The translations under genes were made by a program, and so were the position numbers. Of a DNA stretch of 64,000 bases, positions 1-64,000 are shown in pieces (positions within the stretch are counted from its first letter, which is position 1; each line of letters opens with the position of its first letter). The notes beneath the pieces were generated by a model. It had not been told where the DNA came from, did not search any database, and saw only the letters and a list, made by a program, of their open reading frames with translations. Source of the stretch: an uncultured Oscillospiraceae bacterium (lineage in GTDB: Bacteria; Bacillota; Clostridia; Oscillospirales; Oscillospiraceae); NCBI GenBank assembly GCA_947628805.1, contig CANRBG010000004.1:1-64000 (forward strand), written 5' to 3'.

Positions 1-398
1 AAGGTGCCGAAGGCGATGGCGCTCTGGTAAAAGTCCTCCGGCGTCTCCGGCGCCTGCAGGCAGATGCTGCCCTCCACATAGTCGTAAAGCCGCCACATAT
101 TGCCCTTTTTGCCCCGGGTATAGAGCCGGCCGTCCTTGGTGGGATTCAGCCGCAGGCTGCCCCGGGGGTCGTCGCACTTGGCGGCAATGTGCCGGGTGAT
201 AGACACCACGTTCTGCATCAGCCCGTCCGGGTCACGGAACACAGAGCCGTTGAGCATCTGCAAAATGTACCGTTTGCCCGTGTCGGTGGCGACAAGAAAG
301 GTGTGGTTGATGTGGCCGCAGCCGTAGGGCTCCACACTGACCGGTTCCCCGTCCATGACGAAGCAATGGATGGCGTTGTGATAACTGGCGTTGTCCAT
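1..398 (-). CDS. NahK-like N-acetylhexosamine/sugar 1-kinase, N-terminal part (cut by window edge)
   Basis: The first 132 residues are visible; the rest lies beyond the left edge. The N-terminus has a glycine-rich YGCGHINHTFLV segment near residues 24-35 followed by YILQMLN. This matches the ATP-binding lobe of NahK-type kinases (aminoglycoside-phosphotransferase fold), which phosphorylate GlcNAc/GalNAc at C1 in the galacto/lacto-N-biose route. The catalytic HND and DxD motifs would lie outside the window, so substrate is inferred from N-terminal similarity only. The ATG at 396-398 is preceded by GAGGAAC. It is divergent from pyrG. Other sugar or choline kinases of the same fold cannot be excluded. 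Confidence 0.75.
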   Translation of the reverse strand, partial: MDNASYHNAIHCFVMDGEPVSVEPYGCGHINHTFLVATDTGKRYILQMLNGSVFRDPDGLMQNVVSITRHIAAKCDDPRGSLRLNPTKDGRLYTRGKKGNMWRLYDYVEGSICLQAPETPEDFYQSAIAFGT

Positions 399-433
399 AT
401 CGTTCCTCGTGTCCTCACAAAAAATAACGATTT

Positions 434-462
434 ATTATACTGCGTTTCGCGCCCAAAAGGAA
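434..462 (-). promoter_or_regulatory. Possible promoter of the NahK-like kinase gene
   Basis: On the minus strand a perfect -10 TATAAT (434-439) lies about 36 nt before the start codon. The hexamer 17 bp upstream (457-462, TTCCTT) is a poor -35. Only the -10 supports the call. Confidence 0.3.
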
Positions 463-555
463 GGGGCAGTCGACAAAAAAACATATTTTTTCAGTTTTTC
501 ACAACTTGCCCAGCCGGGACGCCCCATCCGGCCCCCAGCACAGCATATTTGCCTC

Positions 556-2255
<1,700 letters not shown>

Positions 2256-2266
2256 ATCTTGTATCT

Positions 2267-4105
2267 ATGTGCGGCATCGTAGGATTCACAGGAAACGCTC
2301 CCGCCGTCCCCATTTTGCTGGACGGCCTGGAGAGGTTGGAATACCGGGGCTATGACTCCGCCGGTGTGGCGGTGGTCAGCCCCGACAAGGGCTTGCAGAT
2401 CCAAAAATGCAAGGGCCGGCTGCAGGTCCTCCGGGACCGGCTGGCGGCGCTGCCGCCCCTGGAGGGGACGGTGGGTATCGGCCACACCCGCTGGGCCACC
2501 CACGGCGAGCCCAACGACGTCAACTCCCACCCCCATGTGAGCCAGAGCGGCCGGGTAGCCATCGTCCACAACGGCATCATCGAAAATTACGTGGAGATCA
2601 AGGAATTCCTGCTCCACAAGGGCGTCAAATTCCGTTCCGACACGGACTCGGAGGTGATCGCCCAGCTTCTGGACTACTACTTTGACAGCTGCGCCGATCC
2701 TCTGGACGCGGTTTACGCGGTGCTGGCCCGGCTGGAAGGGGCCTATGCCCTGGGCATCCTGTGCGCGGACCGCCCCGATATGCTCATCGCCGCCCGGAAG
2801 GACGCGCCGCTGCTCATTGGCTACGGGGAGAAGGAGAGCTTCATCGCCTCCGACGCCACCGCTATCATCGCCCACACCCGGGACGTGGCCTATATGGCCG
2901 ACGGCGAGGTGGCCGTGCTGACCCGGGTGGGCGTGCAGGTCTTTGACGAGTACCGCCGCCCCATCGAGAAAGAGCACCACTTCATCGAGTGGGACGTGTC
3001 CGCCGCGGAAAAGGGCGGCTACGCCCATTTCATGTTCAAGGAGATCATGGAGCAGCCGGAGGCCATCCGGCAGACCGTCTCCCCCCGGCTGAAAGACGGG
3101 CAGGTGGTCTTTGATGAGCTGAGCCTGACGGCAGAGGACGTGCGCCGGTTCCGGCGGATCTTCATCGTGGCCTGCGGCTCGTCCTACCATGTGGGCATGG
3201 TGGGCAAGTACAACCTGGAAAAGCTCATGCGCGCCCCGGTGGAGGTGGCGCTGGCGTCGGAATTTCGCTACAGCTCGCCCCTGGTGGACGAAAACACCCT
3301 GGTGATCGTGATCAGCCAGTCCGGGGAGACCCTGGACACCATGGCCGCTCTCCGTCAGGCCAGGAGCCAGGGGGCCCGCGTCCTGTCCATCGTGAATGTG
3401 GTGGGCTCCTCCATCGCCCGGGAGTCGGACGACGTTTTGTACACCTGGGCAGGGCCGGAGATCGCCGTTGCCACCACCAAGGCCTACTCCACCCAACTGG
3501 TGCTGCTGACCATGCTGGGGCTCTGGATGGGACGGTGCCTGGGCCGGGTAGAGGACGGGGAATACGACCCCATCGTCTCGGAGCTGCAGGTCCTGCCGGA
3601 TAAGCTGACAGAGGTTTTGTCCGACACCGACATATACCAGTACCTTGCCAGCTTGTACTTCAACCAGGAGTGCATCTTCTATATCGGCCGGAACCTGGAC
3701 TACGCCCTGGGGCTGGAGGGATCTTTGAAGCTGAAGGAGATCAGCTACATCCACTCCGAGTCCTACGCCGCCGGGGAGCTGAAGCACGGCACCATCTCCC
3801 TGATCGAACCGGGGACCCTGGTGATGAGCTTGGCCACCTACAGTCCCCTGCTGGACAAGGCGGTGTCCAACATCGTGGAGGTCAAGAGCCGGGGCGCGGA
3901 GGTGGTGGCCCTGACCACGGAGGATCACCGGCAGCGTATGGAAGCCATCGCTTCCCACACGCTGACCATCCCCAGGACCCATCCGGTCCTGCAGCCCAAT
4001 CTGGGGGTGGTCCCCTTGCAGCTTTTCGCCTACTACATCGCCCTGCACCGGGGCTGCGACATCGATAAACCCAAAAATCTGGCAAAATCTGTCACCGTGG
4101 AGTGA
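2267..4105 (+). CDS. glmS: Glutamine-fructose-6-phosphate aminotransferase (isomerizing)
   Basis: Makes glucosamine-6-phosphate for peptidoglycan. It has 612 residues, close to the usual 600-610. It starts MCGIVGF, so Cys2 becomes the N-terminal nucleophile after Met removal (class II glutaminase domain). Two SIS isomerase domains follow, the first with GSSYHVGM near residue 303. The C-terminus KPKNLAKSVTVE is the usual family ending. No glmS ribozyme core is seen: only 11 nt separate it from pyrG, so the common Bacillota ribozyme control is absent at this locus. The purB ribosome-binding site lies in its last codons. Confidence 0.97.
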   Translation: MCGIVGFTGNAPAVPILLDGLERLEYRGYDSAGVAVVSPDKGLQIQKCKGRLQVLRDRLAALPPLEGTVGIGHTRWATHGEPNDVNSHPHVSQSGRVAIVHNGIIENYVEIKEFLLHKGVKFRSDTDSEVIAQLLDYYFDSCADPLDAVYAVLARLEGAYALGILCADRPDMLIAARKDAPLLIGYGEKESFIASDATAIIAHTRDVAYMADGEVAVLTRVGVQVFDEYRRPIEKEHHFIEWDVSAAEKGGYAHFMFKEIMEQPEAIRQTVSPRLKDGQVVFDELSLTAEDVRRFRRIFIVACGSSYHVGMVGKYNLEKLMRAPVEVALASEFRYSSPLVDENTLVIVISQSGETLDTMAALRQARSQGARVLSIVNVVGSSIARESDDVLYTWAGPEIAVATTKAYSTQLVLLTMLGLWMGRCLGRVEDGEYDPIVSELQVLPDKLTEVLSDTDIYQYLASLYFNQECIFYIGRNLDYALGLEGSLKLKEISYIHSESYAAGELKHGTISLIEPGTLVMSLATYSPLLDKAVSNIVEVKSRGAEVVALTTEDHRQRMEAIASHTLTIPRTHPVLQPNLGVVPLQLFAYYIALHRGCDIDKPKNLAKSVTVE

Positions 4106-4110
4106 ACGAC

Positions 4111-5544
4111 ATGTCCAAAGATATCTACGAAAATCCCCTGTGCGCCCGGTACGCGTCCCGGGCCATGCAGCACATCTTCTCCCCCGACTTCAAGTTCTCC
4201 ACCTGGCGCAGGCTGTGGATCGCCCTGGCGGAGAGCGAGCAGGAGCTGGGCCTGCCCATCACCGACGGGCAGCTGGATGAGATGCGCGCGCACATCGACG
4301 ACATCGACTACGCCAAGGCGGCGGACTATGAAAAGCGCCTGCGCCACGACGTGATGGCCCACATCCGCACCTACGGCGACGCCTGTCCCCAGGCCAAGCC
4401 CATCATCCACCTGGGAGCCACCAGCTGCTACGTGGGGGACAACACGGACATCATCCAGATGCGGGAGGGGCTGGTGCTGATCCGGAAGCTTCTGGTCAAC
4501 GCCCTGGACGCCCTGGCGGCTTTCGCGGAGAAGAACGAGTCCATCCCCACCCTGGCCTACACCCACTTCCAGGCCGCCCAGCCCACCACCGTGGGCAAGC
4601 GGGCCTGCCTGTGGGCCCAGGATCTGCTCATGGACCTGGAGCGGCTGGAATTTGAGCTGGACCGGCTGAAGCTGCTGGGCTGCAAGGGCACCACCGGCAC
4701 CGGGGCCAGCTTTTTGGAGCTGTTCGGCGGCGATGGGGACAAGGTGATCGAGCTGGAAAAGAAGATCGCCCAAAAGATGGGCTTTGCCGCCTGCATGCCC
4801 GTGTCCGGCCAGACCTATTCCCGCAAGGTGGACGCCTACGTGCTGAACGTGCTGGGGGACATCGCCCAGAGCATGTACAAGATGGCCGCCGACCTGCGGC
4901 TGCTGGCCCACATGAAGGAATTCGACGAGCCCTTTGAGGCCGAGCAGGTGGGTTCCTCCGCCATGGCCTACAAGCGCAACCCCATGCGCTGCGAGCGGGT
5001 GTGCTCTCTGAGCCGGTTCGTGCTGAACACCGCCCGCAACACCGCCGACACCGCCGCCGCCCAGTGGCTGGAGCGGACATTGGACGACTCCGCTAACCGG
5101 CGCATCGCCCTGCCGGAGGCGTTTCTTGCCACGGACGGGGCCTTGACGCTCATCATCAACGTGATCCGGGGCGGCACGGTCTATCCCAAGGTGATGGAAA
5201 AGCACCTGAACGAGGAACTGCCCTTCATGGCCACGGAGAACATCCTCATGCACGCCGTCAAAGAGGGCGGCGACCGGCAGGAGCTCCACGAGGCCATCCG
5301 GCGCCACGCCCAGGCCGCCGCCGTGAAGGTGAAGATGGAGGGCGGGGACAACGACCTTTTGGACCGGCTTTTGGCGGACCCTGCCTTCCACCTGACCCAG
5401 GCGGACCTGGAAAAGGTCCTGAACGTGGGCAAATTCGTGGGCCTGGCCCCCCGGCAGACGGAGGACTTCCTGGCGGGATACGTCCGGCCCGTGCTGGACA
5501 AGTACGCGGCGGACCTGGGCATGGAGGCCGAGACCAGCGTATAA
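4111..5544 (+). CDS. purB: Adenylosuccinate lyase
   Basis: Cleaves SAICAR to AICAR and adenylosuccinate to AMP, releasing fumarate each time. It has 477 residues. The superfamily signature appears as SSAMAYKRNP near residue 282. ATG 4111 is chosen because GGAG lies 8 nt upstream, inside the end of glmS. A GTG at 4102 would also read in frame but has no ribosome-binding site. Its product fumarate connects it to the fumarase and malic enzyme genes downstream. Confidence 0.96.
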   Translation: MSKDIYENPLCARYASRAMQHIFSPDFKFSTWRRLWIALAESEQELGLPITDGQLDEMRAHIDDIDYAKAADYEKRLRHDVMAHIRTYGDACPQAKPIIHLGATSCYVGDNTDIIQMREGLVLIRKLLVNALDALAAFAEKNESIPTLAYTHFQAAQPTTVGKRACLWAQDLLMDLERLEFELDRLKLLGCKGTTGTGASFLELFGGDGDKVIELEKKIAQKMGFAACMPVSGQTYSRKVDAYVLNVLGDIAQSMYKMAADLRLLAHMKEFDEPFEAEQVGSSAMAYKRNPMRCERVCSLSRFVLNTARNTADTAAAQWLERTLDDSANRRIALPEAFLATDGALTLIINVIRGGTVYPKVMEKHLNEELPFMATENILMHAVKEGGDRQELHEAIRRHAQAAAVKVKMEGGDNDLLDRLLADPAFHLTQADLEKVLNVGKFVGLAPRQTEDFLAGYVRPVLDKYAADLGMEAETSV

Positions 5545-5570
5545 GACCAAGCGGTTTGTTTTGTATAGGA

Positions 5571-5682
5571 GGAGCGAAGCCCGGTCAGGGCGAGCCGCGC
5601 GGCATTCCCGCGCGTCAAATCCAAAAGCCGCAGAACGACAGGCTTTTGGATTATGCCGGCGGAATTCATTTTCGCTGAGCAG
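5571..5682 (+). repeat. Family A structured intergenic element, copy A1 (upstream of purA)
   Basis: About 112 nt filling most of the purB-purA gap. Read in purA sense it contains, in order: hairpin GCCC/GGGC (5579-5591, loop GGTCA); CGCGCG/CGCGCG (5596-5601 and 5609-5614); a perfect 12-bp stem AATCCAAAAGCC (5618-5629) with GGCTTTTGGATT (5641-5652); and a GCCGGCGG...GAGCAG tail. The same order recurs at 14656-14767 and 48840-48950. Stem bases differ between copies in pairs, so pairing is kept. The purA ribosome-binding site follows directly after it. Confidence 0.85.
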
Positions 5683-5703
5683 ATCAGATAAGGAGATAGC
5701 GTC

Positions 5704-6978
5704 ATGATCACAGCAGTCGTAGGCATCAACTGGGGCGACGAGGGCAAGGGCCGGATGGTGGACCTGCTCAGCGCCAAGTACGACATCGTCTCCCGCTACC
5801 AGGGAGGCAACAACGCCGGCCACACCGTGGTCAACGAGCGGGGCAAGTTCATTTTGCACCTGCTGCCCTCCGGCATTTTGCGGCCCGAGGCGGTGAACGT
5901 GATGGGTCCCGGCATGGTGGTGGACCTGGAGCAGTTCTCCAAGGAGGTGGACGATCTGCGCGCCAAGGGCGTGGCCATCGGGCCGGAGAATCTGAAGATC
6001 AGCGACCGGCTCACCATCTGCATGCCCTACCATCCCCTGCTGGACGGCCTGGAGGAAGACCGGATGGGCGCGAAAAAACAGGGCTCCACCCGCCGGGGCA
6101 TCGGCCCGGTGTACTCCGACAAGTATATGCGCAAGTCCGTCCGCATGGGGGACCTGCTGTTCCCCGACGTGCTGAAAGAGCGCATCGGCGAGATCGTGGA
6201 GTGGAAGAACCTGACCGTGGCCAAGGGCTACGGCCACGAGCCCCTGGATCCCGTCGCCATGTACGACTGGGTGATGAAATTCGGCGGCCCCTTCATCGAC
6301 TGCATCACGGACACCACCGAGTACCTGACCGGGGCGGACGCCGCCGGCAGGAGCATCCTGCTGGAGGCCCAGCTGGGCGCCCTGCGGGATCTGGACTACG
6401 GCATCTTCCCCTACACCTCCTCCTCCAGCACCCTGGCCTCCTACGCCCCTATCGGCGCGGGCATCCCCTTCCGGAAGCTGGACGGTGTGGTGGGCATCAC
6501 CAAGGCCTATTCCTCCGCGGTGGGCGGCGGGCCTTTCGTGTGCGAGTTTTCCGGCGACGAGGCCCACGCCCTGCGTGAGGCCGGCGGCGAGTACGGCGCG
6601 TCCACCGGCCGGCCCCGGCGTGTGGGCGGCTTCGACGTGGTGGCAAGCCGCTACGGCGTGATGCTCCAGGGGGCCACGGAGCTTGCGCTGACCAAGCTGG
6701 ACGTGCTGTCCGGCTTTGAAAAGATCCCCGTCTGCGTGGCCTACGAGCTGGACGGCGAGCGCATCGACCGGTTCCCCCTGGAGCCGGCTCTGGAGCGGTG
6801 CAAGCCTGTCTACGAGTACCGGGAGGGCTTTTCCGGGGACATTACCGGCTGCCGGAAGTTCGCCGACCTGCCCAAGGCCGCCCAGGCCTATATCCGCTAT
6901 TTGGAGGAAGCGGTGAACTGCAAGTTCACCTACATCTCCGTCGGCGCGGACCGGGACGAGTATATTTATATGGGATAA
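5704..6978 (+). CDS. purA: Adenylosuccinate synthetase
   Basis: Joins IMP and aspartate with GTP, the first committed step to AMP. It has 424 residues. The N-terminal GTP-binding loop reads WGDEGKGRMVD (residues 11-21) and is followed by GGNNAGHTVV, both typical. ATG 5704 has AAGGAG 8 nt upstream. It follows purB across the family A element, so the two AMP-branch genes are neighbours but may be tuned separately. Confidence 0.97.
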   Translation: MITAVVGINWGDEGKGRMVDLLSAKYDIVSRYQGGNNAGHTVVNERGKFILHLLPSGILRPEAVNVMGPGMVVDLEQFSKEVDDLRAKGVAIGPENLKISDRLTICMPYHPLLDGLEEDRMGAKKQGSTRRGIGPVYSDKYMRKSVRMGDLLFPDVLKERIGEIVEWKNLTVAKGYGHEPLDPVAMYDWVMKFGGPFIDCITDTTEYLTGADAAGRSILLEAQLGALRDLDYGIFPYTSSSSTLASYAPIGAGIPFRKLDGVVGITKAYSSAVGGGPFVCEFSGDEAHALREAGGEYGASTGRPRRVGGFDVVASRYGVMLQGATELALTKLDVLSGFEKIPVCVAYELDGERIDRFPLEPALERCKPVYEYREGFSGDITGCRKFADLPKAAQAYIRYLEEAVNCKFTYISVGADRDEYIYMG

Positions 6979-6985
6979 ACCCAGT

Positions 6986-7023
6986 CATTTTTAAAGGCTG
7001 CTTTTCGGCAGCCTTTAAAAATG
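6986..7023 (+). terminator. Terminator-like hairpin after purA
   Basis: A perfect 16-bp stem (6986-7001 with 7008-7023; loop TTTTCG) starts 7 nt after the purA stop. The A/T runs are inside the stem and no U-run follows, so termination may be weak. The family B element begins right after it. Confidence 0.55.
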
Positions 7024-7025
7024 AA

Positions 7026-7158
7026 AGGCTTGCGGCCCGCTGCAGCGCACGCGCAAGCGCGCACGTTTGCGGGCCGAGAAGTGTTTTTTCCGAGGCACAT
7101 GTCCCCGGAAAAAACGATCCTACTTCATTCGGCTCTGCGGAGCCGAACTCTGCGAGGC
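7026..7158 (-). repeat. Family B structured intergenic element, copy B1 (between purA and nadE)
   Basis: Read on the minus strand it starts GCCTCGCAGAG (7158-7148). Stem P1 is TTCGGCTC/GAGCCGAA (7128-7135, 7140-7147). Stem P2 is GTTTTTTCCG/CGGAAAAAAC (7083-7092, 7106-7115) with the conserved loop GACATGTGC. Stem P3 is CGGCCCGC/GCGGGCCG (7033-7040, 7069-7076), enclosing CAAACGTG and a GC-rich apical hairpin. The same architecture occurs at 10400-10582 and 22929-23235. Unlike those copies it lies between co-directional genes and is antisense to them. Its end CTCTGCGAGGC places GAGG 7 nt before the nadE ATG. Confidence 0.85.
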
Positions 7159-7164
7159 ATAATT

Positions 7165-7896
7165 ATGAGAGACTATAAAGAAGAATTTGAAAAGCGCATT
7201 TCGTTCATAAAAGAAACCCTGGCGAAGAGCGGTCAAAAGGGCATCGTGTACGGCAACTCCGGCGGCAAGGACTGCACCCTGGTGGGCATTTTGTGCAAGG
7301 CCGCCTGTGACGATACCGTGGGCGTGCTCATGCCCTGCGCCTCCCAGCGCAATTTCAGCATCGACCTGGCCGACGGAAAAGCCGTGGCGGAAAAGTACCA
7401 CATCGAGACAAGGCTCGTGGACCTGACCCCGGTCCGGGAGGCGGAGCTTGCCGCCCTTTCCGGCGTCACGGCCATGACCGACGCGGCCATCGCCAACATC
7501 GCCCCCCGGCTGCGGATGACCACCCTGTACGCCATCGCCGGGGCCGAGGGCCGGCTGGTGGCCGGCACCGGCAACCGCTCCGAGGCGTACATGGGCTACT
7601 TCACCAAGTGGGGCGACGGGGCCCATGACTTCAATCCCATCGCGGACCTGACCGTGACGGAGATATACGAGTTTTTGGCCTGGCTGGACGCGCCCATGTC
7701 CGTCCGGACTAAGGCCCCCTCGGCGGGGCTGTTCGAGGGCCAGACCGACGAGACGGAGATGGGCGTCACCTACGCCGCCATCGACCAGTACCTGCTCCAC
7801 GGCACCGCCAGCGACCGGGACAAGGCCGTCATCGACCGGTTCCACGCCGCCAGCCAGCACAAGCGCCAGCCCATCGCCACCTACTCCGACCAATGA
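7165..7896 (+). CDS. nadE: NAD(+) synthase (ammonia-dependent type)
   Basis: Amidates deamido-NAD to NAD. It has 243 residues, the length of NH3-dependent enzymes without a glutaminase domain. The adenine-nucleotide hydrolase loop reads SGGKDC at residues 32-37, where the usual motif is SGGxDS. Downstream are GTGNRSE (near 134), YFTKWGDG, DFNPIADL and PSAGLFEGQTDE, all characteristic of NadE. ATG 7165 follows GAGG that belongs to repeat B1. The stop overlaps the fumarase alpha start (ATGA), indicating translational coupling. Confidence 0.9.
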   Translation: MRDYKEEFEKRISFIKETLAKSGQKGIVYGNSGGKDCTLVGILCKAACDDTVGVLMPCASQRNFSIDLADGKAVAEKYHIETRLVDLTPVREAELAALSGVTAMTDAAIANIAPRLRMTTLYAIAGAEGRLVAGTGNRSEAYMGYFTKWGDGAHDFNPIADLTVTEIYEFLAWLDAPMSVRTKAPSAGLFEGQTDETEMGVTYAAIDQYLLHGTASDRDKAVIDRFHAASQHKRQPIATYSDQ

Positions 7897-8657
7897 GCGT
7901 GCGCGAGATCGACGCCGCCCGGCTGGCCGACGCCGTGGCGCGGCTGTACGTAAGTGCCTGCCTGCATCTGTCTCCCTATGTGGAGGAAAAGCTCCGGGAC
8001 TTCGGCAACCCCTATATCATTGAGAATTTTGAGACCAACGGCGCTATCCCCCTGTGCCAGGACACCGGCATGGCCGCTGTGTACCTGGAGGTGGGCCAGG
8101 ACGTACACATCACCGGCTCCATCCCGGACGCGGTGGACGAGGGCGTCCGCCGGGCGGTGCGGGATGGGTATCTGCGCGCCTCCATCGTGACGGACCCTCT
8201 GCGCCGGACCAACACCGGGGACAACACCCCCGCCTGCCTCTATACGGACATCGTCCCCGGGGACCGGGTCAAGGTGACCGTGGTCCCCCGGGGCTTTGGC
8301 TGTGAGAACAAGGCGAGGATCGCCATGCTGGCCCCGGCGGACGGTCTGGAGGGCGTGAAGGCCTTCGTGCTGGAAACGGCCCGCCTGGCGGTGCCGGACG
8401 CCTGCCCGCCGGTGACGATCGGCGTGGGCCTGGGGGGCAACTTCGACCGGGCGGCGTATCTGTCCAAAAAGGCCGTGCTGCGCCAGGGTCCCAACCCGGA
8501 CCCCTTTTACGGGGCCCTGGAGGCGGAGCTCTACAAGGCCACGAAAAAGTTTTCCCTGGCCGTGAACATCCTGACCGCCCCCACCCACATCGCGGGACTG
8601 CCCTGCGCGGTGAGCATCGGCTGCCATAGCCTCAGATGCGCGTCGGAGGTATTGTGA
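7893..8657 (+). CDS. Class I fumarate hydratase (or tartrate dehydratase), alpha subunit
   Basis: Carries the [4Fe-4S] catalytic part of the two-subunit, iron-sulphur fumarase. It has 254 residues, slightly shorter than the usual 280. Cluster ligands are likely Cys55 (PLCQDTGM), Cys137 (GFGCENKA) and Cys244 (IGCHSLR). Start overlaps nadE by 4 nt; the beta subunit begins just after its stop. L-tartrate dehydratase uses the same folds and cannot be told apart by sequence here. The malic enzyme neighbour favours fumarate. Confidence 0.9.
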   Translation: MSVREIDAARLADAVARLYVSACLHLSPYVEEKLRDFGNPYIIENFETNGAIPLCQDTGMAAVYLEVGQDVHITGSIPDAVDEGVRRAVRDGYLRASIVTDPLRRTNTGDNTPACLYTDIVPGDRVKVTVVPRGFGCENKARIAMLAPADGLEGVKAFVLETARLAVPDACPPVTIGVGLGGNFDRAAYLSKKAVLRQGPNPDPFYGALEAELYKATKKFSLAVNILTAPTHIAGLPCAVSIGCHSLRCASEVL

Positions 8658-8658
8658 C

Positions 8659-9189
8659 ATGGAAAAACACATCCAAACCCCGCTGACGGACGAGGTCGTC
8701 CGGTCCCTCCGGGCAGGCGACAAGGTCCGCATCACCGGCGTGGTGTACACGGCACGGGACGCGGCCCATAAGCGGCTGTGCGAGCTGCTGGGCGCGGGCG
8801 AGCCCCTGCCTTTCGACATGCGGGGCCAGATCGTCTACTACACCGGCCCCACCCCGGCCCCGCCGGGCCGTCCCATCGGCTCCTGCGGGCCTACCACCTC
8901 CTACCGGATGGACCCCTACACCCCCCGGCTGCTGGCCCAGGGCCTGCAGGGCCTCATCGGCAAGGGCCGACGGAGCCAGGCGGTCATCGACGCGCTGAAA
9001 GCCCGGCCCGGGGTCTACTTTTCCGCGGAGGGCGGCTGCGGCGCGCTGCTGGCAAACTATGTGAAAAGCAGCGAGCTGGTGGCCTTTCCCGAGCTGGGTG
9101 CCGAGGCAGTGCGCCGGCTGGAAGTGGAAAACTTCCCTGTAGAGGTCTTCTGCGACTGTGAGGGCAATATCTACTCCCCCTATCTCTGA
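8659..9189 (+). CDS. Class I fumarate hydratase, beta subunit
   Basis: Partner of the preceding gene, 176 residues. It shows the swivelling beta-domain features: LRAGDKVRITGVVYTARDAAHKR at the N-terminus, YTGPTP, GSCGPTTSYRMD near residues 73-85 and GKGRRS. It starts 1 nt after the alpha subunit stop. Together they hydrate fumarate to malate, the substrate of the next gene. Confidence 0.92.
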   Translation: MEKHIQTPLTDEVVRSLRAGDKVRITGVVYTARDAAHKRLCELLGAGEPLPFDMRGQIVYYTGPTPAPPGRPIGSCGPTTSYRMDPYTPRLLAQGLQGLIGKGRRSQAVIDALKARPGVYFSAEGGCGALLANYVKSSELVAFPELGAEAVRRLEVENFPVEVFCDCEGNIYSPYL

Positions 9190-9214
9190 AACAAAACCAA
9201 AAAGGAACCGACCC

Positions 9215-10396
9215 ATGACCCATTCAGATTATCTGCAAGCCTCGTTGGAAGCCCACGCCCGCTGGCGGGGAAAGCTGACCGTGGAGAGCAGGGCCCCGGT
9301 GGAAACGGCGGAGGATCTGGCTCTGGCCTACACCCCCGGGGTGGCGGCCCCCTGTCTTGCCATACAAAAGGACCCGGCCAAGAGCTATGAGCTCACCGGC
9401 CGGTGGAACACCGTGGCGGTGGTAACGGACGGCTCGGCAGTGCTGGGTCTGGGCGACATCGGCCCGGAGGCGGGCATGCCCGTCATGGAGGGCAAGTGCG
9501 CGCTGTTCAAGGCATTCGGCGGCGTGGACGCGGTGCCCCTTTGCATCCGCTCCCACGACCCGGAGGATATCGTGCAAACCGTCTCGCTGCTGGCCGGCAG
9601 CTTCGGCGGGATCAATCTGGAGGACATCGCCGCCCCCCGGTGCTTTGAGATCGAGCGGCGGCTGAAAGAGCTTTGCGACATCCCCGTGTTCCACGACGAC
9701 CAGCACGGTACCGCCATCATCGCCCTGGCGGGGCTTTTGAACGCCCTGAAAGTGGTGGGAAAGCGCCTGGACGCGGTCCGGGTGGTGATCAACGGCGCCG
9801 GCGCGGCGGGCGCCGCCATCGGCCGGCTCTTGGCGGACGCCGGGGCCGGGGACGTGATCGTCTGCGACCGGTCCGGCCCCATCGCCGCCGGCCGGGCGGG
9901 GCTCAACCCCGCCAAGGAGACCCTGGCCGCCGTCACCAACCGGGACCGGCTCACCGGGTCCCTTGCCGACGCCCTCCGGGGGGCGGACGTGTTCATCGGC
10001 GTGTCGGCTCCCGGGGCCGTCACCGGCGAGATGGTCCGCTCCATGGGGAAAGACCCCATCATCTTCGCCTGCGCCAACCCCACGCCGGAGATCTTCCCCG
10101 ACGAGGCCCGGGCCAACGGCGCGGCGGTCACGGCCACGGGCCGCAGCGACTATCCCAATCAGCTCAACAACGTGCTGGCCTTTCCCGGGGTGTTCCGGGG
10201 TGCCCTGGACGTGCGGGCAAGCGATATAAACCACGCCATGAAGCTGGCAGCGGCCCACGCCCTGGCGGGGCTGGTGGGCGAGAGCGAGCTCAGCCCCGAC
10301 TACATCATCCCAAGACCCTTCGACCCCCGGGTCCGGGACGCGGTGGCCTCCGCCGTGGCCCGGGCGGCCCGAGAATCCGGCGTGGCAAGGATATAA
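9215..10396 (+). CDS. Malic enzyme (oxaloacetate-decarboxylating malate dehydrogenase)
   Basis: Oxidatively decarboxylates malate to pyruvate. It has 393 residues, the short bacterial class without a phosphotransacetylase domain. Motifs seen: YTPGVAAPC near the N-terminus, the metal-site segment PVFHDDQHGTA and the nucleotide-binding VINGAGAAGAA. ATG 9215 follows AAAGGAACC. Cofactor preference (NAD or NADP) cannot be read with confidence. It closes the fumarate-to-pyruvate string that begins with purB/purA. Confidence 0.93.
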   Translation: MTHSDYLQASLEAHARWRGKLTVESRAPVETAEDLALAYTPGVAAPCLAIQKDPAKSYELTGRWNTVAVVTDGSAVLGLGDIGPEAGMPVMEGKCALFKAFGGVDAVPLCIRSHDPEDIVQTVSLLAGSFGGINLEDIAAPRCFEIERRLKELCDIPVFHDDQHGTAIIALAGLLNALKVVGKRLDAVRVVINGAGAAGAAIGRLLADAGAGDVIVCDRSGPIAAGRAGLNPAKETLAAVTNRDRLTGSLADALRGADVFIGVSAPGAVTGEMVRSMGKDPIIFACANPTPEIFPDEARANGAAVTATGRSDYPNQLNNVLAFPGVFRGALDVRASDINHAMKLAAAHALAGLVGESELSPDYIIPRPFDPRVRDAVASAVARAARESGVARI

Positions 10397-10399
10397 AAA

Positions 10400-10582
10400 G
10401 CCTCGCAGAGTTCGGCTCCGCAGAGCCGAATAAAGTTGGATATGATTTCCGGCGACATGTGCGTCGGAAATCATTCTTTGCGGCCTGCAAACGTGCAAAA
10501 AGCCCGACTTTCTAAGTCGGGCTTTTTCGTGCGCTGCGGCAGGCCGAGGCTTTCTCGTTTGAATGCGATGCATTCAAACGAC
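10400..10582 (+). repeat. Family B structured intergenic element, copy B2 (between convergent malic enzyme and polC)
   Basis: Begins GCCTCGCAGAG 3 nt after the malic enzyme stop. P1 is TTCGGCTC/GAGCCGAA (10411-10418, 10423-10430). P2 is ATGATTTCCG/CGGAAATCAT (10442-10451, 10465-10474), differing from the other copies by paired changes, with loop GACATGTGC. P3 is CGGCCTGC/GCAGGCCG (10481-10488, 10539-10546), and GCCTCG/CGAGGC closes the whole (10400-10405, 10545-10550). The apical slot holds a textbook terminator. A 12-bp hairpin TCGTTTGAATGC/GCATTCAAACGA (10555-10581) follows, also present in B3, and ends at the polC stop codon. Confidence 0.88.
10497..10527. terminator. Bidirectional rho-independent terminator inside element B2
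   Basis: AAAAAGCCCGACTT, loop TCT, AAGTCGGGCTTTTT: a perfect 14-bp stem with A-run and T-run. It would work from either side, ending the malic enzyme transcript (+) and the polC operon (-). Confidence 0.9.
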
Positions 10583-13500
10583 TACATATCGAAAAGCGTC
10601 ATTTGGCTGGTCTCCGGCAGGTCGCCGAAAGCGCCCAGCTTGCGCAGCTCCTGGATGTGGGCCGCGCTGACCTTGGGGCAGGCCGCCGCCAGCTCCTCCA
10701 CGGACACGAACGCGCGACCGCCTTTCCGGGCGTTGGCCAGATCCATCGCCGCCGCCTCTCCCAGGCCGGGGATGGCCACGAAGGGGATGCGCAGGCGCTT
10801 TTCGTCCACCAGGTCGAATTTGAACGCGTCGGACTCATACAGGTCGATGGGCGCGAAGTCGAATCCCCGCATATAAAACTCATAGACCATCTCCAGCGTC
10901 GTGGCAAGGCTTTCCTCGTTTGACGTGGCGTTGGGATTGGAGCGGATCTCTTTTAGCTTGGCTTTGACCTGATTAACGCCCCCCGTCATGATCTCCACGT
11001 CGAAAAAGTTCTTCTGGCTGCGGCGATAGAAAAGGGCCGAGTAGAACGCCAGGGGCTCGTGGACCTTGTACCAGGCGATGCGGAAGGCCATCAGCACATA
11101 GGCCACCGCGTGGGCCTTGGGGAACAGGTACTCGATCTTTCGGCAGGAGTCGATGTACCACTGGGGCACCCCGTGCTCTTTCATGACGGCGATCTGCTCG
11201 TCGGTGAGCTGCTTGTTCTTCTTGCGGACGTTCTCCATGGCCTTGAAGGCCGTGTTGGCGTCGATGCCCTGCTGCATGAGATAGATCATGATGTCGTCCC
11301 GGCAGCCGATGGTCTGGGAGACGCCGGCGGTGCCGGACTTGATCAGGTCCTGGGCGTTGCCCACCCACACGCCGGTGCCGTGGGAGTAGCCGGACAGCCG
11401 CACCAGCATGTCGAATTTGTCCGGCTTGGTGTCCACCAGCATCTGGCGGGTGAAGCCCGTGCCGAACTCCGGTATGCCCAGGGACCCGGTCTGGCCGATG
11501 ATGGGGTCGTCATCCGGGACCCCCAGGGCCTTGGGCGAGGAGAAAAGGCTCATGGTGGGCCCGTCGTCCAGGCGGATGGTCTTGGCATCCGTGCCGGTGA
11601 GGTTTTCCAGCATGTTGATCATGGTGGGATTATCGTGGCCCAGCTCGTCCAGCTTCAGCAGATAGTCCTCCATGAAGTGGTATTCCAGATGGGTGGTGAC
11701 GATGTCCGTGCCCGCGTCGTCCGCCGGGTGCTGGACCGGGCAGAAGTCCGTCACGTCCATGTCCTGGGGGATGATCACCAGCCCGCCCGGATGCTGGCCC
11801 GTGGTGCGCTTGACGCCCACCAGTCCCAGGGTCAGCCGGTTCATCTCCGCCTGGTTGAAGGAAAGCCCCTTCTCCTCCACATAGTGGCGCACGTAGCCGT
11901 AGGCGGTCTTGTCCGCGATGGTGCCCACCGTGCCCGCCTTGAACACATGGTCGTCGCCGAAAAGGGTCTTGGTATAGGCGTGGGCGTTGGCCTGATACTC
12001 GCCGGAGAAGTTCAGGTCGATATCCGGGACCTTGTCGCCCTTGATGCCCAAAAAGGTGGCAAAGGGGATGTCAAAGCCCTCCTTGCGCATCTCCGTGCCG
12101 CAGCGGGGGCACAGCTTGTCCGGCATATCAGCCCCGCAGCCGTAGCCCTTGCCGGACTCGAAATCCGTGTGATAGCACTTGGGGCACAGATAGTGGGCCG
12201 GCAGGCTGTTCACCTCCGTGATGCCCGCCAGATACGCCACCAGACTGGACCCCACGCTGCCCCGGCTGCCCACCAGATACCCGTGGGCCAGGGAGTCCGC
12301 CACCAGCTTCTGGGCGGACATGTAGATCACGTCGAAATGCCGGCCAAGGATGGTGTCCATCTCCATCTTCACCCTGTCGGTGATGATCTGCTCCGGTTTT
12401 TCCCCGTAAAGCTCCCGCAGCCTGCCGTAGACCAGCGCTTTCAGCTGCTCGGCGGAATTTTCGATCACCGGCGGGTACAGGTGATGCTCCGGCAGCAGAT
12501 CCACCTGCCCCTCCACCATGTCCGCCACGGCGTTGGGGTTGGTCACCACCACCTCAAAGGCCTTCTCCTCGCCCAGGTAGGCGAATTCCTCCAGCATCTC
12601 CTCCGTGGTGCGAAAGTACAGGGGCATCTCCTGGTCCGCGTCGGCAAAATGTTTTTCGTTGAGCAGGATGTGCCGGAATATCTCGTCCTCCGCGTCCAGA
12701 AAATGCACGTCCCCCGTGGCGCAGACGGGCTTGCCCAGGGCCTGGGCCACGGCGATCACCCGCCGGTTGAAGTCCTGCAGCTGCTCCACGCTCTTCACCA
12801 TGCCGTTTTCCAGCATGAAGGCGTTGTTGGCGATGGGCATGATCTCAAAGTAGTCGTAAAAGGCGCCCAGCCGCATCAGGGCCGCCCGGCCCCGGTGCCG
12901 GCTCACCGCCTGGTAGAACTCCCCCGCCTCGCAGGCGGAGCCCACCAGCAGCCCCTCCCGGTGCTGCTCCAGCAGGCTCCGGGGGATGATGGGCCGCTTG
13001 TTGAAATGCTCCAGGTGGCTTTTGGATATGAGCTCGTAGAGGTTTTTGAGCCCCTTTCGGTTTCGGACCAGCAGGGATATATGCCGAGTCCGGGGCTGCC
13101 GGCCCGTCTTCCGCCGCAGGGCCCGGCAGGTCCCGTTCACCTGATCCAGCCGCTGGGCCCCCTGCTCCTGGAGCATGGGGATGAGCCTGGTCAGGATCCG
13201 GCCGCAGACCAGCGCGTCGTCCGCCGCCCGGTGGTGGTTGAAGCCGGGCAGGCCCAGCCGGTCCGATACCATGTCCAGCTTGAACTTGCGCATGTCCGGC
13301 AGCAGGACCTGGGACAGGGTCAGCGTGTCGATGTATACTGGGTCGAAGGCCCGGCCCATCCGCTCCGCCGCGCAGCCGATGAAGCTCACGTCAAAGTCCG
13401 CGTTGTGGGCACACAGGGGAAGCTGGCCCACGAAATCCAAAAAGGCCCCCACCGCCTCCGCCTCGTCCGGGGCGTCGAACACGTCCCGGTCCGTGATGCC

Positions 13501-14595
13501 CGTCAGGCGCTGGATGTCGGCCGGAATGGGCCTTCCCGGGTTTACATAAGTCTTAAATTGCTCTGCGGGCTTCCCGCCCCGGAAGGCGGTGGCGCCGATC
13601 TCCGTTATCCGGTCATATTCATCGGAAAGGCCCGTCGTTTCAATGTCAAACGCCACAAAATCCCCGTCCAGCGGCGCGGGTCCCACCGGTCCGTGGACGG
13701 CGGCGCTGTCGTCGATATCGTTAACATAATACCCCTCCATGCCATAGATGACCTTGATGGTCTTCCCCGCTTTCGCCAGGTCGGCGGCGGCCTTGGAGGC
13801 GGCGGGGAACGCCTGGGCCACACCGTGATCGGTGATGGCGATGGCCGGCATACCCCAGTAGGCGGCCCGCTTGATGGCGGCGGCCGGGTCCGTCAGGGCG
13901 TCCATCATGGACATCTGGGTGTGCAGATGCAGCTCCACCCGTTTTTGGGGAGCGTTGTCCCGGCGGGGCTCGGGAGTGGGGGCTGTCTGGATGTGCCGGG
14001 GCTCCAGCTCCACCTCTTTGGAGTAGTTATTGAACCGCATGGACCCGGACACGGTCAGGTACAGGCCGGGCTTGATCCGGTCGATGATGGACTGGTCCTC
14101 TTCCTTGGGGATATATTTGGACACCCGGACGCTGCCGGAGCCGTCTGTCATGTCGAACTGGAGCACCGACGCGCCCAGCCGCTGGATGGCCCGGCTCTCG
14201 GCGGCGAAGACCTGGCCGCTGACCGTCACGGTCTTCTGCTCGGGGCTGGCGTCGGCCATGGGGATGATCTTGCCCTTGATGGCCCGGCCCAGCAGCACCT
14301 TCCCTCCGGCGGACCCGGTCCCAGCAGGCTTTTTGTCCTGGGCCGGACGGGCCTCCGCCTGGGGCCAGGCGGCCTCAATGCGCACCTCCGCCAGGCCGTA
14401 CTCCGCCCGGATGGCCCATTCCAGGGCCGACAGCTCCGCCGGGGAGGGCATGGCGGGAAACTGGGCGCGGATGACCATGCTGGCCTTGTCACGGTTCACC
14501 GTGGCGTCCAGCACGAAAGCCTCGCCCAGGTCGCTGTAGCTCTTATCGATCCCCTGGCAGCAGGGGAACATTTCCAGAAACGCTACCTTCTCCAA
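10582..14595 (-). CDS. polC: DNA polymerase III alpha subunit, PolC type
   Basis: Replicative polymerase of low-GC-type Gram-positives; here 1337 residues, about 100 shorter than Bacillus PolC. Visible order: N-terminal and OB regions, PHP start VELHLHTQMSMMDA (near 222), the embedded DEDD 3'-5' exonuclease FDIETTGLSDEYDRI (near 317), zinc-binding CPKC...CPRC (near 805-830) and the polymerase core PDIDLNFSGEY (near 860). The earliest in-frame start is TTG 14595, with AAGGAG 12 nt upstream and a stop just before it. An internal ATG at codon 9 is an alternative. It is the last gene of the pyrH-to-polC run. Confidence 0.96.
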   Translation of the reverse strand: MEKVAFLEMFPCCQGIDKSYSDLGEAFVLDATVNRDKASMVIRAQFPAMPSPAELSALEWAIRAEYGLAEVRIEAAWPQAEARPAQDKKPAGTGSAGGKVLLGRAIKGKIIPMADASPEQKTVTVSGQVFAAESRAIQRLGASVLQFDMTDGSGSVRVSKYIPKEEDQSIIDRIKPGLYLTVSGSMRFNNYSKEVELEPRHIQTAPTPEPRRDNAPQKRVELHLHTQMSMMDALTDPAAAIKRAAYWGMPAIAITDHGVAQAFPAASKAAADLAKAGKTIKVIYGMEGYYVNDIDDSAAVHGPVGPAPLDGDFVAFDIETTGLSDEYDRITEIGATAFRGGKPAEQFKTYVNPGRPIPADIQRLTGITDRDVFDAPDEAEAVGAFLDFVGQLPLCAHNADFDVSFIGCAAERMGRAFDPVYIDTLTLSQVLLPDMRKFKLDMVSDRLGLPGFNHHRAADDALVCGRILTRLIPMLQEQGAQRLDQVNGTCRALRRKTGRQPRTRHISLLVRNRKGLKNLYELISKSHLEHFNKRPIIPRSLLEQHREGLLVGSACEAGEFYQAVSRHRGRAALMRLGAFYDYFEIMPIANNAFMLENGMVKSVEQLQDFNRRVIAVAQALGKPVCATGDVHFLDAEDEIFRHILLNEKHFADADQEMPLYFRTTEEMLEEFAYLGEEKAFEVVVTNPNAVADMVEGQVDLLPEHHLYPPVIENSAEQLKALVYGRLRELYGEKPEQIITDRVKMEMDTILGRHFDVIYMSAQKLVADSLAHGYLVGSRGSVGSSLVAYLAGITEVNSLPAHYLCPKCYHTDFESGKGYGCGADMPDKLCPRCGTEMRKEGFDIPFATFLGIKGDKVPDIDLNFSGEYQANAHAYTKTLFGDDHVFKAGTVGTIADKTAYGYVRHYVEEKGLSFNQAEMNRLTLGLVGVKRTTGQHPGGLVIIPQDMDVTDFCPVQHPADDAGTDIVTTHLEYHFMEDYLLKLDELGHDNPTMINMLENLTGTDAKTIRLDDGPTMSLFSSPKALGVPDDDPIIGQTGSLGIPEFGTGFTRQMLVDTKPDKFDMLVRLSGYSHGTGVWVGNAQDLIKSGTAGVSQTIGCRDDIMIYLMQQGIDANTAFKAMENVRKKNKQLTDEQIAVMKEHGVPQWYIDSCRKIEYLFPKAHAVAYVLMAFRIAWYKVHEPLAFYSALFYRRSQKNFFDVEIMTGGVNQVKAKLKEIRSNPNATSNEESLATTLEMVYEFYMRGFDFAPIDLYESDAFKFDLVDEKRLRIPFVAIPGLGEAAAMDLANARKGGRAFVSVEELAAACPKVSAAHIQELRKLGAFGDLPETSQMTLFDM

Positions 14596-14655
14596 AACCT
14601 ATGTACGCTCCTTGAGCTTGTCAAAAAACAAGTTTTTGACCGCTCATGATTGAAA

Positions 14656-14767
14656 CTGCTCGGCGGAAGTGAATCCCGCCGGCAGGAAGTCAAAAGCCTG
14701 TCGCACAGCGGCTTTTGACTTCACGCGCGTGAATGACGCGCGGCTCGGCCTGACCGGCCTTCGCTCC
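14656..14767 (-). repeat. Family A structured intergenic element, copy A2 (between ispG and polC)
   Basis: Same order as A1 and in the same sense as the downstream gene polC. Stems: GGCC/GGCC (14747-14759, loop TGACC on the plus strand), CGCGCG/CGCGCG (14724-14729, 14737-14742), a 13-bp stem GAAGTCAAAAGCC (14686-14698) with GGCTTTTGACTTC (14710-14722), and CGGCGG/CCGCCG. Between it and polC lies a separate small hairpin GTCAAAAA/TTTTTGAC (14620-14640). The remaining gap to ispG (14768-14838) holds only a CTTTGAC...GTCAAAG inverted repeat. Confidence 0.85.
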
Positions 14768-14838
14768 CTTTCATCCGGCCTTTGACCGTCTGACTCCTTA
14801 TCGCTCTCTGCGTCAAAGAGCTTAGCATATGCCGTGTC

Positions 14839-15897
14839 CTATTTTTCGCCCACCTGGATGAGCTCCATCAGCTCGTCCAGCAGCCGGTCCTCCGGCACCT
14901 TGGTCTTGACCACCTGGCCCTTGACGAAGAGGCTGCCGAAGCCCTTGCCCCCGGCGACGCCGAAGTCCGCCTCCCGGGCCTCCCCGGGGCCGTTGACCTC
15001 GCAGCCCATCACCGCCACGGTGATGTCCCGGTCCAGGCCCGAGACCCGCTCTTCTACCCTTTTAGCCAGGCCGATCAGGTCGATCTGGGTCCGGCCGCAG
15101 GTGGGACAGGACACGAACCGGACCCCGCCCCTGCGCAAGCCACAGGCCCGCAAAATGGCAAGGCCCGCCCGGACCTCCTCCGCCGGGTCCGCCGTCAGGC
15201 TCACCCGGATGGTGTCGCCGATGCCCTCCATGAGAAGCGCGCCGATGCCAACGGCGGAATTGACAAGGCCCCCGTAGCTGGTGCCCGCCTCGGTGACCCC
15301 CACGTGCAGGGGGCAGTCGAACCGCTCCGCCGCCAGCCGGTAGGCCGCCACGGCCAGGGATACGTCCGACGCCTTCACGGACAGGGCGATGTCCGAAAAG
15401 CCCACGGCGTGCAAAGCCTCGATCTCCCCCGCCGCGCTCTCCACCAGAGCCTCCGCCGTGGGGCCGCCGTACTTGGCCAGCAGCTTTTTCTCCAATGAGC
15501 CGGTGTTCACCCCGATGCGGATGGGGATGCCCCGGTCCTGACAGGCCCGGGCCACCGCCGCCACCCGGTCCGGGGCGCCGATGTTGCCGGGGTTGATACG
15601 CACCGCGCTGACCCCCGCCGCCGCCGCCGCCAGGGCCAGCCGATAATCAAAATGGATGTCCGCCACCACCGGCATGGGGGCCTGGGCCATGATGGCCGGC
15701 AGGGCCTCCGCCGCCGCGGCGTCCGGCACCGCCACCCGGATGATGTCGCATCCCGCCGCCCGGAGCCGGCGCATCTGCGCCAGCGTCTCGGCGACGTTGC
15801 GGGTGTCGGTGTTGCACATGGATTGGACCGTTACGGGAGCCCCGCCCCCTACGGCCACACCGCCCACGTTGATCCTTCTCGTACCGTCGCGCTTCAT
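14839..15897 (-). CDS. ispG: 4-hydroxy-3-methylbut-2-enyl-diphosphate synthase (flavodoxin)
   Basis: Penultimate step of the MEP isoprenoid pathway, using a [4Fe-4S] cluster. It has 352 residues, the short form without the plant/Chlamydia insert. The C-terminal ligands are seen in SCPTCGRTQID and MGCEVNGPGEA. The N-terminus TRRINVGGVAVGGGAPVTVQSM is typical. ATG 15895-15897 overlaps the rseP stop (ATGA). It sits with dxr and uppS, so the operon feeds undecaprenyl phosphate synthesis. Confidence 0.96.
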   Translation of the reverse strand: MKRDGTRRINVGGVAVGGGAPVTVQSMCNTDTRNVAETLAQMRRLRAAGCDIIRVAVPDAAAAEALPAIMAQAPMPVVADIHFDYRLALAAAAAGVSAVRINPGNIGAPDRVAAVARACQDRGIPIRIGVNTGSLEKKLLAKYGGPTAEALVESAAGEIEALHAVGFSDIALSVKASDVSLAVAAYRLAAERFDCPLHVGVTEAGTSYGGLVNSAVGIGALLMEGIGDTIRVSLTADPAEEVRAGLAILRACGLRRGGVRFVSCPTCGRTQIDLIGLAKRVEERVSGLDRDITVAVMGCEVNGPGEAREADFGVAGGKGFGSLFVKGQVVKTKVPEDRLLDELMELIQVGEK

Positions 15898-16973
15898 TTC
15901 AAAACGATCCTCGCTATGTCGTTGTACATCACGTACACCATCAGCCCCATCAGCAGCACCAGCCCGGCAGTATTCACGTATCCCTCGTACTTGGGATCGA
16001 TGCGCCGGCGGAAGATGTGCTCCAAGAGCCATGTCACCAGCAGGAAGAAGATACGCCCTCCGTCCAGAGCCGGCAGGGGCAGCAGGTTCATCACCGCCAG
16101 GTTCACCGCGATGAATGCCCCCAGATACAGGATGTTCAATATGCCGTCATACACCGTGGGCGACTCGCTGCCCACCTGGGCCATCATGTCCACGATGCCC
16201 ACCACGCCGGTCATCTGCTTCACGCCCACCGCCCCGGTGAGCAGGTCCGTCAGGCCCAGCCGCACCATCCGCACGAAGTCCATGGCCCCGTACCAGGTGT
16301 ATTTCGCCAGGGCCAGGGGGCCGGTCTGCTTTTCCTTGAAGTACAGGCCGTATTTCATGGTGGTCTCCCCGGTGTCCGGGTCCGTGTATTCCCGCATGGT
16401 CATGGGGTAGTCGTCCAGGCGGACCTTTTTCCCGTCCCGAACCAGGACGATGTCGGCGGTATCGCCGCCGCCCCGGGCCATATAGGTGGCCACGTCGCTG
16501 GAAAAGTAGGTCCGCTCCCCGTTGATCCGGTAAAAAGTGTCCCCCACCATCAGACCATTCGGCCCCTCATAGGGACAGCCCTCCATAAAGCCGGTGATGG
16601 TGGGCGGCGCGAACGAGCCCACCTGGGAAAAGCACACCGCCACCATGGCCAGACCCAGCAGGAAGTTCATGGCGACGCCGGCCACCAGAATGACGATCCG
16701 CTTCCAGACCGGAGCGTTGCTGAATGCCGCCGGGTCGTCGGAGTCGCCCTCCTCCCCTTCCAGGGCGCAGAAGCCCCCGATGGGCAGCAGCCGCAGGCTG
16801 ATCTGGGTCCCGCTCGCGGACTGCTTGTGCCACAGCAGCGGGCCCATGCCGATGGCGAATTCCAGCACCTTCACCCCGCACAGCCGGGCCGCCAGAAAAT
16901 GGCCCAGCTCATGGATGGCGATCAGCACGCCGAAGATCAATATGGCTAAAAGAACATACAGGAACGTACTCAT
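15894..16973 (-). CDS. rseP: RseP-type site-2 membrane metalloprotease
   Basis: Intramembrane zinc protease, 359 residues. The first membrane segment carries HELGH at residues 21-25; the third ligand region is NLLPLPALDGGR (near 298). A PDZ-like domain lies between. In Bacillota this protease acts on anti-sigma factors and signal-peptide remnants. It lies between dxr and ispG, the common Clostridia order. Both flanks are tight: 59 nt to dxr and a 4-nt overlap with ispG. Confidence 0.94.
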   Translation of the reverse strand: MSTFLYVLLAILIFGVLIAIHELGHFLAARLCGVKVLEFAIGMGPLLWHKQSASGTQISLRLLPIGGFCALEGEEGDSDDPAAFSNAPVWKRIVILVAGVAMNFLLGLAMVAVCFSQVGSFAPPTITGFMEGCPYEGPNGLMVGDTFYRINGERTYFSSDVATYMARGGGDTADIVLVRDGKKVRLDDYPMTMREYTDPDTGETTMKYGLYFKEKQTGPLALAKYTWYGAMDFVRMVRLGLTDLLTGAVGVKQMTGVVGIVDMMAQVGSESPTVYDGILNILYLGAFIAVNLAVMNLLPLPALDGGRIFFLLVTWLLEHIFRRRIDPKYEGYVNTAGLVLLMGLMVYVMYNDIARIVLK

Positions 16974-17032
16974 ATTTCATCTCCCGGAACCGTTGACGAG
17001 GTCTGCAATAGTGTATTCAGCCTGCGGGGAAA

Positions 17033-18166
17033 TTATCGGCCGTTCACGATCCGGCGGGCCTCCCCGTCGGCGGCCAGGATGTCGTCCAGGGTGGGGTCGG
17101 CCTTGCCGGGCACGGCGTCCACCGCCGCCGCCACCTTGTCGTAGATGTCGTTATAGCCGATCCGTCCGGCCAGAAACGCCGCCACGGCGGCCTCATTGGC
17201 CGCGCTCATCACCGCCGGGGCCAGGCCCCCTTTCCGGGCGCAGTCCATAGCCAGGGCAAGACAGGGGGTCTTTTCCAAGTCCGGTGCCTCAAAGGTCATG
17301 TCCCGCATCTGCCAGAAATCCAGCCGCTCATAGGGGGACTCCACCCGGTCCGGCCAGGTCATGGCGTACTGGATGGGCAGGCCCATGTCCGGCACCGCCA
17401 GCTGGGCCAGCACAGTGCCGTCAATGAGCTCCACCATGGAGTGGATCACGCTCTGGGGATGGACCACCACCTGGATGTCGTCCGGCGTCACGCCGAAAAG
17501 GTGCATGGCCTCGATGAATTCCAAGCCCTTGTTCATCATGGTGGCGCTGTCCACGGATATCTTGGCGCCCATGTTCCAGTTGGGGTGCTTCACCGCCTGC
17601 GCCGGGGTGACGGAGGCGGTCTGCCCCCGGGTCCAGCCCCGGAAGGGCCCGCCGGAGCCGGTGAGCAGTATCTTTCTCAGCTGGTCCCGCCGGCCCTCCA
17701 GGCACTGGAAGATGGCCGAGTGCTCCGAGTCCACGGGCACGATCTGGGCCCCGCAGTCCGCCGCGGCCTTCATCACGATGGACCCGGCGCAGACCAGTGT
17801 CTCCTTATTGGCCAGGCAGATACGCTTTTTGGCCGCGATGGCGTCCAGGGTGGGACGCAGGCCCACGGAGCCGGACACCGCCGTCACCACGCCCTCACAG
17901 TCCACCGTGGCCGCCCGGCGCAGGCCCTCCAGGCCCTGACCGATCTCTATGTCCAGATCCGCCACGGCAATGCGCAACTGCGCCGCCGCGTCGGGGTCGT
18001 ATACCGCCGCGAAGGAGGGGCGGAATTTGCGTATCTGCTCTTCCAGCAGGCCAATGCTCTTCTGGGCGGTCAGGGCCTCCACACGCAGGCCCAGCCGCTC
18101 CGCCGCCGCCAGGCTCTGGCGGCCGATGGAGCCCGTGGAGCCCAATACCGAAACGGACTTGATCAT
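17033..18166 (-). CDS. dxr: 1-deoxy-D-xylulose-5-phosphate reductoisomerase
   Basis: Converts DXP to MEP with NADPH, the committed step of non-mevalonate isoprenoid synthesis. It has 377 residues. The Rossmann motif LGSTGSIG is at residues 8-15, and the substrate/metal region reads VPVDSEHSAIFQ followed by LTGSGGPFR. ATG 18164-18166 overlaps the uppS stop (ATGA). No cdsA lies between uppS and dxr, unlike the usual order. Confidence 0.96.
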   Translation of the reverse strand: MIKSVSVLGSTGSIGRQSLAAAERLGLRVEALTAQKSIGLLEEQIRKFRPSFAAVYDPDAAAQLRIAVADLDIEIGQGLEGLRRAATVDCEGVVTAVSGSVGLRPTLDAIAAKKRICLANKETLVCAGSIVMKAAADCGAQIVPVDSEHSAIFQCLEGRRDQLRKILLTGSGGPFRGWTRGQTASVTPAQAVKHPNWNMGAKISVDSATMMNKGLEFIEAMHLFGVTPDDIQVVVHPQSVIHSMVELIDGTVLAQLAVPDMGLPIQYAMTWPDRVESPYERLDFWQMRDMTFEAPDLEKTPCLALAMDCARKGGLAPAVMSAANEAAVAAFLAGRIGYNDIYDKVAAAVDAVPGKADPTLDDILAADGEARRIVNGR

Positions 18167-18897
18167 GCCTTCCCCTCTCCCACGTCGCCGTACCGGCGTT
18201 CCCGGTTTTGGTAGGCGGCGATGGCCTTGTCGAATTCCTTTTCGTCGAAGTCCGGCCACAGCACGTCGGAGAAGTAAAACTCCGCGTAGGCCAGCTCCCA
18301 CAGCAAAAAGTTGGAGATGCGCATCTCCCCGCCGGGCCGGATCAGCAGGTCCGGGTCCGGGATATGCCCGCCCCACATATAGCCGCCGAACACGTCCTCG
18401 TCAAGCGCCGGGCAGCCGTCCGCCGCCCATTTTTTTGCCGCCCGGACGATCTCATCCCGGCCGCCGTAGTTGAGGCAGATGTTCACCTGGCAGCCGCTGT
18501 ATGCCTTCGACCGCTCCATGCATTCCTCACACATCTGGCGCAGCTCCGGGGAGAAGGGCGCCAGATCCCCGAAGATGCAGATGCGGATCTTTTCCTTTTC
18601 CATGTCCCGCAGGGCCTGGCGCAGGTACTTTTCCAGCAGCTTCATGATGCCGGCTACCTCGTCGGCGGGCCGCTTCCAGTTCTCCGTGGAGAAGGCGTAG
18701 ACCGTGAAATACTCCACGCCCAGCTTTTGGCAGTACCGGGCCGCCCGGCGGAAGCTGTCCGCCCCGGCGGTGTGGCCCGCCGTCCGAGGCAGGCCCCGCC
18801 GCTTGGCCCAGCGGCCGTTGCCGTCCATAATGACGGCGATATGGCGGGGGAGTCCTTGGGACCCTCCCGCCAATACGTTCCGCTCTTTGCCGCTCAT
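18163..18897 (-). CDS. uppS: Undecaprenyl diphosphate synthase (isoprenyl transferase)
   Basis: Adds isopentenyl units in cis to make the C55 lipid carrier for peptidoglycan. It has 244 residues. Catalytic region [13 protein letters not shown] with Asp25; substrate loop [12 protein letters not shown]-terminal [20 protein letters not shown], where RTGG is more usual than RPGG. Coupled to frr and dxr by ATGA overlaps. Confidence 0.96.
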
Positions 18898-19445
18898 ATG
18901 GCGAACAGCTCTTTTTCCTTGGCGTCGGTGAGCTTGTCGATGTCCTTGATGTTGTCGTCGGTGAGCTTTTGCAGCTCCTTTTCCAGGTCCTTCTGATCGT
19001 CCTCGGTGATGTCGCCGGCCTTCTGCTGCTTTTTGATCTTCTCCATGGCGTCCCGGCGGATGTTGCGCACGGCCACCTTGGCCTCCTCGCCGTACTTGCG
19101 CACCTGCTTAGCCAGCTCCTTGCGCCGCTCCTCGGTGAGCTGCGGGAAGGCCAGCCGGATCACCCGGCCGTCGTTCTGGGGGTTGATGCCCAGCTCCGAG
19201 GCCTGGATGGCCTTTTCGATGCCTTTCAGCACGGAGCCGTCCCAGGGGGTGATCACCAGCGTCCGGGGGTCCGGCACGGAGATGGCGGCCACCTGGTTGA
19301 TGGGCGTGGGAGAGCCGTAATAGTCCACGGTGATACCGTTGAGCACCGCGGCGTTGGCCCGCCCGGCCCGGACAGAGTCAAACTGGCCGGAGAGAAAATC
19401 CTTTGCTTTTTGCATCTTGGTTTCAAATTCCTTGAGCTCAGACAT
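18894..19445 (-). CDS. frr: Ribosome recycling factor
   Basis: Splits post-termination ribosomes with EF-G. It has 183 residues, exactly typical. The body shows [20 protein letters not shown] and the C-terminal helix ends [14 protein letters not shown]. Start ATG has a strong AAGGAGG 7 nt upstream, stronger than its coupled neighbours, consistent with higher expression. Follows pyrH by 41 nt. Confidence 0.97.
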
Positions 19446-19486
19446 GGTCAGGTCCTCCTTATGCGTTATTTATCGATAGATCAAGT

Positions 19487-20200
19487 TTAATCCACAAAGG
19501 TGCCCAGCTTCTCTCCGCAGACCGCCCGGACGATGTTCTCCGGCGGGTCCAGGGCGAAGATCATGGTGGGGATGGCGTTGTCCCGCAAAAGGCTGGTGGC
19601 CGCCGCGTCGATGACCCGCAGGTCCTTGGTCAATATCTCGCTGTAGCCGATGTGGTCCAGCCGTTTGGCGGCGCGGTCGGTCCGGGGGTCGGCGGTATAG
19701 ACCCCGTCGATGTTCTTTGCCATGAGAAGCGCCTCCGCGCCGATCTCCGCGGCCTTCAGCGCGGCGGCGGAGTCCGTGGAGAAATAGGGGTTGCCGCTGC
19801 CGGCGGCGAACAGCACCACCCGGCCCAGCCGCAGATGGCGCATGGCCCGGCCATAGGAGTAGGGCTCCGCCACCCGGGGCATATCCAGCATGGTCATCAC
19901 CCGGGCGGAGACGCCCACCTGCTCCAGCACCTCGCACAGGGCCAGGCTGTTCATCACCGTTGCCAGCATGCCCATCAGGTCGGCCCGGGACCGCTCCATC
20001 TTCCCGCCGCCGTCCTTGGCGCCCCGCCAGTAGTTGCCGCCGCCGGTGACAAGGCCCATCTGCACGCCCATATCCGCGCAGCTCTTGATGGCCAGCGCGG
20101 TCTTTTTCATCATATTGAAATCCAGCCCACGGCCGCTCTCCCCTCCCAGGGCCTCGCCGCTGAGCTTAAGCAATACGCGCTTGTACGCCGGTTTATCCAT
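19487..20200 (-). CDS. pyrH: UMP kinase
   Basis: Phosphorylates UMP to UDP. It has 237 residues of the amino-acid-kinase fold. Motifs: KLSGEAL near residues 13-19, GGGNYWRG, DLMGMLATVMN and the C-terminal YTADPRTD. First gene of the pyrH-frr-uppS-dxr-rseP-ispG-polC operon. GAGGTG lies 8 nt before the ATG. In many Bacillota rpsB-tsf precede pyrH; here they are about 17 kb away. Confidence 0.96.
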   Translation of the reverse strand: MDKPAYKRVLLKLSGEALGGESGRGLDFNMMKKTALAIKSCADMGVQMGLVTGGGNYWRGAKDGGGKMERSRADLMGMLATVMNSLALCEVLEQVGVSARVMTMLDMPRVAEPYSYGRAMRHLRLGRVVLFAAGSGNPYFSTDSAAALKAAEIGAEALLMAKNIDGVYTADPRTDRAAKRLDHIGYSEILTKDLRVIDAAATSLLRDNAIPTMIFALDPPENIVRAVCGEKLGTFVD

Positions 20201-20301
20201 AGCGTTTTCACCTCGTGCCTGTTTGTCTCATTGTACGGTCAAAATGGTTACATTTTCAACCTCATCGGGCGGCTTTTTCGCCCCGTATGAGCCGCCTTTA
20301 A

Positions 20302-20330
20302 ATTTTACCACAACCGCCTGCCGATTTCAA
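20302..20330 (-). promoter_or_regulatory. Promoter of the pyrH-frr-uppS-dxr-rseP-ispG-polC operon
   Basis: Minus strand TTGAAA (20325-20330), 17 bp, TAAAAT (20302-20307). It leaves a 5' leader of about 95 nt before pyrH. It lies back to back with the spoIIGA start. Confidence 0.75.
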
Positions 20331-20365
20331 CCGGCTTCGCATCCGGCCGGGGCTACAATCGTCCC

Positions 20366-21178
20366 ATGAAGACCCTGTATCTGGATGAACAGTTCCTGCT
20401 GGAGCTTATCATCGACTACTTCCTGCTGCTGGGCACGGCCAAGGTCTGCGCCCTGCCCTACCGGCGGCTTCGGTTTCTGGCGGGAGCGGCGCTGGGAGCG
20501 GGCTGGAGCTGCGCGTCGTTCCTGCCGGAGCTTTCCTGGCTGGCAGCGCCGGTCATGCGGCCTGTGCTGGCCATGGGCATGACGCTGACGGCCTTCGGGG
20601 ACCAGCGGCGTCTTTTCCGCTGTTTCGGGGCGTTTTTGGGGGTGTCGGCCCTGTTCGGCGGGGCGGTATACGCGGCGGGACTGCTGCGCTTGGCCCAGAC
20701 CGGCGGGACCGGGCCCCTGCTGCGGCTGGATATGCGGGTGCTGGTACTGGCCTTCGCCATCTGCTGGGCGGCGGTGAGTCTGCTGTTCCGGGCAGGAACG
20801 AAAAACGCCGCCCGGCGCATCCGGGACGTGACGGTGGAGCGGGCCGGCCGGTCCGTGCGGCTGCGGGCGCTGGAGGACACGGGCAATTCCCTGGTGGACC
20901 CCATCTCCGGCTGCGCCGCCTTCGTGGCGGAGGCGGCGGCCCTGGGGGAGCTCTTCCCCGGACCGGAGGCGGCGCTGCTCCGGGGCCCGCCGACGGAGGC
21001 CGTCCTGCGCATTCCCGGCATGCGGCTCATCCCCTATACCGGCGTAGGCGGCGGCGGGCTGCTGCTTGCCTTCCGACCGGACCGGATCACCGTGGACGGA
21101 CGGGAACGGCGGGATCTGATCGCCGCCGTGGCGTCCGCCCCCCTGGGCGCGGACGGTATGTATGACGCGGTAATATGA
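20366..21178 (+). CDS. spoIIGA: Sporulation sigma-E factor processing peptidase
   Basis: Membrane-bound aspartic protease that matures pro-sigma-E in the mother cell. It has 270 residues, somewhat shorter than the Bacillus protein. The N-terminal half is a set of hydrophobic membrane segments beginning YLDEQFLLELIIDYFLLLG. The C-terminal protease domain has LEDTGNSLVDPISG with the predicted catalytic Asp171. It is 17 nt upstream of sigE. No Shine-Dalgarno sequence is seen before ATG 20366. TACAAT (20354-20359) is so close that the transcript may be leaderless. Confidence 0.92.
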   Translation: MKTLYLDEQFLLELIIDYFLLLGTAKVCALPYRRLRFLAGAALGAGWSCASFLPELSWLAAPVMRPVLAMGMTLTAFGDQRRLFRCFGAFLGVSALFGGAVYAAGLLRLAQTGGTGPLLRLDMRVLVLAFAICWAAVSLLFRAGTKNAARRIRDVTVERAGRSVRLRALEDTGNSLVDPISGCAAFVAEAAALGELFPGPEAALLRGPPTEAVLRIPGMRLIPYTGVGGGGLLLAFRPDRITVDGRERRDLIAAVASAPLGADGMYDAVI

Positions 21179-21195
21179 AAGGAGCGTAAAGGACC

Positions 21196-21900
21196 ATGAA
21201 CAAGCTGAAACTCTTTCTCCTGCAATTGCAGCTGCGTTTCCAGCTGACGAGCCCGATCTTCTACATCGGCGGCAGCGATATCCTGCCCCCGCCGCTGGAA
21301 AAGGACCAGGAGGAAGCCGCTATCGCCGCCCTGATCCAGGGCGACCACGAGGCCCGCCAGGCCCTCATCGAGCACAATCTTCGCCTGGTGGTCTACATCG
21401 CCCGCCGGTTCGAGAATACCGGCGTGAATATCGAGGACCTGATCTCCATCGGCACCATCGGCCTGATCAAGGCCATCGGCACCTTCAACCCGGATAAGCG
21501 CATCAAGCTTGCCACCTACGCCTCCCGGTGCATCGAAAACGAGATCCTCATGTTCCTGCGCAAAAAGAGCTCCCACCGGGTGGAGGTATCCATCGACGAG
21601 CCGCTGAACACGGACTGGGACGGTAACGAGCTGCTTTTGTCGGACGTGCTGGGCACCGACGGCGAGGAAGTGATCAAGCCCATCGAGGACGATGTGGAGC
21701 GGCAGCTTCTCATGGAGGCGGTGGACCGGCTGGACGAGCGGGAGCGGTCCATCATCCTGATGCGCTTCGGCCTGGAGGGCTACGAGGAACTGACCCAAAA
21801 GGAGGTGGCAGACCTGCTGGGCATCTCCCAAAGCTACATAAGCCGCCTGGAAAAGCGCATCATCCTGCGGCTGCGCCGGGAGCTGATCCGCCAGTTTTGA
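21196..21900 (+). CDS. sigE: RNA polymerase sporulation sigma factor SigE
   Basis: Mother-cell sigma factor, 234 residues. The N-terminal pro-segment (about residues 1-25) is the SpoIIGA target. Region 2 reads [31 protein letters not shown]; region 4 reads [44 protein letters not shown] precedes ATG 21196. In most Clostridia sigG follows directly; here a terminator/promoter and dus follow instead. Confidence 0.96.
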
Positions 21901-21903
21901 ATA

Positions 21904-21932
21904 TTGACACCCCGGCCCTTTGCAGATACAAT
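21904..21932 (+). promoter_or_regulatory. Promoter of dus, embedded in the sigE terminator
   Basis: Perfect -35 TTGACA (21904-21909), 17 bp, TACAAT (21927-21932). The spacer contains the left arm of the sigE terminator stem and the -10 lies in its loop. Confidence 0.8.
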
Positions 21933-21949
21933 GGGCCGGGGCGGTTTTT
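21910..21949 (+). terminator. Rho-independent terminator of spoIIGA-sigE
   Basis: CCCCGGCCC (21910-21918) pairs with GGGCCGGGG (21933-21941), followed by CGG and five T. It starts 10 nt after the sigE stop. Confidence 0.75.
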
Positions 21950-21963
21950 GCCCGGGAGGCGGT

Positions 21964-22932
21964 ATGATAATAGGCTCCGTACAAGTGAACGGCCCGGCGG
22001 CGCTGGCCCCTATGGCGGGGGTGACGGACGCCGCGTTCCGGCATATCTGCCGCGAGCTGGGCGCGGCGCTGACCTGCACGGAGATGGTCTCCAGCCGGGG
22101 GCTTGTGTACAACGACGCCAAGACCAAAGAGCTTTTGTACTGTCCCGACGGCGACCGGCCCGTGGCGGCCCAGATATTCGGCTCGGACCCCGCCATTATG
22201 GCGGAGGCCGCCCCCATGGCCATTGAGCTGTCCGGGGCGGACATCCTGGACATCAACATGGGCTGTCCCGTGGGCAAGATCGTCAAAAGCGGCGACGGCT
22301 CCGCCCTCATGCGGGACCCGGACAAGGCCGGGCGCGTCGTCGAAGCCTGCGTACGCACCGCGGGCGTGCCGGTGACGGTGAAGTTCCGCAAGGGCTGGGA
22401 CGGGGGCAGCGTCAACGCGGTGGAGTTTGCCAGAGTGTGTGAGCAGGCTGGGGCCGCCGCCGTCACCGTCCATGGCCGGACCCGGGTGCAGATGTACGCC
22501 GGCCAGGCGGACTGGGACATCATCCGGGACGTGAAAGCGGCGGTGAGCATCCCGGTCATCGCAAATGGGGACGTATTTTCCGCCGGCGACGCGGTCAGGC
22601 TTCTGCGCCGGACCGGCGCGGACATGTGTATGGTGGGCCGGGGCGCTTTCGGGGACCCCTGGCTCTTTGGGCGGATCAACGCCGCCGTAGAAGGTCTGCC
22701 AGAGCCGGCGACGCCGCCCCTGAGGTCGCGGATGGAGACGGCCCTGGAGCAGTTTGAGCTGGCCTGCCGGTGGAAAGACCCCCACATCGCCTGTCTGGAG
22801 GCCCGCAAACAGCTGTGCTGGTACCTGCGGGGGGTGCCCTGGTCCGGTCCCATCAAGCGGGAGATCGTAAAGGTGAATACCCTGGACGACATCCGCGCCA
22901 TCGTCCGCCGGGTCCAGCGAGAATTAAAATAA
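21964..22932 (+). CDS. dusB: tRNA-dihydrouridine synthase (DusB type)
   Basis: FMN-dependent reduction of uridines in tRNA D-loops. It has 322 residues. N-terminal APMAGVTDAAFR, the catalytic cysteine in DINMGCPVGKIVKSGDGSALM, then VTVHGRTRVQMYAG and the phosphate-binding MVGRGAFGDPWLF are all family motifs. ATG 21964 follows GGGAGG; an upstream in-frame ATG would start inside the promoter. Dus subtypes are hard to separate; the B-type call is by overall pattern. Confidence 0.93.
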   Translation: MIIGSVQVNGPAALAPMAGVTDAAFRHICRELGAALTCTEMVSSRGLVYNDAKTKELLYCPDGDRPVAAQIFGSDPAIMAEAAPMAIELSGADILDINMGCPVGKIVKSGDGSALMRDPDKAGRVVEACVRTAGVPVTVKFRKGWDGGSVNAVEFARVCEQAGAAAVTVHGRTRVQMYAGQADWDIIRDVKAAVSIPVIANGDVFSAGDAVRLLRRTGADMCMVGRGAFGDPWLFGRINAAVEGLPEPATPPLRSRMETALEQFELACRWKDPHIACLEARKQLCWYLRGVPWSGPIKREIVKVNTLDDIRAIVRRVQRELK

Positions 22933-23235
22933 GTCGTTTGAAAAGCATGGGCCTCGCAGAGTTCGCGCCCGGGGGCGCGAATAGAATGAGATCGTTTTTT
23001 CCGGGGACATGCGCCTCGGAAAAAACTCTTATCAGCCCACAAACGTGAACGCCCCCATCCATCAGATGGGGGCGCTTTGCGCTTATTGGGGTCCCCACAA
23101 AGCCTGCTTTGTGGGGAGAGGAGAAGCCACGGGCCATTTGAACTTTGCCGCTTGCGGCAAAGGGAAACCTGGCCTGTGGGCGACGACGAGGGCTGCAGCC
23201 TTCTCGTTTGAATGCGATGCATTCAAACGACTTAT
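22929..23235 (+). repeat. Family B structured element, copy B3, with 14-bp terminal inverted repeats (MITE-like)
   Basis: Fills the whole gap between convergent dus and pyk. It is bounded by ATAAGTCGTTTGAA (22929-22942) and its exact reverse complement (23222-23235), each overlapping a stop codon. Inside: GCCTCGCAGAG; P1 TTCGCGCC/GGCGCGAA (22962-22969, 22974-22981); P2 GTTTTTTCCG/CGGAAAAAAC (22994-23003, 23017-23026) with loop GACATGCGC; CAAACGTG; apical stem CGCCCCCAT/ATGGGGGCG (23050-23058, 23066-23074). It is longer than B1 and B2, with extra hairpins CCCCACAAAGC/GCTTTGTGGGG and CTTTGCCGC/GCGGCAAAG. The 12-bp 3' hairpin (23204-23230) is identical to that of B2. No coding sequence is supported here. 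Confidence 0.88.
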
Positions 23236-24665
23236 ATCGTGTCGTCTTCGTCGATGACGTGGGCTTTCAGCAGATTCGTCTGTCCGGCCCGGCCCAGGGG
23301 CACCCCGGCGGTGATGACCACCGTGTCGCCCTTTTTCACGATCTTCTCCCGGACGGCCACCTGACAGGCCATGGCCAGGATCCGGTCGGTGCTGGTGACC
23401 TCCCCGGTCAGCAGGGGCTCCACACCCCAGCACAATGCCAGCTGCCGGCGGACCTTCTCATGCATGGTCAGGGCCACCACCGGGCAGGCCGGCCGGAACC
23501 GGGCCGTCATGCGGGCGGTGTGGCCGGAGGCGGTGGCGGTCAGGATGGCCTTGGCGTTCAGGTCCTTGGCGGTGAGGCAGCTCGTGTGAGTGATGGCGTC
23601 GTTGATGCTGGGGGCCGGGACCAGCTTGAATTCCTCGAATTGCTTCCAGTGGGGGGCGGAACGCTCCGCCTCCTTCACGATATCCGCCATGGCCCCGATG
23701 GCCTCCAGAGGATACTTGCCGCTGGCGGTCTCCCCGGAGAGCATGACGCAGCTGGTGCCGTCGAAGACGGCGTTTGCCACGTCGGATACCTCCGCCCGGG
23801 TGGGCCGGGGATTGCGGATCATGGAGTCCAGCATCTGGGTGGCGGTGATGACGGGCTTGCCCTCCAAAAGGCACCGGTGGATCATCCGCTTCTGGATGAT
23901 GGGCACCCGCGCCGCCGGGATCTCCACCCCCAGGTCGCCCCGGGCCACCATCACGCCGTCGGAGACCTTGATGATCTCCTCCATGTTGTCCACGCCCTCC
24001 TGGTTCTCGATCTTGGCGATGATCTTCACGCCGTCGCCGCCGAACTCATGCAGGACCTGGCGGATCTCCTGGACATCGCTGGCCTTGCGGACAAAGGAGG
24101 CAGCGATGAAGTCAAAATCGTTCTCCACGCCGAAGCGGATATCCTCCACATCCTTTTCGGTGATGGCGGGCAGGTGTATGTTGGCCCCGGGGATGTTGAT
24201 GGATTTATGGTTGGACAGGACCCCGCCGTTTTCCACCTTGCAGTGGATCTCCCGGCCGTCGATCTTCTCCACCCGGATGGCTACCAGGCCGTCGTCGATC
24301 AATATCTCCTGGCCCGGCGTCACCTCTTTATGCAGGTCCTTGTAGGTCACCGCCACCCGGTGCTGATCCCCCACCGCGTCGGTAGTGGTCAGAGTAAAGT
24401 CGTCCCCCGCCTCCAGGGTGACGGACTTCTCCGCGAAGGTGCGGATGCGGATCTCCGGTCCCTTGGTGTCCAGAATGGTGGCCACGGGGCGGCGGATGGA
24501 GTCCCGGACCGCGTTGAGCATATGCAGCCGCTTCAGATGCTCCTCATGGGTGCCGTGGGAAAAATTGAACCGGGCGCCGTCCATGCCCGCCCGGATCAGC
24601 CCCCGGATCATTTCCTCGCTGTCCACAGCGGGACCCAGGGTGCAGATGATCTTCGTCCTTCTCAT
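23232..24665 (-). CDS. pyk: Pyruvate kinase
   Basis: Final ATP-forming step of glycolysis. It has 477 residues, so it lacks the extra C-terminal PEP-utiliser domain of many Bacillota enzymes. N-terminal RTKIICTLGPA; SHGTHEEH; DTKGPEIR; catalytic IAKIENQEGVDNMEEI; substrate/metal ARGDLGVEIP; then TATQMLDSMIRNPRPTRAEVSDVANAV. GGGAGG precedes the ATG. Its stop codon overlaps the right inverted repeat of element B3. Confidence 0.97.
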   Translation of the reverse strand: MRRTKIICTLGPAVDSEEMIRGLIRAGMDGARFNFSHGTHEEHLKRLHMLNAVRDSIRRPVATILDTKGPEIRIRTFAEKSVTLEAGDDFTLTTTDAVGDQHRVAVTYKDLHKEVTPGQEILIDDGLVAIRVEKIDGREIHCKVENGGVLSNHKSINIPGANIHLPAITEKDVEDIRFGVENDFDFIAASFVRKASDVQEIRQVLHEFGGDGVKIIAKIENQEGVDNMEEIIKVSDGVMVARGDLGVEIPAARVPIIQKRMIHRCLLEGKPVITATQMLDSMIRNPRPTRAEVSDVANAVFDGTSCVMLSGETASGKYPLEAIGAMADIVKEAERSAPHWKQFEEFKLVPAPSINDAITHTSCLTAKDLNAKAILTATASGHTARMTARFRPACPVVALTMHEKVRRQLALCWGVEPLLTGEVTSTDRILAMACQVAVREKIVKKGDTVVITAGVPLGRAGQTNLLKAHVIDEDDTI

Positions 24666-24721
24666 ATGATGCCTCCCGAAAAATATTGATCCGTCCCGCC
24701 GCCGCAGGACGGGGAAATGAC

Positions 24722-24748
24722 CGCCCGGCAGAAAAGCTCTGCCGGGCG
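24722..24748 (-). terminator. Terminator-like hairpin between pyk and the upstream surface-protein gene
   Basis: Perfect 11-bp stem CGCCCGGCAGA/TCTGCCGGGCG, loop 5 nt, just after the stop at 24757 on the minus strand. No clear U-run. Confidence 0.55.
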
Positions 24749-24756
24749 CGTCATGC

Positions 24757-25395
24757 TCAGGCCGTCACGTCTCCCGACGCGGCCACATGGGACAGGGCCA
24801 CGCCGCTGTAGGTGCACTGGATGTTCCAGTCCACGCTCATGGTGCCGCTGGCGCCGGCGTTCACGTCCATGGTGCCATAGAACATGTCGCTGACCGTCTC
24901 CGAGCTGGCGGCGATGTTGAACGAGGGGACCTCATAGGTGGAGCTCTGCCCGTCAAAGGTGACCGTCACGGCGGAGCCCATGATGTTCAGGCTGTAAGAG
25001 CTGAGCTTGCCGGTTATGTACAGGCGCGTGGTGCCGTTGCCCAGGCTCTCCGCTTTCCACTCCACGGTGTAGTTCAGGGATGTGCCGGTGTTGGAGGTAA
25101 AGGAGCCGGACTTGGTGGGCTCCGGCGTGGGCGTGGGCGGAACCGTGGGAGCCGGAGTCGCGGTGGGCTCCGGCGTGGGCGCCGGCGTCGGCGTAGGCGT
25201 GGGCTCCGGCGTGGGCGTCACAGGCGCCGCCGTGGGCGTGGGGGCTATGGTCATCTCCGGCGACTGGGTCAGCAGCGGGGCGGGCGCCTGGCTGGCCGGG
25301 CTGAGCCGGCCACGCAGGCCGAAGAACAGTACCGCCTCCATGACCACCAGGATCACCAGCACCACGATCAGGATGATTATCGCAGTTTTTCTCAT
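24757..25395 (-). CDS. Membrane-anchored extracellular protein with Pro/Thr-rich linker (function unknown)
   Basis: 212 residues. Residues 6-30 form one hydrophobic helix after a short basic start (MRKTAI), i.e. an uncleaved signal anchor. A spacer of TPTPEP/APTPEP repeats runs from about 50 to 94. The remaining 115 residues are Ser/Thr/Gly-rich with beta-like alternation (SLNYTVEWKAES, VTVTFDGQSSTYEVPSF) and one Cys. The layout, anchor plus rigid spacer plus outer beta domain, suggests a cell-surface protein. No family was recognised. It has its own promoter. Confidence 0.75.
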   Translation of the reverse strand: MRKTAIIILIVVLVILVVMEAVLFFGLRGRLSPASQAPAPLLTQSPEMTIAPTPTAAPVTPTPEPTPTPTPAPTPEPTATPAPTVPPTPTPEPTKSGSFTSNTGTSLNYTVEWKAESLGNGTTRLYITGKLSSYSLNIMGSAVTVTFDGQSSTYEVPSFNIAASSETVSDMFYGTMDVNAGASGTMSVDWNIQCTYSGVALSHVAASGDVTA

Positions 25396-25485
25396 GAGAT
25401 ATCCTTTCCGCGGACGCCGCCGGGAAGCTTCCTTCCACCCCGCGCCGGGTCCGCATCGCTTATCTGTTCGTCACATTCTCTCCTG

Positions 25486-25514
25486 ATTATACGTTTTTCC
25501 CCGGCAAAACGCAA
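25486..25514 (-). promoter_or_regulatory. Promoter of the Pro/Thr-linker surface protein gene
   Basis: TTGCGT (25509-25514), 17 bp, perfect TATAAT (25486-25491) on the minus strand, leaving a leader of about 85 nt. Confidence 0.65.
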
Positions 25515-25540
25515 GAGTGATCTTGCCAAAGAGCGCATAT

Positions 25541-25566
25541 CCCGCCGCGGCGTGTGCCGCGGCGGG
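25541..25566 (-). terminator. Terminator-like hairpin closing the mgl operon
   Basis: CCCGCCGCGG/CCGCGGCGGG, 10 bp, loop CGTGTG, 11 nt after the stop of the InlB-repeat gene. The U-run is lacking. Confidence 0.55.
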
Positions 25567-25576
25567 ACAGATGTAG

Positions 25577-25960
25577 TCAGGGTGCGCTCTCCCATCCGGC
25601 GTATAAGGTGACGTCCTCCGTCACCGTGTCGGCCGCCATATCCCACGGTATGCCGCAGGATGGGTCCCGATACCAGCCGGTGAAGACGTATCCCTCCCGG
25701 CTGGGCGGGTCGGCCGGCGGGAGCGTCGCGCCGTAGTCCAGCTTGCTTATGGCCGGCACGTCGCTGCCGCCCTGGGCGTCAAAGGTGACGGTAAAGCCGT
25801 CCGCCAGCAGCAGCACGGCGATGAACAGCGCCACCAGCAGCCCGATGGACGCCACCGCCAGAAGATCCGCGTTTTTGCGGCTCAGCTTCACGCCGTCGTA
25901 GAGCCCGCCGGGCTTGCCCAGGGGCCCGCCGCCGGACGGGGCTTTCTTATCCTCCGCCAT
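25577..25960 (-). CDS. Membrane-anchored protein with one InlB B-type (Listeria-Bacteroides) repeat
   Basis: 127 residues. A Gly/Pro-rich cytoplasmic start (1-33) is followed by one membrane helix (about 34-53) and an outside domain VTFDAQGGSDVPAISKLDYG...GYVFTGWYRDPSCG...TLYAGW, the beta-grasp-like InlB B-repeat common on Bacillota surface proteins. It starts 9 nt after mglC, with only a weak AAGG ribosome-binding site, so it is probably read as the last gene of mglBAC. Role unknown; a surface partner of sugar uptake is inference only. Confidence 0.8.
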   Translation of the reverse strand: MAEDKKAPSGGGPLGKPGGLYDGVKLSRKNADLLAVASIGLLVALFIAVLLLADGFTVTFDAQGGSDVPAISKLDYGATLPPADPPSREGYVFTGWYRDPSCGIPWDMAADTVTEDVTLYAGWESAP

Positions 25961-25969
25961 GGGGCCTTA

Positions 25970-27049
25970 TCACTTCCGGGCCAGGTACTTGCGCATATCC
26001 AGCGAGCAGGCCGCCAGGATGATGCCGCCCTTGATGATGAATTGCAGGTTGGGGTTGATGCCCAGCATGTTCAGCGCCACGAAAATGATCCGCAGCACGA
26101 ACACGCCAACCACGATGCCGCCGATGTTGCCGGTGCCGCCGACGAAGGACACGCCGCCGATCACGCAGGCCGCGATGGCGTCGCACTCATTGTTCAGGCC
26201 GGTAGCGGCGGTGATGGAGCCCAGCCGGGCCGCCTCCACATAGCCGGCAAAGCCGTACAGGGCGCCGGCCAGGGTGTGGACCAGCACCGTGGTCTTGAAC
26301 ACGTTGACGCCGGAGACCCGGGCCGCCTCCGCGTTGGAGCCCACGGCAAACATGTTCTTGCCGAAGGTGGTCTTGTTCCAGACGAACCACATCACGCCCA
26401 CCAGGATAAAGGCATACACCACATACCACGGGATGGACACGTTCTTGGAGGCGATGCGGATCGCGGGTCCCGAGACCATATCCTTGAACTGCTGGGCCAC
26501 GTTGCTGATGGGGCCGCCCCCATTGCCGTTGATCTGGAAGAACATCAGTATGACGCCGTAAGTGATCAACTGGGTGGCCAGGGTCACGATGAAAGGATGC
26601 AGGCTGAATTTGGCCACGAAGAAGCCGTTGACCAGGCCGATCGCCGCGCCCACCAGCATGACGATGAGCAGCACCGCCAGAATCCATCCGCCGCTGGTAT
26701 TGGGCAGATGCTCGAATATCAGCTTGGTGGCCGCCCGGTTCTGCAGGAACGCCGCCGCCATGGCGGCGGTCAAGCCGAACACACGGCCGCCGGACAGGTC
26801 CGTACCGGTCAGCACGATGCACCCGCCGATGCCCAGAGCCATGGGCAGCGAGGCGGCCGCCAGGGTAACGATATTGGAGATGGAGCTGGCGCTGAGGAAG
26901 TTCCTGTTGACGACGGCGGTGAATATGATGAAGACCGCCATCAGGATGTAAAGGGCGTTGTTCAGCAGCCCGTCTGTCCAGTAACGGCGTCTGTCGGCGC
27001 CGTCCAGGGCGCGGTATTCCTCCGCCTTCCGTTTAAAATATCCGTTCAT
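25970..27049 (-). CDS. mglC: Galactose/methylgalactoside ABC transporter permease
   Basis: 359 residues, about ten hydrophobic segments, RbsC/MglC permease family. Characteristic stretches are CIVLTGTDLSGGRV (near 77-90), VNGFFVAKFSLHPFIVTLAT and AACVIGGVSFVGGTGNIGG, the coupling-helix region. It follows mglA by 18 nt. Sugar specificity is taken from the mglB neighbour, not from this protein. Confidence 0.9.
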   Translation of the reverse strand: MNGYFKRKAEEYRALDGADRRRYWTDGLLNNALYILMAVFIIFTAVVNRNFLSASSISNIVTLAAASLPMALGIGGCIVLTGTDLSGGRVFGLTAAMAAAFLQNRAATKLIFEHLPNTSGGWILAVLLIVMLVGAAIGLVNGFFVAKFSLHPFIVTLATQLITYGVILMFFQINGNGGGPISNVAQQFKDMVSGPAIRIASKNVSIPWYVVYAFILVGVMWFVWNKTTFGKNMFAVGSNAEAARVSGVNVFKTTVLVHTLAGALYGFAGYVEAARLGSITAATGLNNECDAIAACVIGGVSFVGGTGNIGGIVVGVFVLRIIFVALNMLGINPNLQFIIKGGIILAACSLDMRKYLARK

Positions 27050-27067
27050 ACCTTATTCCCTGCCTCC

Positions 27068-28567
<1,500 letters not shown>

Positions 28568-28593
28568 ATTGCTTCCCTCCCTTATTCAAAAAA

Positions 28594-28666
28594 CTCCGAC
28601 CGCTCCCCAGCGACCGGAGAATGGATCCGCTATTTGGCGGAGCAGCCGCCAAAAGGCGGCTGCTCC
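28594..28666 (-). other. Two hairpins in the mglB-mglA gap
   Basis: A perfect 12-bp stem GGAGCAGCCGCC/GGCGGCTGCTCC (28639-28650, 28655-28666, loop AAAA) follows mglB by about 20 nt. A second (28594-28619) has CTCCG and CGCT paired with AGCG and CGGAG around symmetric AC bulges. With no U-run these look like mRNA-stabilising or partial-terminator hairpins that would favour mglB over mglAC, as known for binding-protein operons. Confidence 0.6.
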
Positions 28667-28685
28667 TTGAGATAAGGCGCAGGGA

Positions 28686-29810
28686 TCACTCTGCGGCTCC
28701 CGTGAAGGGGGCGTAAGCCACGAACAGCTTGTTGGCAAAGCCCTCGGCGACAGAGAACATGTCGTCGGACTCCGCCACGGCGGCCACGGCGTCAGCCATG
28801 GTAGCGTCGCCGGCGATGCCCTTCAGCGTGCCGGTGATGGCGGCGGCCATGCCCACGTTATCCTGCTTGACGGTGCCGGTCATCTGATCGGCAGCGATGG
28901 CGTCCTGGGCCACCTGGGTGGCGTCCACGCCGAAGACGGGGATCTTGGTGCTCTCGCCATCGCCCATGTTGTAGCCGGCGCTCTGCAGAGCGGAGATGGC
29001 GCCGATAGCCATGTCGTCGTTGTTGGCGATGACCAGCTCGATCATGTTGCCGTTGGCCTCGCTGTACTCAGCCAGGTTGGTGCTCATGAACTCGTTGGCG
29101 GCCGCGCTGGACCAGGCGCCGTTGGGGTCGAGCTGATACTTGTCGGTGTTGCTCTCGTTGAAATACACAAGCTCCGGCTTGTCGTTCTCCGCCAAGACGG
29201 CGTTGGCGTCCTCCACACCGTACTGGGTGCGGTAGATGGCCTCCACGTTGGCGGCGTCGCCCATGAACATGGCGTAGGAGATAGCCCCGTCGCCGTTCAG
29301 GTCCACGTCGTCGTAATTCTCTACCAGGAAGTCGCCGATCATCTTGCCCTGCATGTGGCCGGCCTCGGGGGCGTCGGTGCCGATGAAGGCGATGTTATCG
29401 TGCGCGTCCAGCACGGTGTGCTCCTCACCGTCGCCCTCCACGGCGCGGTTGAAGAAAATGACGGGCACGTCGCCGGCGGCCTGGATGATCTGCTCGGCGG
29501 CGTCGGCGGAGCCGGAGGTCACCAGGTTGACCACCAGCACGTTGTAACCGTTGGTGACGGCGGTCTGCACCTGCTCCAGCTGGGTGGCCTGGGTGTTGTT
29601 GCCGTCAAAGTCGTCATAGGCGATGCCGGCTTCCTCCAGCTGCTCGTTCAGGGACGCGCGGACGGTGGACAGGAACGCGTCGCTGAAAGCGTACCAGAAA
29701 ATACCCACCTTCAGGCCGCTGACGTCGGCCTCTTCCTCCGCCGCGAACGCTACGGAGCCCAGGCACAGGACCATGGCAAGCGCCAGGATGAGCGCAAGGA
29801 TCTTCTTCAT
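28686..29810 (-). CDS. mglB: Galactose/glucose-type periplasmic-binding-protein homologue of an ABC transporter
   Basis: 374 residues. Signal peptide MKKILALILALAMVLCLGSVAFA with probable cleavage after AFA. It is not an obvious lipoprotein, although a Cys sits in the hydrophobic core. The mature part follows the GGBP fold: VGIFWYAFSDAFL, VNLVTSGSADAAEQII, and a calcium loop DLNGDGAISYAMF like that of E. coli GGBP. Sugar contacts FFNRA and ANNDDMAIGAI are present. ATG 29810 is chosen; an ATG five codons upstream overlaps the GGAGGG ribosome-binding site. First gene of the mgl operon. Confidence 0.9.
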   Translation of the reverse strand: MKKILALILALAMVLCLGSVAFAAEEEADVSGLKVGIFWYAFSDAFLSTVRASLNEQLEEAGIAYDDFDGNNTQATQLEQVQTAVTNGYNVLVVNLVTSGSADAAEQIIQAAGDVPVIFFNRAVEGDGEEHTVLDAHDNIAFIGTDAPEAGHMQGKMIGDFLVENYDDVDLNGDGAISYAMFMGDAANVEAIYRTQYGVEDANAVLAENDKPELVYFNESNTDKYQLDPNGAWSSAAANEFMSTNLAEYSEANGNMIELVIANNDDMAIGAISALQSAGYNMGDGESTKIPVFGVDATQVAQDAIAADQMTGTVKQDNVGMAAAITGTLKGIAGDATMADAVAAVAESDDMFSVAEGFANKLFVAYAPFTGAAE

Positions 29811-29866
29811 AGGTTTTCCCTCCATACAATGATTTCATTTGGCCTTTCAGCCATTGTGATACCTTG

Positions 29867-29895
29867 ATTGTACTGGAAGATATTCCAAATTGCAA
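29867..29895 (-). promoter_or_regulatory. Promoter of mglBAC
   Basis: TTGCAA (29890-29895), 17 bp, TACAAT (29867-29872) on the minus strand. The same hexamers and spacing appear before the O-antigen-ligase-like gene at 37385-37413. Confidence 0.7.
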
Positions 29896-29902
29896 CGAAA
29901 AC

Positions 29903-29934
29903 CTGTCACCAGCTGTCACGAAAAACCGCGTCAC
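29903..29934 (-). promoter_or_regulatory. Candidate activator site: direct repeats upstream of the mglB -35
   Basis: CTGTCAC at 29903-29909 and 29913-29919, exactly one helical turn apart, with a third GTCAC at 29930-29934. They lie just upstream of the -35, where activators bind. The rest of the 250-nt gap to the zinc-ribbon gene shows nothing else clear. Confidence 0.35.
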
Positions 29935-30076
29935 AATTTGTTGATTATGCCTATGCAAAGCATCCGCATTTATCCTCTTTTGTCCAATGTGGACAGTATG
30001 TATTAATGTCTCGCCCCGTCTTTCCGGGCCGGCCCCGGTCATTTGCCGATGGACAGGTCCATCCCCTTGATGAACG

Positions 30077-30319
30077 TCAAGCCTTGCCGTCCTCCCGGCC
30101 GGAAAAGTCCTCGAAATCCGTGAACCGGCGCATCATGGCCCCGTAGCGGAACCGGGCCAGCTCATTTTTCGCCAGCACGTCATCCTCCCCGCCCCGGTAC
30201 TGGCAGCGGATGCAGTAGTACTCGTTTTTGTCCTTATCGTAAAACATGTCGATGTCCAGATCCCGCATGAAGCAGGAGGGGCACCGATAGTTCAGTCTGC
30301 CCTTTCCAGATTGAGCCAT
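30077..30319 (-). CDS. Small zinc-ribbon protein (function unknown)
   Basis: 80 residues. Two cysteine pairs, CPSC (13-16) and CIRC (36-39), separated by an acidic stretch, form a likely zinc ribbon; a charged C-terminal helix follows. ATG 30319 has AAGGAGG 11 nt upstream and lies inside the end of the 612-residue gene (28-nt overlap in another frame), so the two are coupled. Longer upstream in-frame reading runs only through that gene's coding sequence. No specific family recognised. Confidence 0.75.
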   Translation of the reverse strand: MAQSGKGRLNYRCPSCFMRDLDIDMFYDKDKNEYYCIRCQYRGGEDDVLAKNELARFRYGAMMRRFTDFEDFSGREDGKA

Positions 30320-32130
30320 GTGACGAACGCCTCCTTGTCGTGAAGTTTTCCCGTGTAGCCCAGGGTGAACATGGGACTGAAGGCATAGCCCTCCCGGACG
30401 TAGCCCGTCTTGTCCGCTCCCTGGCAGGTCATGGTGACCTTCGTTTTGATGGGCGGCAGCGTGCAGCTGACGCTGTCTGCCCCGTCGGCAGACGCCTCCC
30501 GGCATTTGTATTCATAGGGGATGGTCTCGCTTTTCTCCCCCGCCGACACCGTCAGCGTCAGGCCGGTCATGTCCTCCGGGTACTCGGTGGTGCCGTAGCA
30601 GGCCACCATGTACTCGTTGATGGTGACCTCCGCCGCCGGGTCGCTCATGGAAAGCACGTTCCGCTCGATCCGGATCTGGCCCGTCCCCTCCGGGAAGGCG
30701 ATGCGGGTCTGGATCTTCACGGTCACGTCGGAAAACTCAATGTCCACCGGGTCCAGGGTCAGCACCCGCTCGCCGCCGTTTTGGGCAAAATGGGCGTGGG
30801 TCCTGCACAGGCACAGGTCCACCTCCTCCCCGTTATGGCAGACTTTGGCGCTGCGGATGGTACCCTCCCCGGCGTAGTGGGTGAAGTAACCGGCCCGGTA
30901 CTTCTCCTGGATCAGGAAGGGGTAGCTTGCGTCTTGGACATGCTTCGTGCCGATGCCCACCGGCCACTCCAGCTTGGCCGCATACGGACGCAGGTCCACA
31001 ATGGCCCCGCCCTGGTCCATGTTGACGCAGACCCGTTTATAGGGGTCGCAGTACCAGAAAAGCTGCTTGTCGCTGCCGTAGAGGATGTCCCGCCACAGGG
31101 CGCACTCCGGCTCGGTGTAGGTCTTCTTCTGCCGGTAGAAGTCCGCAAACTCGCTCATGGTCATGTCCGTGAGTTTGCCCTCTTTTTTCAGCTTGCCGTA
31201 GTAGGCGCAGCCGTCCTCATAGGACTTTTTGAGAAGCTCGTAGGGGGCCTCCCACCGGCCCATCTTGTTCATCCAGCCCGGGCCCACGAACATCATGTTG
31301 TAGGCGTAGCCGTTGTTGAATTTAGCCAGGTGCCGGTACTGGTCGATCAGGTTGTAGAGATAGGGGTACTCCCAGGTGGAGGTGTCGTAGATCATGCCCC
31401 GGAGCACGTTTTGCGGGTGGGTGCCGAAGTTGGAGCCGTTGCCGTCGTAGCAAGCCAGCAGGTCCCGGCTCAGGTGGGGGATGGCAACGATGCCGCTGTC
31501 CTCGGCCTGGTTGGCGGCGGGGGCGTGGGTGTTCTGCTTGGACGGTATCCAGGGGGCCCAGGGACCGCCGTCCATCAGGGTATACCAGCTGTTGTTGCAG
31601 GTGTGGTAGGCCTTGGGCCCCTCCTCCCAGCAGGTTGCGACGGCGCACTTGACGGAGGGGTACTCCGCCTTGACAAAGTTGATCAGCTCCGCGTCCATGT
31701 AGTAGGACCCGGTGGATTCCGGGTAAAAGCCAAAGGCGTCGTGGAACTTCTCAAAAACGTCCCGGACGATGGCTTTTTTGTCCTCCATGGAGAACATCCA
31801 GATGCAAAAGTCCTTGGTCTTGTACTTTTCCCGGAACTGCTCGCAGGGCAGCCCCAGCAGGCTCAGGCCGATCTCGTCCCCGTACTTTTCATGGTGCTCC
31901 TTGGCAAGGGCCACCGCCTCAGCGTTGAAGAGGCTGGCGTAGGTCATCTGGATGGTGGTCTTGAGCCCGTTTTGGTGGGCGATCTGCTGCTGGGTCTTGA
32001 AGATATCCAGACTCTCCGTCAGCAGGGCTTTGCGGCCGATGTCCTCGGCCTTGCCCTGGCCGGTGACCTTCTCGGCGTACTCCGGGACCATCTCCGGCCG
32101 GTGGATGATGTTGACGATGAACTGCTCCAT
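30292..32130 (-). CDS. Large cytoplasmic protein of unknown function, possibly a carbohydrate-active barrel enzyme
   Basis: 612 residues, no signal peptide or membrane segment. The N-terminal half (FIVNIIHRPEMVPEY, TTIQMTYASLF, GLSLLGLPCEQF, STGSYYMDAELINFVKAEYP) has the rhythm of a beta/alpha barrel like glycoside hydrolase/deacetylase folds. It is rich in Trp, Tyr, Asn and Asp, as in sugar-binding sites. The last 200 residues look like beta-sandwich domains. AAGGAGG precedes the ATG. It is divergent from the GH42 beta-galactosidase with overlapping promoters, so a role in galactoside use is inferred. I do not recognise the family. Confidence 0.7.
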   Translation of the reverse strand: MEQFIVNIIHRPEMVPEYAEKVTGQGKAEDIGRKALLTESLDIFKTQQQIAHQNGLKTTIQMTYASLFNAEAVALAKEHHEKYGDEIGLSLLGLPCEQFREKYKTKDFCIWMFSMEDKKAIVRDVFEKFHDAFGFYPESTGSYYMDAELINFVKAEYPSVKCAVATCWEEGPKAYHTCNNSWYTLMDGGPWAPWIPSKQNTHAPAANQAEDSGIVAIPHLSRDLLACYDGNGSNFGTHPQNVLRGMIYDTSTWEYPYLYNLIDQYRHLAKFNNGYAYNMMFVGPGWMNKMGRWEAPYELLKKSYEDGCAYYGKLKKEGKLTDMTMSEFADFYRQKKTYTEPECALWRDILYGSDKQLFWYCDPYKRVCVNMDQGGAIVDLRPYAAKLEWPVGIGTKHVQDASYPFLIQEKYRAGYFTHYAGEGTIRSAKVCHNGEEVDLCLCRTHAHFAQNGGERVLTLDPVDIEFSDVTVKIQTRIAFPEGTGQIRIERNVLSMSDPAAEVTINEYMVACYGTTEYPEDMTGLTLTVSAGEKSETIPYEYKCREASADGADSVSCTLPPIKTKVTMTCQGADKTGYVREGYAFSPMFTLGYTGKLHDKEAFVTWLNLERAD

Positions 32131-32196
32131 AGGCGCGAAACGCCTCCTTACGTTAAAATGTTAAAATTTGATGTTTCTTTCTGCCGCGATATCCTG

Positions 32197-32202
32197 TATA
32201 AT
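32197..32202 (+). promoter_or_regulatory. -10 element of the GH42 gene
   Basis: Perfect TATAAT about 47 nt before the ATG. The hexamer 17 bp upstream (TTTCTT) is poor, suggesting an activator-dependent promoter. Confidence 0.4.
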
Positions 32203-32205
32203 CCA

Positions 32206-32234
32206 GTTATATCAATAAACCGTCCCCCCGTCAA
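32206..32234 (-). promoter_or_regulatory. Promoter of the 612-residue protein gene, face to face with the GH42 promoter
   Basis: TTGACG (32229-32234), 17 bp, TATAAC (32206-32211) on the minus strand. Its -10 lies 3 nt from the plus-strand TATAAT, so the two promoters overlap and would compete. Confidence 0.65.
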
Positions 32235-32248
32235 GTGGAGGTAGGGTC

Positions 32249-34258
32249 ATGATCGAAAAACTGCTGTTCGGCGCGGCCTACTACGCCGAGTACATGCCCA
32301 TCGACCGGCTGGAACAGGACATGCGGATGCTCTCAGACGCCGGTTTCAACCTGATCCGGGTGGCGGAATCGGCCTGGAGTACCTGGGAGCCCCGGGACGG
32401 GGAATTCGACTTCTCCCTGCTGCGGCGGGTGCTGGACGCGGCCCAAGCTCACGGCCTTTCCGTGATCGTGGGCACGCCCACCTACGCCATCCCTCCCTGG
32501 CTTGCCAAAAAGTACCCGGACATCCTCTCCGACACCCACGCCGGCCCCAGCCGCTACGGCCCCCGGCAGAATTTCGACGTCACCCACCCGGGCTACCGCT
32601 TCCACGCCGAGCGGATCATCCGCCGGCTCCTGGAGGCCGTCCGGGACTATACGTGCGTCATCGGCTTTCAGCTGGACAACGAGACGAAGCCCTACGACAC
32701 CTGCTCGCCCCGGGCCCAAGCCCTTTTCAAAGACTGGCTCCGTGAGCGGTTCGGCACCCCGGCGGCCATGAACGAGGAATTTGGCCTGGCCTACTGGTCC
32801 AACTCCATCTCCGACTGGGAGGACCTGCCCGACGTGCGGGGCACCATCAACGGCAGCTTCGGCGCGGAATACGCCGCTTTCCAGCGGCATTTGGTGACGG
32901 AGTTTCTGGCCTGGCAGCGGTCCATCGTGGACCAGTACAGGCGGCCGGACCAGTTCGTCACCCACAACTTCGACCTGGGCTGGCGGGGGTATTCCTTCGG
33001 CCCCCAGCCGGAGGTGGACCAATTCGACGCGGCGGCGGCCGTGGATATCGCCGGCATCGACATCTACCACCCCTCCGGGGCGGACCTGACCGGGGCGGAG
33101 ATCGCTTTCGGCGGGGCCCTGGCCCGGGGGCTGAAAGGGGACAACTACCTGGTTTTGGAGACCCAGGCCCAGGGCAATCTCGGCTGGCTCCCCTGGCCGG
33201 GACAGCTTCGCCTGCAGGCTTTGAGCCACCTGGCAAGCGGCGCGGACTGCGTGGAATACTGGCACTGGCACAGCATCCACAATGCCCTGGAGAGCTACTG
33301 GAAGGGCGTTTTGAGCCACGATCTGGCCCCGGATCAGACCTACCGGGAGGCGGCCCGGCTGGGTGCGGAGTTTTCCGCGCTTTCGCCCCATGTGCTGCAT
33401 CTGAAAAAGAAAAACCGGGCGGCGGTGCTACTCAGCGAGCGGTCCCAGACGGGGCTTTCCTGGTTCCCCACCTGCGGCCCCGGGGAAAAGCCGGACAAGA
33501 CCTACGCCGACTACGTGCGCTGGCTCTGTGACGGGCTGTACCGGCTGAATGTGGAGTACGACCTCATCCCCGACAGCCGGCGGGATTTTTCCGACTACGA
33601 CCTGCTGGTGCTGCCCTGCCTTTACGCCGCGCCGGAGGACCTGCTGGCCGCCGTCGATACATATGTAAAAGCCGGCGGCCACGTGCTGGCAAGCTTTCGC
33701 ACGGGCTTTTCAAACGAACATTTGAAGATATACCACGATGCGCAGCCTCATATGCTCACGGACTGCTTTGGCCTGACCTACGACCGGTTCACCAAGCCCC
33801 AGGGGGCAAAACTGGCCTCCGATGCTATCGATCTGCCCCCGGACCCGGCGGTCACCGACTGGCTGGAGCTGCCGGAACTGACCACCGCCAAGGCCCTGTG
33901 CGTCTACGATCACCCTGCCTGGGGCGGCGTCCCCGCCGTGACGGTGAACGACTACGGCGCGGGCGGCGCGGCGTATCTGGCCTGCTGCTTCGACCCCGAC
34001 GCGCTGGACGCCATACTGGCCGCGCTCCTGCCCCGGTTCGGCCTGGATCTGTCCGGGGCCCGTTTCCCGCTGATCGTGAAGACCGGGACCAACATGGCCG
34101 GCCGCCGGATCACGTTTTACCTGAACTATTCCGGCCAGGACATGACCGTATCCCTGCCCCACCCCGCCGGGCGCTCCCTGCCGGAGGGCACGGCCCTGGG
34201 GGCGGACGAGCCTTTCCCCTTGCCCGGCTGGGGCGCGGTCATTCTGGAAGAGACATGA
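32249..34258 (+). CDS. GH42 family beta-galactosidase
   Basis: 669 residues, no signal peptide, so it acts on internalised galactosides. TIM barrel: FGAAYYAEYMP, LIRVAESAWSTWEPRDGEFDF, VIVGTPTYAIPPWL, QNFDVTHPGYR. Acid/base Glu145 lies in FQLDNET and the nucleophile Glu304 in LVLETQAQGN. The trimerisation (class I glutamine-amidotransferase-like) domain starts near 390 and a small C-terminal beta domain ends the protein. GGAGG precedes ATG 32249. It fits with mglBAC and the NahK-like kinase in galactoside/host-glycan use. Confidence 0.93.
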   Translation: MIEKLLFGAAYYAEYMPIDRLEQDMRMLSDAGFNLIRVAESAWSTWEPRDGEFDFSLLRRVLDAAQAHGLSVIVGTPTYAIPPWLAKKYPDILSDTHAGPSRYGPRQNFDVTHPGYRFHAERIIRRLLEAVRDYTCVIGFQLDNETKPYDTCSPRAQALFKDWLRERFGTPAAMNEEFGLAYWSNSISDWEDLPDVRGTINGSFGAEYAAFQRHLVTEFLAWQRSIVDQYRRPDQFVTHNFDLGWRGYSFGPQPEVDQFDAAAAVDIAGIDIYHPSGADLTGAEIAFGGALARGLKGDNYLVLETQAQGNLGWLPWPGQLRLQALSHLASGADCVEYWHWHSIHNALESYWKGVLSHDLAPDQTYREAARLGAEFSALSPHVLHLKKKNRAAVLLSERSQTGLSWFPTCGPGEKPDKTYADYVRWLCDGLYRLNVEYDLIPDSRRDFSDYDLLVLPCLYAAPEDLLAAVDTYVKAGGHVLASFRTGFSNEHLKIYHDAQPHMLTDCFGLTYDRFTKPQGAKLASDAIDLPPDPAVTDWLELPELTTAKALCVYDHPAWGGVPAVTVNDYGAGGAAYLACCFDPDALDAILAALLPRFGLDLSGARFPLIVKTGTNMAGRRITFYLNYSGQDMTVSLPHPAGRSLPEGTALGADEPFPLPGWGAVILEET

Positions 34259-34833
34259 CCGCCCTCGCGGAGGAAAAACGCCGTCTGCGGCGCATAGCGG
34301 CGGAGCGGATCGCCTCCCTGCCGGAGGGCTATCTGGGCCAAGCGGGCGCCGCCATCGGGGCGCGGGTGGCCGGTCTGCCGGCCTACCGGACCGCCCGGAC
34401 CGTACTGGCCTTCGCCGGGACGGACCGGGAGATCGATACCCGGCCCCTCTTGGAAAGGGTCCTGTCAGGCGGTAAGATCCTGGCCCTGCCGGTCTGCGTG
34501 GGCCCGGGAATCATGGAGGCCCGGCAGGTCACGGACTTGGCCGCTCTCCGACCCGGCGCCTACGGCATTTTGGAGCCGCCGGCGGACGCGCCCTGCCTGG
34601 CTCAGGAAGATATCGACCTGATCCTGGTCCCCTGCGCCGCCTGTGACCGGGCCGGGCACAGGCTGGGCCGGGGCGGTGGGTACTACGACCGGTACCTGGC
34701 CGCCTACGGGGGAAACGCGGTCCTGCTCTGTCCCGAGGCCCTGGTGACGGACGCCGTCCCCCATGAGGCCCACGACCGTGCCGTGCCCATCGTCGTCACC
34801 GAGTGCGGCGTCTTCAGTCTTCGAACAAGTTAA
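34255..34833 (+). CDS. 5-formyltetrahydrofolate cyclo-ligase
   Basis: Converts 5-formyl-THF to 5,10-methenyl-THF with ATP. It has 192 residues. KRRLRRIAAERI at the N-terminus and the phosphate/substrate loop GRGGGYYDRYL near residues 139-149 are diagnostic. ATG overlaps the GH42 stop (ATGA), so it is coupled despite the unrelated role. Called ygfA/yqgN in other species. Confidence 0.93.
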   Translation: MTALAEEKRRLRRIAAERIASLPEGYLGQAGAAIGARVAGLPAYRTARTVLAFAGTDREIDTRPLLERVLSGGKILALPVCVGPGIMEARQVTDLAALRPGAYGILEPPADAPCLAQEDIDLILVPCAACDRAGHRLGRGGGYYDRYLAAYGGNAVLLCPEALVTDAVPHEAHDRAVPIVVTECGVFSLRTS

Positions 34834-34856
34834 CATAATTTTATTTACATAATTTT
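34833..34856 (+). promoter_or_regulatory. AT-rich direct repeats before the ATP-grasp gene
   Basis: ACATAATTTT occurs at 34833-34842 and 34847-34856 (period 14) in a short AT-rich gap. Either copy could give a -10-like TAATTT, but no convincing -35 is seen. Confidence 0.3.
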
Positions 34857-34893
34857 TTATCCCATGGAAAAGAGAGAGAGACAGGAGGACAGC

Positions 34894-36084
34894 ATGAATT
34901 TTGTTTTTATCTCCCCCAACTTCCCGGAGGCCTACTGGCATTTCTGCGCGTGTCTGGCGGCCAACGGGGCCACGGTGCTGGGCGTGGGCGACGCGCCCTA
35001 TGACGAGCTCCGGCCGGAGCTGAAGGACGCGCTGACGGAGTACTACCGGGTGGACACCCTGGAGGATTACGACCAGGTGTACCGGGCGGTGGCCTTTTTC
35101 TCCTTCCGGTTCGGCAAGATCGACTGGATCGAGTCCAACAACGAGTACTGGCTGGAGCAGGACGCCCGGCTGCGGACCGACTTCAACGTGACCACCGGTC
35201 TGAAAGCCCATGAGATCGAGAAGTACAAGAGCAAGCGGCTCATGAAGGAATACTACCGCAAGGCGGGGGTCCCGGCGGCCCGGTGCGCCCCGGTGACGGA
35301 TCTGGAGGGGGTCCTGGCCTTCGCCAAAGAGGTGGGCTACCCGCTGATCGTCAAGCCGGACAGCGGCGTGGGCGCCACGGCCACCTACAAGCTGGAGAGC
35401 GACGAGGAAGCGGCCCTTTTCATCTCCGAGAAGCCCCCGGTGGACTATCTCATGGAGGAATTCGTCCCCGGCGCGGTGACCACCTACGACGGCATATGCA
35501 ACTCCAAGGGGGAGGTCCTTTTCGCCGCCAGCCACGTCTCCCCCACCTCCATCATGGACATGGTCAACGAGAACAAACCCTGCTCCTACTATGTCACCGC
35601 CCAGATGCCCCCCGAGGTGGAGGCCGCGGGCCGGGCCACTCTGAAGGCCTTCGGGGCGGCCAGCCGATTCTTCCACCTGGAATTTTTCCGGCTCACGGCG
35701 GACAAGAAGGGGCTGGGCAAAAAGGGCGACATCGTGGCCCTGGAGGTGAACATGCGCCCGGCGGGGGGCTTCACCCCGGACATGCTCAACTTCAGCCAGA
35801 GCGCGGACGTTTACCAGCTCTGGGCGGACATGGTGGTCTTTGACCAGGCCCGCCACGTCTATGACGGCCCTCACAGCTACTGCGTGTACGCCGGCCGGCG
35901 GGACGCGGTGGACTACGTGCTGAGCCAGCCGGAGCTGGAGGCCCGCTACGCCGCCAACGGCCGGCTGTTCACCCGGATGCCGGACGCCCTGTCCGGGGCC
36001 ATGGGCAACCAGGTGGCCATCTGCTGCTTTGACACCCAGGAGCAGGTGGACAAGTTTCTGCAAGACGCCTTCGCGGAAAAATGA
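34894..36084 (+). CDS. ATP-grasp domain enzyme, substrate unknown
   Basis: 396 residues. N-terminal pre-ATP-grasp Rossmann region (NFVFISPNFPEAYWHF). ATP-grasp core: EIEKYKSKRLMKEYYRKAGVPAARC, YPLIVKPDSGVGATATYKL (the usual VKP and Gly-rich lid, near 152-170), MEEFVPG, and the metal-binding VALEVNMRPAGGFTPDM near 282-298. Such stand-alone ATP-grasp ligases join a carboxylate to an amine or thiol (peptides, amino acids). No partner gene is adjacent. ATG 34894 has AGGAGG 6 nt upstream; an ATG ten codons earlier has none. Confidence 0.85.
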   Translation: MNFVFISPNFPEAYWHFCACLAANGATVLGVGDAPYDELRPELKDALTEYYRVDTLEDYDQVYRAVAFFSFRFGKIDWIESNNEYWLEQDARLRTDFNVTTGLKAHEIEKYKSKRLMKEYYRKAGVPAARCAPVTDLEGVLAFAKEVGYPLIVKPDSGVGATATYKLESDEEAALFISEKPPVDYLMEEFVPGAVTTYDGICNSKGEVLFAASHVSPTSIMDMVNENKPCSYYVTAQMPPEVEAAGRATLKAFGAASRFFHLEFFRLTADKKGLGKKGDIVALEVNMRPAGGFTPDMLNFSQSADVYQLWADMVVFDQARHVYDGPHSYCVYAGRRDAVDYVLSQPELEARYAANGRLFTRMPDALSGAMGNQVAICCFDTQEQVDKFLQDAFAEK

Positions 36085-36099
36085 GATCATATGCAAGGC

Positions 36100-36126
36100 G
36101 GCCCCCTCCGATCCTCGGAGGGGGCC
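36100..36126. terminator. Bidirectional terminator-like hairpin between convergent genes
   Basis: Perfect 12-bp stem GGCCCCCTCCGA/TCGGAGGGGGCC, loop TCC, 15 nt after the ATP-grasp stop and 16 nt before the stop of the convergent membrane-protein gene. Confidence 0.7.
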
Positions 36127-36142
36127 GATCTTCATCATGGAC

Positions 36143-37339
36143 TTATTTTTTCGGGGCCGGCGACAGCGCGGGGACGACCTTCTCCGCGTAATAGGCTATC
36201 AGATACAGCGCGTAATGGGGAAGCGGATACACCAGCGATTCCGCCTGCAGGTCCAGCAGCGTGGCAAACACCGCCGCCGCCAGGGCATATCCGCCGAAGC
36301 TCTTACGGGTCCGCATCAGCGGCTTTACCAGCAGGGCCAGCGCGGCCATAAACAGGCCCAGTCCCACCAGGCCCGTGTCGAACAGGCACTGCAGCAGCAC
36401 GTTGTGGCAGTTGATCTCGCCCACCAGCATGATCATATCGTTCCACTCGTATGCGCCGTTGCCAAAAATAAGGTGCTCGGCCACCAGCGGCGTCACCTTT
36501 TCCCACAGCACGGTCCGGCCGCTGAGCATCACGTTTTTGTGGAGCACGTTCTCGATCAAAAACGAGAATCTTGCCGGCGCCTTGAACACGATCAGCAGCA
36601 GAAACATCGCCGCGATCGCACAGTAATAGACGCCGATATTACACACCCTGCCCCGGTATCTCCCCAGCGGATCGTTCTCCTCCAGCAGGTCCAGGGCGAA
36701 CAGGGCCAGAAACGCCGATACCGCCAACACGCCTGCGGCGGACCAGGTGATGTATACCGACGCGCAGAACACCGCCATCACCGCCAGGAGCGTATACCAT
36801 CTCCACCGGCGGTTCCATCCGTACAGCGCCGCCACCGCCAGCAGCGGGATGATAAAAGACAGATTGCCGTTGTCCCGTCCCATGAAATAACAGTCCACCT
36901 GCGGAGGGTCCAAGTCCATCCCTCCGGGCCAGGCCAGCACCGTCGCCAGATTGATCAGTATGAGAATGCCCAGGCAGCCAAAAAGACCCTTGACCAGCGC
37001 CTTTGGATCGGCTTCGACGCACTCATCCACCAGCACGCACAAGGCCGCGATGCTGACCGTGTCGAACATCCACTCGCTCAAGTCGGCGCCGCTTCCGCGG
37101 ATCACCGTCATCACCGCCAACAGGACCTGGTATGCCCCCAGCAGCACCGTCAGCGCGGACAGCTTTGGCCGCGCCAGAAAGCACGCCGCGATGCATATCA
37201 TCGCCACGCCTTTCCAGCAGATATAGATCCAATCGAACAGATCATTCAGGATCCCCGGCCGGAAAAAGGGCGCGAACAGCAGCATGACCGCCAGGGGGCT
37301 GCCCAGCAGCCACACGCGGAACTTGTTCAGTCTCTCCAA
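36143..37339 (-). CDS. O-antigen ligase/polymerase-like polytopic membrane protein
   Basis: 398 residues, about ten to twelve hydrophobic segments. A large outside loop contains LSGRTVLWEKVTPLVAEHLIFGNGAYEW and GEINCHNVLLQCLFDTGLVGL, the pattern of the Wzy/WaaL ligase family that joins or polymerises lipid-linked glycans. TTG 37337-37339 is preferred: GGAGG lies 8 nt before it, while longer in-frame reading runs back through the tsf terminator. It has its own promoter and no glycan genes next to it. Confidence 0.75.
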   Translation of the reverse strand: MERLNKFRVWLLGSPLAVMLLFAPFFRPGILNDLFDWIYICWKGVAMICIAACFLARPKLSALTVLLGAYQVLLAVMTVIRGSGADLSEWMFDTVSIAALCVLVDECVEADPKALVKGLFGCLGILILINLATVLAWPGGMDLDPPQVDCYFMGRDNGNLSFIIPLLAVAALYGWNRRWRWYTLLAVMAVFCASVYITWSAAGVLAVSAFLALFALDLLEENDPLGRYRGRVCNIGVYYCAIAAMFLLLIVFKAPARFSFLIENVLHKNVMLSGRTVLWEKVTPLVAEHLIFGNGAYEWNDMIMLVGEINCHNVLLQCLFDTGLVGLGLFMAALALLVKPLMRTRKSFGGYALAAAVFATLLDLQAESLVYPLPHYALYLIAYYAEKVVPALSPAPKK

Positions 37340-37384
37340 CGCCTGTTCCTCCCAAATACGCCAATTCTCTCCGTTGTGCCGCTC

Positions 37385-37413
37385 ATTGTAACATACTTCC
37401 AAGTCTTTTGCAA
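37385..37413 (-). promoter_or_regulatory. Promoter of the O-antigen-ligase-like gene
   Basis: TTGCAA (37408-37413), 17 bp, TACAAT (37385-37390) on the minus strand, right after the tsf terminator. Confidence 0.65.
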
Positions 37414-37420
37414 TAAGAAG

Positions 37421-37447
37421 GCCGGCGTGACAAGCTGTCACGCCGGC
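37421..37447 (-). terminator. Terminator of rpsB-tsf
   Basis: GCCGGCGTGACA/TGTCACGCCGGC, 12 bp, loop of 3 nt, followed in the minus direction by CTTCTTATTG. It lies 29 nt after the tsf stop. Confidence 0.8.
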
Positions 37448-37476
37448 GGCGTTTTGTTTTATTGTGGCAGACGCGC

Positions 37477-38394
37477 TCAGCCGATCATCTTGGCCACCTC
37501 GGCGGCCAGGTCGTCCTGACGCTTCTCGATGCCCTCGCCCTTCTCAAAGCGGAGATAGCCCTTCACGGCGATGGGCTGGCCCACTTCCTTGGCCACAGCG
37601 GCCACATGGGCGGCCACGTCCTCGCCCTCGCCCTTCACATAGGCCTGCTGGAGCAGGCAGATCTCTTTGTAGTACTTCTCGATGCCGCCCATGACGATCT
37701 TCTCGATGATGGCGTCGGGCTTCTTGGCGTTCTTGGGATCCTGCTTGGCCTGGGCCAGACGGACGGACTTCTCATGCTCGATGAAGGCCTCGTCCACCAG
37801 GGACTTGTCCAGGTACTGGGGCCGCATGGCGCAAATCTGCATAGCCACATCCTTGCCCAGTTCCGTGACGGCGTCGCCGGAGGCGGCGGTGTCCAACGTC
37901 ACCAGCACGCCCACCTTGCCGTTCATGTGCACGTAGGGCACGTTCACGCCCTCGGCCACCCGGGCAAAGCGGCGGATCTGCATGTTCTCCCGCAGGGCCA
38001 GGAAGATCTCGTTCTTGGCGTCGGCCACGGTGGTCTTGCCGTCCACCCACTGGCAGGCCTGCAGGGCCTCCACGTCGGCGGGGTCTTCCTTGGCGATGAC
38101 CTTGGCAAGGTCCTTCACAAAGCCGGTGAACTTCTCGTTGCTGGCCACGAAGTCGCTCTCGCAGTTGACCTCGACCACCACGCCAACGCCCTCCACCACG
38201 GCGGCGTAAGCCATGCCCTCGGCGGCCACGCGGCTGGCCTTCTTGCCGGCGCTGGCCAGGCCCTTTTCACGCAGATAATCGACGGCCTTGTCCATATCGC
38301 CGTCGCAGGCCACCAGGGCCTTCTTGCAATCCATCAGACCCGAGCCGGTAGCCTGGCGCAGGTCGTTGACCATCTTTGCGGTAACAGCAGCCAT
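37477..38394 (-). CDS. tsf: Elongation factor Ts
   Basis: Nucleotide exchange factor for EF-Tu, 305 residues. N-terminal UBA-like domain VNDLRQATGSGLMDCKKALVACDGDMDKAVDYLREKGL is diagnostic, followed by VEVNCESDFVASNEKF in the core. The ATG overlaps the rpsB stop (TAATG), so the pair is coupled. Confidence 0.97.
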   Translation of the reverse strand: MAAVTAKMVNDLRQATGSGLMDCKKALVACDGDMDKAVDYLREKGLASAGKKASRVAAEGMAYAAVVEGVGVVVEVNCESDFVASNEKFTGFVKDLAKVIAKEDPADVEALQACQWVDGKTTVADAKNEIFLALRENMQIRRFARVAEGVNVPYVHMNGKVGVLVTLDTAASGDAVTELGKDVAMQICAMRPQYLDKSLVDEAFIEHEKSVRLAQAKQDPKNAKKPDAIIEKIVMGGIEKYYKEICLLQQAYVKGEGEDVAAHVAAVAKEVGQPIAVKGYLRFEKGEGIEKRQDDLAAEVAKMIG

Positions 38395-39143
38395 TATTCC
38401 TCTTCCTCCTTGGCGATCTCTTCCTGGGCCGCGGGAGCGGCCTCCTCAGTCTGCTCGTCCTGGCCCTGGCGGCCCTCCTGCACGGCGTTAGCCATGGCGT
38501 TGGAGATGAGCCGGATGGCGCGGATGGCGTCGTCGTTGCCGGGGATCACGTAGTCGATCTCGTCCGGGTCGCAGTTGGTGTCCACGATCGCCACGATGGG
38601 GATGTGGAGCTTGCGGGCCTCGGCCACGGCGTTGTGCTCCTTGCGGGGGTCGATGACGAACAGGGCCCCGGGCAGTCTCTTCATGTCCTTTACGCCGCCC
38701 AGGTACTTCTCCAGCTTGGCCTGCTCGCCCATGAGCTTCATGACCTCTTTCTTGGGCAGCATGTCGAAGGTGCCGTCCTCGGCCATCCGCTTGAGCTGGT
38801 TGAGCCGGTCCACGCGGGTGCGCATGGTCTTGAAGTTGGTGAGCATGCCGCCAAGCCACCGGGCGTTGACATAGTACTGGCCCACCCGGCTGGCCTCCTC
38901 GGCCACGGCGTCATGGGCCTGCTTCTTGGTGCCCACGAACAGGATGGATTTGCCCTCCTCGGACAGCTGCCGCACGAAAGCATAAGCCTCCTCCAGCTTC
39001 TTGGCGGTCTTCTGCAGGTCGATGATATAGATGCCGTTGCGCTCCAGATAGATGTACTCGGCCATCTTGGGGTTCCAGCGGCGGGTCTGGTGTCCGAAGT
39101 GGACGCCGGCCTCCAGAAGCTGCTTCATTGTCACGACTGCCAT
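38394..39143 (-). CDS. rpsB: 30S ribosomal protein S2
   Basis: 249 residues. N-terminal [26 protein letters not shown] and [16 protein letters not shown] are typical; the last 25 residues form an acidic Glu-rich tail. A strong AAGGAGG precedes the ATG. First gene of rpsB-tsf, under a near-consensus promoter and behind a folded leader. Confidence 0.97.
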
Positions 39144-39180
39144 TACGTTTTTTCCTCCTTATTTTTTCAGTTTTACCCTC

Positions 39181-39236
39181 CGGACGCCTCACCCTTGCGG
39201 CCACCCTTCCGGGACCAGGCCGTGCGTCAGCGTCCG
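39181..39236 (-). promoter_or_regulatory. Folded 5' leader of rpsB (candidate autoregulatory site)
   Basis: In the transcribed leader CGGACGC (39230-39236 region) pairs with GCGTCCG (39181-39187), enclosing a second stem CGGCC/GGCCG (39218-39222 with 39198-39202). This lies between promoter and ribosome-binding site, as expected for ribosomal-protein autoregulation, but no known S2 leader motif could be matched by eye. Confidence 0.4.
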
Positions 39237-39258
39237 TGCGTAATAGGCAAGCTCAGAT

Positions 39259-39287
39259 ATTATACCAGAGCGCTCCCGCCATTTCAA
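39259..39287 (-). promoter_or_regulatory. Promoter of rpsB-tsf
   Basis: TTGAAA (39282-39287), 17 bp, perfect TATAAT (39259-39264) on the minus strand; leader about 110 nt. Confidence 0.85.
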
Positions 39288-39301
39288 GCCTTTTTACGAT
39301 G

Positions 39302-39325
39302 AAAAGGGCCTTTTGGGCCGCTTTT
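39302..39325 (-). terminator. Terminator-like hairpin after the FrhB-like gene
   Basis: AAAAGGGCC pairs with GGGCCGCTTTT around a TTTT loop, with one bulge. It separates the pyruvyl transferase-FrhB pair from the rpsB promoter. Confidence 0.55.
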
Positions 39326-39356
39326 GCAGTTCGGCAATGGGCGGCCGGCATTCCTT

Positions 39357-40529
39357 TTACCGGACGCCTGCGGCAACTCTCACAACCTGCCGCGCCCAGT
39401 TCGGCAGGAGTGCCCACAGCCTGTAATAGAATTTATAGTGCTTCTTTCTCCAGTACCTGTCCATGTCCTTCCACGAACATGACCCGGCCCACACGCCCAA
39501 AACAGTCTGTCTCTCATCCGGCACACCCGATTGCTGACGCAGCGTGCCATTTCCGGCACTTATATCATCATAGTTCGACTCAAACAGATCTATATCGCTT
39601 CTCTTTAACAACTCCGCGCCCTTTTTTGTATTTACCACTACACAGGAGACGCCTTTATCGACATCCAGAGTTTTTGCTATATCGGGCCGCTTTTTTACGA
39701 TCCCCCAATAGTCTCCGACCGTGATATCCGCATTTCTCGCGCTCTGCGCGTATGGGCACGAATAACATGAATCCCGAAAGAGATATCCCCACAAACCCAT
39801 ATAGGAAGAAAGCCGGTTATTAATACGCTTCTTTGTGCCGTCTTTGTACGTCAGGCAGTGATTATAACTCCAGCCCTGGGACTTATCCCTGAATACAAAT
39901 CCGGCCGCGTTGCCCTTGCCGATATGATTGATAAACGATCTGAACATCTTCTGGTTCGGCACACCGGAACAGATCACTTCCATTGTGATCAACCTCTCCC
40001 AGGCTCCTGTGGCTCTTTTGACCGCATCGACCTGGCATGGCGTGCCACAGAAAAGGATCATTTTGTTTTCTTTCAGCAGATCAATGATCGGCCCAAAAAC
40101 AGGCGTAAGATCGCTCTGCACATATTTTGAGCCTAACAGGGGGTCCAGATCGTCCAGGTCGCCGATCAATCTGTGACGAACAGAGAAATCTTCCTCGATC
40201 GCTGCCCCGCAAACATATCCGTTTTCCCTTAGGATCTGCTCTGCCGCCGCCGCGAAAATACCTCCGGATGAGGATTTTTTCAGCCTCTCTTTATCTCTTC
40301 TCACCCCTGCATAGGTCTCAATGGGCAAGCCGTAATTGTGCGGGGCGTTCATAACGCAAGACTCCCTGCACTTATCACAATAAATGCATTTACTCTCATC
40401 TATGTTCGGATAGATGTATCCACATGCATCCGCTGTCATCTCTATTGCAGATGTCGGGCAAACACTGGCACACAAACCACAGCCGCAGCAATCCTTCGTC
40501 AGAGGATTTACAAGCTTGGTCTTTTCCAT
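39357..40529 (-). CDS. FrhB-like coenzyme F420 hydrogenase/dehydrogenase beta-subunit family protein with two 4Fe-4S clusters
   Basis: 390 residues. Two ferredoxin-type motifs, CCGCGLCASVCP and CIYCDKCRESC, lie in the first 60 residues. The FrhB N- and C-domains follow: SSSGGIFAAAAEQIL, LGSKYVQSDL, ILFCGTPCQVDA and CYSCPYAQSARNADITVGDYWG. In gut bacteria such proteins usually sit in capsule/EPS loci next to pyruvyl transferases, as here, and probably supply electrons to sugar modification. True F420 use is unlikely. ATG at 40529 is chosen (GGAG 7 nt upstream); an ATG two codons earlier is too close. Base composition is AT-richer than the neighbours. Confidence 0.88.
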   Translation of the reverse strand: MEKTKLVNPLTKDCCGCGLCASVCPTSAIEMTADACGYIYPNIDESKCIYCDKCRESCVMNAPHNYGLPIETYAGVRRDKERLKKSSSGGIFAAAAEQILRENGYVCGAAIEEDFSVRHRLIGDLDDLDPLLGSKYVQSDLTPVFGPIIDLLKENKMILFCGTPCQVDAVKRATGAWERLITMEVICSGVPNQKMFRSFINHIGKGNAAGFVFRDKSQGWSYNHCLTYKDGTKKRINNRLSSYMGLWGYLFRDSCYSCPYAQSARNADITVGDYWGIVKKRPDIAKTLDVDKGVSCVVVNTKKGAELLKRSDIDLFESNYDDISAGNGTLRQQSGVPDERQTVLGVWAGSCSWKDMDRYWRKKHYKFYYRLWALLPNWARQVVRVAAGVR

Positions 40530-40547
40530 ACGCATTCTCCTATCCTT

Positions 40548-41669
40548 TCACGCAAGAGACTGGGACAAATACGCAAGGGACTGGCGTCTTTGTTGTTCAA
40601 GTTTTTCCTTAACTTCTGCGTAATCGATCTGCTTCTGGAGAATAGCTTTCATCACGGCCCTGTCGGGAGCAAATCTCTCTTCCAGACCCAATTTCCCCAG
40701 GATGCTCGTCATCCTGGTAGCCTCCTCATTTTCAGAGGCGTTGCTGTGGTCAAAACAAAGGAATTGCTTTTCAAAATTGATGGAAAAGATCGTCCCGTGA
40801 AATGAATCCGTGAGGACATATTTAGCGTTGAGAACAAGCTCAAGAAATTCTCGCGGGCCGGCAAATCCAAGCTGTCCGATCTGAACATGTGCCACCGGCA
40901 GGACCTTCACCGGCATGTCCAATCCATTGATCAATTCGACCGCTGGTGTGCTGGGTTCTTTCAGAAAATACGCCAGGCAGTAATCTTCCTGCTGGATATG
41001 CTTAAGTCCCTGCAGCCTGATCCAACTGCTTTTATCCAAAAGCAACGTCGGATCAAGCACCACAGGGACATCTCTGCCTATGAGCATTTTGCATATATCT
41101 TTCCCAGATTCTTCGCGTACGGAAATATGGTCAAATCCAGAAAGATATTTTTTTAAAGTTTTTTCATTGTAATAGGCCACTTTATCCGTTCCAAAGCTCG
41201 GCGCGTATGCGACCCGCTTCGGCCGGGAAGTGAACCTAAGAAAATACATAGGGTCTAGATAATACTCATAGCTGTTCCATATCTGATCGCTTCCGCATAT
41301 AAATTTATGGTACCCCCCCCCGATTTTTAACTCGTGTTTGCTGTAATCGATGATCTTCAGTTCGGTTTTAATAAAATTCTCAAAGAGTTTTTGGCTCTCT
41401 TTCGGAAGAGCATAAGGGTTCTTGGCTGAAAACATACTTTTCAGACCTTTCATTATTTGGGGGATCAGGGAAGGGTGAAGGAGCACCTGTTTCATTACGC
41501 CAAGAAGCTTTTCAATCCTCATATTTGAATGCCTGGACAGGCTTCCTTTCACCCAAGTAAATTCGCAGTCGTACCCCATCTCCTTGACAACTTCACACAA
41601 TGCATATGACTGTAAAATACTTCCATGATTCAGTCTTCTGCACCCGCATGCGATCCCGATCTTTTCCAT
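40548..41669 (-). CDS. Polysaccharide pyruvyl transferase family protein
   Basis: 373 residues. N-terminal IGIACGCRRLNHGSILQSYAL, then FICGSDQIWNS, FTSRPKRVAYAPSFGTD, DHISVREESGKDICK, VVLDPTLLL and C-terminal AKYVLTDSFHGTIFSINFEKQF follow the CsaB/WcaK pattern: a GT-B-like fold transferring pyruvate from PEP to cell-surface sugars. ATG 41669 has GAGGTG 6 nt upstream. Paired with the FrhB-like gene (18 nt apart). No glycosyltransferase or flippase is nearby, so its glycan must be made elsewhere. Confidence 0.88.
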   Translation of the reverse strand: MEKIGIACGCRRLNHGSILQSYALCEVVKEMGYDCEFTWVKGSLSRHSNMRIEKLLGVMKQVLLHPSLIPQIMKGLKSMFSAKNPYALPKESQKLFENFIKTELKIIDYSKHELKIGGGYHKFICGSDQIWNSYEYYLDPMYFLRFTSRPKRVAYAPSFGTDKVAYYNEKTLKKYLSGFDHISVREESGKDICKMLIGRDVPVVLDPTLLLDKSSWIRLQGLKHIQQEDYCLAYFLKEPSTPAVELINGLDMPVKVLPVAHVQIGQLGFAGPREFLELVLNAKYVLTDSFHGTIFSINFEKQFLCFDHSNASENEEATRMTSILGKLGLEERFAPDRAVMKAILQKQIDYAEVKEKLEQQRRQSLAYLSQSLA

Positions 41670-41712
41670 CGTCCACACCTCATAGCGAATAATTCAACTA
41701 AATAATGTATTG

Positions 41713-41741
41713 ATTCTACACACGTTTGGTGTATTTGTCAA
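41713..41741 (-). promoter_or_regulatory. Promoter of the pyruvyl transferase-FrhB pair
   Basis: Perfect TTGACA (41736-41741), 17 bp, TAGAAT (41713-41718) on the minus strand. Confidence 0.75.
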
Positions 41742-41760
41742 GTGCATTTCAGCTTGGCCC

Positions 41761-42057
41761 TCAGGCCCTGTTTTCTCCTCCAAACAGTGCCTTTTTTGGC
41801 CGCTTTTCCCGGCGGATGCCGTGCTCCGATTCCACCAAAATGATGTCGTCCCCGATACGGCTTATGCACTCCCAGGGCAGCACATAGTCCTCCTCCCGGC
41901 CGAAAAGGCCCATATACTTGGCCTTGCCCGGCACGATCAGCGCCGTGATCCGCCCCTCCGGCCAGGTAAATTCCACGTCGCACACATACCCCAGCCGCTG
42001 TCCCGTCCGCACGCTGATGACCTCTTTGTACCGAAAATCCGAAAATCGGCATACCAT
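41761..42057 (-). CDS. YlmC/YmxH-family sporulation-associated PRC-barrel protein
   Basis: 98 residues. RFSDFRYKEVISVRTGQRLGYVCDVEFTWPEGRITALIVPG, then LPWECISRIGDDIILVE is a PRC-barrel of the YlmC/YmxH type found in spore formers. ATG 42057 follows GGAGG by 8 nt; the preceding GTG is not needed. Molecular role in the family is not established. Confidence 0.85.
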   Translation of the reverse strand: MVCRFSDFRYKEVISVRTGQRLGYVCDVEFTWPEGRITALIVPGKAKYMGLFGREEDYVLPWECISRIGDDIILVESEHGIRREKRPKKALFGGENRA

Positions 42058-42120
42058 CACGCATCCCTCCCGTAAACTCTATGCGAGAGCCGTCGAAATA
42101 ATGCCCGTCCGGATATTATT

Positions 42121-42156
42121 TATCGAAATTCAATAAATTTTTATTGACTTTCGGTA
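42121..42156. promoter_or_regulatory. Large imperfect dyad overlapping the DUF2975 operon promoter (candidate operator)
   Basis: TATCGAAATTCAATAAA (42121-42137) and the reverse complement of TACCGAAAGTCAATAAA (42140-42156) match at 15 of 17 positions around a 2-nt centre. The dyad covers the -35. The HTH protein encoded at 43789 is the obvious candidate ligand. Confidence 0.6.
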
Positions 42157-42172
42157 ACAGCCGTGCTATTCT
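42144..42172 (+). promoter_or_regulatory. Promoter of the DUF2975-HTH-DUF4173 operon
   Basis: TTGACT (42144-42149), 17 bp, TATTCT (42167-42172), 25 nt before the first ATG. Confidence 0.65.
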
Positions 42173-42196
42173 GTGGACAAATCGGAGGTGGTTTTC

Positions 42197-42676
42197 ATGA
42201 AACAGAAGGAGCTATCCATCCTGCTGCGGGCCGTGGTGATCCTGTGCGGCGTGGTGTGGCTGTTCTTCTTCTACTGGTTCGGAAAAAACTTCATTCTGTC
42301 CCTGATCGAGCCGGACTACATTTTGGTTGCCAACGCTCTGCCGTTCATCATTTTGATCCCGGTGCTGACCGCCATGATCGACGCCTGGCGTATCCTGACC
42401 CGGATCGGCCAAAACAACAGCTTCTGCGTGGAAAACGCCCGGGGCCTCCGGCGCGTCAGCTTCTGCGCCCTGATCGATACGGCGCTGGTCATCGCATGGG
42501 GTCTTTACTCCTATTTTCACGACCATGTGCCCTTTGCAAACGGCAACGAGTGGTTTTATGTGCTCCTGCTGGTCATAGCCGTCGTGGGCGTCTCCGCCAC
42601 CGCCGCCGCCGCGGCGTTGAGCCACCTGACTCTGAAAGCGGCCCAATTGCAGGACGACAACGACCTGACCATATAA
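42197..42676 (+). CDS. DUF2975-family four-helix membrane protein, paralogue 1
   Basis: 159 residues, four hydrophobic helices with short loops and the C-terminal tail LKAAQLQDDNDLTI. The tail (D/E-N-x-L-T-I/V) is shared by the next two proteins and is typical of DUF2975 proteins, which usually sit beside a small HTH regulator. ATG 42197 is preceded by GGAGGTGG. Function unknown. Confidence 0.85.
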   Translation: MKQKELSILLRAVVILCGVVWLFFFYWFGKNFILSLIEPDYILVANALPFIILIPVLTAMIDAWRILTRIGQNNSFCVENARGLRRVSFCALIDTALVIAWGLYSYFHDHVPFANGNEWFYVLLLVIAVVGVSATAAAAALSHLTLKAAQLQDDNDLTI

Positions 42677-42689
42677 AGGAGGGCCCGTC

Positions 42690-43229
42690 ATGGAGCGAAA
42701 AGAACTGAAAGCCATATCTCTTTTGCTGCGGGCCCTGCTGGTGCTGATCGGCCTGGCCTGCCTGTGGCAGCTGCACTTAGACCTATATCCGGTCCGCAGC
42801 TACTACAGCATGATGCTGGACCCGATGGACCCTGCCGCGTCCGTCTACAGGCGGGGCTTTGTCTGTGATCTTCTGGTCTGCCTGTCCGTTGCCGCCGTCT
42901 TTCCCGGGCTGGCGGTGCTGTGGAGCCTCTTTCGGCAGGTGGGGCTGGGCCGGGGCTTTTACCAGCAAAAACGGCTGCGGCTGCTGGCATGGCTGGCCGC
43001 CGTGGAGACCGGGCTGCTGGCCGCGTCGGATATCATGATGCTGTCGTTCCGGGTGGACCGGCTGGGGTCCGGCTTTCTCTGGGGCATCCCCTCCATGCTG
43101 GACGGCACCATGCTCCTTTACATAGGTCTGACCCTTGGCAGCGCCGCCCTGACCGTCGTCGCCTACGCTCTGGGTCAGTCGGCCCAAAAGGCTGCGGCGC
43201 TCCAGGACGAGAACGCCCTGACCGTTTGA
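42690..43229 (+). CDS. DUF2975-family four-helix membrane protein, paralogue 2
   Basis: 179 residues, starting ERKELKAISLLLRALLVLIGLACLW, close to paralogue 1 (KQKELSILLRAVVILCGVVWL). Ends KAAALQDENALTV. It has a longer first outside loop with a DPMDPAASVYRRG segment. AAAGGAGG precedes the ATG, 13 nt after paralogue 1. Confidence 0.82.
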   Translation: MERKELKAISLLLRALLVLIGLACLWQLHLDLYPVRSYYSMMLDPMDPAASVYRRGFVCDLLVCLSVAAVFPGLAVLWSLFRQVGLGRGFYQQKRLRLLAWLAAVETGLLAASDIMMLSFRVDRLGSGFLWGIPSMLDGTMLLYIGLTLGSAALTVVAYALGQSAQKAAALQDENALTV

Positions 43230-43243
43230 AAGGAGGCACGGCA

Positions 43244-43780
43244 ATGCATAACAGACTTCTCTCCCGCAGTCTGCGGGCCCTGGTGCTGCTGGGGGCGGCC
43301 ATGTGGCTATACCTGGCGGCGGACAACGTATACCATCTGGTCCTGGCCGCCCGTGGCCTGGCTTGGGACGCCTCCTACGGGACTTTCGGCCGGTCCGTCC
43401 GGGCGGAGGCGGTCATATTGCTGGCCCTGCTGCCCGCCCTGCCCATTTTATGGGACATGTGGGCCATCGCGGGCCAGTGCGGGACCAGGCGCGGCTTCGA
43501 TGACAGGACCGCGCTTCGGCTGCGCCGGATGGGGCGCTGCGCCCTGGCTACCACGACGATGTTCGCGCTGCTGGTCTGGGTGATGCTTTACGACCGGGCC
43601 TACCGGGTGAGCGAGCAGATGAATGTGCTGCAGGGGCTCTACTACCGTCTGGACTTCTACGTGGTGGCCATTCTGGGCCTGACACTGGTCTCGGCCATCG
43701 GCACGACGGTGCTCTTCCTTTTGAGCCGGCTGGCGGAAAAAGCCGCCCTGGAGCAGGCGGTCAACGACCTGACCATATAG
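43244..43780 (+). CDS. DUF2975-like four-helix membrane protein, paralogue 3
   Basis: 178 residues, the most diverged of the three, but with the same start (SRSLRALVLLGAAMWLY), helix pattern and tail (EKAALEQAVNDLTI). AAAGGAGG precedes the ATG. Three different copies in a row suggest hetero-oligomers or sub-functionalisation. Confidence 0.75.
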   Translation: MHNRLLSRSLRALVLLGAAMWLYLAADNVYHLVLAARGLAWDASYGTFGRSVRAEAVILLALLPALPILWDMWAIAGQCGTRRGFDDRTALRLRRMGRCALATTTMFALLVWVMLYDRAYRVSEQMNVLQGLYYRLDFYVVAILGLTLVSAIGTTVLFLLSRLAEKAALEQAVNDLTI

Positions 43781-43788
43781 GTGTTATT

Positions 43789-44004
43789 ATGATTTATGTA
43801 AATCTTGATGTGATGCTGGCCAAGCGACGCATGACCCTGACCCAGCTGTCGGAGCAGATCGGCCTGACCATCGCCAATCTGTCCGTTTTAAAGACCGGAA
43901 AGGCCAAGGCTGTGCGGTTTTCCACCCTGGACGCCATCTGCCGGGCATTGGACTGCCAGCCCGGGGACATTTTGGAATTCCGGGAGGGTGAAGACGATGG
44001 ATGA
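43789..44004 (+). CDS. YozG-like HTH (XRE/Cro-CI family) regulator
   Basis: 71 residues, essentially one HTH domain: VMLAKRRMTLTQLSEQIGLTIANLSVLKTGKAKAVRFSTLDAICRALDCQPGDILEF. This is the small regulator type that accompanies DUF2975 genes. It probably binds the dyad at 42121-42156 and controls its own operon. It overlaps the next gene by 8 nt. Confidence 0.9.
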   Translation: MIYVNLDVMLAKRRMTLTQLSEQIGLTIANLSVLKTGKAKAVRFSTLDAICRALDCQPGDILEFREGEDDG

Positions 44005-45457
44005 AGAGAGAAAAGATAATATTATGGAAACCAATTCCCTCTCCTGGCGGGACGGGGCTATCCCCCTGCTGGCGCTGGTGCTGGCATGGCTTTTCTGGGA
44101 GTGCTTTGACCCGGTGCGGATGGGCGACTTCGGGTTTCCCCACCTGGGCGTGCTCGTGCTGGTGGTCTGCCACATCGGGGTGGTGCTGCTGACGCTGGGC
44201 AAAAGGGCGCGCCTTGCCGCCGACGGACTTTTCTGCATGGGTGCGGCCTTGGCCCTGGGGGGCAGCTGCGCGCTGTACGATTCAGAGGTATTTTTGCTGC
44301 TCAACTGCTTCGTCATCCTGCTGACCGCCGCCCTGGGGACCTTTTCCCTGGCAGGGCGGCTGGACCCGGGCCGACCCCGGTCCCTTTTCATGACTGTCCG
44401 GCTGGCCCTTTCCGCTTTTTTCACCAGGCTGGACCGACCCTTCCGGGCCCTTGGCCGGGTCTGCCAGGGGGATAAACGGCGTCTAGCCACGACGGTGCTG
44501 GCGGTGCTGATCGCCCTGCCGGTGCTGGGATTGGCGCTGTGGCTGCTGGCAAGCGCCGACGCGGTATTTTCCAGCCTTTTTGTCCGGCTGGACCTATCGG
44601 ACCTGCCGGGAGGTATCGTCCTGCGGGCGGTCCGGCTGCTGGTCCTGGCCCTGTTCCTCTGCTCAGCTCTGTACTTCATCCGGGAGGACGCCCCCGGGGA
44701 AGAACGCGCCCCGGCGGAACAGTCCCCGGAGAAAGCCCGGTCCGCCCTGCTGTTCCTGCCGGTGACGGCGCTGCTGGATGGAGTTTACATAATATTTTGC
44801 GCTATCCAGATACGCTATCTCTTCGGGGGCCGGACGGCGGCGGTCATGGCGGGGGGCTGGGCGGAATACGCCCGGTCGGGGTTCTTCCAGCTGGCGGCGG
44901 TGGCCCTGCTGGACCTGGGGCTGTGCCTGCTGGCCACGGACGCGGGCCGGTTTGCCGCCAGAGGCGGGAAGCCGCTGCGGGCCCTGCTGGGGCTTCTTCT
45001 GGCCCTGACGGCGGTGATCCTCTTTTCCGCCTTCTGGCGGATGCGGCTTTACATTTTGGCCTACGGCATGAGTGTGCTGCGGCTGCTTACACTGTGGGCC
45101 ATGGCTGTCATCGGCGTGGGGCTGGCAGCGGCGGCCTGGAAGCTTGCAAGACCCTCTTTCCGCTTTTTCCGGGTGGTGGGCGGCTTTGCCCTGGGACTGT
45201 GGTGTCTTCTGTGTCTGGCAAACCCCTGCGGCATGATCGCCCGGTACAACGTGGATCATTACCTGTCCGGGGAGCTTGCGCAGGTGGACGCGCTCTATCT
45301 CCGGGAGCTTGGATGCGACGCGCTGCCCGCGCTGCGAAAACTGGACAGCGCCGGCGAGCCCGGATGCGAGGCGTTCATCCGCCAGCTGGAGCGGGACGAA
45401 GCCGCCCCGGTCCCCTGGGCCCAGCGGGACCTGCGCTCACACCGCGCCGGGAAATGA
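43997..45457 (+). CDS. DUF4173/DUF4153-like polytopic membrane protein
   Basis: 486 residues with about eleven to twelve hydrophobic helices. The C-terminal soluble end has NPCGMIARYNVDHYLSGELAQVDALYLRELGCDALPALRKL, the conserved end of DUF4173 proteins (Asn-Pro...Tyr-Asn...Asp-Ala-Leu-Pro). ATG 43997 is chosen because GGGAGGG lies 8 nt upstream. Translationally coupled to the HTH gene. Function unknown; the whole operon looks membrane-bound and self-regulated. Confidence 0.8.
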   Translation: MDEERKDNIMETNSLSWRDGAIPLLALVLAWLFWECFDPVRMGDFGFPHLGVLVLVVCHIGVVLLTLGKRARLAADGLFCMGAALALGGSCALYDSEVFLLLNCFVILLTAALGTFSLAGRLDPGRPRSLFMTVRLALSAFFTRLDRPFRALGRVCQGDKRRLATTVLAVLIALPVLGLALWLLASADAVFSSLFVRLDLSDLPGGIVLRAVRLLVLALFLCSALYFIREDAPGEERAPAEQSPEKARSALLFLPVTALLDGVYIIFCAIQIRYLFGGRTAAVMAGGWAEYARSGFFQLAAVALLDLGLCLLATDAGRFAARGGKPLRALLGLLLALTAVILFSAFWRMRLYILAYGMSVLRLLTLWAMAVIGVGLAAAAWKLARPSFRFFRVVGGFALGLWCLLCLANPCGMIARYNVDHYLSGELAQVDALYLRELGCDALPALRKLDSAGEPGCEAFIRQLERDEAAPVPWAQRDLRSHRAGK

Positions 45458-45486
45458 TCCACACCCTCTGGTCCGTGTGCCATCCC

Positions 45487-45500
45487 ATAATGATCATTAT
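45487..45500. other. 14-bp perfect palindrome
   Basis: ATAATGATCATTAT, 29 nt after the DUF4173 stop. Possible protein-binding site; no gene start is near. Confidence 0.35.
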
Positions 45501-45503
45501 AGC

Positions 45504-45544
45504 AATGTCCCCTGTTGTAGTTGTTTTCTACAACAGGGGACATT
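45504..45544. terminator. Long perfect hairpin between convergent DUF4173 and rpsU genes
   Basis: A 17-bp stem AATGTCCCCTGTTGTAG/CTACAACAGGGGACATT (45504-45520, 45528-45544) with a TTGTTTT loop. GGGGACATTT is repeated at about 45584-45593. It is stronger than a terminator needs and has no clean U-run, so a mobile-element remnant is also possible. Confidence 0.55.
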
Positions 45545-45601
45545 TTGTCTACTGTCCTATTTCCCTTGGGCAATGCACACAGGGGGACATTTGCCTGATC
45601 A

Positions 45602-45787
45602 TCAGTAGTACCGCTTATGTTTGTTCTTGCGGGCCGCCTCGGACTTTTTCCGGCGCTTCACGCTGGGGCTCTGGTAATACTCCTTGCGGCGGAGGTCGTT
45701 CATGACGCCAGCCTTGGCGCAGCTGCGCTTGAACCGCTTGAGCGCGTTATCGAGAGATTCGTTCTCCTTGACGTAGATTTCCGACAT
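45602..45787 (-). CDS. rpsU: 30S ribosomal protein S21
   Basis: 61 residues: [43 protein letters not shown] and a very basic Lys/Arg tail. GGGGAGGG precedes the ATG. Stand-alone gene with a consensus promoter. Confidence 0.97.
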
Positions 45788-45846
45788 TCTGTTTTCCCTC
45801 CCCTCGAATACGCCTCTTAGGTGCTTTATGTTTTCGAACCTTGCAT

Positions 45847-45875
45847 ATTATAAAGGTTTTGCGCGATGTTGTCAA
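45847..45875 (-). promoter_or_regulatory. Consensus promoter of rpsU
   Basis: TTGACA (45870-45875), 17 bp, TATAAT (45847-45852) on the minus strand: a full match to the housekeeping consensus. Confidence 0.9.
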
Positions 45876-45882
45876 GAAATTC

Positions 45883-48420
45883 TTATTTTTTCGGTTTCAA
45901 AATTAGATTCACCAGCCGGTTTTTCACCACGATGGTCTTGACCAGGTCCATTCCCTCCATAGCCCGGGCCACCTTGCCGTCGGCCTTGGCCGCGGCCAGG
46001 ACCGTGTCGTCGTCCACGTCGGCGGGAACGGTGACCGTGCTCTTGAGCTTGCCGTTCACCTGCACCGCCAGCTCCTTGGTCTGCTCCACCATCTTGGCCT
46101 CGTCGTAGGCCGGCCATTTCTGGCTCATGGCCCGGCCCTCGAAGCCCAGCATCTGCCACATCTCCTCCGCGATATGGGGCGCGAAGGGACTCAGCAGCAG
46201 GATCAGCACCCGCATGTCGCCCCGGGTTGGCTTCACCTTGTAAAACTCGTTCACCAATGTCATCATGGCGGCGATAGCGGTATTGAACTTCATCTCCTCG
46301 ATGTCCTCGGAGACCTTTTTGATGGTCCGGTGCAGCAGCGCCTCGGTGGCGGGGGTGACCTGGTCGCCGGTGGGGCCGGCCTCGGCCAGGGCCCAGACCC
46401 GGTCCAGGAACTTCTTGCAGCCCTTCACCGCGTTGTCGGACCAGGAGGCGGCCTTCTCAAAGTCGCCGATGAACATGGTGTAAAGGCGCATGGTGTCCGC
46501 GCCATAGTCCCGGACGATGTCGTCGGGATTGACCACGTTCCCAAGGGACTTGGACATCTTCACGCTGGGCCGCTCGGCCATCTCCCCGTACTTCTCCACC
46601 AGGTGGGCCCGGGCGGCCTTCTCGCTGCCGAACTGATCCACCAGCTCCTTCTGCTTTTCCGGGGACATGCAGCTGAAGCAGTGGGGGTTCTGGCCCAGGA
46701 TCATGCCGTGGCTGGTGCGCTTGGCGTAGGGCTCCTTGGTGGGCACCACGCCGATGTCGTAGAGGAATTTATGCCAGAAGCGGGAATACAGCAGATGCAG
46801 CGTGGTGTGCTCCATGCCGCCGTTGTACCAGTCCACTGGGGACCAGTAATCCAGCGCCTCCTTAGAGGCCAGGGCCTTGTCGTTGTGGGGGTCCATGTAC
46901 CGCAGGAAGTACCAGCTGGAGCCGGCCCACTGGGGCATGGTATCCGTCTCCCGCCGGGCGGGACCACCGCAGCAGGGGCAGGTGGTGTTGACCCAGTCGG
47001 TCATTTTGCTCAGCGGGCTCTCCCCGTCGTCGGTGGGCTCGTAGCTCTCCACATCCGGCAGCAGCAGGGGAAGCTGATCCTCCGGCAGGGGCTGCCAGCC
47101 GCACTTCTCGCACCAGACCATGGGGATCGGCTCGCCCCAATACCGCTGGCGGGAGAAGACCCAGTCCCGGAGCTTGAAATTCACCTGGGCGCGGCCAATG
47201 CCCTTTTCCTCCAGCCAACGGATGATCACGGGGATCGCCTCCCGGACGGTGAGACCGTTGAGGAATTCCGAGTTGACCAGGATACCGGTGTCGTCCTTGG
47301 CGGTAAAGGCGGCCTTCTGCACATCCTCGCCGCCGGAGACCACCTCGATGATCTCACAGCCGAATTTCTTGGCGAATTCCCAGTCCCGGTCGTCGTGGGC
47401 CGGCACGGCCATGATGGCGCCGGTGCCGTAGGACGCCAGCACGTAGTCGGATATGAAGATGGGTATCTGGCGTCCATTGACCGGGTTGACCGCCGCCACC
47501 CCGTCCAGGCACACGCCGGTCTTCTCTTTATTGAGCTCCGTCCGTTCCAGATCGCTCTTGGAGGCGGCGGCGTACTGGTAGGCCTGCACGTGGTTGGCGT
47601 TTTTCAAAAGGGGCATCCACTTTTTCACCAGCGCGTGCTCCGGGCTCAGGACCATATAGGTGGCGCCGAAGAGGGTGTCCGGCCGGGTGGTGAAGACCAC
47701 GATGTCGTCGCCGGTGGTGGCCTTGAAGGTGACCTCCGCGCCGGTGGAACGGCCGATCCAGTTTTTCTGCTGGAGCTTGACCCGCTCGATGTAGTCCAGC
47801 TCGTCCAGATCGTCGATGAGCCGCTGGGCGTAGGCGGTGATGCGCAGCATCCACTGGCTCTTTTCCTTCTGGATGACCGGCGAGCCGCACCGCTCGCACA
47901 CGCCCTCCACCACTTCCTCGTTGGCAAGCACGCACTTGCAGGAGGTGCACCAGTTCACCGGCATGGTGGCCTTGTAGGCCAGGCCCTTTTTCCACAGCTG
48001 CAGGAATATCCACTGGGTCCACTTATAGTATGTAGGATCCGTGGTATCCACCACCCGGTCCCAGTCAAAGCCAAAGCCCAGCATCTTCAGCTGCCGGGTG
48101 AAGTTGTCGATATTCTGCTTGGTGACCACGGCGGGGTGGATATGGTTTTTGATGGCGTAGTTCTCCGTGGGCAGGCCAAAGGCGTCGAACCCGATGGGGA
48201 ACAGCACGTTATAACCGTCCATCCGCTTTTTGCGGGTAACGATGTCCATGGCGGTAAAGGGCCGGGGATGGCCCACATGCAGTCCCTGGCCGGAGGGATA
48301 GGGAAACTCGATCAGCCCGTAAAACTTCGGTCGGGGATCGCCGGTGACGGCGGCGTAGGGCTTTTCCTGCTCCCAGACGCCCTGCCACTTTTTCTCAATG
48401 CGCGCAAAATCGTATGCCAT
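45883..48420 (-). CDS. leuS: Leucyl-tRNA synthetase
   Basis: 845 residues, class I synthetase. HIGH region reads [14 protein letters not shown] (near residue 46); KMSKS region [15 protein letters not shown] (near 621). Between them is the CP1 editing domain ([37 protein letters not shown]). Zinc-type Cys pairs appear at WCTSCKCV and CERCGSP. Start [13 protein letters not shown] at 48420 is the family N-terminus; upstream in-frame sequence is part of rsfS. It follows rsfS by 5 nt, with no obvious terminator before rpsU. Confidence 0.97.
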
Positions 48421-48425
48421 AGCGT

Positions 48426-48782
48426 TTATGCCTCTACAATCTCGTTGATATCCACGTCCAGAGCGTCGTTCCAGAGCCGTTCCAGGCTGTAAAATTCCCG
48501 GGCCTCCCGCTGGAAGATGTGCACCACCAGGCACCCGAAGTCCAGCAGCAGCCAGGTGCTGTTGCGGCTGCCCTCCCGCCGGAGCGGGGGCATGCCCGCC
48601 TCGGAAAGGCGCTTGTCCACCTCGTCGTACAAGGTGCGCACATGGGGCGTGGAGTTTGCGGTGCAGATGCAGAAATAGTCCGCCAGCACCGTCAGATCCG
48701 TGGTCTTCAAAAGGCGGATATCCGTGGCCTGCTTATCCGACAGGGCCTTCACCGCTAATTTTGCCGCTTCAAAAGGTTCCAT
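48426..48782 (-). CDS. rsfS: Ribosome silencing factor RsfS
   Basis: 118 residues. [50 protein letters not shown] and [28 protein letters not shown] are the RsfS/Iojap pattern (binds L14 and blocks subunit joining). ATG 48780-48782 has GGAGG 5 nt upstream; a longer reading would run into repeat A3. Downstream of nadD-yqeK, the usual Bacillota order. Confidence 0.93.
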
Positions 48783-48839
48783 TCTGTCCTCCTCTGTCAT
48801 GAGCTTCTCAATTGCCGCTCTATTTGAGTCCATTTTAAA

Positions 48840-48950
48840 CTGCTCGGCAGGAGTGAATCCCGCCGGCAGAAAGTCAAAAACCTGTCGCACAGCGGTTTTT
48901 GACTTTGACGCGCGGGAATGCCGCGCGGCTCGCCCTGACCAGGCTTCGCT
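48840..48950 (-). repeat. Family A structured intergenic element, copy A3 (between nadD-yqeK and rsfS)
   Basis: Same order as A1 and A2 and again in the sense of the downstream gene. Stems: GCC/GGC with loop CTGACCA (48932-48944), CGCGCG/CGCGCG (48909-48914, 48922-48927), 13-bp AAAGTCAAAAACC (48870-48882) with GGTTTTTGACTTT (48894-48906). The loop TGTCGCACAGC is identical to A2. Against A1/A2 one G-C pair has become A-T on both sides. Confidence 0.85.
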
Positions 48951-48964
48951 GTAGACCGTCTATC

Positions 48965-50182
48965 CTAGTCCTGATCCGCTTCCGGCGTCCAGGCCACCGG
49001 CGGGACGCCTCTTTCTTTCAGCCGCTTCTCATAATACTGCTGGGCCGTGACCGTGTCCTCATGGGGCTGGCGGCCCTTCTCCCGGACCTCCGCCAGGCTC
49101 ATCCGCAACGCCAGATCCATGGCCGCGTCCAGGTCCTCGTAAGCCGCCTGGCGCAGCTCGGCCAGGCCCGAAAAGCCGTGGCGGTTAGGCTCTATGTAGT
49201 CGGCCAGATATACGATCCGCTGCAGGTCCGTCATGGCGGGCCGGCCCGTGGTGTGCCAGCGGACCGCCTGGACGATATGCTCCGGGATGCCGAATCGCTC
49301 CGCCGCGAAAGGCCCGCCCGTCAGCGAATGCAGCAGCTTTTCGCTGGCCAGCTGGCACGCATCCGGTATGATACCATATTTTTCGCAAAGGCACAACTGC
49401 TCGTCATAGCTGCACTTTTTCGTGATGTCGTGGACGATGGCCGCCTCCGCCGCGTCGTCCACATCCACCCCCCAGCGCGCCGCCAGGGACCGGGCCTCCG
49501 CCTCCGTGCCCTGGACATGGGGCACACGGCCGGGCTTCAGATAGGCGTAAGCCTTCTCCCGCAGCCAGTCAAAGTCCGGCTTGGCGCCGTACAGCCGCTT
49601 TTGGATGATGTATCCGTACACGCTCTCCGGCACCAGCTCCCGGCCCCGCCGGGCCGGCAGCAGCGCCCGGACCTGGGTGGAGGATACCCGCACCGGCTCC
49701 CCGGAAAGCACATACACCGTGGCCCCGTACCGCTGCCGCAGCCGGGCCGCCGCCGCCTCGATCTCCCGCTCCCGGCCGGTCTCCCGGGCGAACACCGCCG
49801 CCGACGCCAGGGACAAGATCGTCTCCGGTTCGTGCCAGTCCTCCAAGGTCAGCAGCATGTCCGTGCCCATGAGGAATATGAGCTCCGCCGCCGGATACCG
49901 CTGGCGCAGCTGCCGCAGGGTGTCCGACGTATAGCTGGGACCGCTCCGTTCCAGCTCGACGTCCGACGCCTGGCAGCCGGGTATCTCCCCCGCCGCCAGC
50001 TCCGCCATGGCCAGCCGCTCCGCCGCCGGGGGACTGGCCTTGGAAAGGGCCTTGTGGGGCGGCTCCGCCGCCGGGATCAGCAGGATCTGGTCCGGCTCCA
50101 GGGCCGCAGCGGCTACCTGGACCGAGCGGATATGCCCGATGTGGGGCGGGTCGAAGCTTCCGCCATAAACAAGCACTTTCAT
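48965..50182 (-). CDS. nadD: Fused nicotinate-nucleotide adenylyltransferase and YqeK-type HD phosphohydrolase
   Basis: 405 residues, twice the size of NadD alone. Residues 1-195: nucleotidyltransferase with GGSFDPPHIGH (7-17) and SSTQVR (167-172), making deamido-NAD. Residues 205-395: HD domain with H222, HD at 251-252 and later ASEKLLHS and VRWHTTGRPAMTDLQRIVYLADYIEPNR, as in YqeK diadenosine-tetraphosphate hydrolases. In most Bacillota these are adjacent separate genes; here they form one frame. ATG 50182 follows AAGG. The gap to yhbY is 13 nt. Confidence 0.92.
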   Translation of the reverse strand: MKVLVYGGSFDPPHIGHIRSVQVAAAALEPDQILLIPAAEPPHKALSKASPPAAERLAMAELAAGEIPGCQASDVELERSGPSYTSDTLRQLRQRYPAAELIFLMGTDMLLTLEDWHEPETILSLASAAVFARETGREREIEAAAARLRQRYGATVYVLSGEPVRVSSTQVRALLPARRGRELVPESVYGYIIQKRLYGAKPDFDWLREKAYAYLKPGRVPHVQGTEAEARSLAARWGVDVDDAAEAAIVHDITKKCSYDEQLCLCEKYGIIPDACQLASEKLLHSLTGGPFAAERFGIPEHIVQAVRWHTTGRPAMTDLQRIVYLADYIEPNRHGFSGLAELRQAAYEDLDAAMDLALRMSLAEVREKGRQPHEDTVTAQQYYEKRLKERGVPPVAWTPEADQD

Positions 50183-50195
50183 CTTCACGCCTTTT

Positions 50196-50492
50196 TCACG
50201 CCTTCGGCAAAATTATTTTCGCCCCGTCCGGCCGCTTTTTATACAGCACGAACACCTTCCCGATCACCTGCACGCCCTCGGCCTGACAGGCCTCGCACAA
50301 AAGCTGCTGGGCCTCCCGGGCGGTATAGGGGCAGTTCTCCTGGACCCGGCCCTTCACCAGCTCCCGGGCGGCCAGGGCCTCCCGGGCCTGGACGGTCACC
50401 GGCTCGGTGACGCCTCCCTTGCCCACGTAGAGGATGGTCTCCTCCTTTTGGGCCAGGGACCGCAGATAGGCCCGCTGCTTACCGGTCAACAT
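50196..50492 (-). CDS. yhbY: YhbY-type CRM-domain RNA-binding protein
   Basis: 98 residues. [50 protein letters not shown] and a C-terminal KVFVLYKKR are the CRS1-YhbY fold linked to large-subunit assembly. Starts inside the end of rdgB (14-nt overlap). Confidence 0.93.
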
Positions 50493-51072
50493 AGCTTTCC
50501 AGCTCCTTCCGAAACGCCGCCAGGGCCCGGGCCCGGTGGGAGATGCTGTTTTTCACCGCCGGACCAAGCTGGCCGAAGCTCTCATCATACCCCTCCGGGG
50601 CGAACACGGGGTCGTACCCGAAGCCCTCCGTCCCCGCCGGGGCGGTCAGGATCCGGCCCGGGCACTCCCCCCGGGCCCGGAGGATATCCCCACCCGGGAA
50701 CACGCAGCAGATGCAGCTGACGAACTTTGCGCTCCGGTCCGCTTTGTCCCGCATCTGGTCCAGCAGGTATTCATACTTCTGCTGGTCCGTCCAGGCCTTG
50801 CCGCCTCCGTACCGGGCGGACAGGACCCCCGGCGCGCCGTCCAGCGCGTCCACGCACAGGCCCGAATCGTCCGCCACCGCCGGCAGGTCCGAGGCGGCGC
50901 AGATGGCCGACGCCTTCAAAAAGGCGTTTTCCTCAAAGGTATCGCCGGTCTCTGCCACGTCCAGATCGAAGCCCGCCTCCGCCTGGGAGACGATCTGGAC
51001 CCCCAGCGGCTCCAATATCTCCCGGAACTCCCGGAGCTTGCCCCGGTTACCGGACGCCAGTATCAGTTTCAT
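50479..51072 (-). CDS. rdgB: XTP/dITP pyrophosphatase (non-canonical purine NTPase)
   Basis: Removes ITP/XTP from nucleotide pools. It has 197 residues. [38 protein letters not shown] and the C-terminal [12 protein letters not shown] and SISHRARAL are diagnostic. Overlaps both neighbours, consistent with one operon. Confidence 0.95.
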
Positions 51073-51938
51073 CGGACCATCGCCTCCGCAAATTCCCGGG
51101 CGTCGAAGTCCCGCAGATCGTCCACGCCCTCGCCGACGCCGGCCAGCTTCACAGGCACCCCCAGCCGCCGGGCGATGGAGAACACCACGCCCCCCTTGGC
51201 CGTGCCATCCAGCTTGGTCAGCACGATGCCGGTCACCCCGGCGGCCTTGGCGAACTGCTCCGCTTGGATGAGGCCGTTCTGGCCCGTGGTAGCGTCCAGC
51301 ACCAGCAATATCTCCCGGTCGGCCCCGGGCAGCTCCCGGTCCACGATCCGGGTGAGCTTGGTAAGCTCGTTCATCAGGTTCTGTTTGTTGTGCAGCCGTC
51401 CGGCGGTGTCCACGATCACAAGATCGCTGCCCCTTGCCTTGGCGGCGCTGCAGGCGTCAAAGACCACCGCGCCGGGGTCGCCGCCTTCCCCGTGGCGGAC
51501 GATGTCCGCCCCGGTGCGCTCCGCCCAGATACCCAGCTGCTCCGCCGCCGCGGCCCGGAACGTGTCCGCCGCGCACAGCAGCACCTTTTTCCCCTGGTCT
51601 GTGTACCGCTTGGCCAGCTTGCCGATGGTGGTGGTCTTGCCCACGCCGTTGACGCCCACCATCAGGATCACGGCGGGCTTGGTGTCCAATCGCAGCGCCG
51701 GGGAGCCGGCCGCCTCCATCTCCGCCGTCAGAATGTCCACCAGCTTTGCCTGGACCTGGTCGCCTTTCAGCTTCTTCTCCCGGCGCAGGGCCTCCACGGC
51801 GTCCTCCGCCGTCTCCACCCCCGCGTCGGCCAATATGAGCCGCTCCTCCAGCTCGTCCAGAAAGTCCTCGTCCACCCCCGAAAAGGCGGAAAACAGTCCC
51901 CCGAACAGACCCTTTTTCTTTTCCTTGAATAGTGCCAT
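51069..51938 (-). CDS. ftsY: Signal recognition particle receptor FtsY
   Basis: 289 residues: short N-terminal region without a long acidic A domain, then NG domain. P-loop [10 protein letters not shown] (95-104), DTAGRLHNK and [11 protein letters not shown] are visible. Delivers SRP-ribosome complexes to the membrane. ATG 51936-51938 with AAGGAG upstream. smc-ftsY order is standard for Bacillota. Confidence 0.96.
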
Positions 51939-51953
51939 CGCTCGCAAATCTCC

Positions 51954-54900
51954 TTAGTTTTCCGCAGTTTTCTGGGCCTCGGCCAGATCCAGCTCGATGA
52001 TGCGGGACACGCCCTTTTCCTGCATGGTGACCCCCAGCAGCACATCCGCCTTCTCCATGGTGCCCCGGCGGTGGGTTATGACCACGAATTGAGTCTTTTC
52101 CAGCCGGTGCAGGTACTCGGCGAAGCGCAGCACGTTTTCCTCGTCCAAAGCCGCCTCGATCTCGTCCATGACGCAAAAAGGCGTGGGCTTCAGCTTCAGG
52201 ATGGAGAAGTACAGCGCGATGGCCACGAAGGCCTTCTCCCCGCCGGACAAAAGGCTGATGTTGCTGACCGCCTTGCCCGGAGGCTGGACCTTGATCTCGA
52301 TGCCGCAATTGAGTACGTCGGCCTCGTCCTCCAGCCGCAGGCTGGCCCGGCCGCCGCCGAAAAGCTCCAAAAACGTGGAGCGGAAGCTTTCGTTGATGGC
52401 GTTGAACTCCCGGGTGAAGATCTCCTCCATCTGGCTGGTGATATCCCCGATGATGGTCAAAAGCTCGCTCTTGGCCTTGGCGATGTCGTCCCGCTGCTCG
52501 GTGAGGTAATCGTACCGCTCCCCTACCCGCTTGCTCTCTTCGATGGCCCCCAGGTTGGGGGTGCCCAGGTCCCGGATCTGCCGGCGCAGCTCCGCCACCC
52601 GGCGGTTGGCGGCCGTCAGGCTTTCAATGGGCTGCCGCTGAGCCTGGGCCGCGGAACGGGTCAGCTCGTAGTTGTCCCACAGCCGGTCGATGATCTGCTT
52701 TTCCTCCATCTCCGCCGCCAGGGTCTGCCGCTCGATGGATGCCACCAGCCGCTCCTGGGCCAACAGGGCCTCGTTCTGCCGCTGGGCGTCCTTGTCCGTC
52801 TGGGTGCGGGTGGCCTCCAGTTCCAGCTTCTGGCCGGTGATGGTCCGCAGCTTCTCCCGCATGGCCTCCGCCTGGTCCGCCAGCTCCCGGCCCCGGGCCT
52901 CGTTTTCCTCCATGGCCCGGTCGATGCCGTCGTTTTTCTTCTCATAGGCCGTCATCAGCGTGCGCCGCTGCTCGCCGCCCGCCGTCATGGCCGCCTTTAC
53001 GTCCTCCAGCTGCTTCGCGCTGGTTGCTTTCGCATCCCGCTCCGCCTGCAGCGACGCTGCCTCCGCCTGGACCTGGGCCAGCTCCTGGCCCGCCACATCC
53101 ATGTCGTACCGGGCGGCGGCCAGCTCCCGCTCGGCCTCTTCCAGAGCGGCGGTCCTCTCCTGCTGCCGCTTCAAAAGCCCCACCCGCTCCGTGCGCAGCC
53201 GGGTAAGCTCGTTGGCCCGGGAAATCACGCCGGTGCCCTTGGCCGCGCTGCCGCCGGTCATGGAGCCCCCCGCATGGATCATCTGCCCGTCCAGGGACAC
53301 GATCCTAAATTGGTTTTTGTGCCGCCGGGCGATGTTCACCGCGTCGCCCAGGGTCTCCGCCACCACCGTTCGGCCCAGGAGATTTTCAAATATGTTCCGG
53401 TACCGGCTGTCGAATTCCACCAGCTCCAGGGCCAAGCCCAGACAGCCCTTCTCCCCCTGGGGGACCCGGTCCAGCACATTGCCCCGGATGGCGCTCAGGG
53501 GCAGGAAGGTGCCTCGGCCAGCGTCCCGCCGCTTCAAAAACTCGATGGCGGTCTTGCCGTCCTCGGGCTCGTCCACCACGATGTTCTGGGCCGCCGCGCC
53601 CAAAGCCGTCTCCACGGCCAGGGCGTACCGGTCGGCGGTGCGCACCAGATTGGCCACGGGACCGTGGATGCCGCGCAGGGCCCCGCCCCGGCTCTCCCGC
53701 ATGACGGTCTTCACCGCCCGGTTGAAGCCCTCGTAGTCCTTTTCCATCTCCGTGAGCATGTTGATCCGTCCGTCCATGCTCCGGCCGTCCACCGTCAGGC
53801 GGGTCACCTCGTCCCGGAGGGCCGTCACCTTGCTCTCCCGGCCGGACATCTTCATCCGGTGGCCGTTGACGATGTTGGATAGCTGCTGGATCTTCCCGGC
53901 CAGCTCCCGGGACTGTTCCTCCGTCTCCGCCATGCGGGCCCGGAGGGCGCCGATCTGCTCGTCCAGGGCCTGGATACGGCCCTGGTCGGCGCTCATATCC
54001 GAGCGGAGGCGCTCCATGGCGTCCAGGTTGCTGCGCTTTTCCGAGGCCAGCACCGCCGCGGCCTGCTTGTTCTCGCCGATCTGGCTCTCCTTGTCGCTGA
54101 GCCGCTCCCGGACCGCCTCCATCTCCAGGTCCTTTTCCCGCATCTTCTCCGTGATGGACTCGCTGCGGCGGTAATTCTCCGTGACGCTGGAACGGACCTG
54201 CTCCAGCTCCGCCTTGGCCGCGTCAAAGCTGGCCTTGATGGCCTCGGTCTGGCCGGACAGCTTATCCAAACTCTCCATCCAGACGGAGACCTCCAGCCCT
54301 TTCAGCTCCCCCTGCAGGGACAGGTACTTCTCCGCCACCTGGGCCTGTTTGCGCAGGGGCGTCAGCTGCAGCTCCAGCTCGTCGATCTTGTCCCCCACCC
54401 GGACCAGGGCGTCGTCCGTGGCGGCCAGCTTCCGCTCCGCCTCCTCTTTCCGAAAGCGGAAGCGGGATATGCCCGCCGCCTGCTCGAATATCTCCCGCCG
54501 GTCCGTGCTCTTGGCGGAGACGATCTCCGCGATGCGGCCCTGGCCAATGATGGAATAGCCGTCCCGGCCCAGGCCTGTGTCCATCAAAAGCTCGTTCACG
54601 TCCCGGAGCCGGACCGATTCCTTGTTTATGTAGTATTCGCTGTCCCCGCTGCGGTAATACCGCCGGGAGATGGCAAGCTCGTCCGCGTCCACGGGAAAGA
54701 TGCGGGCGGAATTGTCCAGCACCAGCGTCACCTGGGCAAAGCCCAGCTTGCCCCGCTTTTCCGTGCCGCCGAAGATCACGTCCTCCATCTTGCCGCCCCG
54801 GAGGGCCCGGGTCCGCTGCTCCCCCATGACCCAGAGGATGGCGTCGGAGATGTTGGACTTGCCGGACCCGTTGGGGCCCACGATCATGGTCACATCCTTG

Positions 54901-54968
54901 TCGAAGAGGATCGTCGTCTTGTCGGGAAAGGATTTGAATCCCTGTATCTCCAAGGCTTTTAAATACAA
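51954..54968 (-). CDS. smc: Chromosome partition protein Smc, short-armed
   Basis: 1004 residues against about 1,190 in Bacillus. Head: Walker [10 protein letters not shown] (31-39), then [17 protein letters not shown]-arm coiled coil about 170-425; hinge about 428-575 ([25 protein letters not shown] to [14 protein letters not shown]); C-arm to about 840; C-head with [14 protein letters not shown] and [13 protein letters not shown]. Both arms look about equally shortened, so this is a real shorter coil and not a truncation. Start is TTG 54968, with GAGGT 9 nt upstream. It has its own promoter inside the upstream gene. Confidence 0.96.
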
Positions 54969-55016
54969 AATCTTATACCTCAGTGCCTGTTATCTGCATG
55001 TAAAAACACAAAATAT

Positions 55017-55045
55017 AGTATACCCCAATCAGGGCCTCACGTCAA
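55017..55045 (-). promoter_or_regulatory. Promoter of smc-ftsY, inside the 3' end of the radical SAM gene
   Basis: TTGACG (55040-55045), 17 bp, TATACT (55017-55022) on the minus strand. The -35 lies in the last codons of the upstream gene. Confidence 0.65.
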
Positions 55046-56036
55046 CAAGAGAAACGCCCTGTCCCGCCGTTTCCGTCGCTTTGACGGCGAGGTCGGCCAG
55101 ACCAAATTCCTCCCGCAGAGACGCGATGTTGCGCCGGTGCTGGCCGATCATGGCGGATACCCGCGCCGGGGCCACCCCCAGGGTCACATGGCTGCCCGGC
55201 GGAACGTCCCGCAAAAGCGCCGCCGCCTGCCGGCGCAGTATCTCCGAGCGGACCAGCTCCCCCAGGGCCGGGTGATAGGCCCCCGCCACCGCGCCCCCGG
55301 CTGACAGTTCATCCGTGGGATTCAGCCCCAGGCGGATGACGGGTATGCCCGCCGCCTCGAACATCGGCAAAATATCCGCGCATACCGCCACCGCGTCGGC
55401 CACGGTGTGCTCCCGATAGGTCCCGGCCCGCCACATGTCCTCCAGAGGCGTGTTTCTCACGATCACCGTGGGGTAGATGCGGACCCCGTCCGGAGCCAGA
55501 CCGATCAGGTGCCGCGCCGTCTCCACATCCTTATCCCGGTCCGAGCCGGGCAGGCCGGTCATCATCTGCAAAATGAGCCGCAGTCCCGCTTTTTTCACCA
55601 GCCCCGCCGCCCGGACCGTGTCGGCGGCGGTATGGCCCCGGCCGGAGGCCGTCAGGACACCGTCGTCCATGGACTGGGCCCCCAGCTCCACGGTGGTCAC
55701 CCCGTAGCCTTTCAGCATGGCGAGCCCCTCCGGGTCCACCGCGTCGGGCCGGGTGGAAAGACGGATGGAGGCCACCGTCCCGTCCGCCAGCCAGGGCTGG
55801 GCCGCTTCCAGCAGCTCCGCCTGCAGCGCCGGGCTCACCGCCGTGAAGCTGCCCCCGTAAAAGGCCAGCTCCAGGCCGGACCAGCCCCGGGCCTTCACGG
55901 CCTCCAGCGCCCTGGCCACATCAGCCCCGGATGCGGGCAAGGGGCTGCCGGAGATGCGCTTCTGGTCGCAGAAGACGCAGTCGTTCGGGCAGCCCCAATT
56001 TGGCACGAAGATGGGTATGATCCGCCTCCGGGCCAT
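55029..56036 (-). CDS. Elp3-like radical SAM protein
   Basis: 335 residues. The cluster motif is CPNDCVFC (16-23, CxxxCxxC type); then ELAFYGGSFTAV, STRPDAVDPEGL, VELGAQSMDDGVL and LQMMTGLPGSDR follow the bacterial Elp3-like family found between rnc and smc in Clostridia. No acetyltransferase domain, so it is not a full Elp3. ATG 56036 shares one base with the rnc stop (TGATG). Substrate unknown; tRNA modification is inferred from the family. Confidence 0.9.
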   Translation of the reverse strand: MARRRIIPIFVPNWGCPNDCVFCDQKRISGSPLPASGADVARALEAVKARGWSGLELAFYGGSFTAVSPALQAELLEAAQPWLADGTVASIRLSTRPDAVDPEGLAMLKGYGVTTVELGAQSMDDGVLTASGRGHTAADTVRAAGLVKKAGLRLILQMMTGLPGSDRDKDVETARHLIGLAPDGVRIYPTVIVRNTPLEDMWRAGTYREHTVADAVAVCADILPMFEAAGIPVIRLGLNPTDELSAGGAVAGAYHPALGELVRSEILRRQAAALLRDVPPGSHVTLGVAPARVSAMIGQHRRNIASLREEFGLADLAVKATETAGQGVSLVDVRP

Positions 56037-56710
56037 CAGTTTTTCAGCAGAGCCAGGGCGGCTCTGGCCGCCGCCTGCTCCGCTTCCTTTTTGCTCTTGC
56101 CCTCGCCGCTGGCGGTGGCCCCATCGTGGAGCAGCACGCTTGCGGTGAAGGTCTTGTTGTGGTCCGGGCCGGACTCGCCCACAATGGAGTACACCGGCGC
56201 GGCCCCGCCGGATCGCTGCAAAAGCTCCTGCAGCTGGGTCTTGTAGTCCGTCCGCACGGGCCGATGGCCCGCCAGCAGATCTTTCAGGATGCGCTCGTCG
56301 ATGAACCGCTCCGCCGGCTCCAGGCCACCGTCCAGGTAGATGGCGGCGATGATGGCCTCCACGCAGTCCGCCAGAATGGACGTGCGGGTCCGGCCCCCGT
56401 TGCAACGCTCGTTCCGGCCCAGACGGATATAGCTGCCCAGGTCCAGAGCCAGGGCCACCTGGTGGAGGCTTGCCTCACACACCAGCTCAGCCCGCAGACG
56501 GGTCAGGCCCCCCTCCGGCATGTCCGGGTACAGTCGGCACAGATTTTTGGCCGCGCAGAAGCCCAGCACCGCGTCGCCCAGAAATTCCAGGCGCTCGTTG
56601 CTGCGGCGAAGCTGCGGCTGTTCGTTGGCGTAGGAGCTGTGGGTCAGAGCGTTTTCCAGGTAAGAGCGGTCGGTAAAGGTATATCCCAGCCGCTTTTCCA
56701 GCTGCTCCAT
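56036..56710 (-). CDS. rnc: Ribonuclease III
   Basis: Processes rRNA precursors and dsRNA. It has 224 residues. Signature NERLEFLGD at 38-46; second acidic site DCVEAIIAAIYLD; dsRNA-binding domain from about 155 (DYKTQLQELLQ ... SKKEAEQAAARAALALLKN). ATG 56710 overlaps the acpP stop (TAATG). Confidence 0.96.
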   Translation of the reverse strand: MEQLEKRLGYTFTDRSYLENALTHSSYANEQPQLRRSNERLEFLGDAVLGFCAAKNLCRLYPDMPEGGLTRLRAELVCEASLHQVALALDLGSYIRLGRNERCNGGRTRTSILADCVEAIIAAIYLDGGLEPAERFIDERILKDLLAGHRPVRTDYKTQLQELLQRSGGAAPVYSIVGESGPDHNKTFTASVLLHDGATASGEGKSKKEAEQAAARAALALLKN

Positions 56711-56946
56711 TACTCCTCTGTGTGGGCGCTCACATAGGCGGCCAGGTCGCCGATGGTCCGCATCTGCTTCAGCTCCTCCTCGGGGATCTCGTCCAGGCCG
56801 AATTCGTCCTCCAACTCCACCACCAGCTCCACCACGTCCACGGAGTCGATGCCCATGTCGTCGATGAAAGAGGTGTTCTCGCTGAGCTGGTCCGGCTCCA
56901 TGTCGAACTGCTCGCAAATCATGGCGATGATCTTGTCGTATACCAT
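56710..56946 (-). CDS. acpP: Acyl carrier protein
   Basis: 78 residues, strongly acidic. Phosphopantetheine Ser35 in MGIDSVDVVELVVELEDEF; many ACPs have DSLD where this has DSVD. Lies between plsX and rnc, the common Bacillota order. Confidence 0.96.
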   Translation of the reverse strand: MVYDKIIAMICEQFDMEPDQLSENTSFIDDMGIDSVDVVELVVELEDEFGLDEIPEEELKQMRTIGDLAAYVSAHTEE

Positions 56947-56949
56947 TTT

Positions 56950-57978
56950 TTAATCCTCCTTGGCTCTGTCGAGCTTCATAAATTCGATGTTATCCTCAAT
57001 GGCCCCGGCCACATCCGCCTTGGCGCAGGCCACGGCCTGGCGCACCGCGTTGAATATGGCCCGTTCGTCCGAGCTTCCATGGGCCTTGATGACGGGCTTG
57101 CTGATGCCCAGAAGCGCGGTGCCCCCCACCTCGGAGGGGTCCAGCATGGCCTTCATGGCGTACAGGTCCTTTTTGATGAGCGCCGCGCCCAGCTTCGTCT
57201 TCAGGCTCTTATACAGCACGCCTTTCAGCTGGCCGAACATGAATTTGGAGGCCCCCTCCACGGTCTTGAGCATCACGTTGCCCCCAAAGCCGTCCGCCAC
57301 CATCACGTCCATCTTGCCGGTGAAAAGATCGCTGCCCTCGGCGTTGCCGATGAAGTTGATGCGTCCCGCGTCCCCGGCCTGCCGCAAGAGGGCGAAAGCC
57401 GCTTTCTGGGTCTCGCCGCCCTTGGTGTCCTCGGTGCCCACGTTCAAAAGGGCCACCCGGGGGCTTTCGATCCCCAAAATGCGCTGGGCGTAGAACGAGC
57501 CCATGTAGGCGAATTGCAGCAGATACTCCGGCGTACACTCCACGTTGGCCCCGCAGTCGATGAGCACCACGCCCTTGCCCCCGTTGGGCAGCACAGGCCC
57601 CAGCGCGGCCCGGCGGATGCCCCGGACCCGCTTGACGAAAAGCGTCGCCCCGGTCAGAAGCGCCCCGGTGCTGCCAGCGGAGACCGTGGCGTCCCCCTTG
57701 CCGTCCCGCAGCATATTCAGGGCCACGGTCATGGACGAGTCCTTTTTCCGGCGGCAGGCCATGCTGGCCTCGTCGGTCATGGTCACCACCTCCGTGGCGT
57801 TGACCACCTGGATATGGGGCTCCTGTTCCGCCCCGCAGGCGGCGAGCTCCGCCCGCACATCCGCCTCCCGGCCCACCAGCACGATATCCGTGTCCAGCTC
57901 CCGAGCGGCCCGCACCGCGCCTTTGACCACTGCGGCGGGGGCATTGTCGCCTCCCATGGCGTCCAGTATGATCCTCAT
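56950..57978 (-). CDS. plsX: Phosphate acyltransferase PlsX
   Basis: Makes acyl-phosphate from acyl-ACP for phospholipid synthesis. It has 342 residues. MRIILDAMGGDNAP, LIDCGANVECTPEYLLQFAYMG and VADGFGGNVMLKTVEG are diagnostic. It starts within the trmFO stop (ATGA overlap) and is followed by acpP after 3 nt. Confidence 0.96.
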   Translation of the reverse strand: MRIILDAMGGDNAPAAVVKGAVRAARELDTDIVLVGREADVRAELAACGAEQEPHIQVVNATEVVTMTDEASMACRRKKDSSMTVALNMLRDGKGDATVSAGSTGALLTGATLFVKRVRGIRRAALGPVLPNGGKGVVLIDCGANVECTPEYLLQFAYMGSFYAQRILGIESPRVALLNVGTEDTKGGETQKAAFALLRQAGDAGRINFIGNAEGSDLFTGKMDVMVADGFGGNVMLKTVEGASKFMFGQLKGVLYKSLKTKLGAALIKKDLYAMKAMLDPSEVGGTALLGISKPVIKAHGSSDERAIFNAVRQAVACAKADVAGAIEDNIEFMKLDRAKED

Positions 57979-59294
57979 AGGCCCGCCCTCTCTCTTTCTA
58001 TAATCTTCTCAAGCGCGGCCAGAGACCGCTCCGCTACCAGCAGGTTCCGCTCCCGCTTGTTGCGGATCCGCTCCCCCGCCGGCTCGATGATGCCGAAGTT
58101 CACGTTCATGGGCTGGAAATCCCCGCTGGCCGCCCCGCCGGAGACGTACAGCGCCAGCGCGCCGATGGCCGTGGTCCGGGGAAAGTCCAGGGGCGGCAGG
58201 CCGTGGAAGCGTCTGGCCGCCTCCAGCGCCGTCAGCATGCCGGAGGCGCAGCTCTCCACATACCCCTCCACGCCGGTCACCTGGCCGGCAAAGCCGATCC
58301 GAGGCTGCTCCCGCAGCCGGTAGTACCGGTCCAGCAGCTTGGGCCCGTTCAAAAACGTGTTGCGGTGCATCTTCCCATAGCGCAGATACTCCGCGTTCGC
58401 CAGGGCCGGGATCATGCCGAACACCCGCCGCTGCTCCGGGAACGTCAGGTGGGTCTGAAAGCCCACCAGATTGTACACCGTGCCCTCGTCGTTGTCCCGG
58501 CGAAGCTGCACCACGGCGTAGTAATTCTCCCCCGTCTCGGGGTTTCGCAGTCCCACAGGTTTCAAAGGCCCGTAGCGCAGGGTATCCCGGCCCCGGCGGG
58601 CCATGACCTCCACGGGCATGCAGCCCTCGAACACACCCTTGTCCTCAAAGCCGTGGACCGGGGCCTCCTTGGCGGCGGCCAGCTCCGTGACGAAAGCCTC
58701 GTACTGGTCCTTGTCCATGGGGCAGTTGATGTAGTCCGCCGTGCCCTTGCCGTAGCGGGAGCCGAACCAGGCCTTGGACATGTCGATGCTGTCAAAGGCG
58801 ATCAGGGGCGCGGCAGCGTCGAAGAAATGGAGAAAGTCCGCGTCCCCGCAGGCCCGGGATATGGCGGGGATCAGCCCGTCACTTGTAAGGGGCCCGGTGG
58901 CGACGATGCACTCGCCGTCGGGAAAGTCCGTGACCTCCCCCTCCACGATCTCGATGTTGCTCTGGCTCCGGATGGCGTCGGTGATGGTCTGGGCGAAAGC
59001 CTCCCGGTCCACCGCCAGGGCGCCCCCCGCCGGGACCCGGTGCCGCTCCGCGCTCAGCATGATAAGGCTGTCCAGTCGGCGCAGCTCCTCCTTCAAAAGC
59101 CCCACCGCGTTGGCAAGATCGTCCCCCCGCAGGGAGTTGGAGCACACAAGCTCCGAAAAAAGCGGGGAGGTATGGGCCGGGGTCATCTTCTCCGGCTTCA
59201 TCTCGTAAAGCCGGACCTTCATGCCCCGCTTCGCCAGCTGCCAGGCGGCCTCGCTGCCGGCCAGGCCCGCCCCTACAACAGAGATATCCGCCAT
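57975..59294 (-). CDS. trmFO: Methylenetetrahydrofolate-tRNA-(uracil-5-)-methyltransferase
   Basis: Folate/FAD-dependent m5U54 methylation of tRNA. It has 439 residues. FAD motif VVGAGLAGSEAAW (6-18), LYEMKP, ELVCSNSLRGD and C-terminal FQPMNVNFGI are typical. ATG overlaps the topA stop (TGATG). The topA-trmFO pair is standard in Bacillota. Confidence 0.96.
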   Translation of the reverse strand: MADISVVGAGLAGSEAAWQLAKRGMKVRLYEMKPEKMTPAHTSPLFSELVCSNSLRGDDLANAVGLLKEELRRLDSLIMLSAERHRVPAGGALAVDREAFAQTITDAIRSQSNIEIVEGEVTDFPDGECIVATGPLTSDGLIPAISRACGDADFLHFFDAAAPLIAFDSIDMSKAWFGSRYGKGTADYINCPMDKDQYEAFVTELAAAKEAPVHGFEDKGVFEGCMPVEVMARRGRDTLRYGPLKPVGLRNPETGENYYAVVQLRRDNDEGTVYNLVGFQTHLTFPEQRRVFGMIPALANAEYLRYGKMHRNTFLNGPKLLDRYYRLREQPRIGFAGQVTGVEGYVESCASGMLTALEAARRFHGLPPLDFPRTTAIGALALYVSGGAASGDFQPMNVNFGIIEPAGERIRNKRERNLLVAERSLAALEKIIERERAGL

Positions 59295-61573
59295 CACGCG
59301 GTCCCTTTCTTCGCCGTCCGAGCCGCGCCGGTCTTTTTGGCAGCGGCCTTTTTGGCCGTGGTCTTTTTCGCCGCAGTCTTTCTGGCAGACGGCTTCTTCG
59401 AAGTCTGTCCAGCGTCCTCGCCCTCGGCGGAGGCAGAGGCACCGCCCGACCGGCGGTAGCGGTAGCCCCGCTTGTCCTCCGGCAGGAAGTTTTCGCATTC
59501 CTCGTTGATGCAGAAAGGCTTGCGCTGGCCCTTGCCCGCCAGCTTGAACATGGTCTTGCCGCAGGCCGGGCACACATCCTTGGTGGGCACGTCCCAGCTC
59601 ATAAAGCCGCAGGCCGGGCCCTTTTCGCAGGCGTAATAGGTATAGCCCTTTTTGCTGGTGCGCTTGAAGATGCGGCTGCCGCACTTGGGGCAGCGGCCCG
59701 GCATCTCCACCACCAGGGGCATGGTGAAGCTGCACTCGGGGTAGCCCGGGCAGGCCAGAAACCGGCCGAACCGGCCGGACTTGACCACCAGGTTCCGCCC
59801 ACAGTTGGGGCATATCTCCGCCGACACCTCGTCGGGGACCTTGATGCGGACCCCCTGCAGGGCGTCCTCCGCCGCGGTCAGGTCCTTTTCAAACCCGCCG
59901 TAGAAGTCGCTCAAAACCCCTTTCCAGTCGGCCTTGCCCTCCTCCACCTTGTCCAGGGTGTCCTCCATCCGGGCGGTGAATTTCACATCCACGATGTCGG
60001 GGAAGCGCTCCTCCATCAGCTCCGTCACGGTCTCGCCAAGGGGCGTTGGCTTCAGGTACTTGCCCTCCTTGACCACGTATTCCCGGGCAGTGATGGTGGT
60101 GATGGTGGGGGCGTAGGTGCTGGGCCGGCCGATGCCCTTTTCCTCCATGGCCCGGATCAGTGTGGCCTCGGAATACCGGGAGGGCGGGGCGGTGAAATGC
60201 TGCTCCGGGTCCAGCTTGGCCAGGGCCAGGCTCTGGCCCTCGGTCAGCTCAGGCAGAGGTTTCCTCCCGCCGTCCTCCTCCGCCTCGTCCTCGTCCCGGT
60301 TTTCCTCGTACACCGCCGTGTAGCCGGGGAAAGCGATCTTGGAGTGGTAGGCCCGGAACACATAGCCCTCGCACGCCGCGTCGGCGGTGATGTTGTCGTA
60401 GACCGCGTTTGCCATCTGGCTGGCGGTGAAGCGGCCCCAGATGAGCCGATACAGCCGGTACTGCTCCCCGGTCAGGCTCTTTTTCACCTGCTCCGGAGTC
60501 AGGCTGGGGATGCTGGGCCGGATGGCCTCATGGGCGTCCTGGGCGTTGGAGCCGGTCTTGTACCGGCGGGGCTTGCCGTAGTAATATTCCTCCCCATAGT
60601 GGCCTCGGATGAACTGGGCCGCCGCGGCCAGCGCGTCCTCGGAAAGGCGCAGGGAATCGGTACGCATGTAGGTGATCAGGCCCACGGAGCCCTCGCCTTC
60701 TATCTCCACACCCTCGTAAAGCTGCTGGGCGATGGACATGGTCCGACGGGGGGTCATGCCCAGGCGTCGGCTGGCCTCCTGCTGCAGGGTGGAGGTGATG
60801 AAAGGGGGCGAGGGGCTGCGCTTTTTGGTGCCGTGGGTCACAGCGGCCACCGTGAAGGGCTTACCCTTCACGGCCTCCGTCACGGCGTTGACCTCGGCCT
60901 CGCTGCGCAGATCCATCTTCTTGCCGCCGGCCCCGTGGAACAGGGCCTGGAAGCTCTCGTCCTTCTCCGTTTTCAGCGTGGCGGTCAGATGCCAGAATTC
61001 CTCCGGCTGGAACGCCTCGATCTCCCGCTCCCGGTCCAGGACCATCCGGGTAGCCACGGACTGGACCCGGCCCGCCGACAGGCCCTTGCGGATCTTCCGC
61101 CACAGCAGGGGACTCAGCTTATAGCCCACGATCCGGTCCAGGATGCGCCGGGCCTGCTGGGCGTCCACCAGGTCCTGGTCGATATCCCGGGGATGGGCGA
61201 TGCCCTCCTTGACCACGTTTTTCGTGATCTCGTTGAAGGTCACCCGCCGGGCCTTTTCGTCCGGGATGTCCAAAAGCTCTTTCAGATGCCAGGAGATGGC
61301 CTCGCCCTCCCGGTCCGGGTCTGTCGCCAGATACACGGCGTCCGCCTTTTTGGACGCCTTGCGCAGCTTGTCGATCACGTCCTCCCGGCCCTTTACGGGC
61401 TGGTAGTCCGGCTCGAAGCCGTGCTCGATATCCACGCCCATGGTGCTCTTGGGCAGGTCCCGCAGGTGACCCATGGAGGCCACCACCTTATATCCCCCGC
61501 CCAGATACCGCTCGATGGTCTTGGCCTTGGCCGGGGACTCCACTATAACAAGATCCGTCTTTGCTGCTGCCAT
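59294..61573 (-). CDS. topA: DNA topoisomerase I with a Lys/Ala-rich tail
   Basis: 759 residues. Toprim VIVESPAKAKTIERYLGGGYKV and YLATDPDREGEAI; active-site Tyr near residue 300 in LITYMRTDSLRLSE. Three C-terminal zinc ribbons: CPNCGRNL...CPGYPEC, CPKCGSRI...CEKGPAC and CPACGKTM...CINEEC. The last 35 residues are Lys/Ala-rich and histone-H1-like, a probable extra DNA grip. ATG 61573 has GAGG 6 nt upstream; a GTG four codons earlier is less likely. Confidence 0.96.
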   Translation of the reverse strand: MAAAKTDLVIVESPAKAKTIERYLGGGYKVVASMGHLRDLPKSTMGVDIEHGFEPDYQPVKGREDVIDKLRKASKKADAVYLATDPDREGEAISWHLKELLDIPDEKARRVTFNEITKNVVKEGIAHPRDIDQDLVDAQQARRILDRIVGYKLSPLLWRKIRKGLSAGRVQSVATRMVLDREREIEAFQPEEFWHLTATLKTEKDESFQALFHGAGGKKMDLRSEAEVNAVTEAVKGKPFTVAAVTHGTKKRSPSPPFITSTLQQEASRRLGMTPRRTMSIAQQLYEGVEIEGEGSVGLITYMRTDSLRLSEDALAAAAQFIRGHYGEEYYYGKPRRYKTGSNAQDAHEAIRPSIPSLTPEQVKKSLTGEQYRLYRLIWGRFTASQMANAVYDNITADAACEGYVFRAYHSKIAFPGYTAVYEENRDEDEAEEDGGRKPLPELTEGQSLALAKLDPEQHFTAPPSRYSEATLIRAMEEKGIGRPSTYAPTITTITAREYVVKEGKYLKPTPLGETVTELMEERFPDIVDVKFTARMEDTLDKVEEGKADWKGVLSDFYGGFEKDLTAAEDALQGVRIKVPDEVSAEICPNCGRNLVVKSGRFGRFLACPGYPECSFTMPLVVEMPGRCPKCGSRIFKRTSKKGYTYYACEKGPACGFMSWDVPTKDVCPACGKTMFKLAGKGQRKPFCINEECENFLPEDKRGYRYRRSGGASASAEGEDAGQTSKKPSARKTAAKKTTAKKAAAKKTGAARTAKKGTA

Positions 61574-61589
61574 GGTCTGCCTCACTTAC

Positions 61590-62753
61590 TCATTTTTTGC
61601 GGGTGTACCGCTTGCCCGCTCCCTGGGCCACCCAGCCCGAGATCTGGAGCATGGTCAGCGCGGCCAGCGCCGCCGGCGCGGGCAGTCCCGCCGCGGAGAT
61701 GATATCATCCGCGTGCATATCCCGCTCCGTCATGACGGCCAGCACCCGCCGCTGGTCGGCGGGCATGTCCGGAGGTATATCCTCCCACCTGTCCGTGGGG
61801 TCAATATAAACTATGTCCTTTGGCTTGTCAATCCTTTTTTTAATATGTATATCCGTCGGTTCCCGGCGCAAAAGGTCTGTCCGCCTCTCATAAGCGCGCA
61901 AAACGTCGGTCCCGGACGTAACAGGCGCGGCGCCCTGGGCAATGAGCTCGTTGCAGCCGGCGCTGGCGTAGCTGTCCGCGTTGCCGGGCACGGCGAACAC
62001 GTCCCGGCCCTGCTCCAGGGCAAAATCGGCGGTGGTCCGGGCGCCGCTTTTGCGGGCCGCCTCCGTCACCACCACGCCAAGAGAAAGGCCCGTGATGATG
62101 CGGTTGCGGGCCACGAAGCTGCCCTGGAAGGTCCTGGCCCCCGGCGGATACTCGCTGACCAGCGCGCCGTTCGCCGCCACCGCCTCGAAAAGCCGGGCGT
62201 TGGACCGGGGATACACCTTGTCGATGGTGGTGCCCAGCACGCCCACAGTGACGCCGCCGGCCCGGAGCGCGCCCTCCATGGCCGCCCCGTCGCACCCGGC
62301 CGCCAGGCCCGACACCACCACGCCGCCGCCTTTGGCAATGTCCCGACCGATACGGTCCGACATCTTGAGCCCGTATGGAGTGGCGTGGCGGGTGCCCACC
62401 ACCGCCACCAGCAGGCTCTCGTCCACCGCCGGCAGCCGGCCTTTCACATACAGCGCCGCAGGCGGGTCGGCGATCTGCCGCAGCCGCTCCGGGTAGGTGG
62501 CGTCCTGGATCGTGATGATGTCCACGCCGTTTTCCCCGCACCAGGCCAGGGCCCGGGAGGCCGTCTCCATGCTCTTGTCCAGGAGGGCCCTGATCTCGCC
62601 GGTCTGCAGGTGCAGTCCCGCCGCCTCCAGCTGGTCCCGGTCCGCGAAAAACACTGCCTCCGGCCCGCCCAGGATCTCCGCCAGCTTCCACTTGGCATAG
62701 GGCCGCACGGTGGTCAGGCCGCTCAGCCACACCCAATACTTCAGCTTAGCCAT
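61590..62753 (-). CDS. dprA: DNA-processing protein DprA
   Basis: 387 residues. N-terminal helical region, then the Rossmann-like DprA core: VAVVGTRHATPYG, VVSGLAAGCDGAAMEGAL, GVLGTTIDKVYPRSN, RNRIITGLSLGVVVTEAARKSGA and FAVPGNADSYASAGCNELI. A C-terminal winged helix follows. Loads RecA on incoming ssDNA. MAKLKYWVWLSGL is the family start; a longer in-frame reading covers the hairpin-rich gap. It lies 16 nt upstream of topA. Confidence 0.94.
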   Translation of the reverse strand: MAKLKYWVWLSGLTTVRPYAKWKLAEILGGPEAVFFADRDQLEAAGLHLQTGEIRALLDKSMETASRALAWCGENGVDIITIQDATYPERLRQIADPPAALYVKGRLPAVDESLLVAVVGTRHATPYGLKMSDRIGRDIAKGGGVVVSGLAAGCDGAAMEGALRAGGVTVGVLGTTIDKVYPRSNARLFEAVAANGALVSEYPPGARTFQGSFVARNRIITGLSLGVVVTEAARKSGARTTADFALEQGRDVFAVPGNADSYASAGCNELIAQGAAPVTSGTDVLRAYERRTDLLRREPTDIHIKKRIDKPKDIVYIDPTDRWEDIPPDMPADQRRVLAVMTERDMHADDIISAAGLPAPAALAALTMLQISGWVAQGAGKRYTRKK

Positions 62754-62922
62754 TTTCTCGCCCCATCTCTCCCCGCACCATCTCCCACAAGGCGCCGTAT
62801 TTTTCCCGGGCTTTCCGCCCGCGAAAAACGTCGCTTCGCTCCCCGGGCACAGCCCGGCGGACGCCGATCCCATTCGAGGCGGGCTCCCGCCCCCTCGAGC
62901 TCCCCCTGCATATCCGGGTCAT
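62746..62922 (-). CDS. Doubtful 58-codon ORF or structured spacer between the methyltransferase gene and dprA
   Basis: ATG 62922 overlaps the upstream stop (ATGA) and its stop overlaps the dprA start by 8 nt, as coupled genes do in this operon. The product would be Arg/Gly-rich with no recognised domain. The DNA is full of inverted repeats: CCGGGC/GCCCGG with loop ACA, GAGGCGGG/CCCGCC-CCTC and TTTTTC...GAAAAA. Its end repeats the sequence for WEMVRG that closes the methyltransferase, so a local duplication is likely. I favour a structured spacer, but translation cannot be excluded. Confidence 0.25.
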   Translation of the reverse strand: MTRICRGSSRGREPASNGIGVRRAVPGERSDVFRGRKAREKYGALWEMVRGEMGRENG

Positions 62923-63656
62923 ATATCCCCTCTCACCATTTCCCACATGACGATAGCCGCCGCCACGCCGGCGTTCAGGCTTTCCGTCCGAGGCCCCATG
63001 GGGATGCGGCAGGTGCCGGCGCATTTTTCCAAAAGCGCCGCCGTCAGTCCCTTTCCCTCGTTGCCCACGGCCACCGCCAGGGGCTCCCGAGGCAGGTCCC
63101 GCACGTCCAGGCCCCCCGGGGCCAACGCCGCCCCATACAGGGGCAGGCCCCGCAGCACGTCCTTCAGTCCCGCCAAGTCCGTCTTGACCACGCTCTGGCG
63201 GAATATGGCCCCCATGGAGGCCCGGACCGTCTTGGGGTTATAGGGGTCCGCGCAGGACCCGCACAGCACCACAAGGTCCATGCCGAAGGCGTCCGCCGTG
63301 CGCAGGACCGTGCCCACGTTGCCCGGGTCCTGGACGTTTTCCAGCACGATGACCCGCCTGAGCTTCTCCGCCGGGGGGATGGGCCGCACCTTCACGGTGA
63401 ACACCGGTCCCGGGGCGTTTTGCAAGGGCGAGACGGCCTTTAATATCTCCGGCGTCACCAGCCGAACCGGCAGGTCCGCCAGCTCTTCCGTGGACAGCAC
63501 GCAGCCGATCTCCGCCCCGGAGGCCACCGCCTCCGCCAGCAGCGTCGCGCCGGCGCACACGTACTCCCCCGTGGCCTGCCGGGTCTTGCCCCCGTCGGAC
63601 GCTAGGGCGATAAAACGCTTTATGAGCTCGTTTTGCCGGGACCGTATCGCTTCCAT
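62919..63656 (-). CDS. SpoU/TrmH-family RNA 2'-O-methyltransferase
   Basis: 245 residues. N-terminal substrate-binding domain (IRSRQNELIKRFIAL, TGEYVCAGATLLAEAV), then the knotted SPOUT domain: VIVLENVQDPGNVGTVLRTADAFGMD (motif 1), VAVGNEGKGLTAALLEKC (motif 2) and IPMGPRTESLNAGVAAAIVMWEM (motif 3). Target is probably 23S rRNA, as in RlmB/TsnR-like proteins, but cannot be fixed. Confidence 0.93.
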   Translation of the reverse strand: MEAIRSRQNELIKRFIALASDGGKTRQATGEYVCAGATLLAEAVASGAEIGCVLSTEELADLPVRLVTPEILKAVSPLQNAPGPVFTVKVRPIPPAEKLRRVIVLENVQDPGNVGTVLRTADAFGMDLVVLCGSCADPYNPKTVRASMGAIFRQSVVKTDLAGLKDVLRGLPLYGAALAPGGLDVRDLPREPLAVAVGNEGKGLTAALLEKCAGTCRIPMGPRTESLNAGVAAAIVMWEMVRGDI

Positions 63657-63671
63657 CGCTCGTTCCTCTCC

Positions 63672-64000
63672 TTACTTCCCCCGGCCGGTGCGGAAGGCCG
63701 GCAGGGCCGCGATGCCCTGCTCCGTCACGGGGCGAATCCACTTGCCGGAATAGAGATGCCGCTGCATGAGCACATAGCGGATGGGCTCGTCGATGTAGCA
63801 GCACAGGAAAATGGCCCAGTAGGGCAGCTTCAGCCAAAAGCCGCTGGCCAGCACGCAGGGCAGCACCATAAAGTACATGAACACGATCTCCAGCACCGTG
63901 CCGGTCACCGCGTCGCCGCTGGCCCGGTAGGTGTCGTTTTGTATCCAATTGCCCATGCGGATCACCGATACGGCGATGTAGATGCTCAAAAGCCGCACCC
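63672..64000 (-). CDS. MATE-family multidrug/Na+ antiporter, C-terminal part (cut by window edge)
   Basis: The last 108 or so residues are visible. IRMGNWIQNDTYRASGDAVTGTVLEIVFMYFMVLPCVLASGFWLKLPYWAIFLCCYIDEPIRYVLMQRHLYSGKWIRPVT matches the last two membrane helices and C-terminal end of MATE transporters (the QND/ASGD region before helix 11). The start is outside the window. It ends 15 nt before the methyltransferase gene. Confidence 0.85.
   Translation of the reverse strand, partial: VRLLSIYIAVSVIRMGNWIQNDTYRASGDAVTGTVLEIVFMYFMVLPCVLASGFWLKLPYWAIFLCCYIDEPIRYVLMQRHLYSGKWIRPVTEQGIAALPAFRTGRGK

Follow-up and report, generated by a model that had tools for sequence, protein, structure and literature searches.

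What kind of element is the multi-hairpin repeat that recurs in three intergenic regions of the window (the whole 64,000-nucleotide stretch analysed from an uncultured Oscillospiraceae bacterium), and by what means has it come to lie there? A first-pass annotation had proposed a selected folded RNA or DNA element, perhaps a mobile repeat or a small-RNA class tied to no single gene, an interpretation that is partly supported here. Our preferred reading, to which we assign a probability of roughly three in four, is a non-autonomous, IS1182-type, terminator-targeting mobile element with a selected folded core.

Anatomy, copy number and distribution

Copy A (6986–7158, minus strand) lies between purA (5704–6978, plus) and nadE (start codon at 7165, plus), and was matched at 7062–7158 on the minus strand (E 2.8e-27) by covariance model R1, built from 19 full copies. 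All its parts are on the minus strand: a conserved 5′ box, GCCTCGCAGAG (7148–7158), whose complement CTCTGCGAGGC stops 6 nt short of the nadE ATG; hairpins P1 (7128–7147) and P2 (7083–7115, loop GACATGTGC); P3 with a short apical hairpin (7033–7076); and a terminal hairpin P4 (6986–7023), which extends beyond the boundary initially assigned to this copy. Copy B (10400–10582, plus), whose initial boundaries stand, is located between the convergent malic enzyme gene (9158–10396, plus) and polC (10582–14595, minus), with an R1 match at 10400–10495 (E 1.7e-27). It comprises plus-strand hairpins P1 (10411–10430), P2 (10442–10474, loop GACATGTGC), P3 (10481–10546) and P4 (10555–10581), and the apical hairpin of P3 (10497–10527), flanked by A5 and T5 tracts, resembles by eye a two-way intrinsic terminator. 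Copy C, which runs from 22933 to 23231 (plus) once its left inverted repeat is included, lies between convergent dusB (21904–22932, plus) and the pyruvate kinase gene (23232–24665, minus), with an R1 match at 22951–23047 (E 5.2e-27). Its left inverted repeat, GTCGTTTGAA(AAGC) (22933–22946, plus), matches TTCAAACGAC at 23222–23231 and forms the only recognisable inverted-repeat pair in the window. It is followed on the plus strand by P1 with an alternative stem type (22962–22981), P2 with loop GACATGCGC (22994–23026), P3 with a long inserted module common to copy L015 (23033–23195), and a P4 (23204–23230) identical to that of copy B.

The motifs and stems originally quoted for the three copies are present in the window, as is the swappable apical hairpin, which in copy B is the one at 10497–10527; the P3 stems hold for copies A and B, and in copy C the outer stem is CAGCC/GGCTG, enclosing the inserted module. 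No transposase gene was found in the three window copies, and the element is too short to hold an IS1182 one. Promoter and terminator scans of these copies found little: the consensus terminator scan gave one minus-strand site in copy B, did not pick up the 10497–10527 hairpin, and returned nothing terminator-like in copies A and C.

The similarity exceeds chance, with GCCTCGCAGAGTTCG occurring 15 times in the genome and never in the reversed control. The expectation of tens of copies per genome was borne out by the R1 search of the window genome (1.72 Mb), which gave 21 copies at E ≤ 8e-11 and 24 matches at E ≤ 1. The element is present in 34 of the 35 genus members and in 36 of the 295 genomes sampled from the order; G042 has 87 matches. 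Isolates with copies include Sporobacter termitidis DSM 10068, Flavonifractor An10 and Pseudoflavonifractor An85. A known RNA family was ruled out at gathering thresholds: Rfam (release 15) gave no match on the element at or above them, and a permissive search returned weak sub-threshold matches only, mostly on the generic terminator hairpin, the best being RNAI (31.2 bits vs a threshold of 47). No published description of the element was found in the portions of the literature searched.

Covariation of the core

Among the 19 copies, 53 alignment cells were changed on both sides of a pair, compared with 15.7 in shuffles, and none of 500 shuffles reached this value. The signal grew in a larger, independent alignment of 117 copies from other genomes, outside the training set, fitted to the model: 500 doubly changed cells were counted vs 129.9 in shuffles (0/500 as high; best slid control, 91), with 96.5% of cells paired and compensatory change at all 21 pairs. 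This alignment drew on 100 of more than 116 stretches and includes three weak partial matches; its loci were selected with a pattern in which the letters of the 5′ box and P2 loop are set and the stems are free. Two purines of the P2 loop swap jointly (A..G 153, G..A 62, A..A or G..G 0), and loci chosen other than by the pattern contributed 44 A..G and 61 G..A. A third helix closing P2 (columns 34–36 with 79–81) was not supported, with no double changes and 82.5% pairing.

Because the core stems change only in pairs, the fold appears to be kept by selection, either as RNA or as single-stranded DNA, in line with the initial proposal of a selected folded element, and the core probably acts in folded form. 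The paired changes might instead have arisen without selection on the fold, through repair or template switching in which one arm of a palindrome serves as the template for the other. Such arm copying is consistent with the large excess of double over single changes, with whole stems that switch among a few types, and with flanking hairpin duplications that also stay paired (see below). It is nevertheless unlikely, given that the 5′ box and loop letters are constant across families, that arm copying would not give the joint swap of the loop purines, and that symmetric copying does not predict the strand asymmetry seen in the excess of G.U over A.C cells (96 vs 16; 32 vs 16 with one fixed wobble excluded, p 0.03). 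On the wobble and loop evidence, the strand on which the element was first read would be the better-folding one.

Ends, duplicated hairpins and the probable IS1182 link

In many relatives, the element has CAGNYTGTCRAAAAA-type inverted-repeat ends. The end pattern outnumbered reversed controls in G063 (44 vs 0), G064 (34 vs 1), G061 (25 vs 1) and G062 (6 vs 0), and was no commoner than the control in G060 (An82; 2 vs 2). Among 107 copies from named genomes, obtained from 171 pattern hits after short-flank hits and duplicate sequences were dropped, 26 had a copy of a hairpin specific to the locus on each side, vs none of 107 controls. The same arrangement was found at all 12 copies fetched from G226, in a batch in which 6 of 20 regions had no box-pattern match (four from G256 and two from G274), and two resolved copies of G153 scored 13 and 9. 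Of the duplicated stretches, 36/37 gave a hairpin fold with z below −2. Duplication was seen in 1 of 28 copies of G042 and G035, in none of 17 in the window genome and in none of 42 in its genus. A further set of genomes, for which 14 of 20 regions were resolved (the rest being five from G066 and a single 100-base stretch), gave 2/14, including 0/2 in G066, where an intact IS1182 is present. As regards the features that define MITEs, terminal inverted repeats were found, and target-site duplication was found outside the window genus. Made without relatives, the first-pass annotation missed what other genera show: the inverted-repeat ends, the duplication of terminator hairpins and the link to IS1182.

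The three window sites are polymorphic among relatives: across sister species, one site may hold the element, the inverted element or a terminator alone. Terminators occupy the place of the element in relatives at site A and, in G020 and G025, at site B; at site C, no terminator hairpin is present in the empty site of G002. Nine relatives within the genus of G226 have no element next to the right-hand gene that adjoins a duplicated copy, and six of these show a single hairpin by eye; these are not clean empty sites, because the left neighbour gene differs. The genes flanking the element copies are unrelated to one another, and the suggestion of a mobile repeat tied to no single gene holds: the element is mobile, and the copies with duplicated hairpins elsewhere are the fresher ones.

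Ends of this kind together with a duplicated whole hairpin were identified in one IS1182 element (L264, from Flavonifractor An10) and in 6 of 18 fetched IS1182 regions (L370, L371, L375, L377, L378 and L380); L379, an IS1182 with the right end sequence, had none. In the window genome, IS1182 ends (CAGTCTGTCAAAGAA) adjoin hairpins at four contig ends, and these resident ends differ from the inverted repeat of copy C. Candidate autonomous partners are the IS1182 elements of matching type that co-occur with the element in G063, G066 and G193. Across the 295 genomes, IS1182 and the element were not associated (14/36 vs 73/259, Fisher p 0.24), and G042 has no IS1182 match despite its many element matches. 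This lack of association and the absence of hairpin duplication in the window genus speak against the preferred reading; an IS1182 transposase is the probable mover of the element elsewhere and a putative one in that genus.

Gene context, rival readings and significance

Gene calls made with a codon-usage caller showed that the P4-side gene reads toward the element in 21/21 copies of the window genome, 41/41 of the genus, 78/96 of the named genomes, 5/5 on viral contigs, 15/22 of G042 and 11/12 of G226, after copies lacking a called gene on both sides had been dropped (4, 6, 26 and 1) in the analysis of the genus, named, viral and G042 sets. This bias was considered as a matter of age and the idea rejected, as duplicated and non-duplicated copies did not differ within the named and viral sets (19:6 vs 63:12, p 0.38); the codirectional comparison of the window genus with duplicated copies elsewhere does show a difference (36:0 vs 14:6, p 0.001) but is confounded by lineage. 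Convergent pairs flank 10 of 21 element copies, compared with 4 of the 32 gene pairs in the window that are separated by at least 30 nt. At 6 of the 10 codirectional copies examined in the window genome, CTCTGCGAGGC lies 2–10 nt before a start codon, where it could be a ribosome-binding site; the arrangement is rare elsewhere (4/25, 3/43 and 0/5).

Strict covariation, the orientation bias, complete in the window genome and its genus, and the CTCTGCGAGGC placement would all suit a host regulatory RNA, that is, a 3′-UTR or intercistronic structure under host selection at many genes whose mobility is incidental. We regard this as possible, if on the unlikely side, since a single site holds the element, its inverse or a bare terminator among sister species, the flanking genes are unrelated, the start-codon arrangement is seldom seen elsewhere, and the flanking duplications mark insertion. 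That the element is simply an elaborate transcription terminator is very unlikely: it does sit where relatives have terminators (site A, and site B in G020 and G025), the apical hairpin of copy B is terminator-like and convergent genes are in excess, but the consensus scan was empty for A and C and positive on the minus strand only in B, and termination does not need a box and loop fixed across the order. REP and BIME sequences, mobilised by RAYT transposases, occur as many palindromic copies beside stop codons with a fixed motif outside the hairpin, and mobilisation of a REP-like element by a Y1 (RAYT/IS200) transposase reading hairpins in single-stranded DNA would account for IS1182-free genomes such as G042. 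The motif next to a hairpin and the fixed loops on varying stems also recall REP and IS200/IS605 end structures. However, the inverted-repeat ends and whole-hairpin target duplications, which set the element apart from REP/BIME, fit a DDE transposase of the IS1182 type, and we consider a Y1 origin very unlikely.

Under the preferred reading of an IS1182-mobilised element, some 180–300 bp of non-autonomous mobile DNA would have ends recognised by an IS1182-family transposase with intrinsic-terminator hairpins as its target. Across many Oscillospirales genomes, insertion would leave a full copy of the terminator hairpin on each side of the element, so that each neighbouring transcript would still meet a terminator; in the window genus, the element would replace terminators without duplication. 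The core between the ends consists of P1, P2 and P3 with the fixed 5′ box and P2 loop, and the element is probably transcribed within neighbouring mRNAs.

To our knowledge, structured interspersed repeats have been described in a handful of bacteria, and for most of them no mobiliser is known. Another transposase family, IS30, includes the autonomous IS1630 of Mycoplasma fermentans, which reportedly inserts at inverted repeats that vary in length and sequence and duplicates them. IS1272/TnSha1 of the IS1182 family are reported to insert at stem-loops and terminators irrespective of their sequence, to have inverted-repeat ends and, for IS1272, to leave no target duplication (PMC5678879, PMC4923244); whole stem-loop duplication is among the possible pathways in the IS1272 model (PMC5678879). 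The element shares this targeting and these ends, and stem-loop replacement by IS1272, as described there, resembles the window sites; the element differs in having no transposase gene, and whole-hairpin duplication is seen here both for it and for one group of IS1182. Pneumococcal BOX, RUP and SPRITE are likewise short, structured, modular and intergenic, with a convergent-gene excess and short inverted-repeat ends; they are described as probably parasitic and mainly confined to a few streptococci, and the portions of that report available mention no hairpin target duplication (PMC3049150). The present element is unrelated to them in sequence, duplicates its hairpin target and spans several families of one order.

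A bolder version, which we hold to be doubtful, is a SINE-like element of bacteria, namely a structured, selfish RNA that inserts into intrinsic terminators by means of a borrowed IS1182 transposase. If so, duplication of the hairpin would give the core a host promoter on its upstream side and a ready-made terminator on its downstream side, each insertion would yield a defined 3′-UTR RNA whose folded core is seen by selection, and such RNA may aid its own spread or host regulation.

The preferred reading would connect a fold that covaries strongly and occurs across the order with a nameable group of transposases and with an unusual target rule, the duplication of a whole terminator hairpin. 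It makes testable now both the idea of terminators as a safe harbour for mobile DNA and that of a transposon-borne fold selected as RNA, and it would explain a repeat that clutters the intergenic regions of common gut bacteria.

Folded core of the element

The motifs, stems and loops that the first-pass annotation had described in three copies, namely A (6986–7158, minus; between purA and nadE), B (10400–10582, plus; between the malic enzyme gene and polC) and C (22933–23231, plus; between dusB and the pyruvate kinase gene), were confirmed at their positions in the window, with the ends slightly corrected. The element comprises a 5′ box, hairpins P1, P2 (with a fixed loop) and P3 (with a swappable apical hairpin), and a terminal hairpin, P4. 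GCCTCGCAGAGTTCG occurs 15 times in the 1.72-Mb assembly of the window genome, compared with none for the reversed control. Nineteen full copies from this genome were aligned, from which RNAalifold returned P1 and P2 with at least one double change in 12 of 22 pairs; under the named structure, both sides had changed in 53 cells, versus 15.7 in shuffles. A covariance model built from these copies (R1) retrieved 21 strong copies from the genome, and an Rfam search gave no gathering-level match on the element.

Covariation was also evaluated on an independent set of 117 copies from named genomes, none of which was used to train R1. Here, 96.5% of cells were paired, double changes occurred at all 21 pairs, and double-sided cells numbered 500, compared with 129.9 in shuffles and at most 91 in slid structures, in an alignment that was fitted to R1 and is therefore biased toward the model. 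In every one of 215 copies, 105 of them from loci not selected by pattern, the P2 loop has two purines that read A..G or G..A. On the basis of this pairing, the double changes and the coupled loop purines, we conclude that the fold of the core is maintained by selection. The excess of G.U over A.C cells (96 versus 16, or 32 versus 16 excluding one fixed wobble) suggests that the element folds on the strand on which the first-pass annotation had read it.

Variant copies were also present in the window genome. On contig C14 (loci L007/L008), the 5′ box is partially duplicated over 40 nt immediately upstream of a full copy, and two truncated copies (L010 and L020) retain the box and part of P1, the former followed by a long A/T-rich hairpin. 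Copy C and L015 share a long extra module inside P3 and differ in their P1 and P2 types, which suggests module exchange between copies.

Distribution and gene context

R1 matched 34 of 35 genomes from the window's genus, one of two other genera sampled from the same family, and a genome from another family, G042 (66 matches; 87 with laxer filters). In an even sample across the order, with at most 14 candidates scored per genome, 36 of 295 genomes, representing 22 of 149 genera, carried the element. When named genomes were scanned with a pattern, at least 116 stretches were found, with Sporobacter termitidis DSM 10068 and Flavonifractor and Pseudoflavonifractor isolates among the carriers in the listed matches, and six viral contigs carry the element.

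Locus L132 is a tandem array of partial copies with a 71-nt period (box, P1 and half of P2), the last unit of which is a full copy. Four loci of genome G016 (L312, L328, L332 and L336) keep the frame with a different, GAAACCGCGTTTT-like P2 loop and are possibly a sub-family. A second palindromic module of ~65 nt, CTGCCGCCCGCAGGCGG...GCGCGTGCAGT, is a nested mobile piece inserted within P3 (L317, L318, L322 and L324) or P1 (L320).

The gene on the P4 side is directed toward the element at 21/21 sites in the window genome, 41/41 in the genus, 78/96 in named genomes, 5/5 in viral contigs, 15/22 in G042 and 11/12 in genome G226. Convergent sites make up 10 of the 21 element sites in the window genome; the corresponding figure for gene pairs of the window separated by at least 30 nt is 4 of 32. 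By gene arrangement, the complement strand is the more likely to be transcribed, in conflict with the wobble evidence, which favours the opposite one. Among ten codirectional copies inspected in the window genome, six have a start codon 2–10 nt beyond the complement of the 5′ box, so that the complement could double as a putative ribosome-binding site; the arrangement is rare outside this genome.

Duplicated terminator hairpins and variable sites

In named genomes, a hairpin and CAG..TGTCRAAAAA often stand ahead of the element, and a terminal hairpin ending in TTTTTCGACAG comes after it; the first hairpin then appears again. Flanking direct repeats scoring 12 or more were found at 26 of 107 copies and at none of 107 controls with mismatched flanks, whose top score was 11. 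In G226, all 12 fetched copies had flanking duplications, with fewer in other sets (2/14 in one; 1/28 in G042/G035) and none in the window's genus (0/42) or genome (0/17). The duplicated stretches fold as hairpins in 36 of 37 cases; by tract polarity, 15 were minus, 6 were plus, 5 had both and 11 had none. The element is mobile and targets terminators.

A separate non-coding family in Flavonifractor An10 (L236, L248, L253 and L261), which has the CAGCCTGTCGAAAAA end in common with the element, adjoins terminator hairpins, and the hairpin is repeated beyond its far end; L237 and L239 are solo palindromes consisting of two ends back to back, e.g. CAGCTTGTCGAAAAAGCTTTTTCGACAAGCTG.

Twelve stretches from sister genomes were fetched and aligned to the flanks of the three window sites. 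At site A, both flanks were found in seven stretches, which hold a single hairpin within 45–51 nt (G010, G030 and G013), an element without P1 and P2 (G002), or other content spanning 175 nt (G033), 672 nt (G032) and 1035 nt (G020). At site B (11/12), G002 has the same element as the window, G010 has one in reverse orientation, G020 and G025 have a single hairpin (71 and 81 nt), G021 has 463 nt, and six others have intergenic regions of 1.9–3.9 kb. Site C, where the window copy has the ends GTCGTTTGAA and TTCAAACGAC, was matched on both flanks in G002 only; there the aligned flanks lie 1 nt apart, with neither element nor hairpin at the empty site. Given these differences, the insertions are polymorphic, and at site A, and partly at site B, the element occupies the place that a terminator has in related genomes.

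Probable IS1182 link and proposed mechanism

The mobiliser is likely to be a member of the IS1182 family. In Flavonifractor An10, one IS1182 copy (L264) with CAGCCTGTCG ends is flanked on either side by a 36-bp terminator hairpin, the two copies of which are near-identical. Six of 18 further IS1182 regions fetched combine CAGCCTGTCG-type ends with whole-hairpin duplication, and the source genomes of two of these six (G066 and G193) contain the element; the remaining regions mostly have different ends, and L379 has the right end sequence without duplication. IS1272, a member of the family, differs in that it is reported to replace stem-loops without leaving a duplication (PMC5678879). In the window genome, IS1182 pieces with CAGTCTGTCAAAGAA ends begin or finish at hairpins at four contig ends. 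The presence of these pieces (L272, L274, L267 and L269) at contig ends, each next to a terminator-like hairpin, suggests a multi-copy IS collapsed in assembly. The assignment is weakened by the lack of association across genomes (IS1182 in 14/36 element carriers versus 73/259 others, p 0.24) and of any IS1182 match in G042.

Structured, non-autonomous, intergenic mobile repeats are a known kind; the literature searches turned up none that combines a covarying core found across the order with IS1182-type ends and duplication of the whole terminator. The proposed mechanism builds on several observations: the ends of the element, the duplication of hairpins, the occurrence of both empty and filled sites, the same habit in IS1182 relatives, and the selected fold. 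An IS1182-type transposase would join the element at the foot of a terminator hairpin. Joins at the 5′ feet would copy the hairpin onto both sides, a pathway drawn for IS1272 (PMC5678879), and joins at the 3′ feet would lose it, which could account for the window genus. A neighbouring transcript would then run through the first hairpin, which would be severed from its U-tract, continue into the element and end at the second hairpin. Our best guess is that the core is a folded RNA important to the element itself or to mRNA ends.
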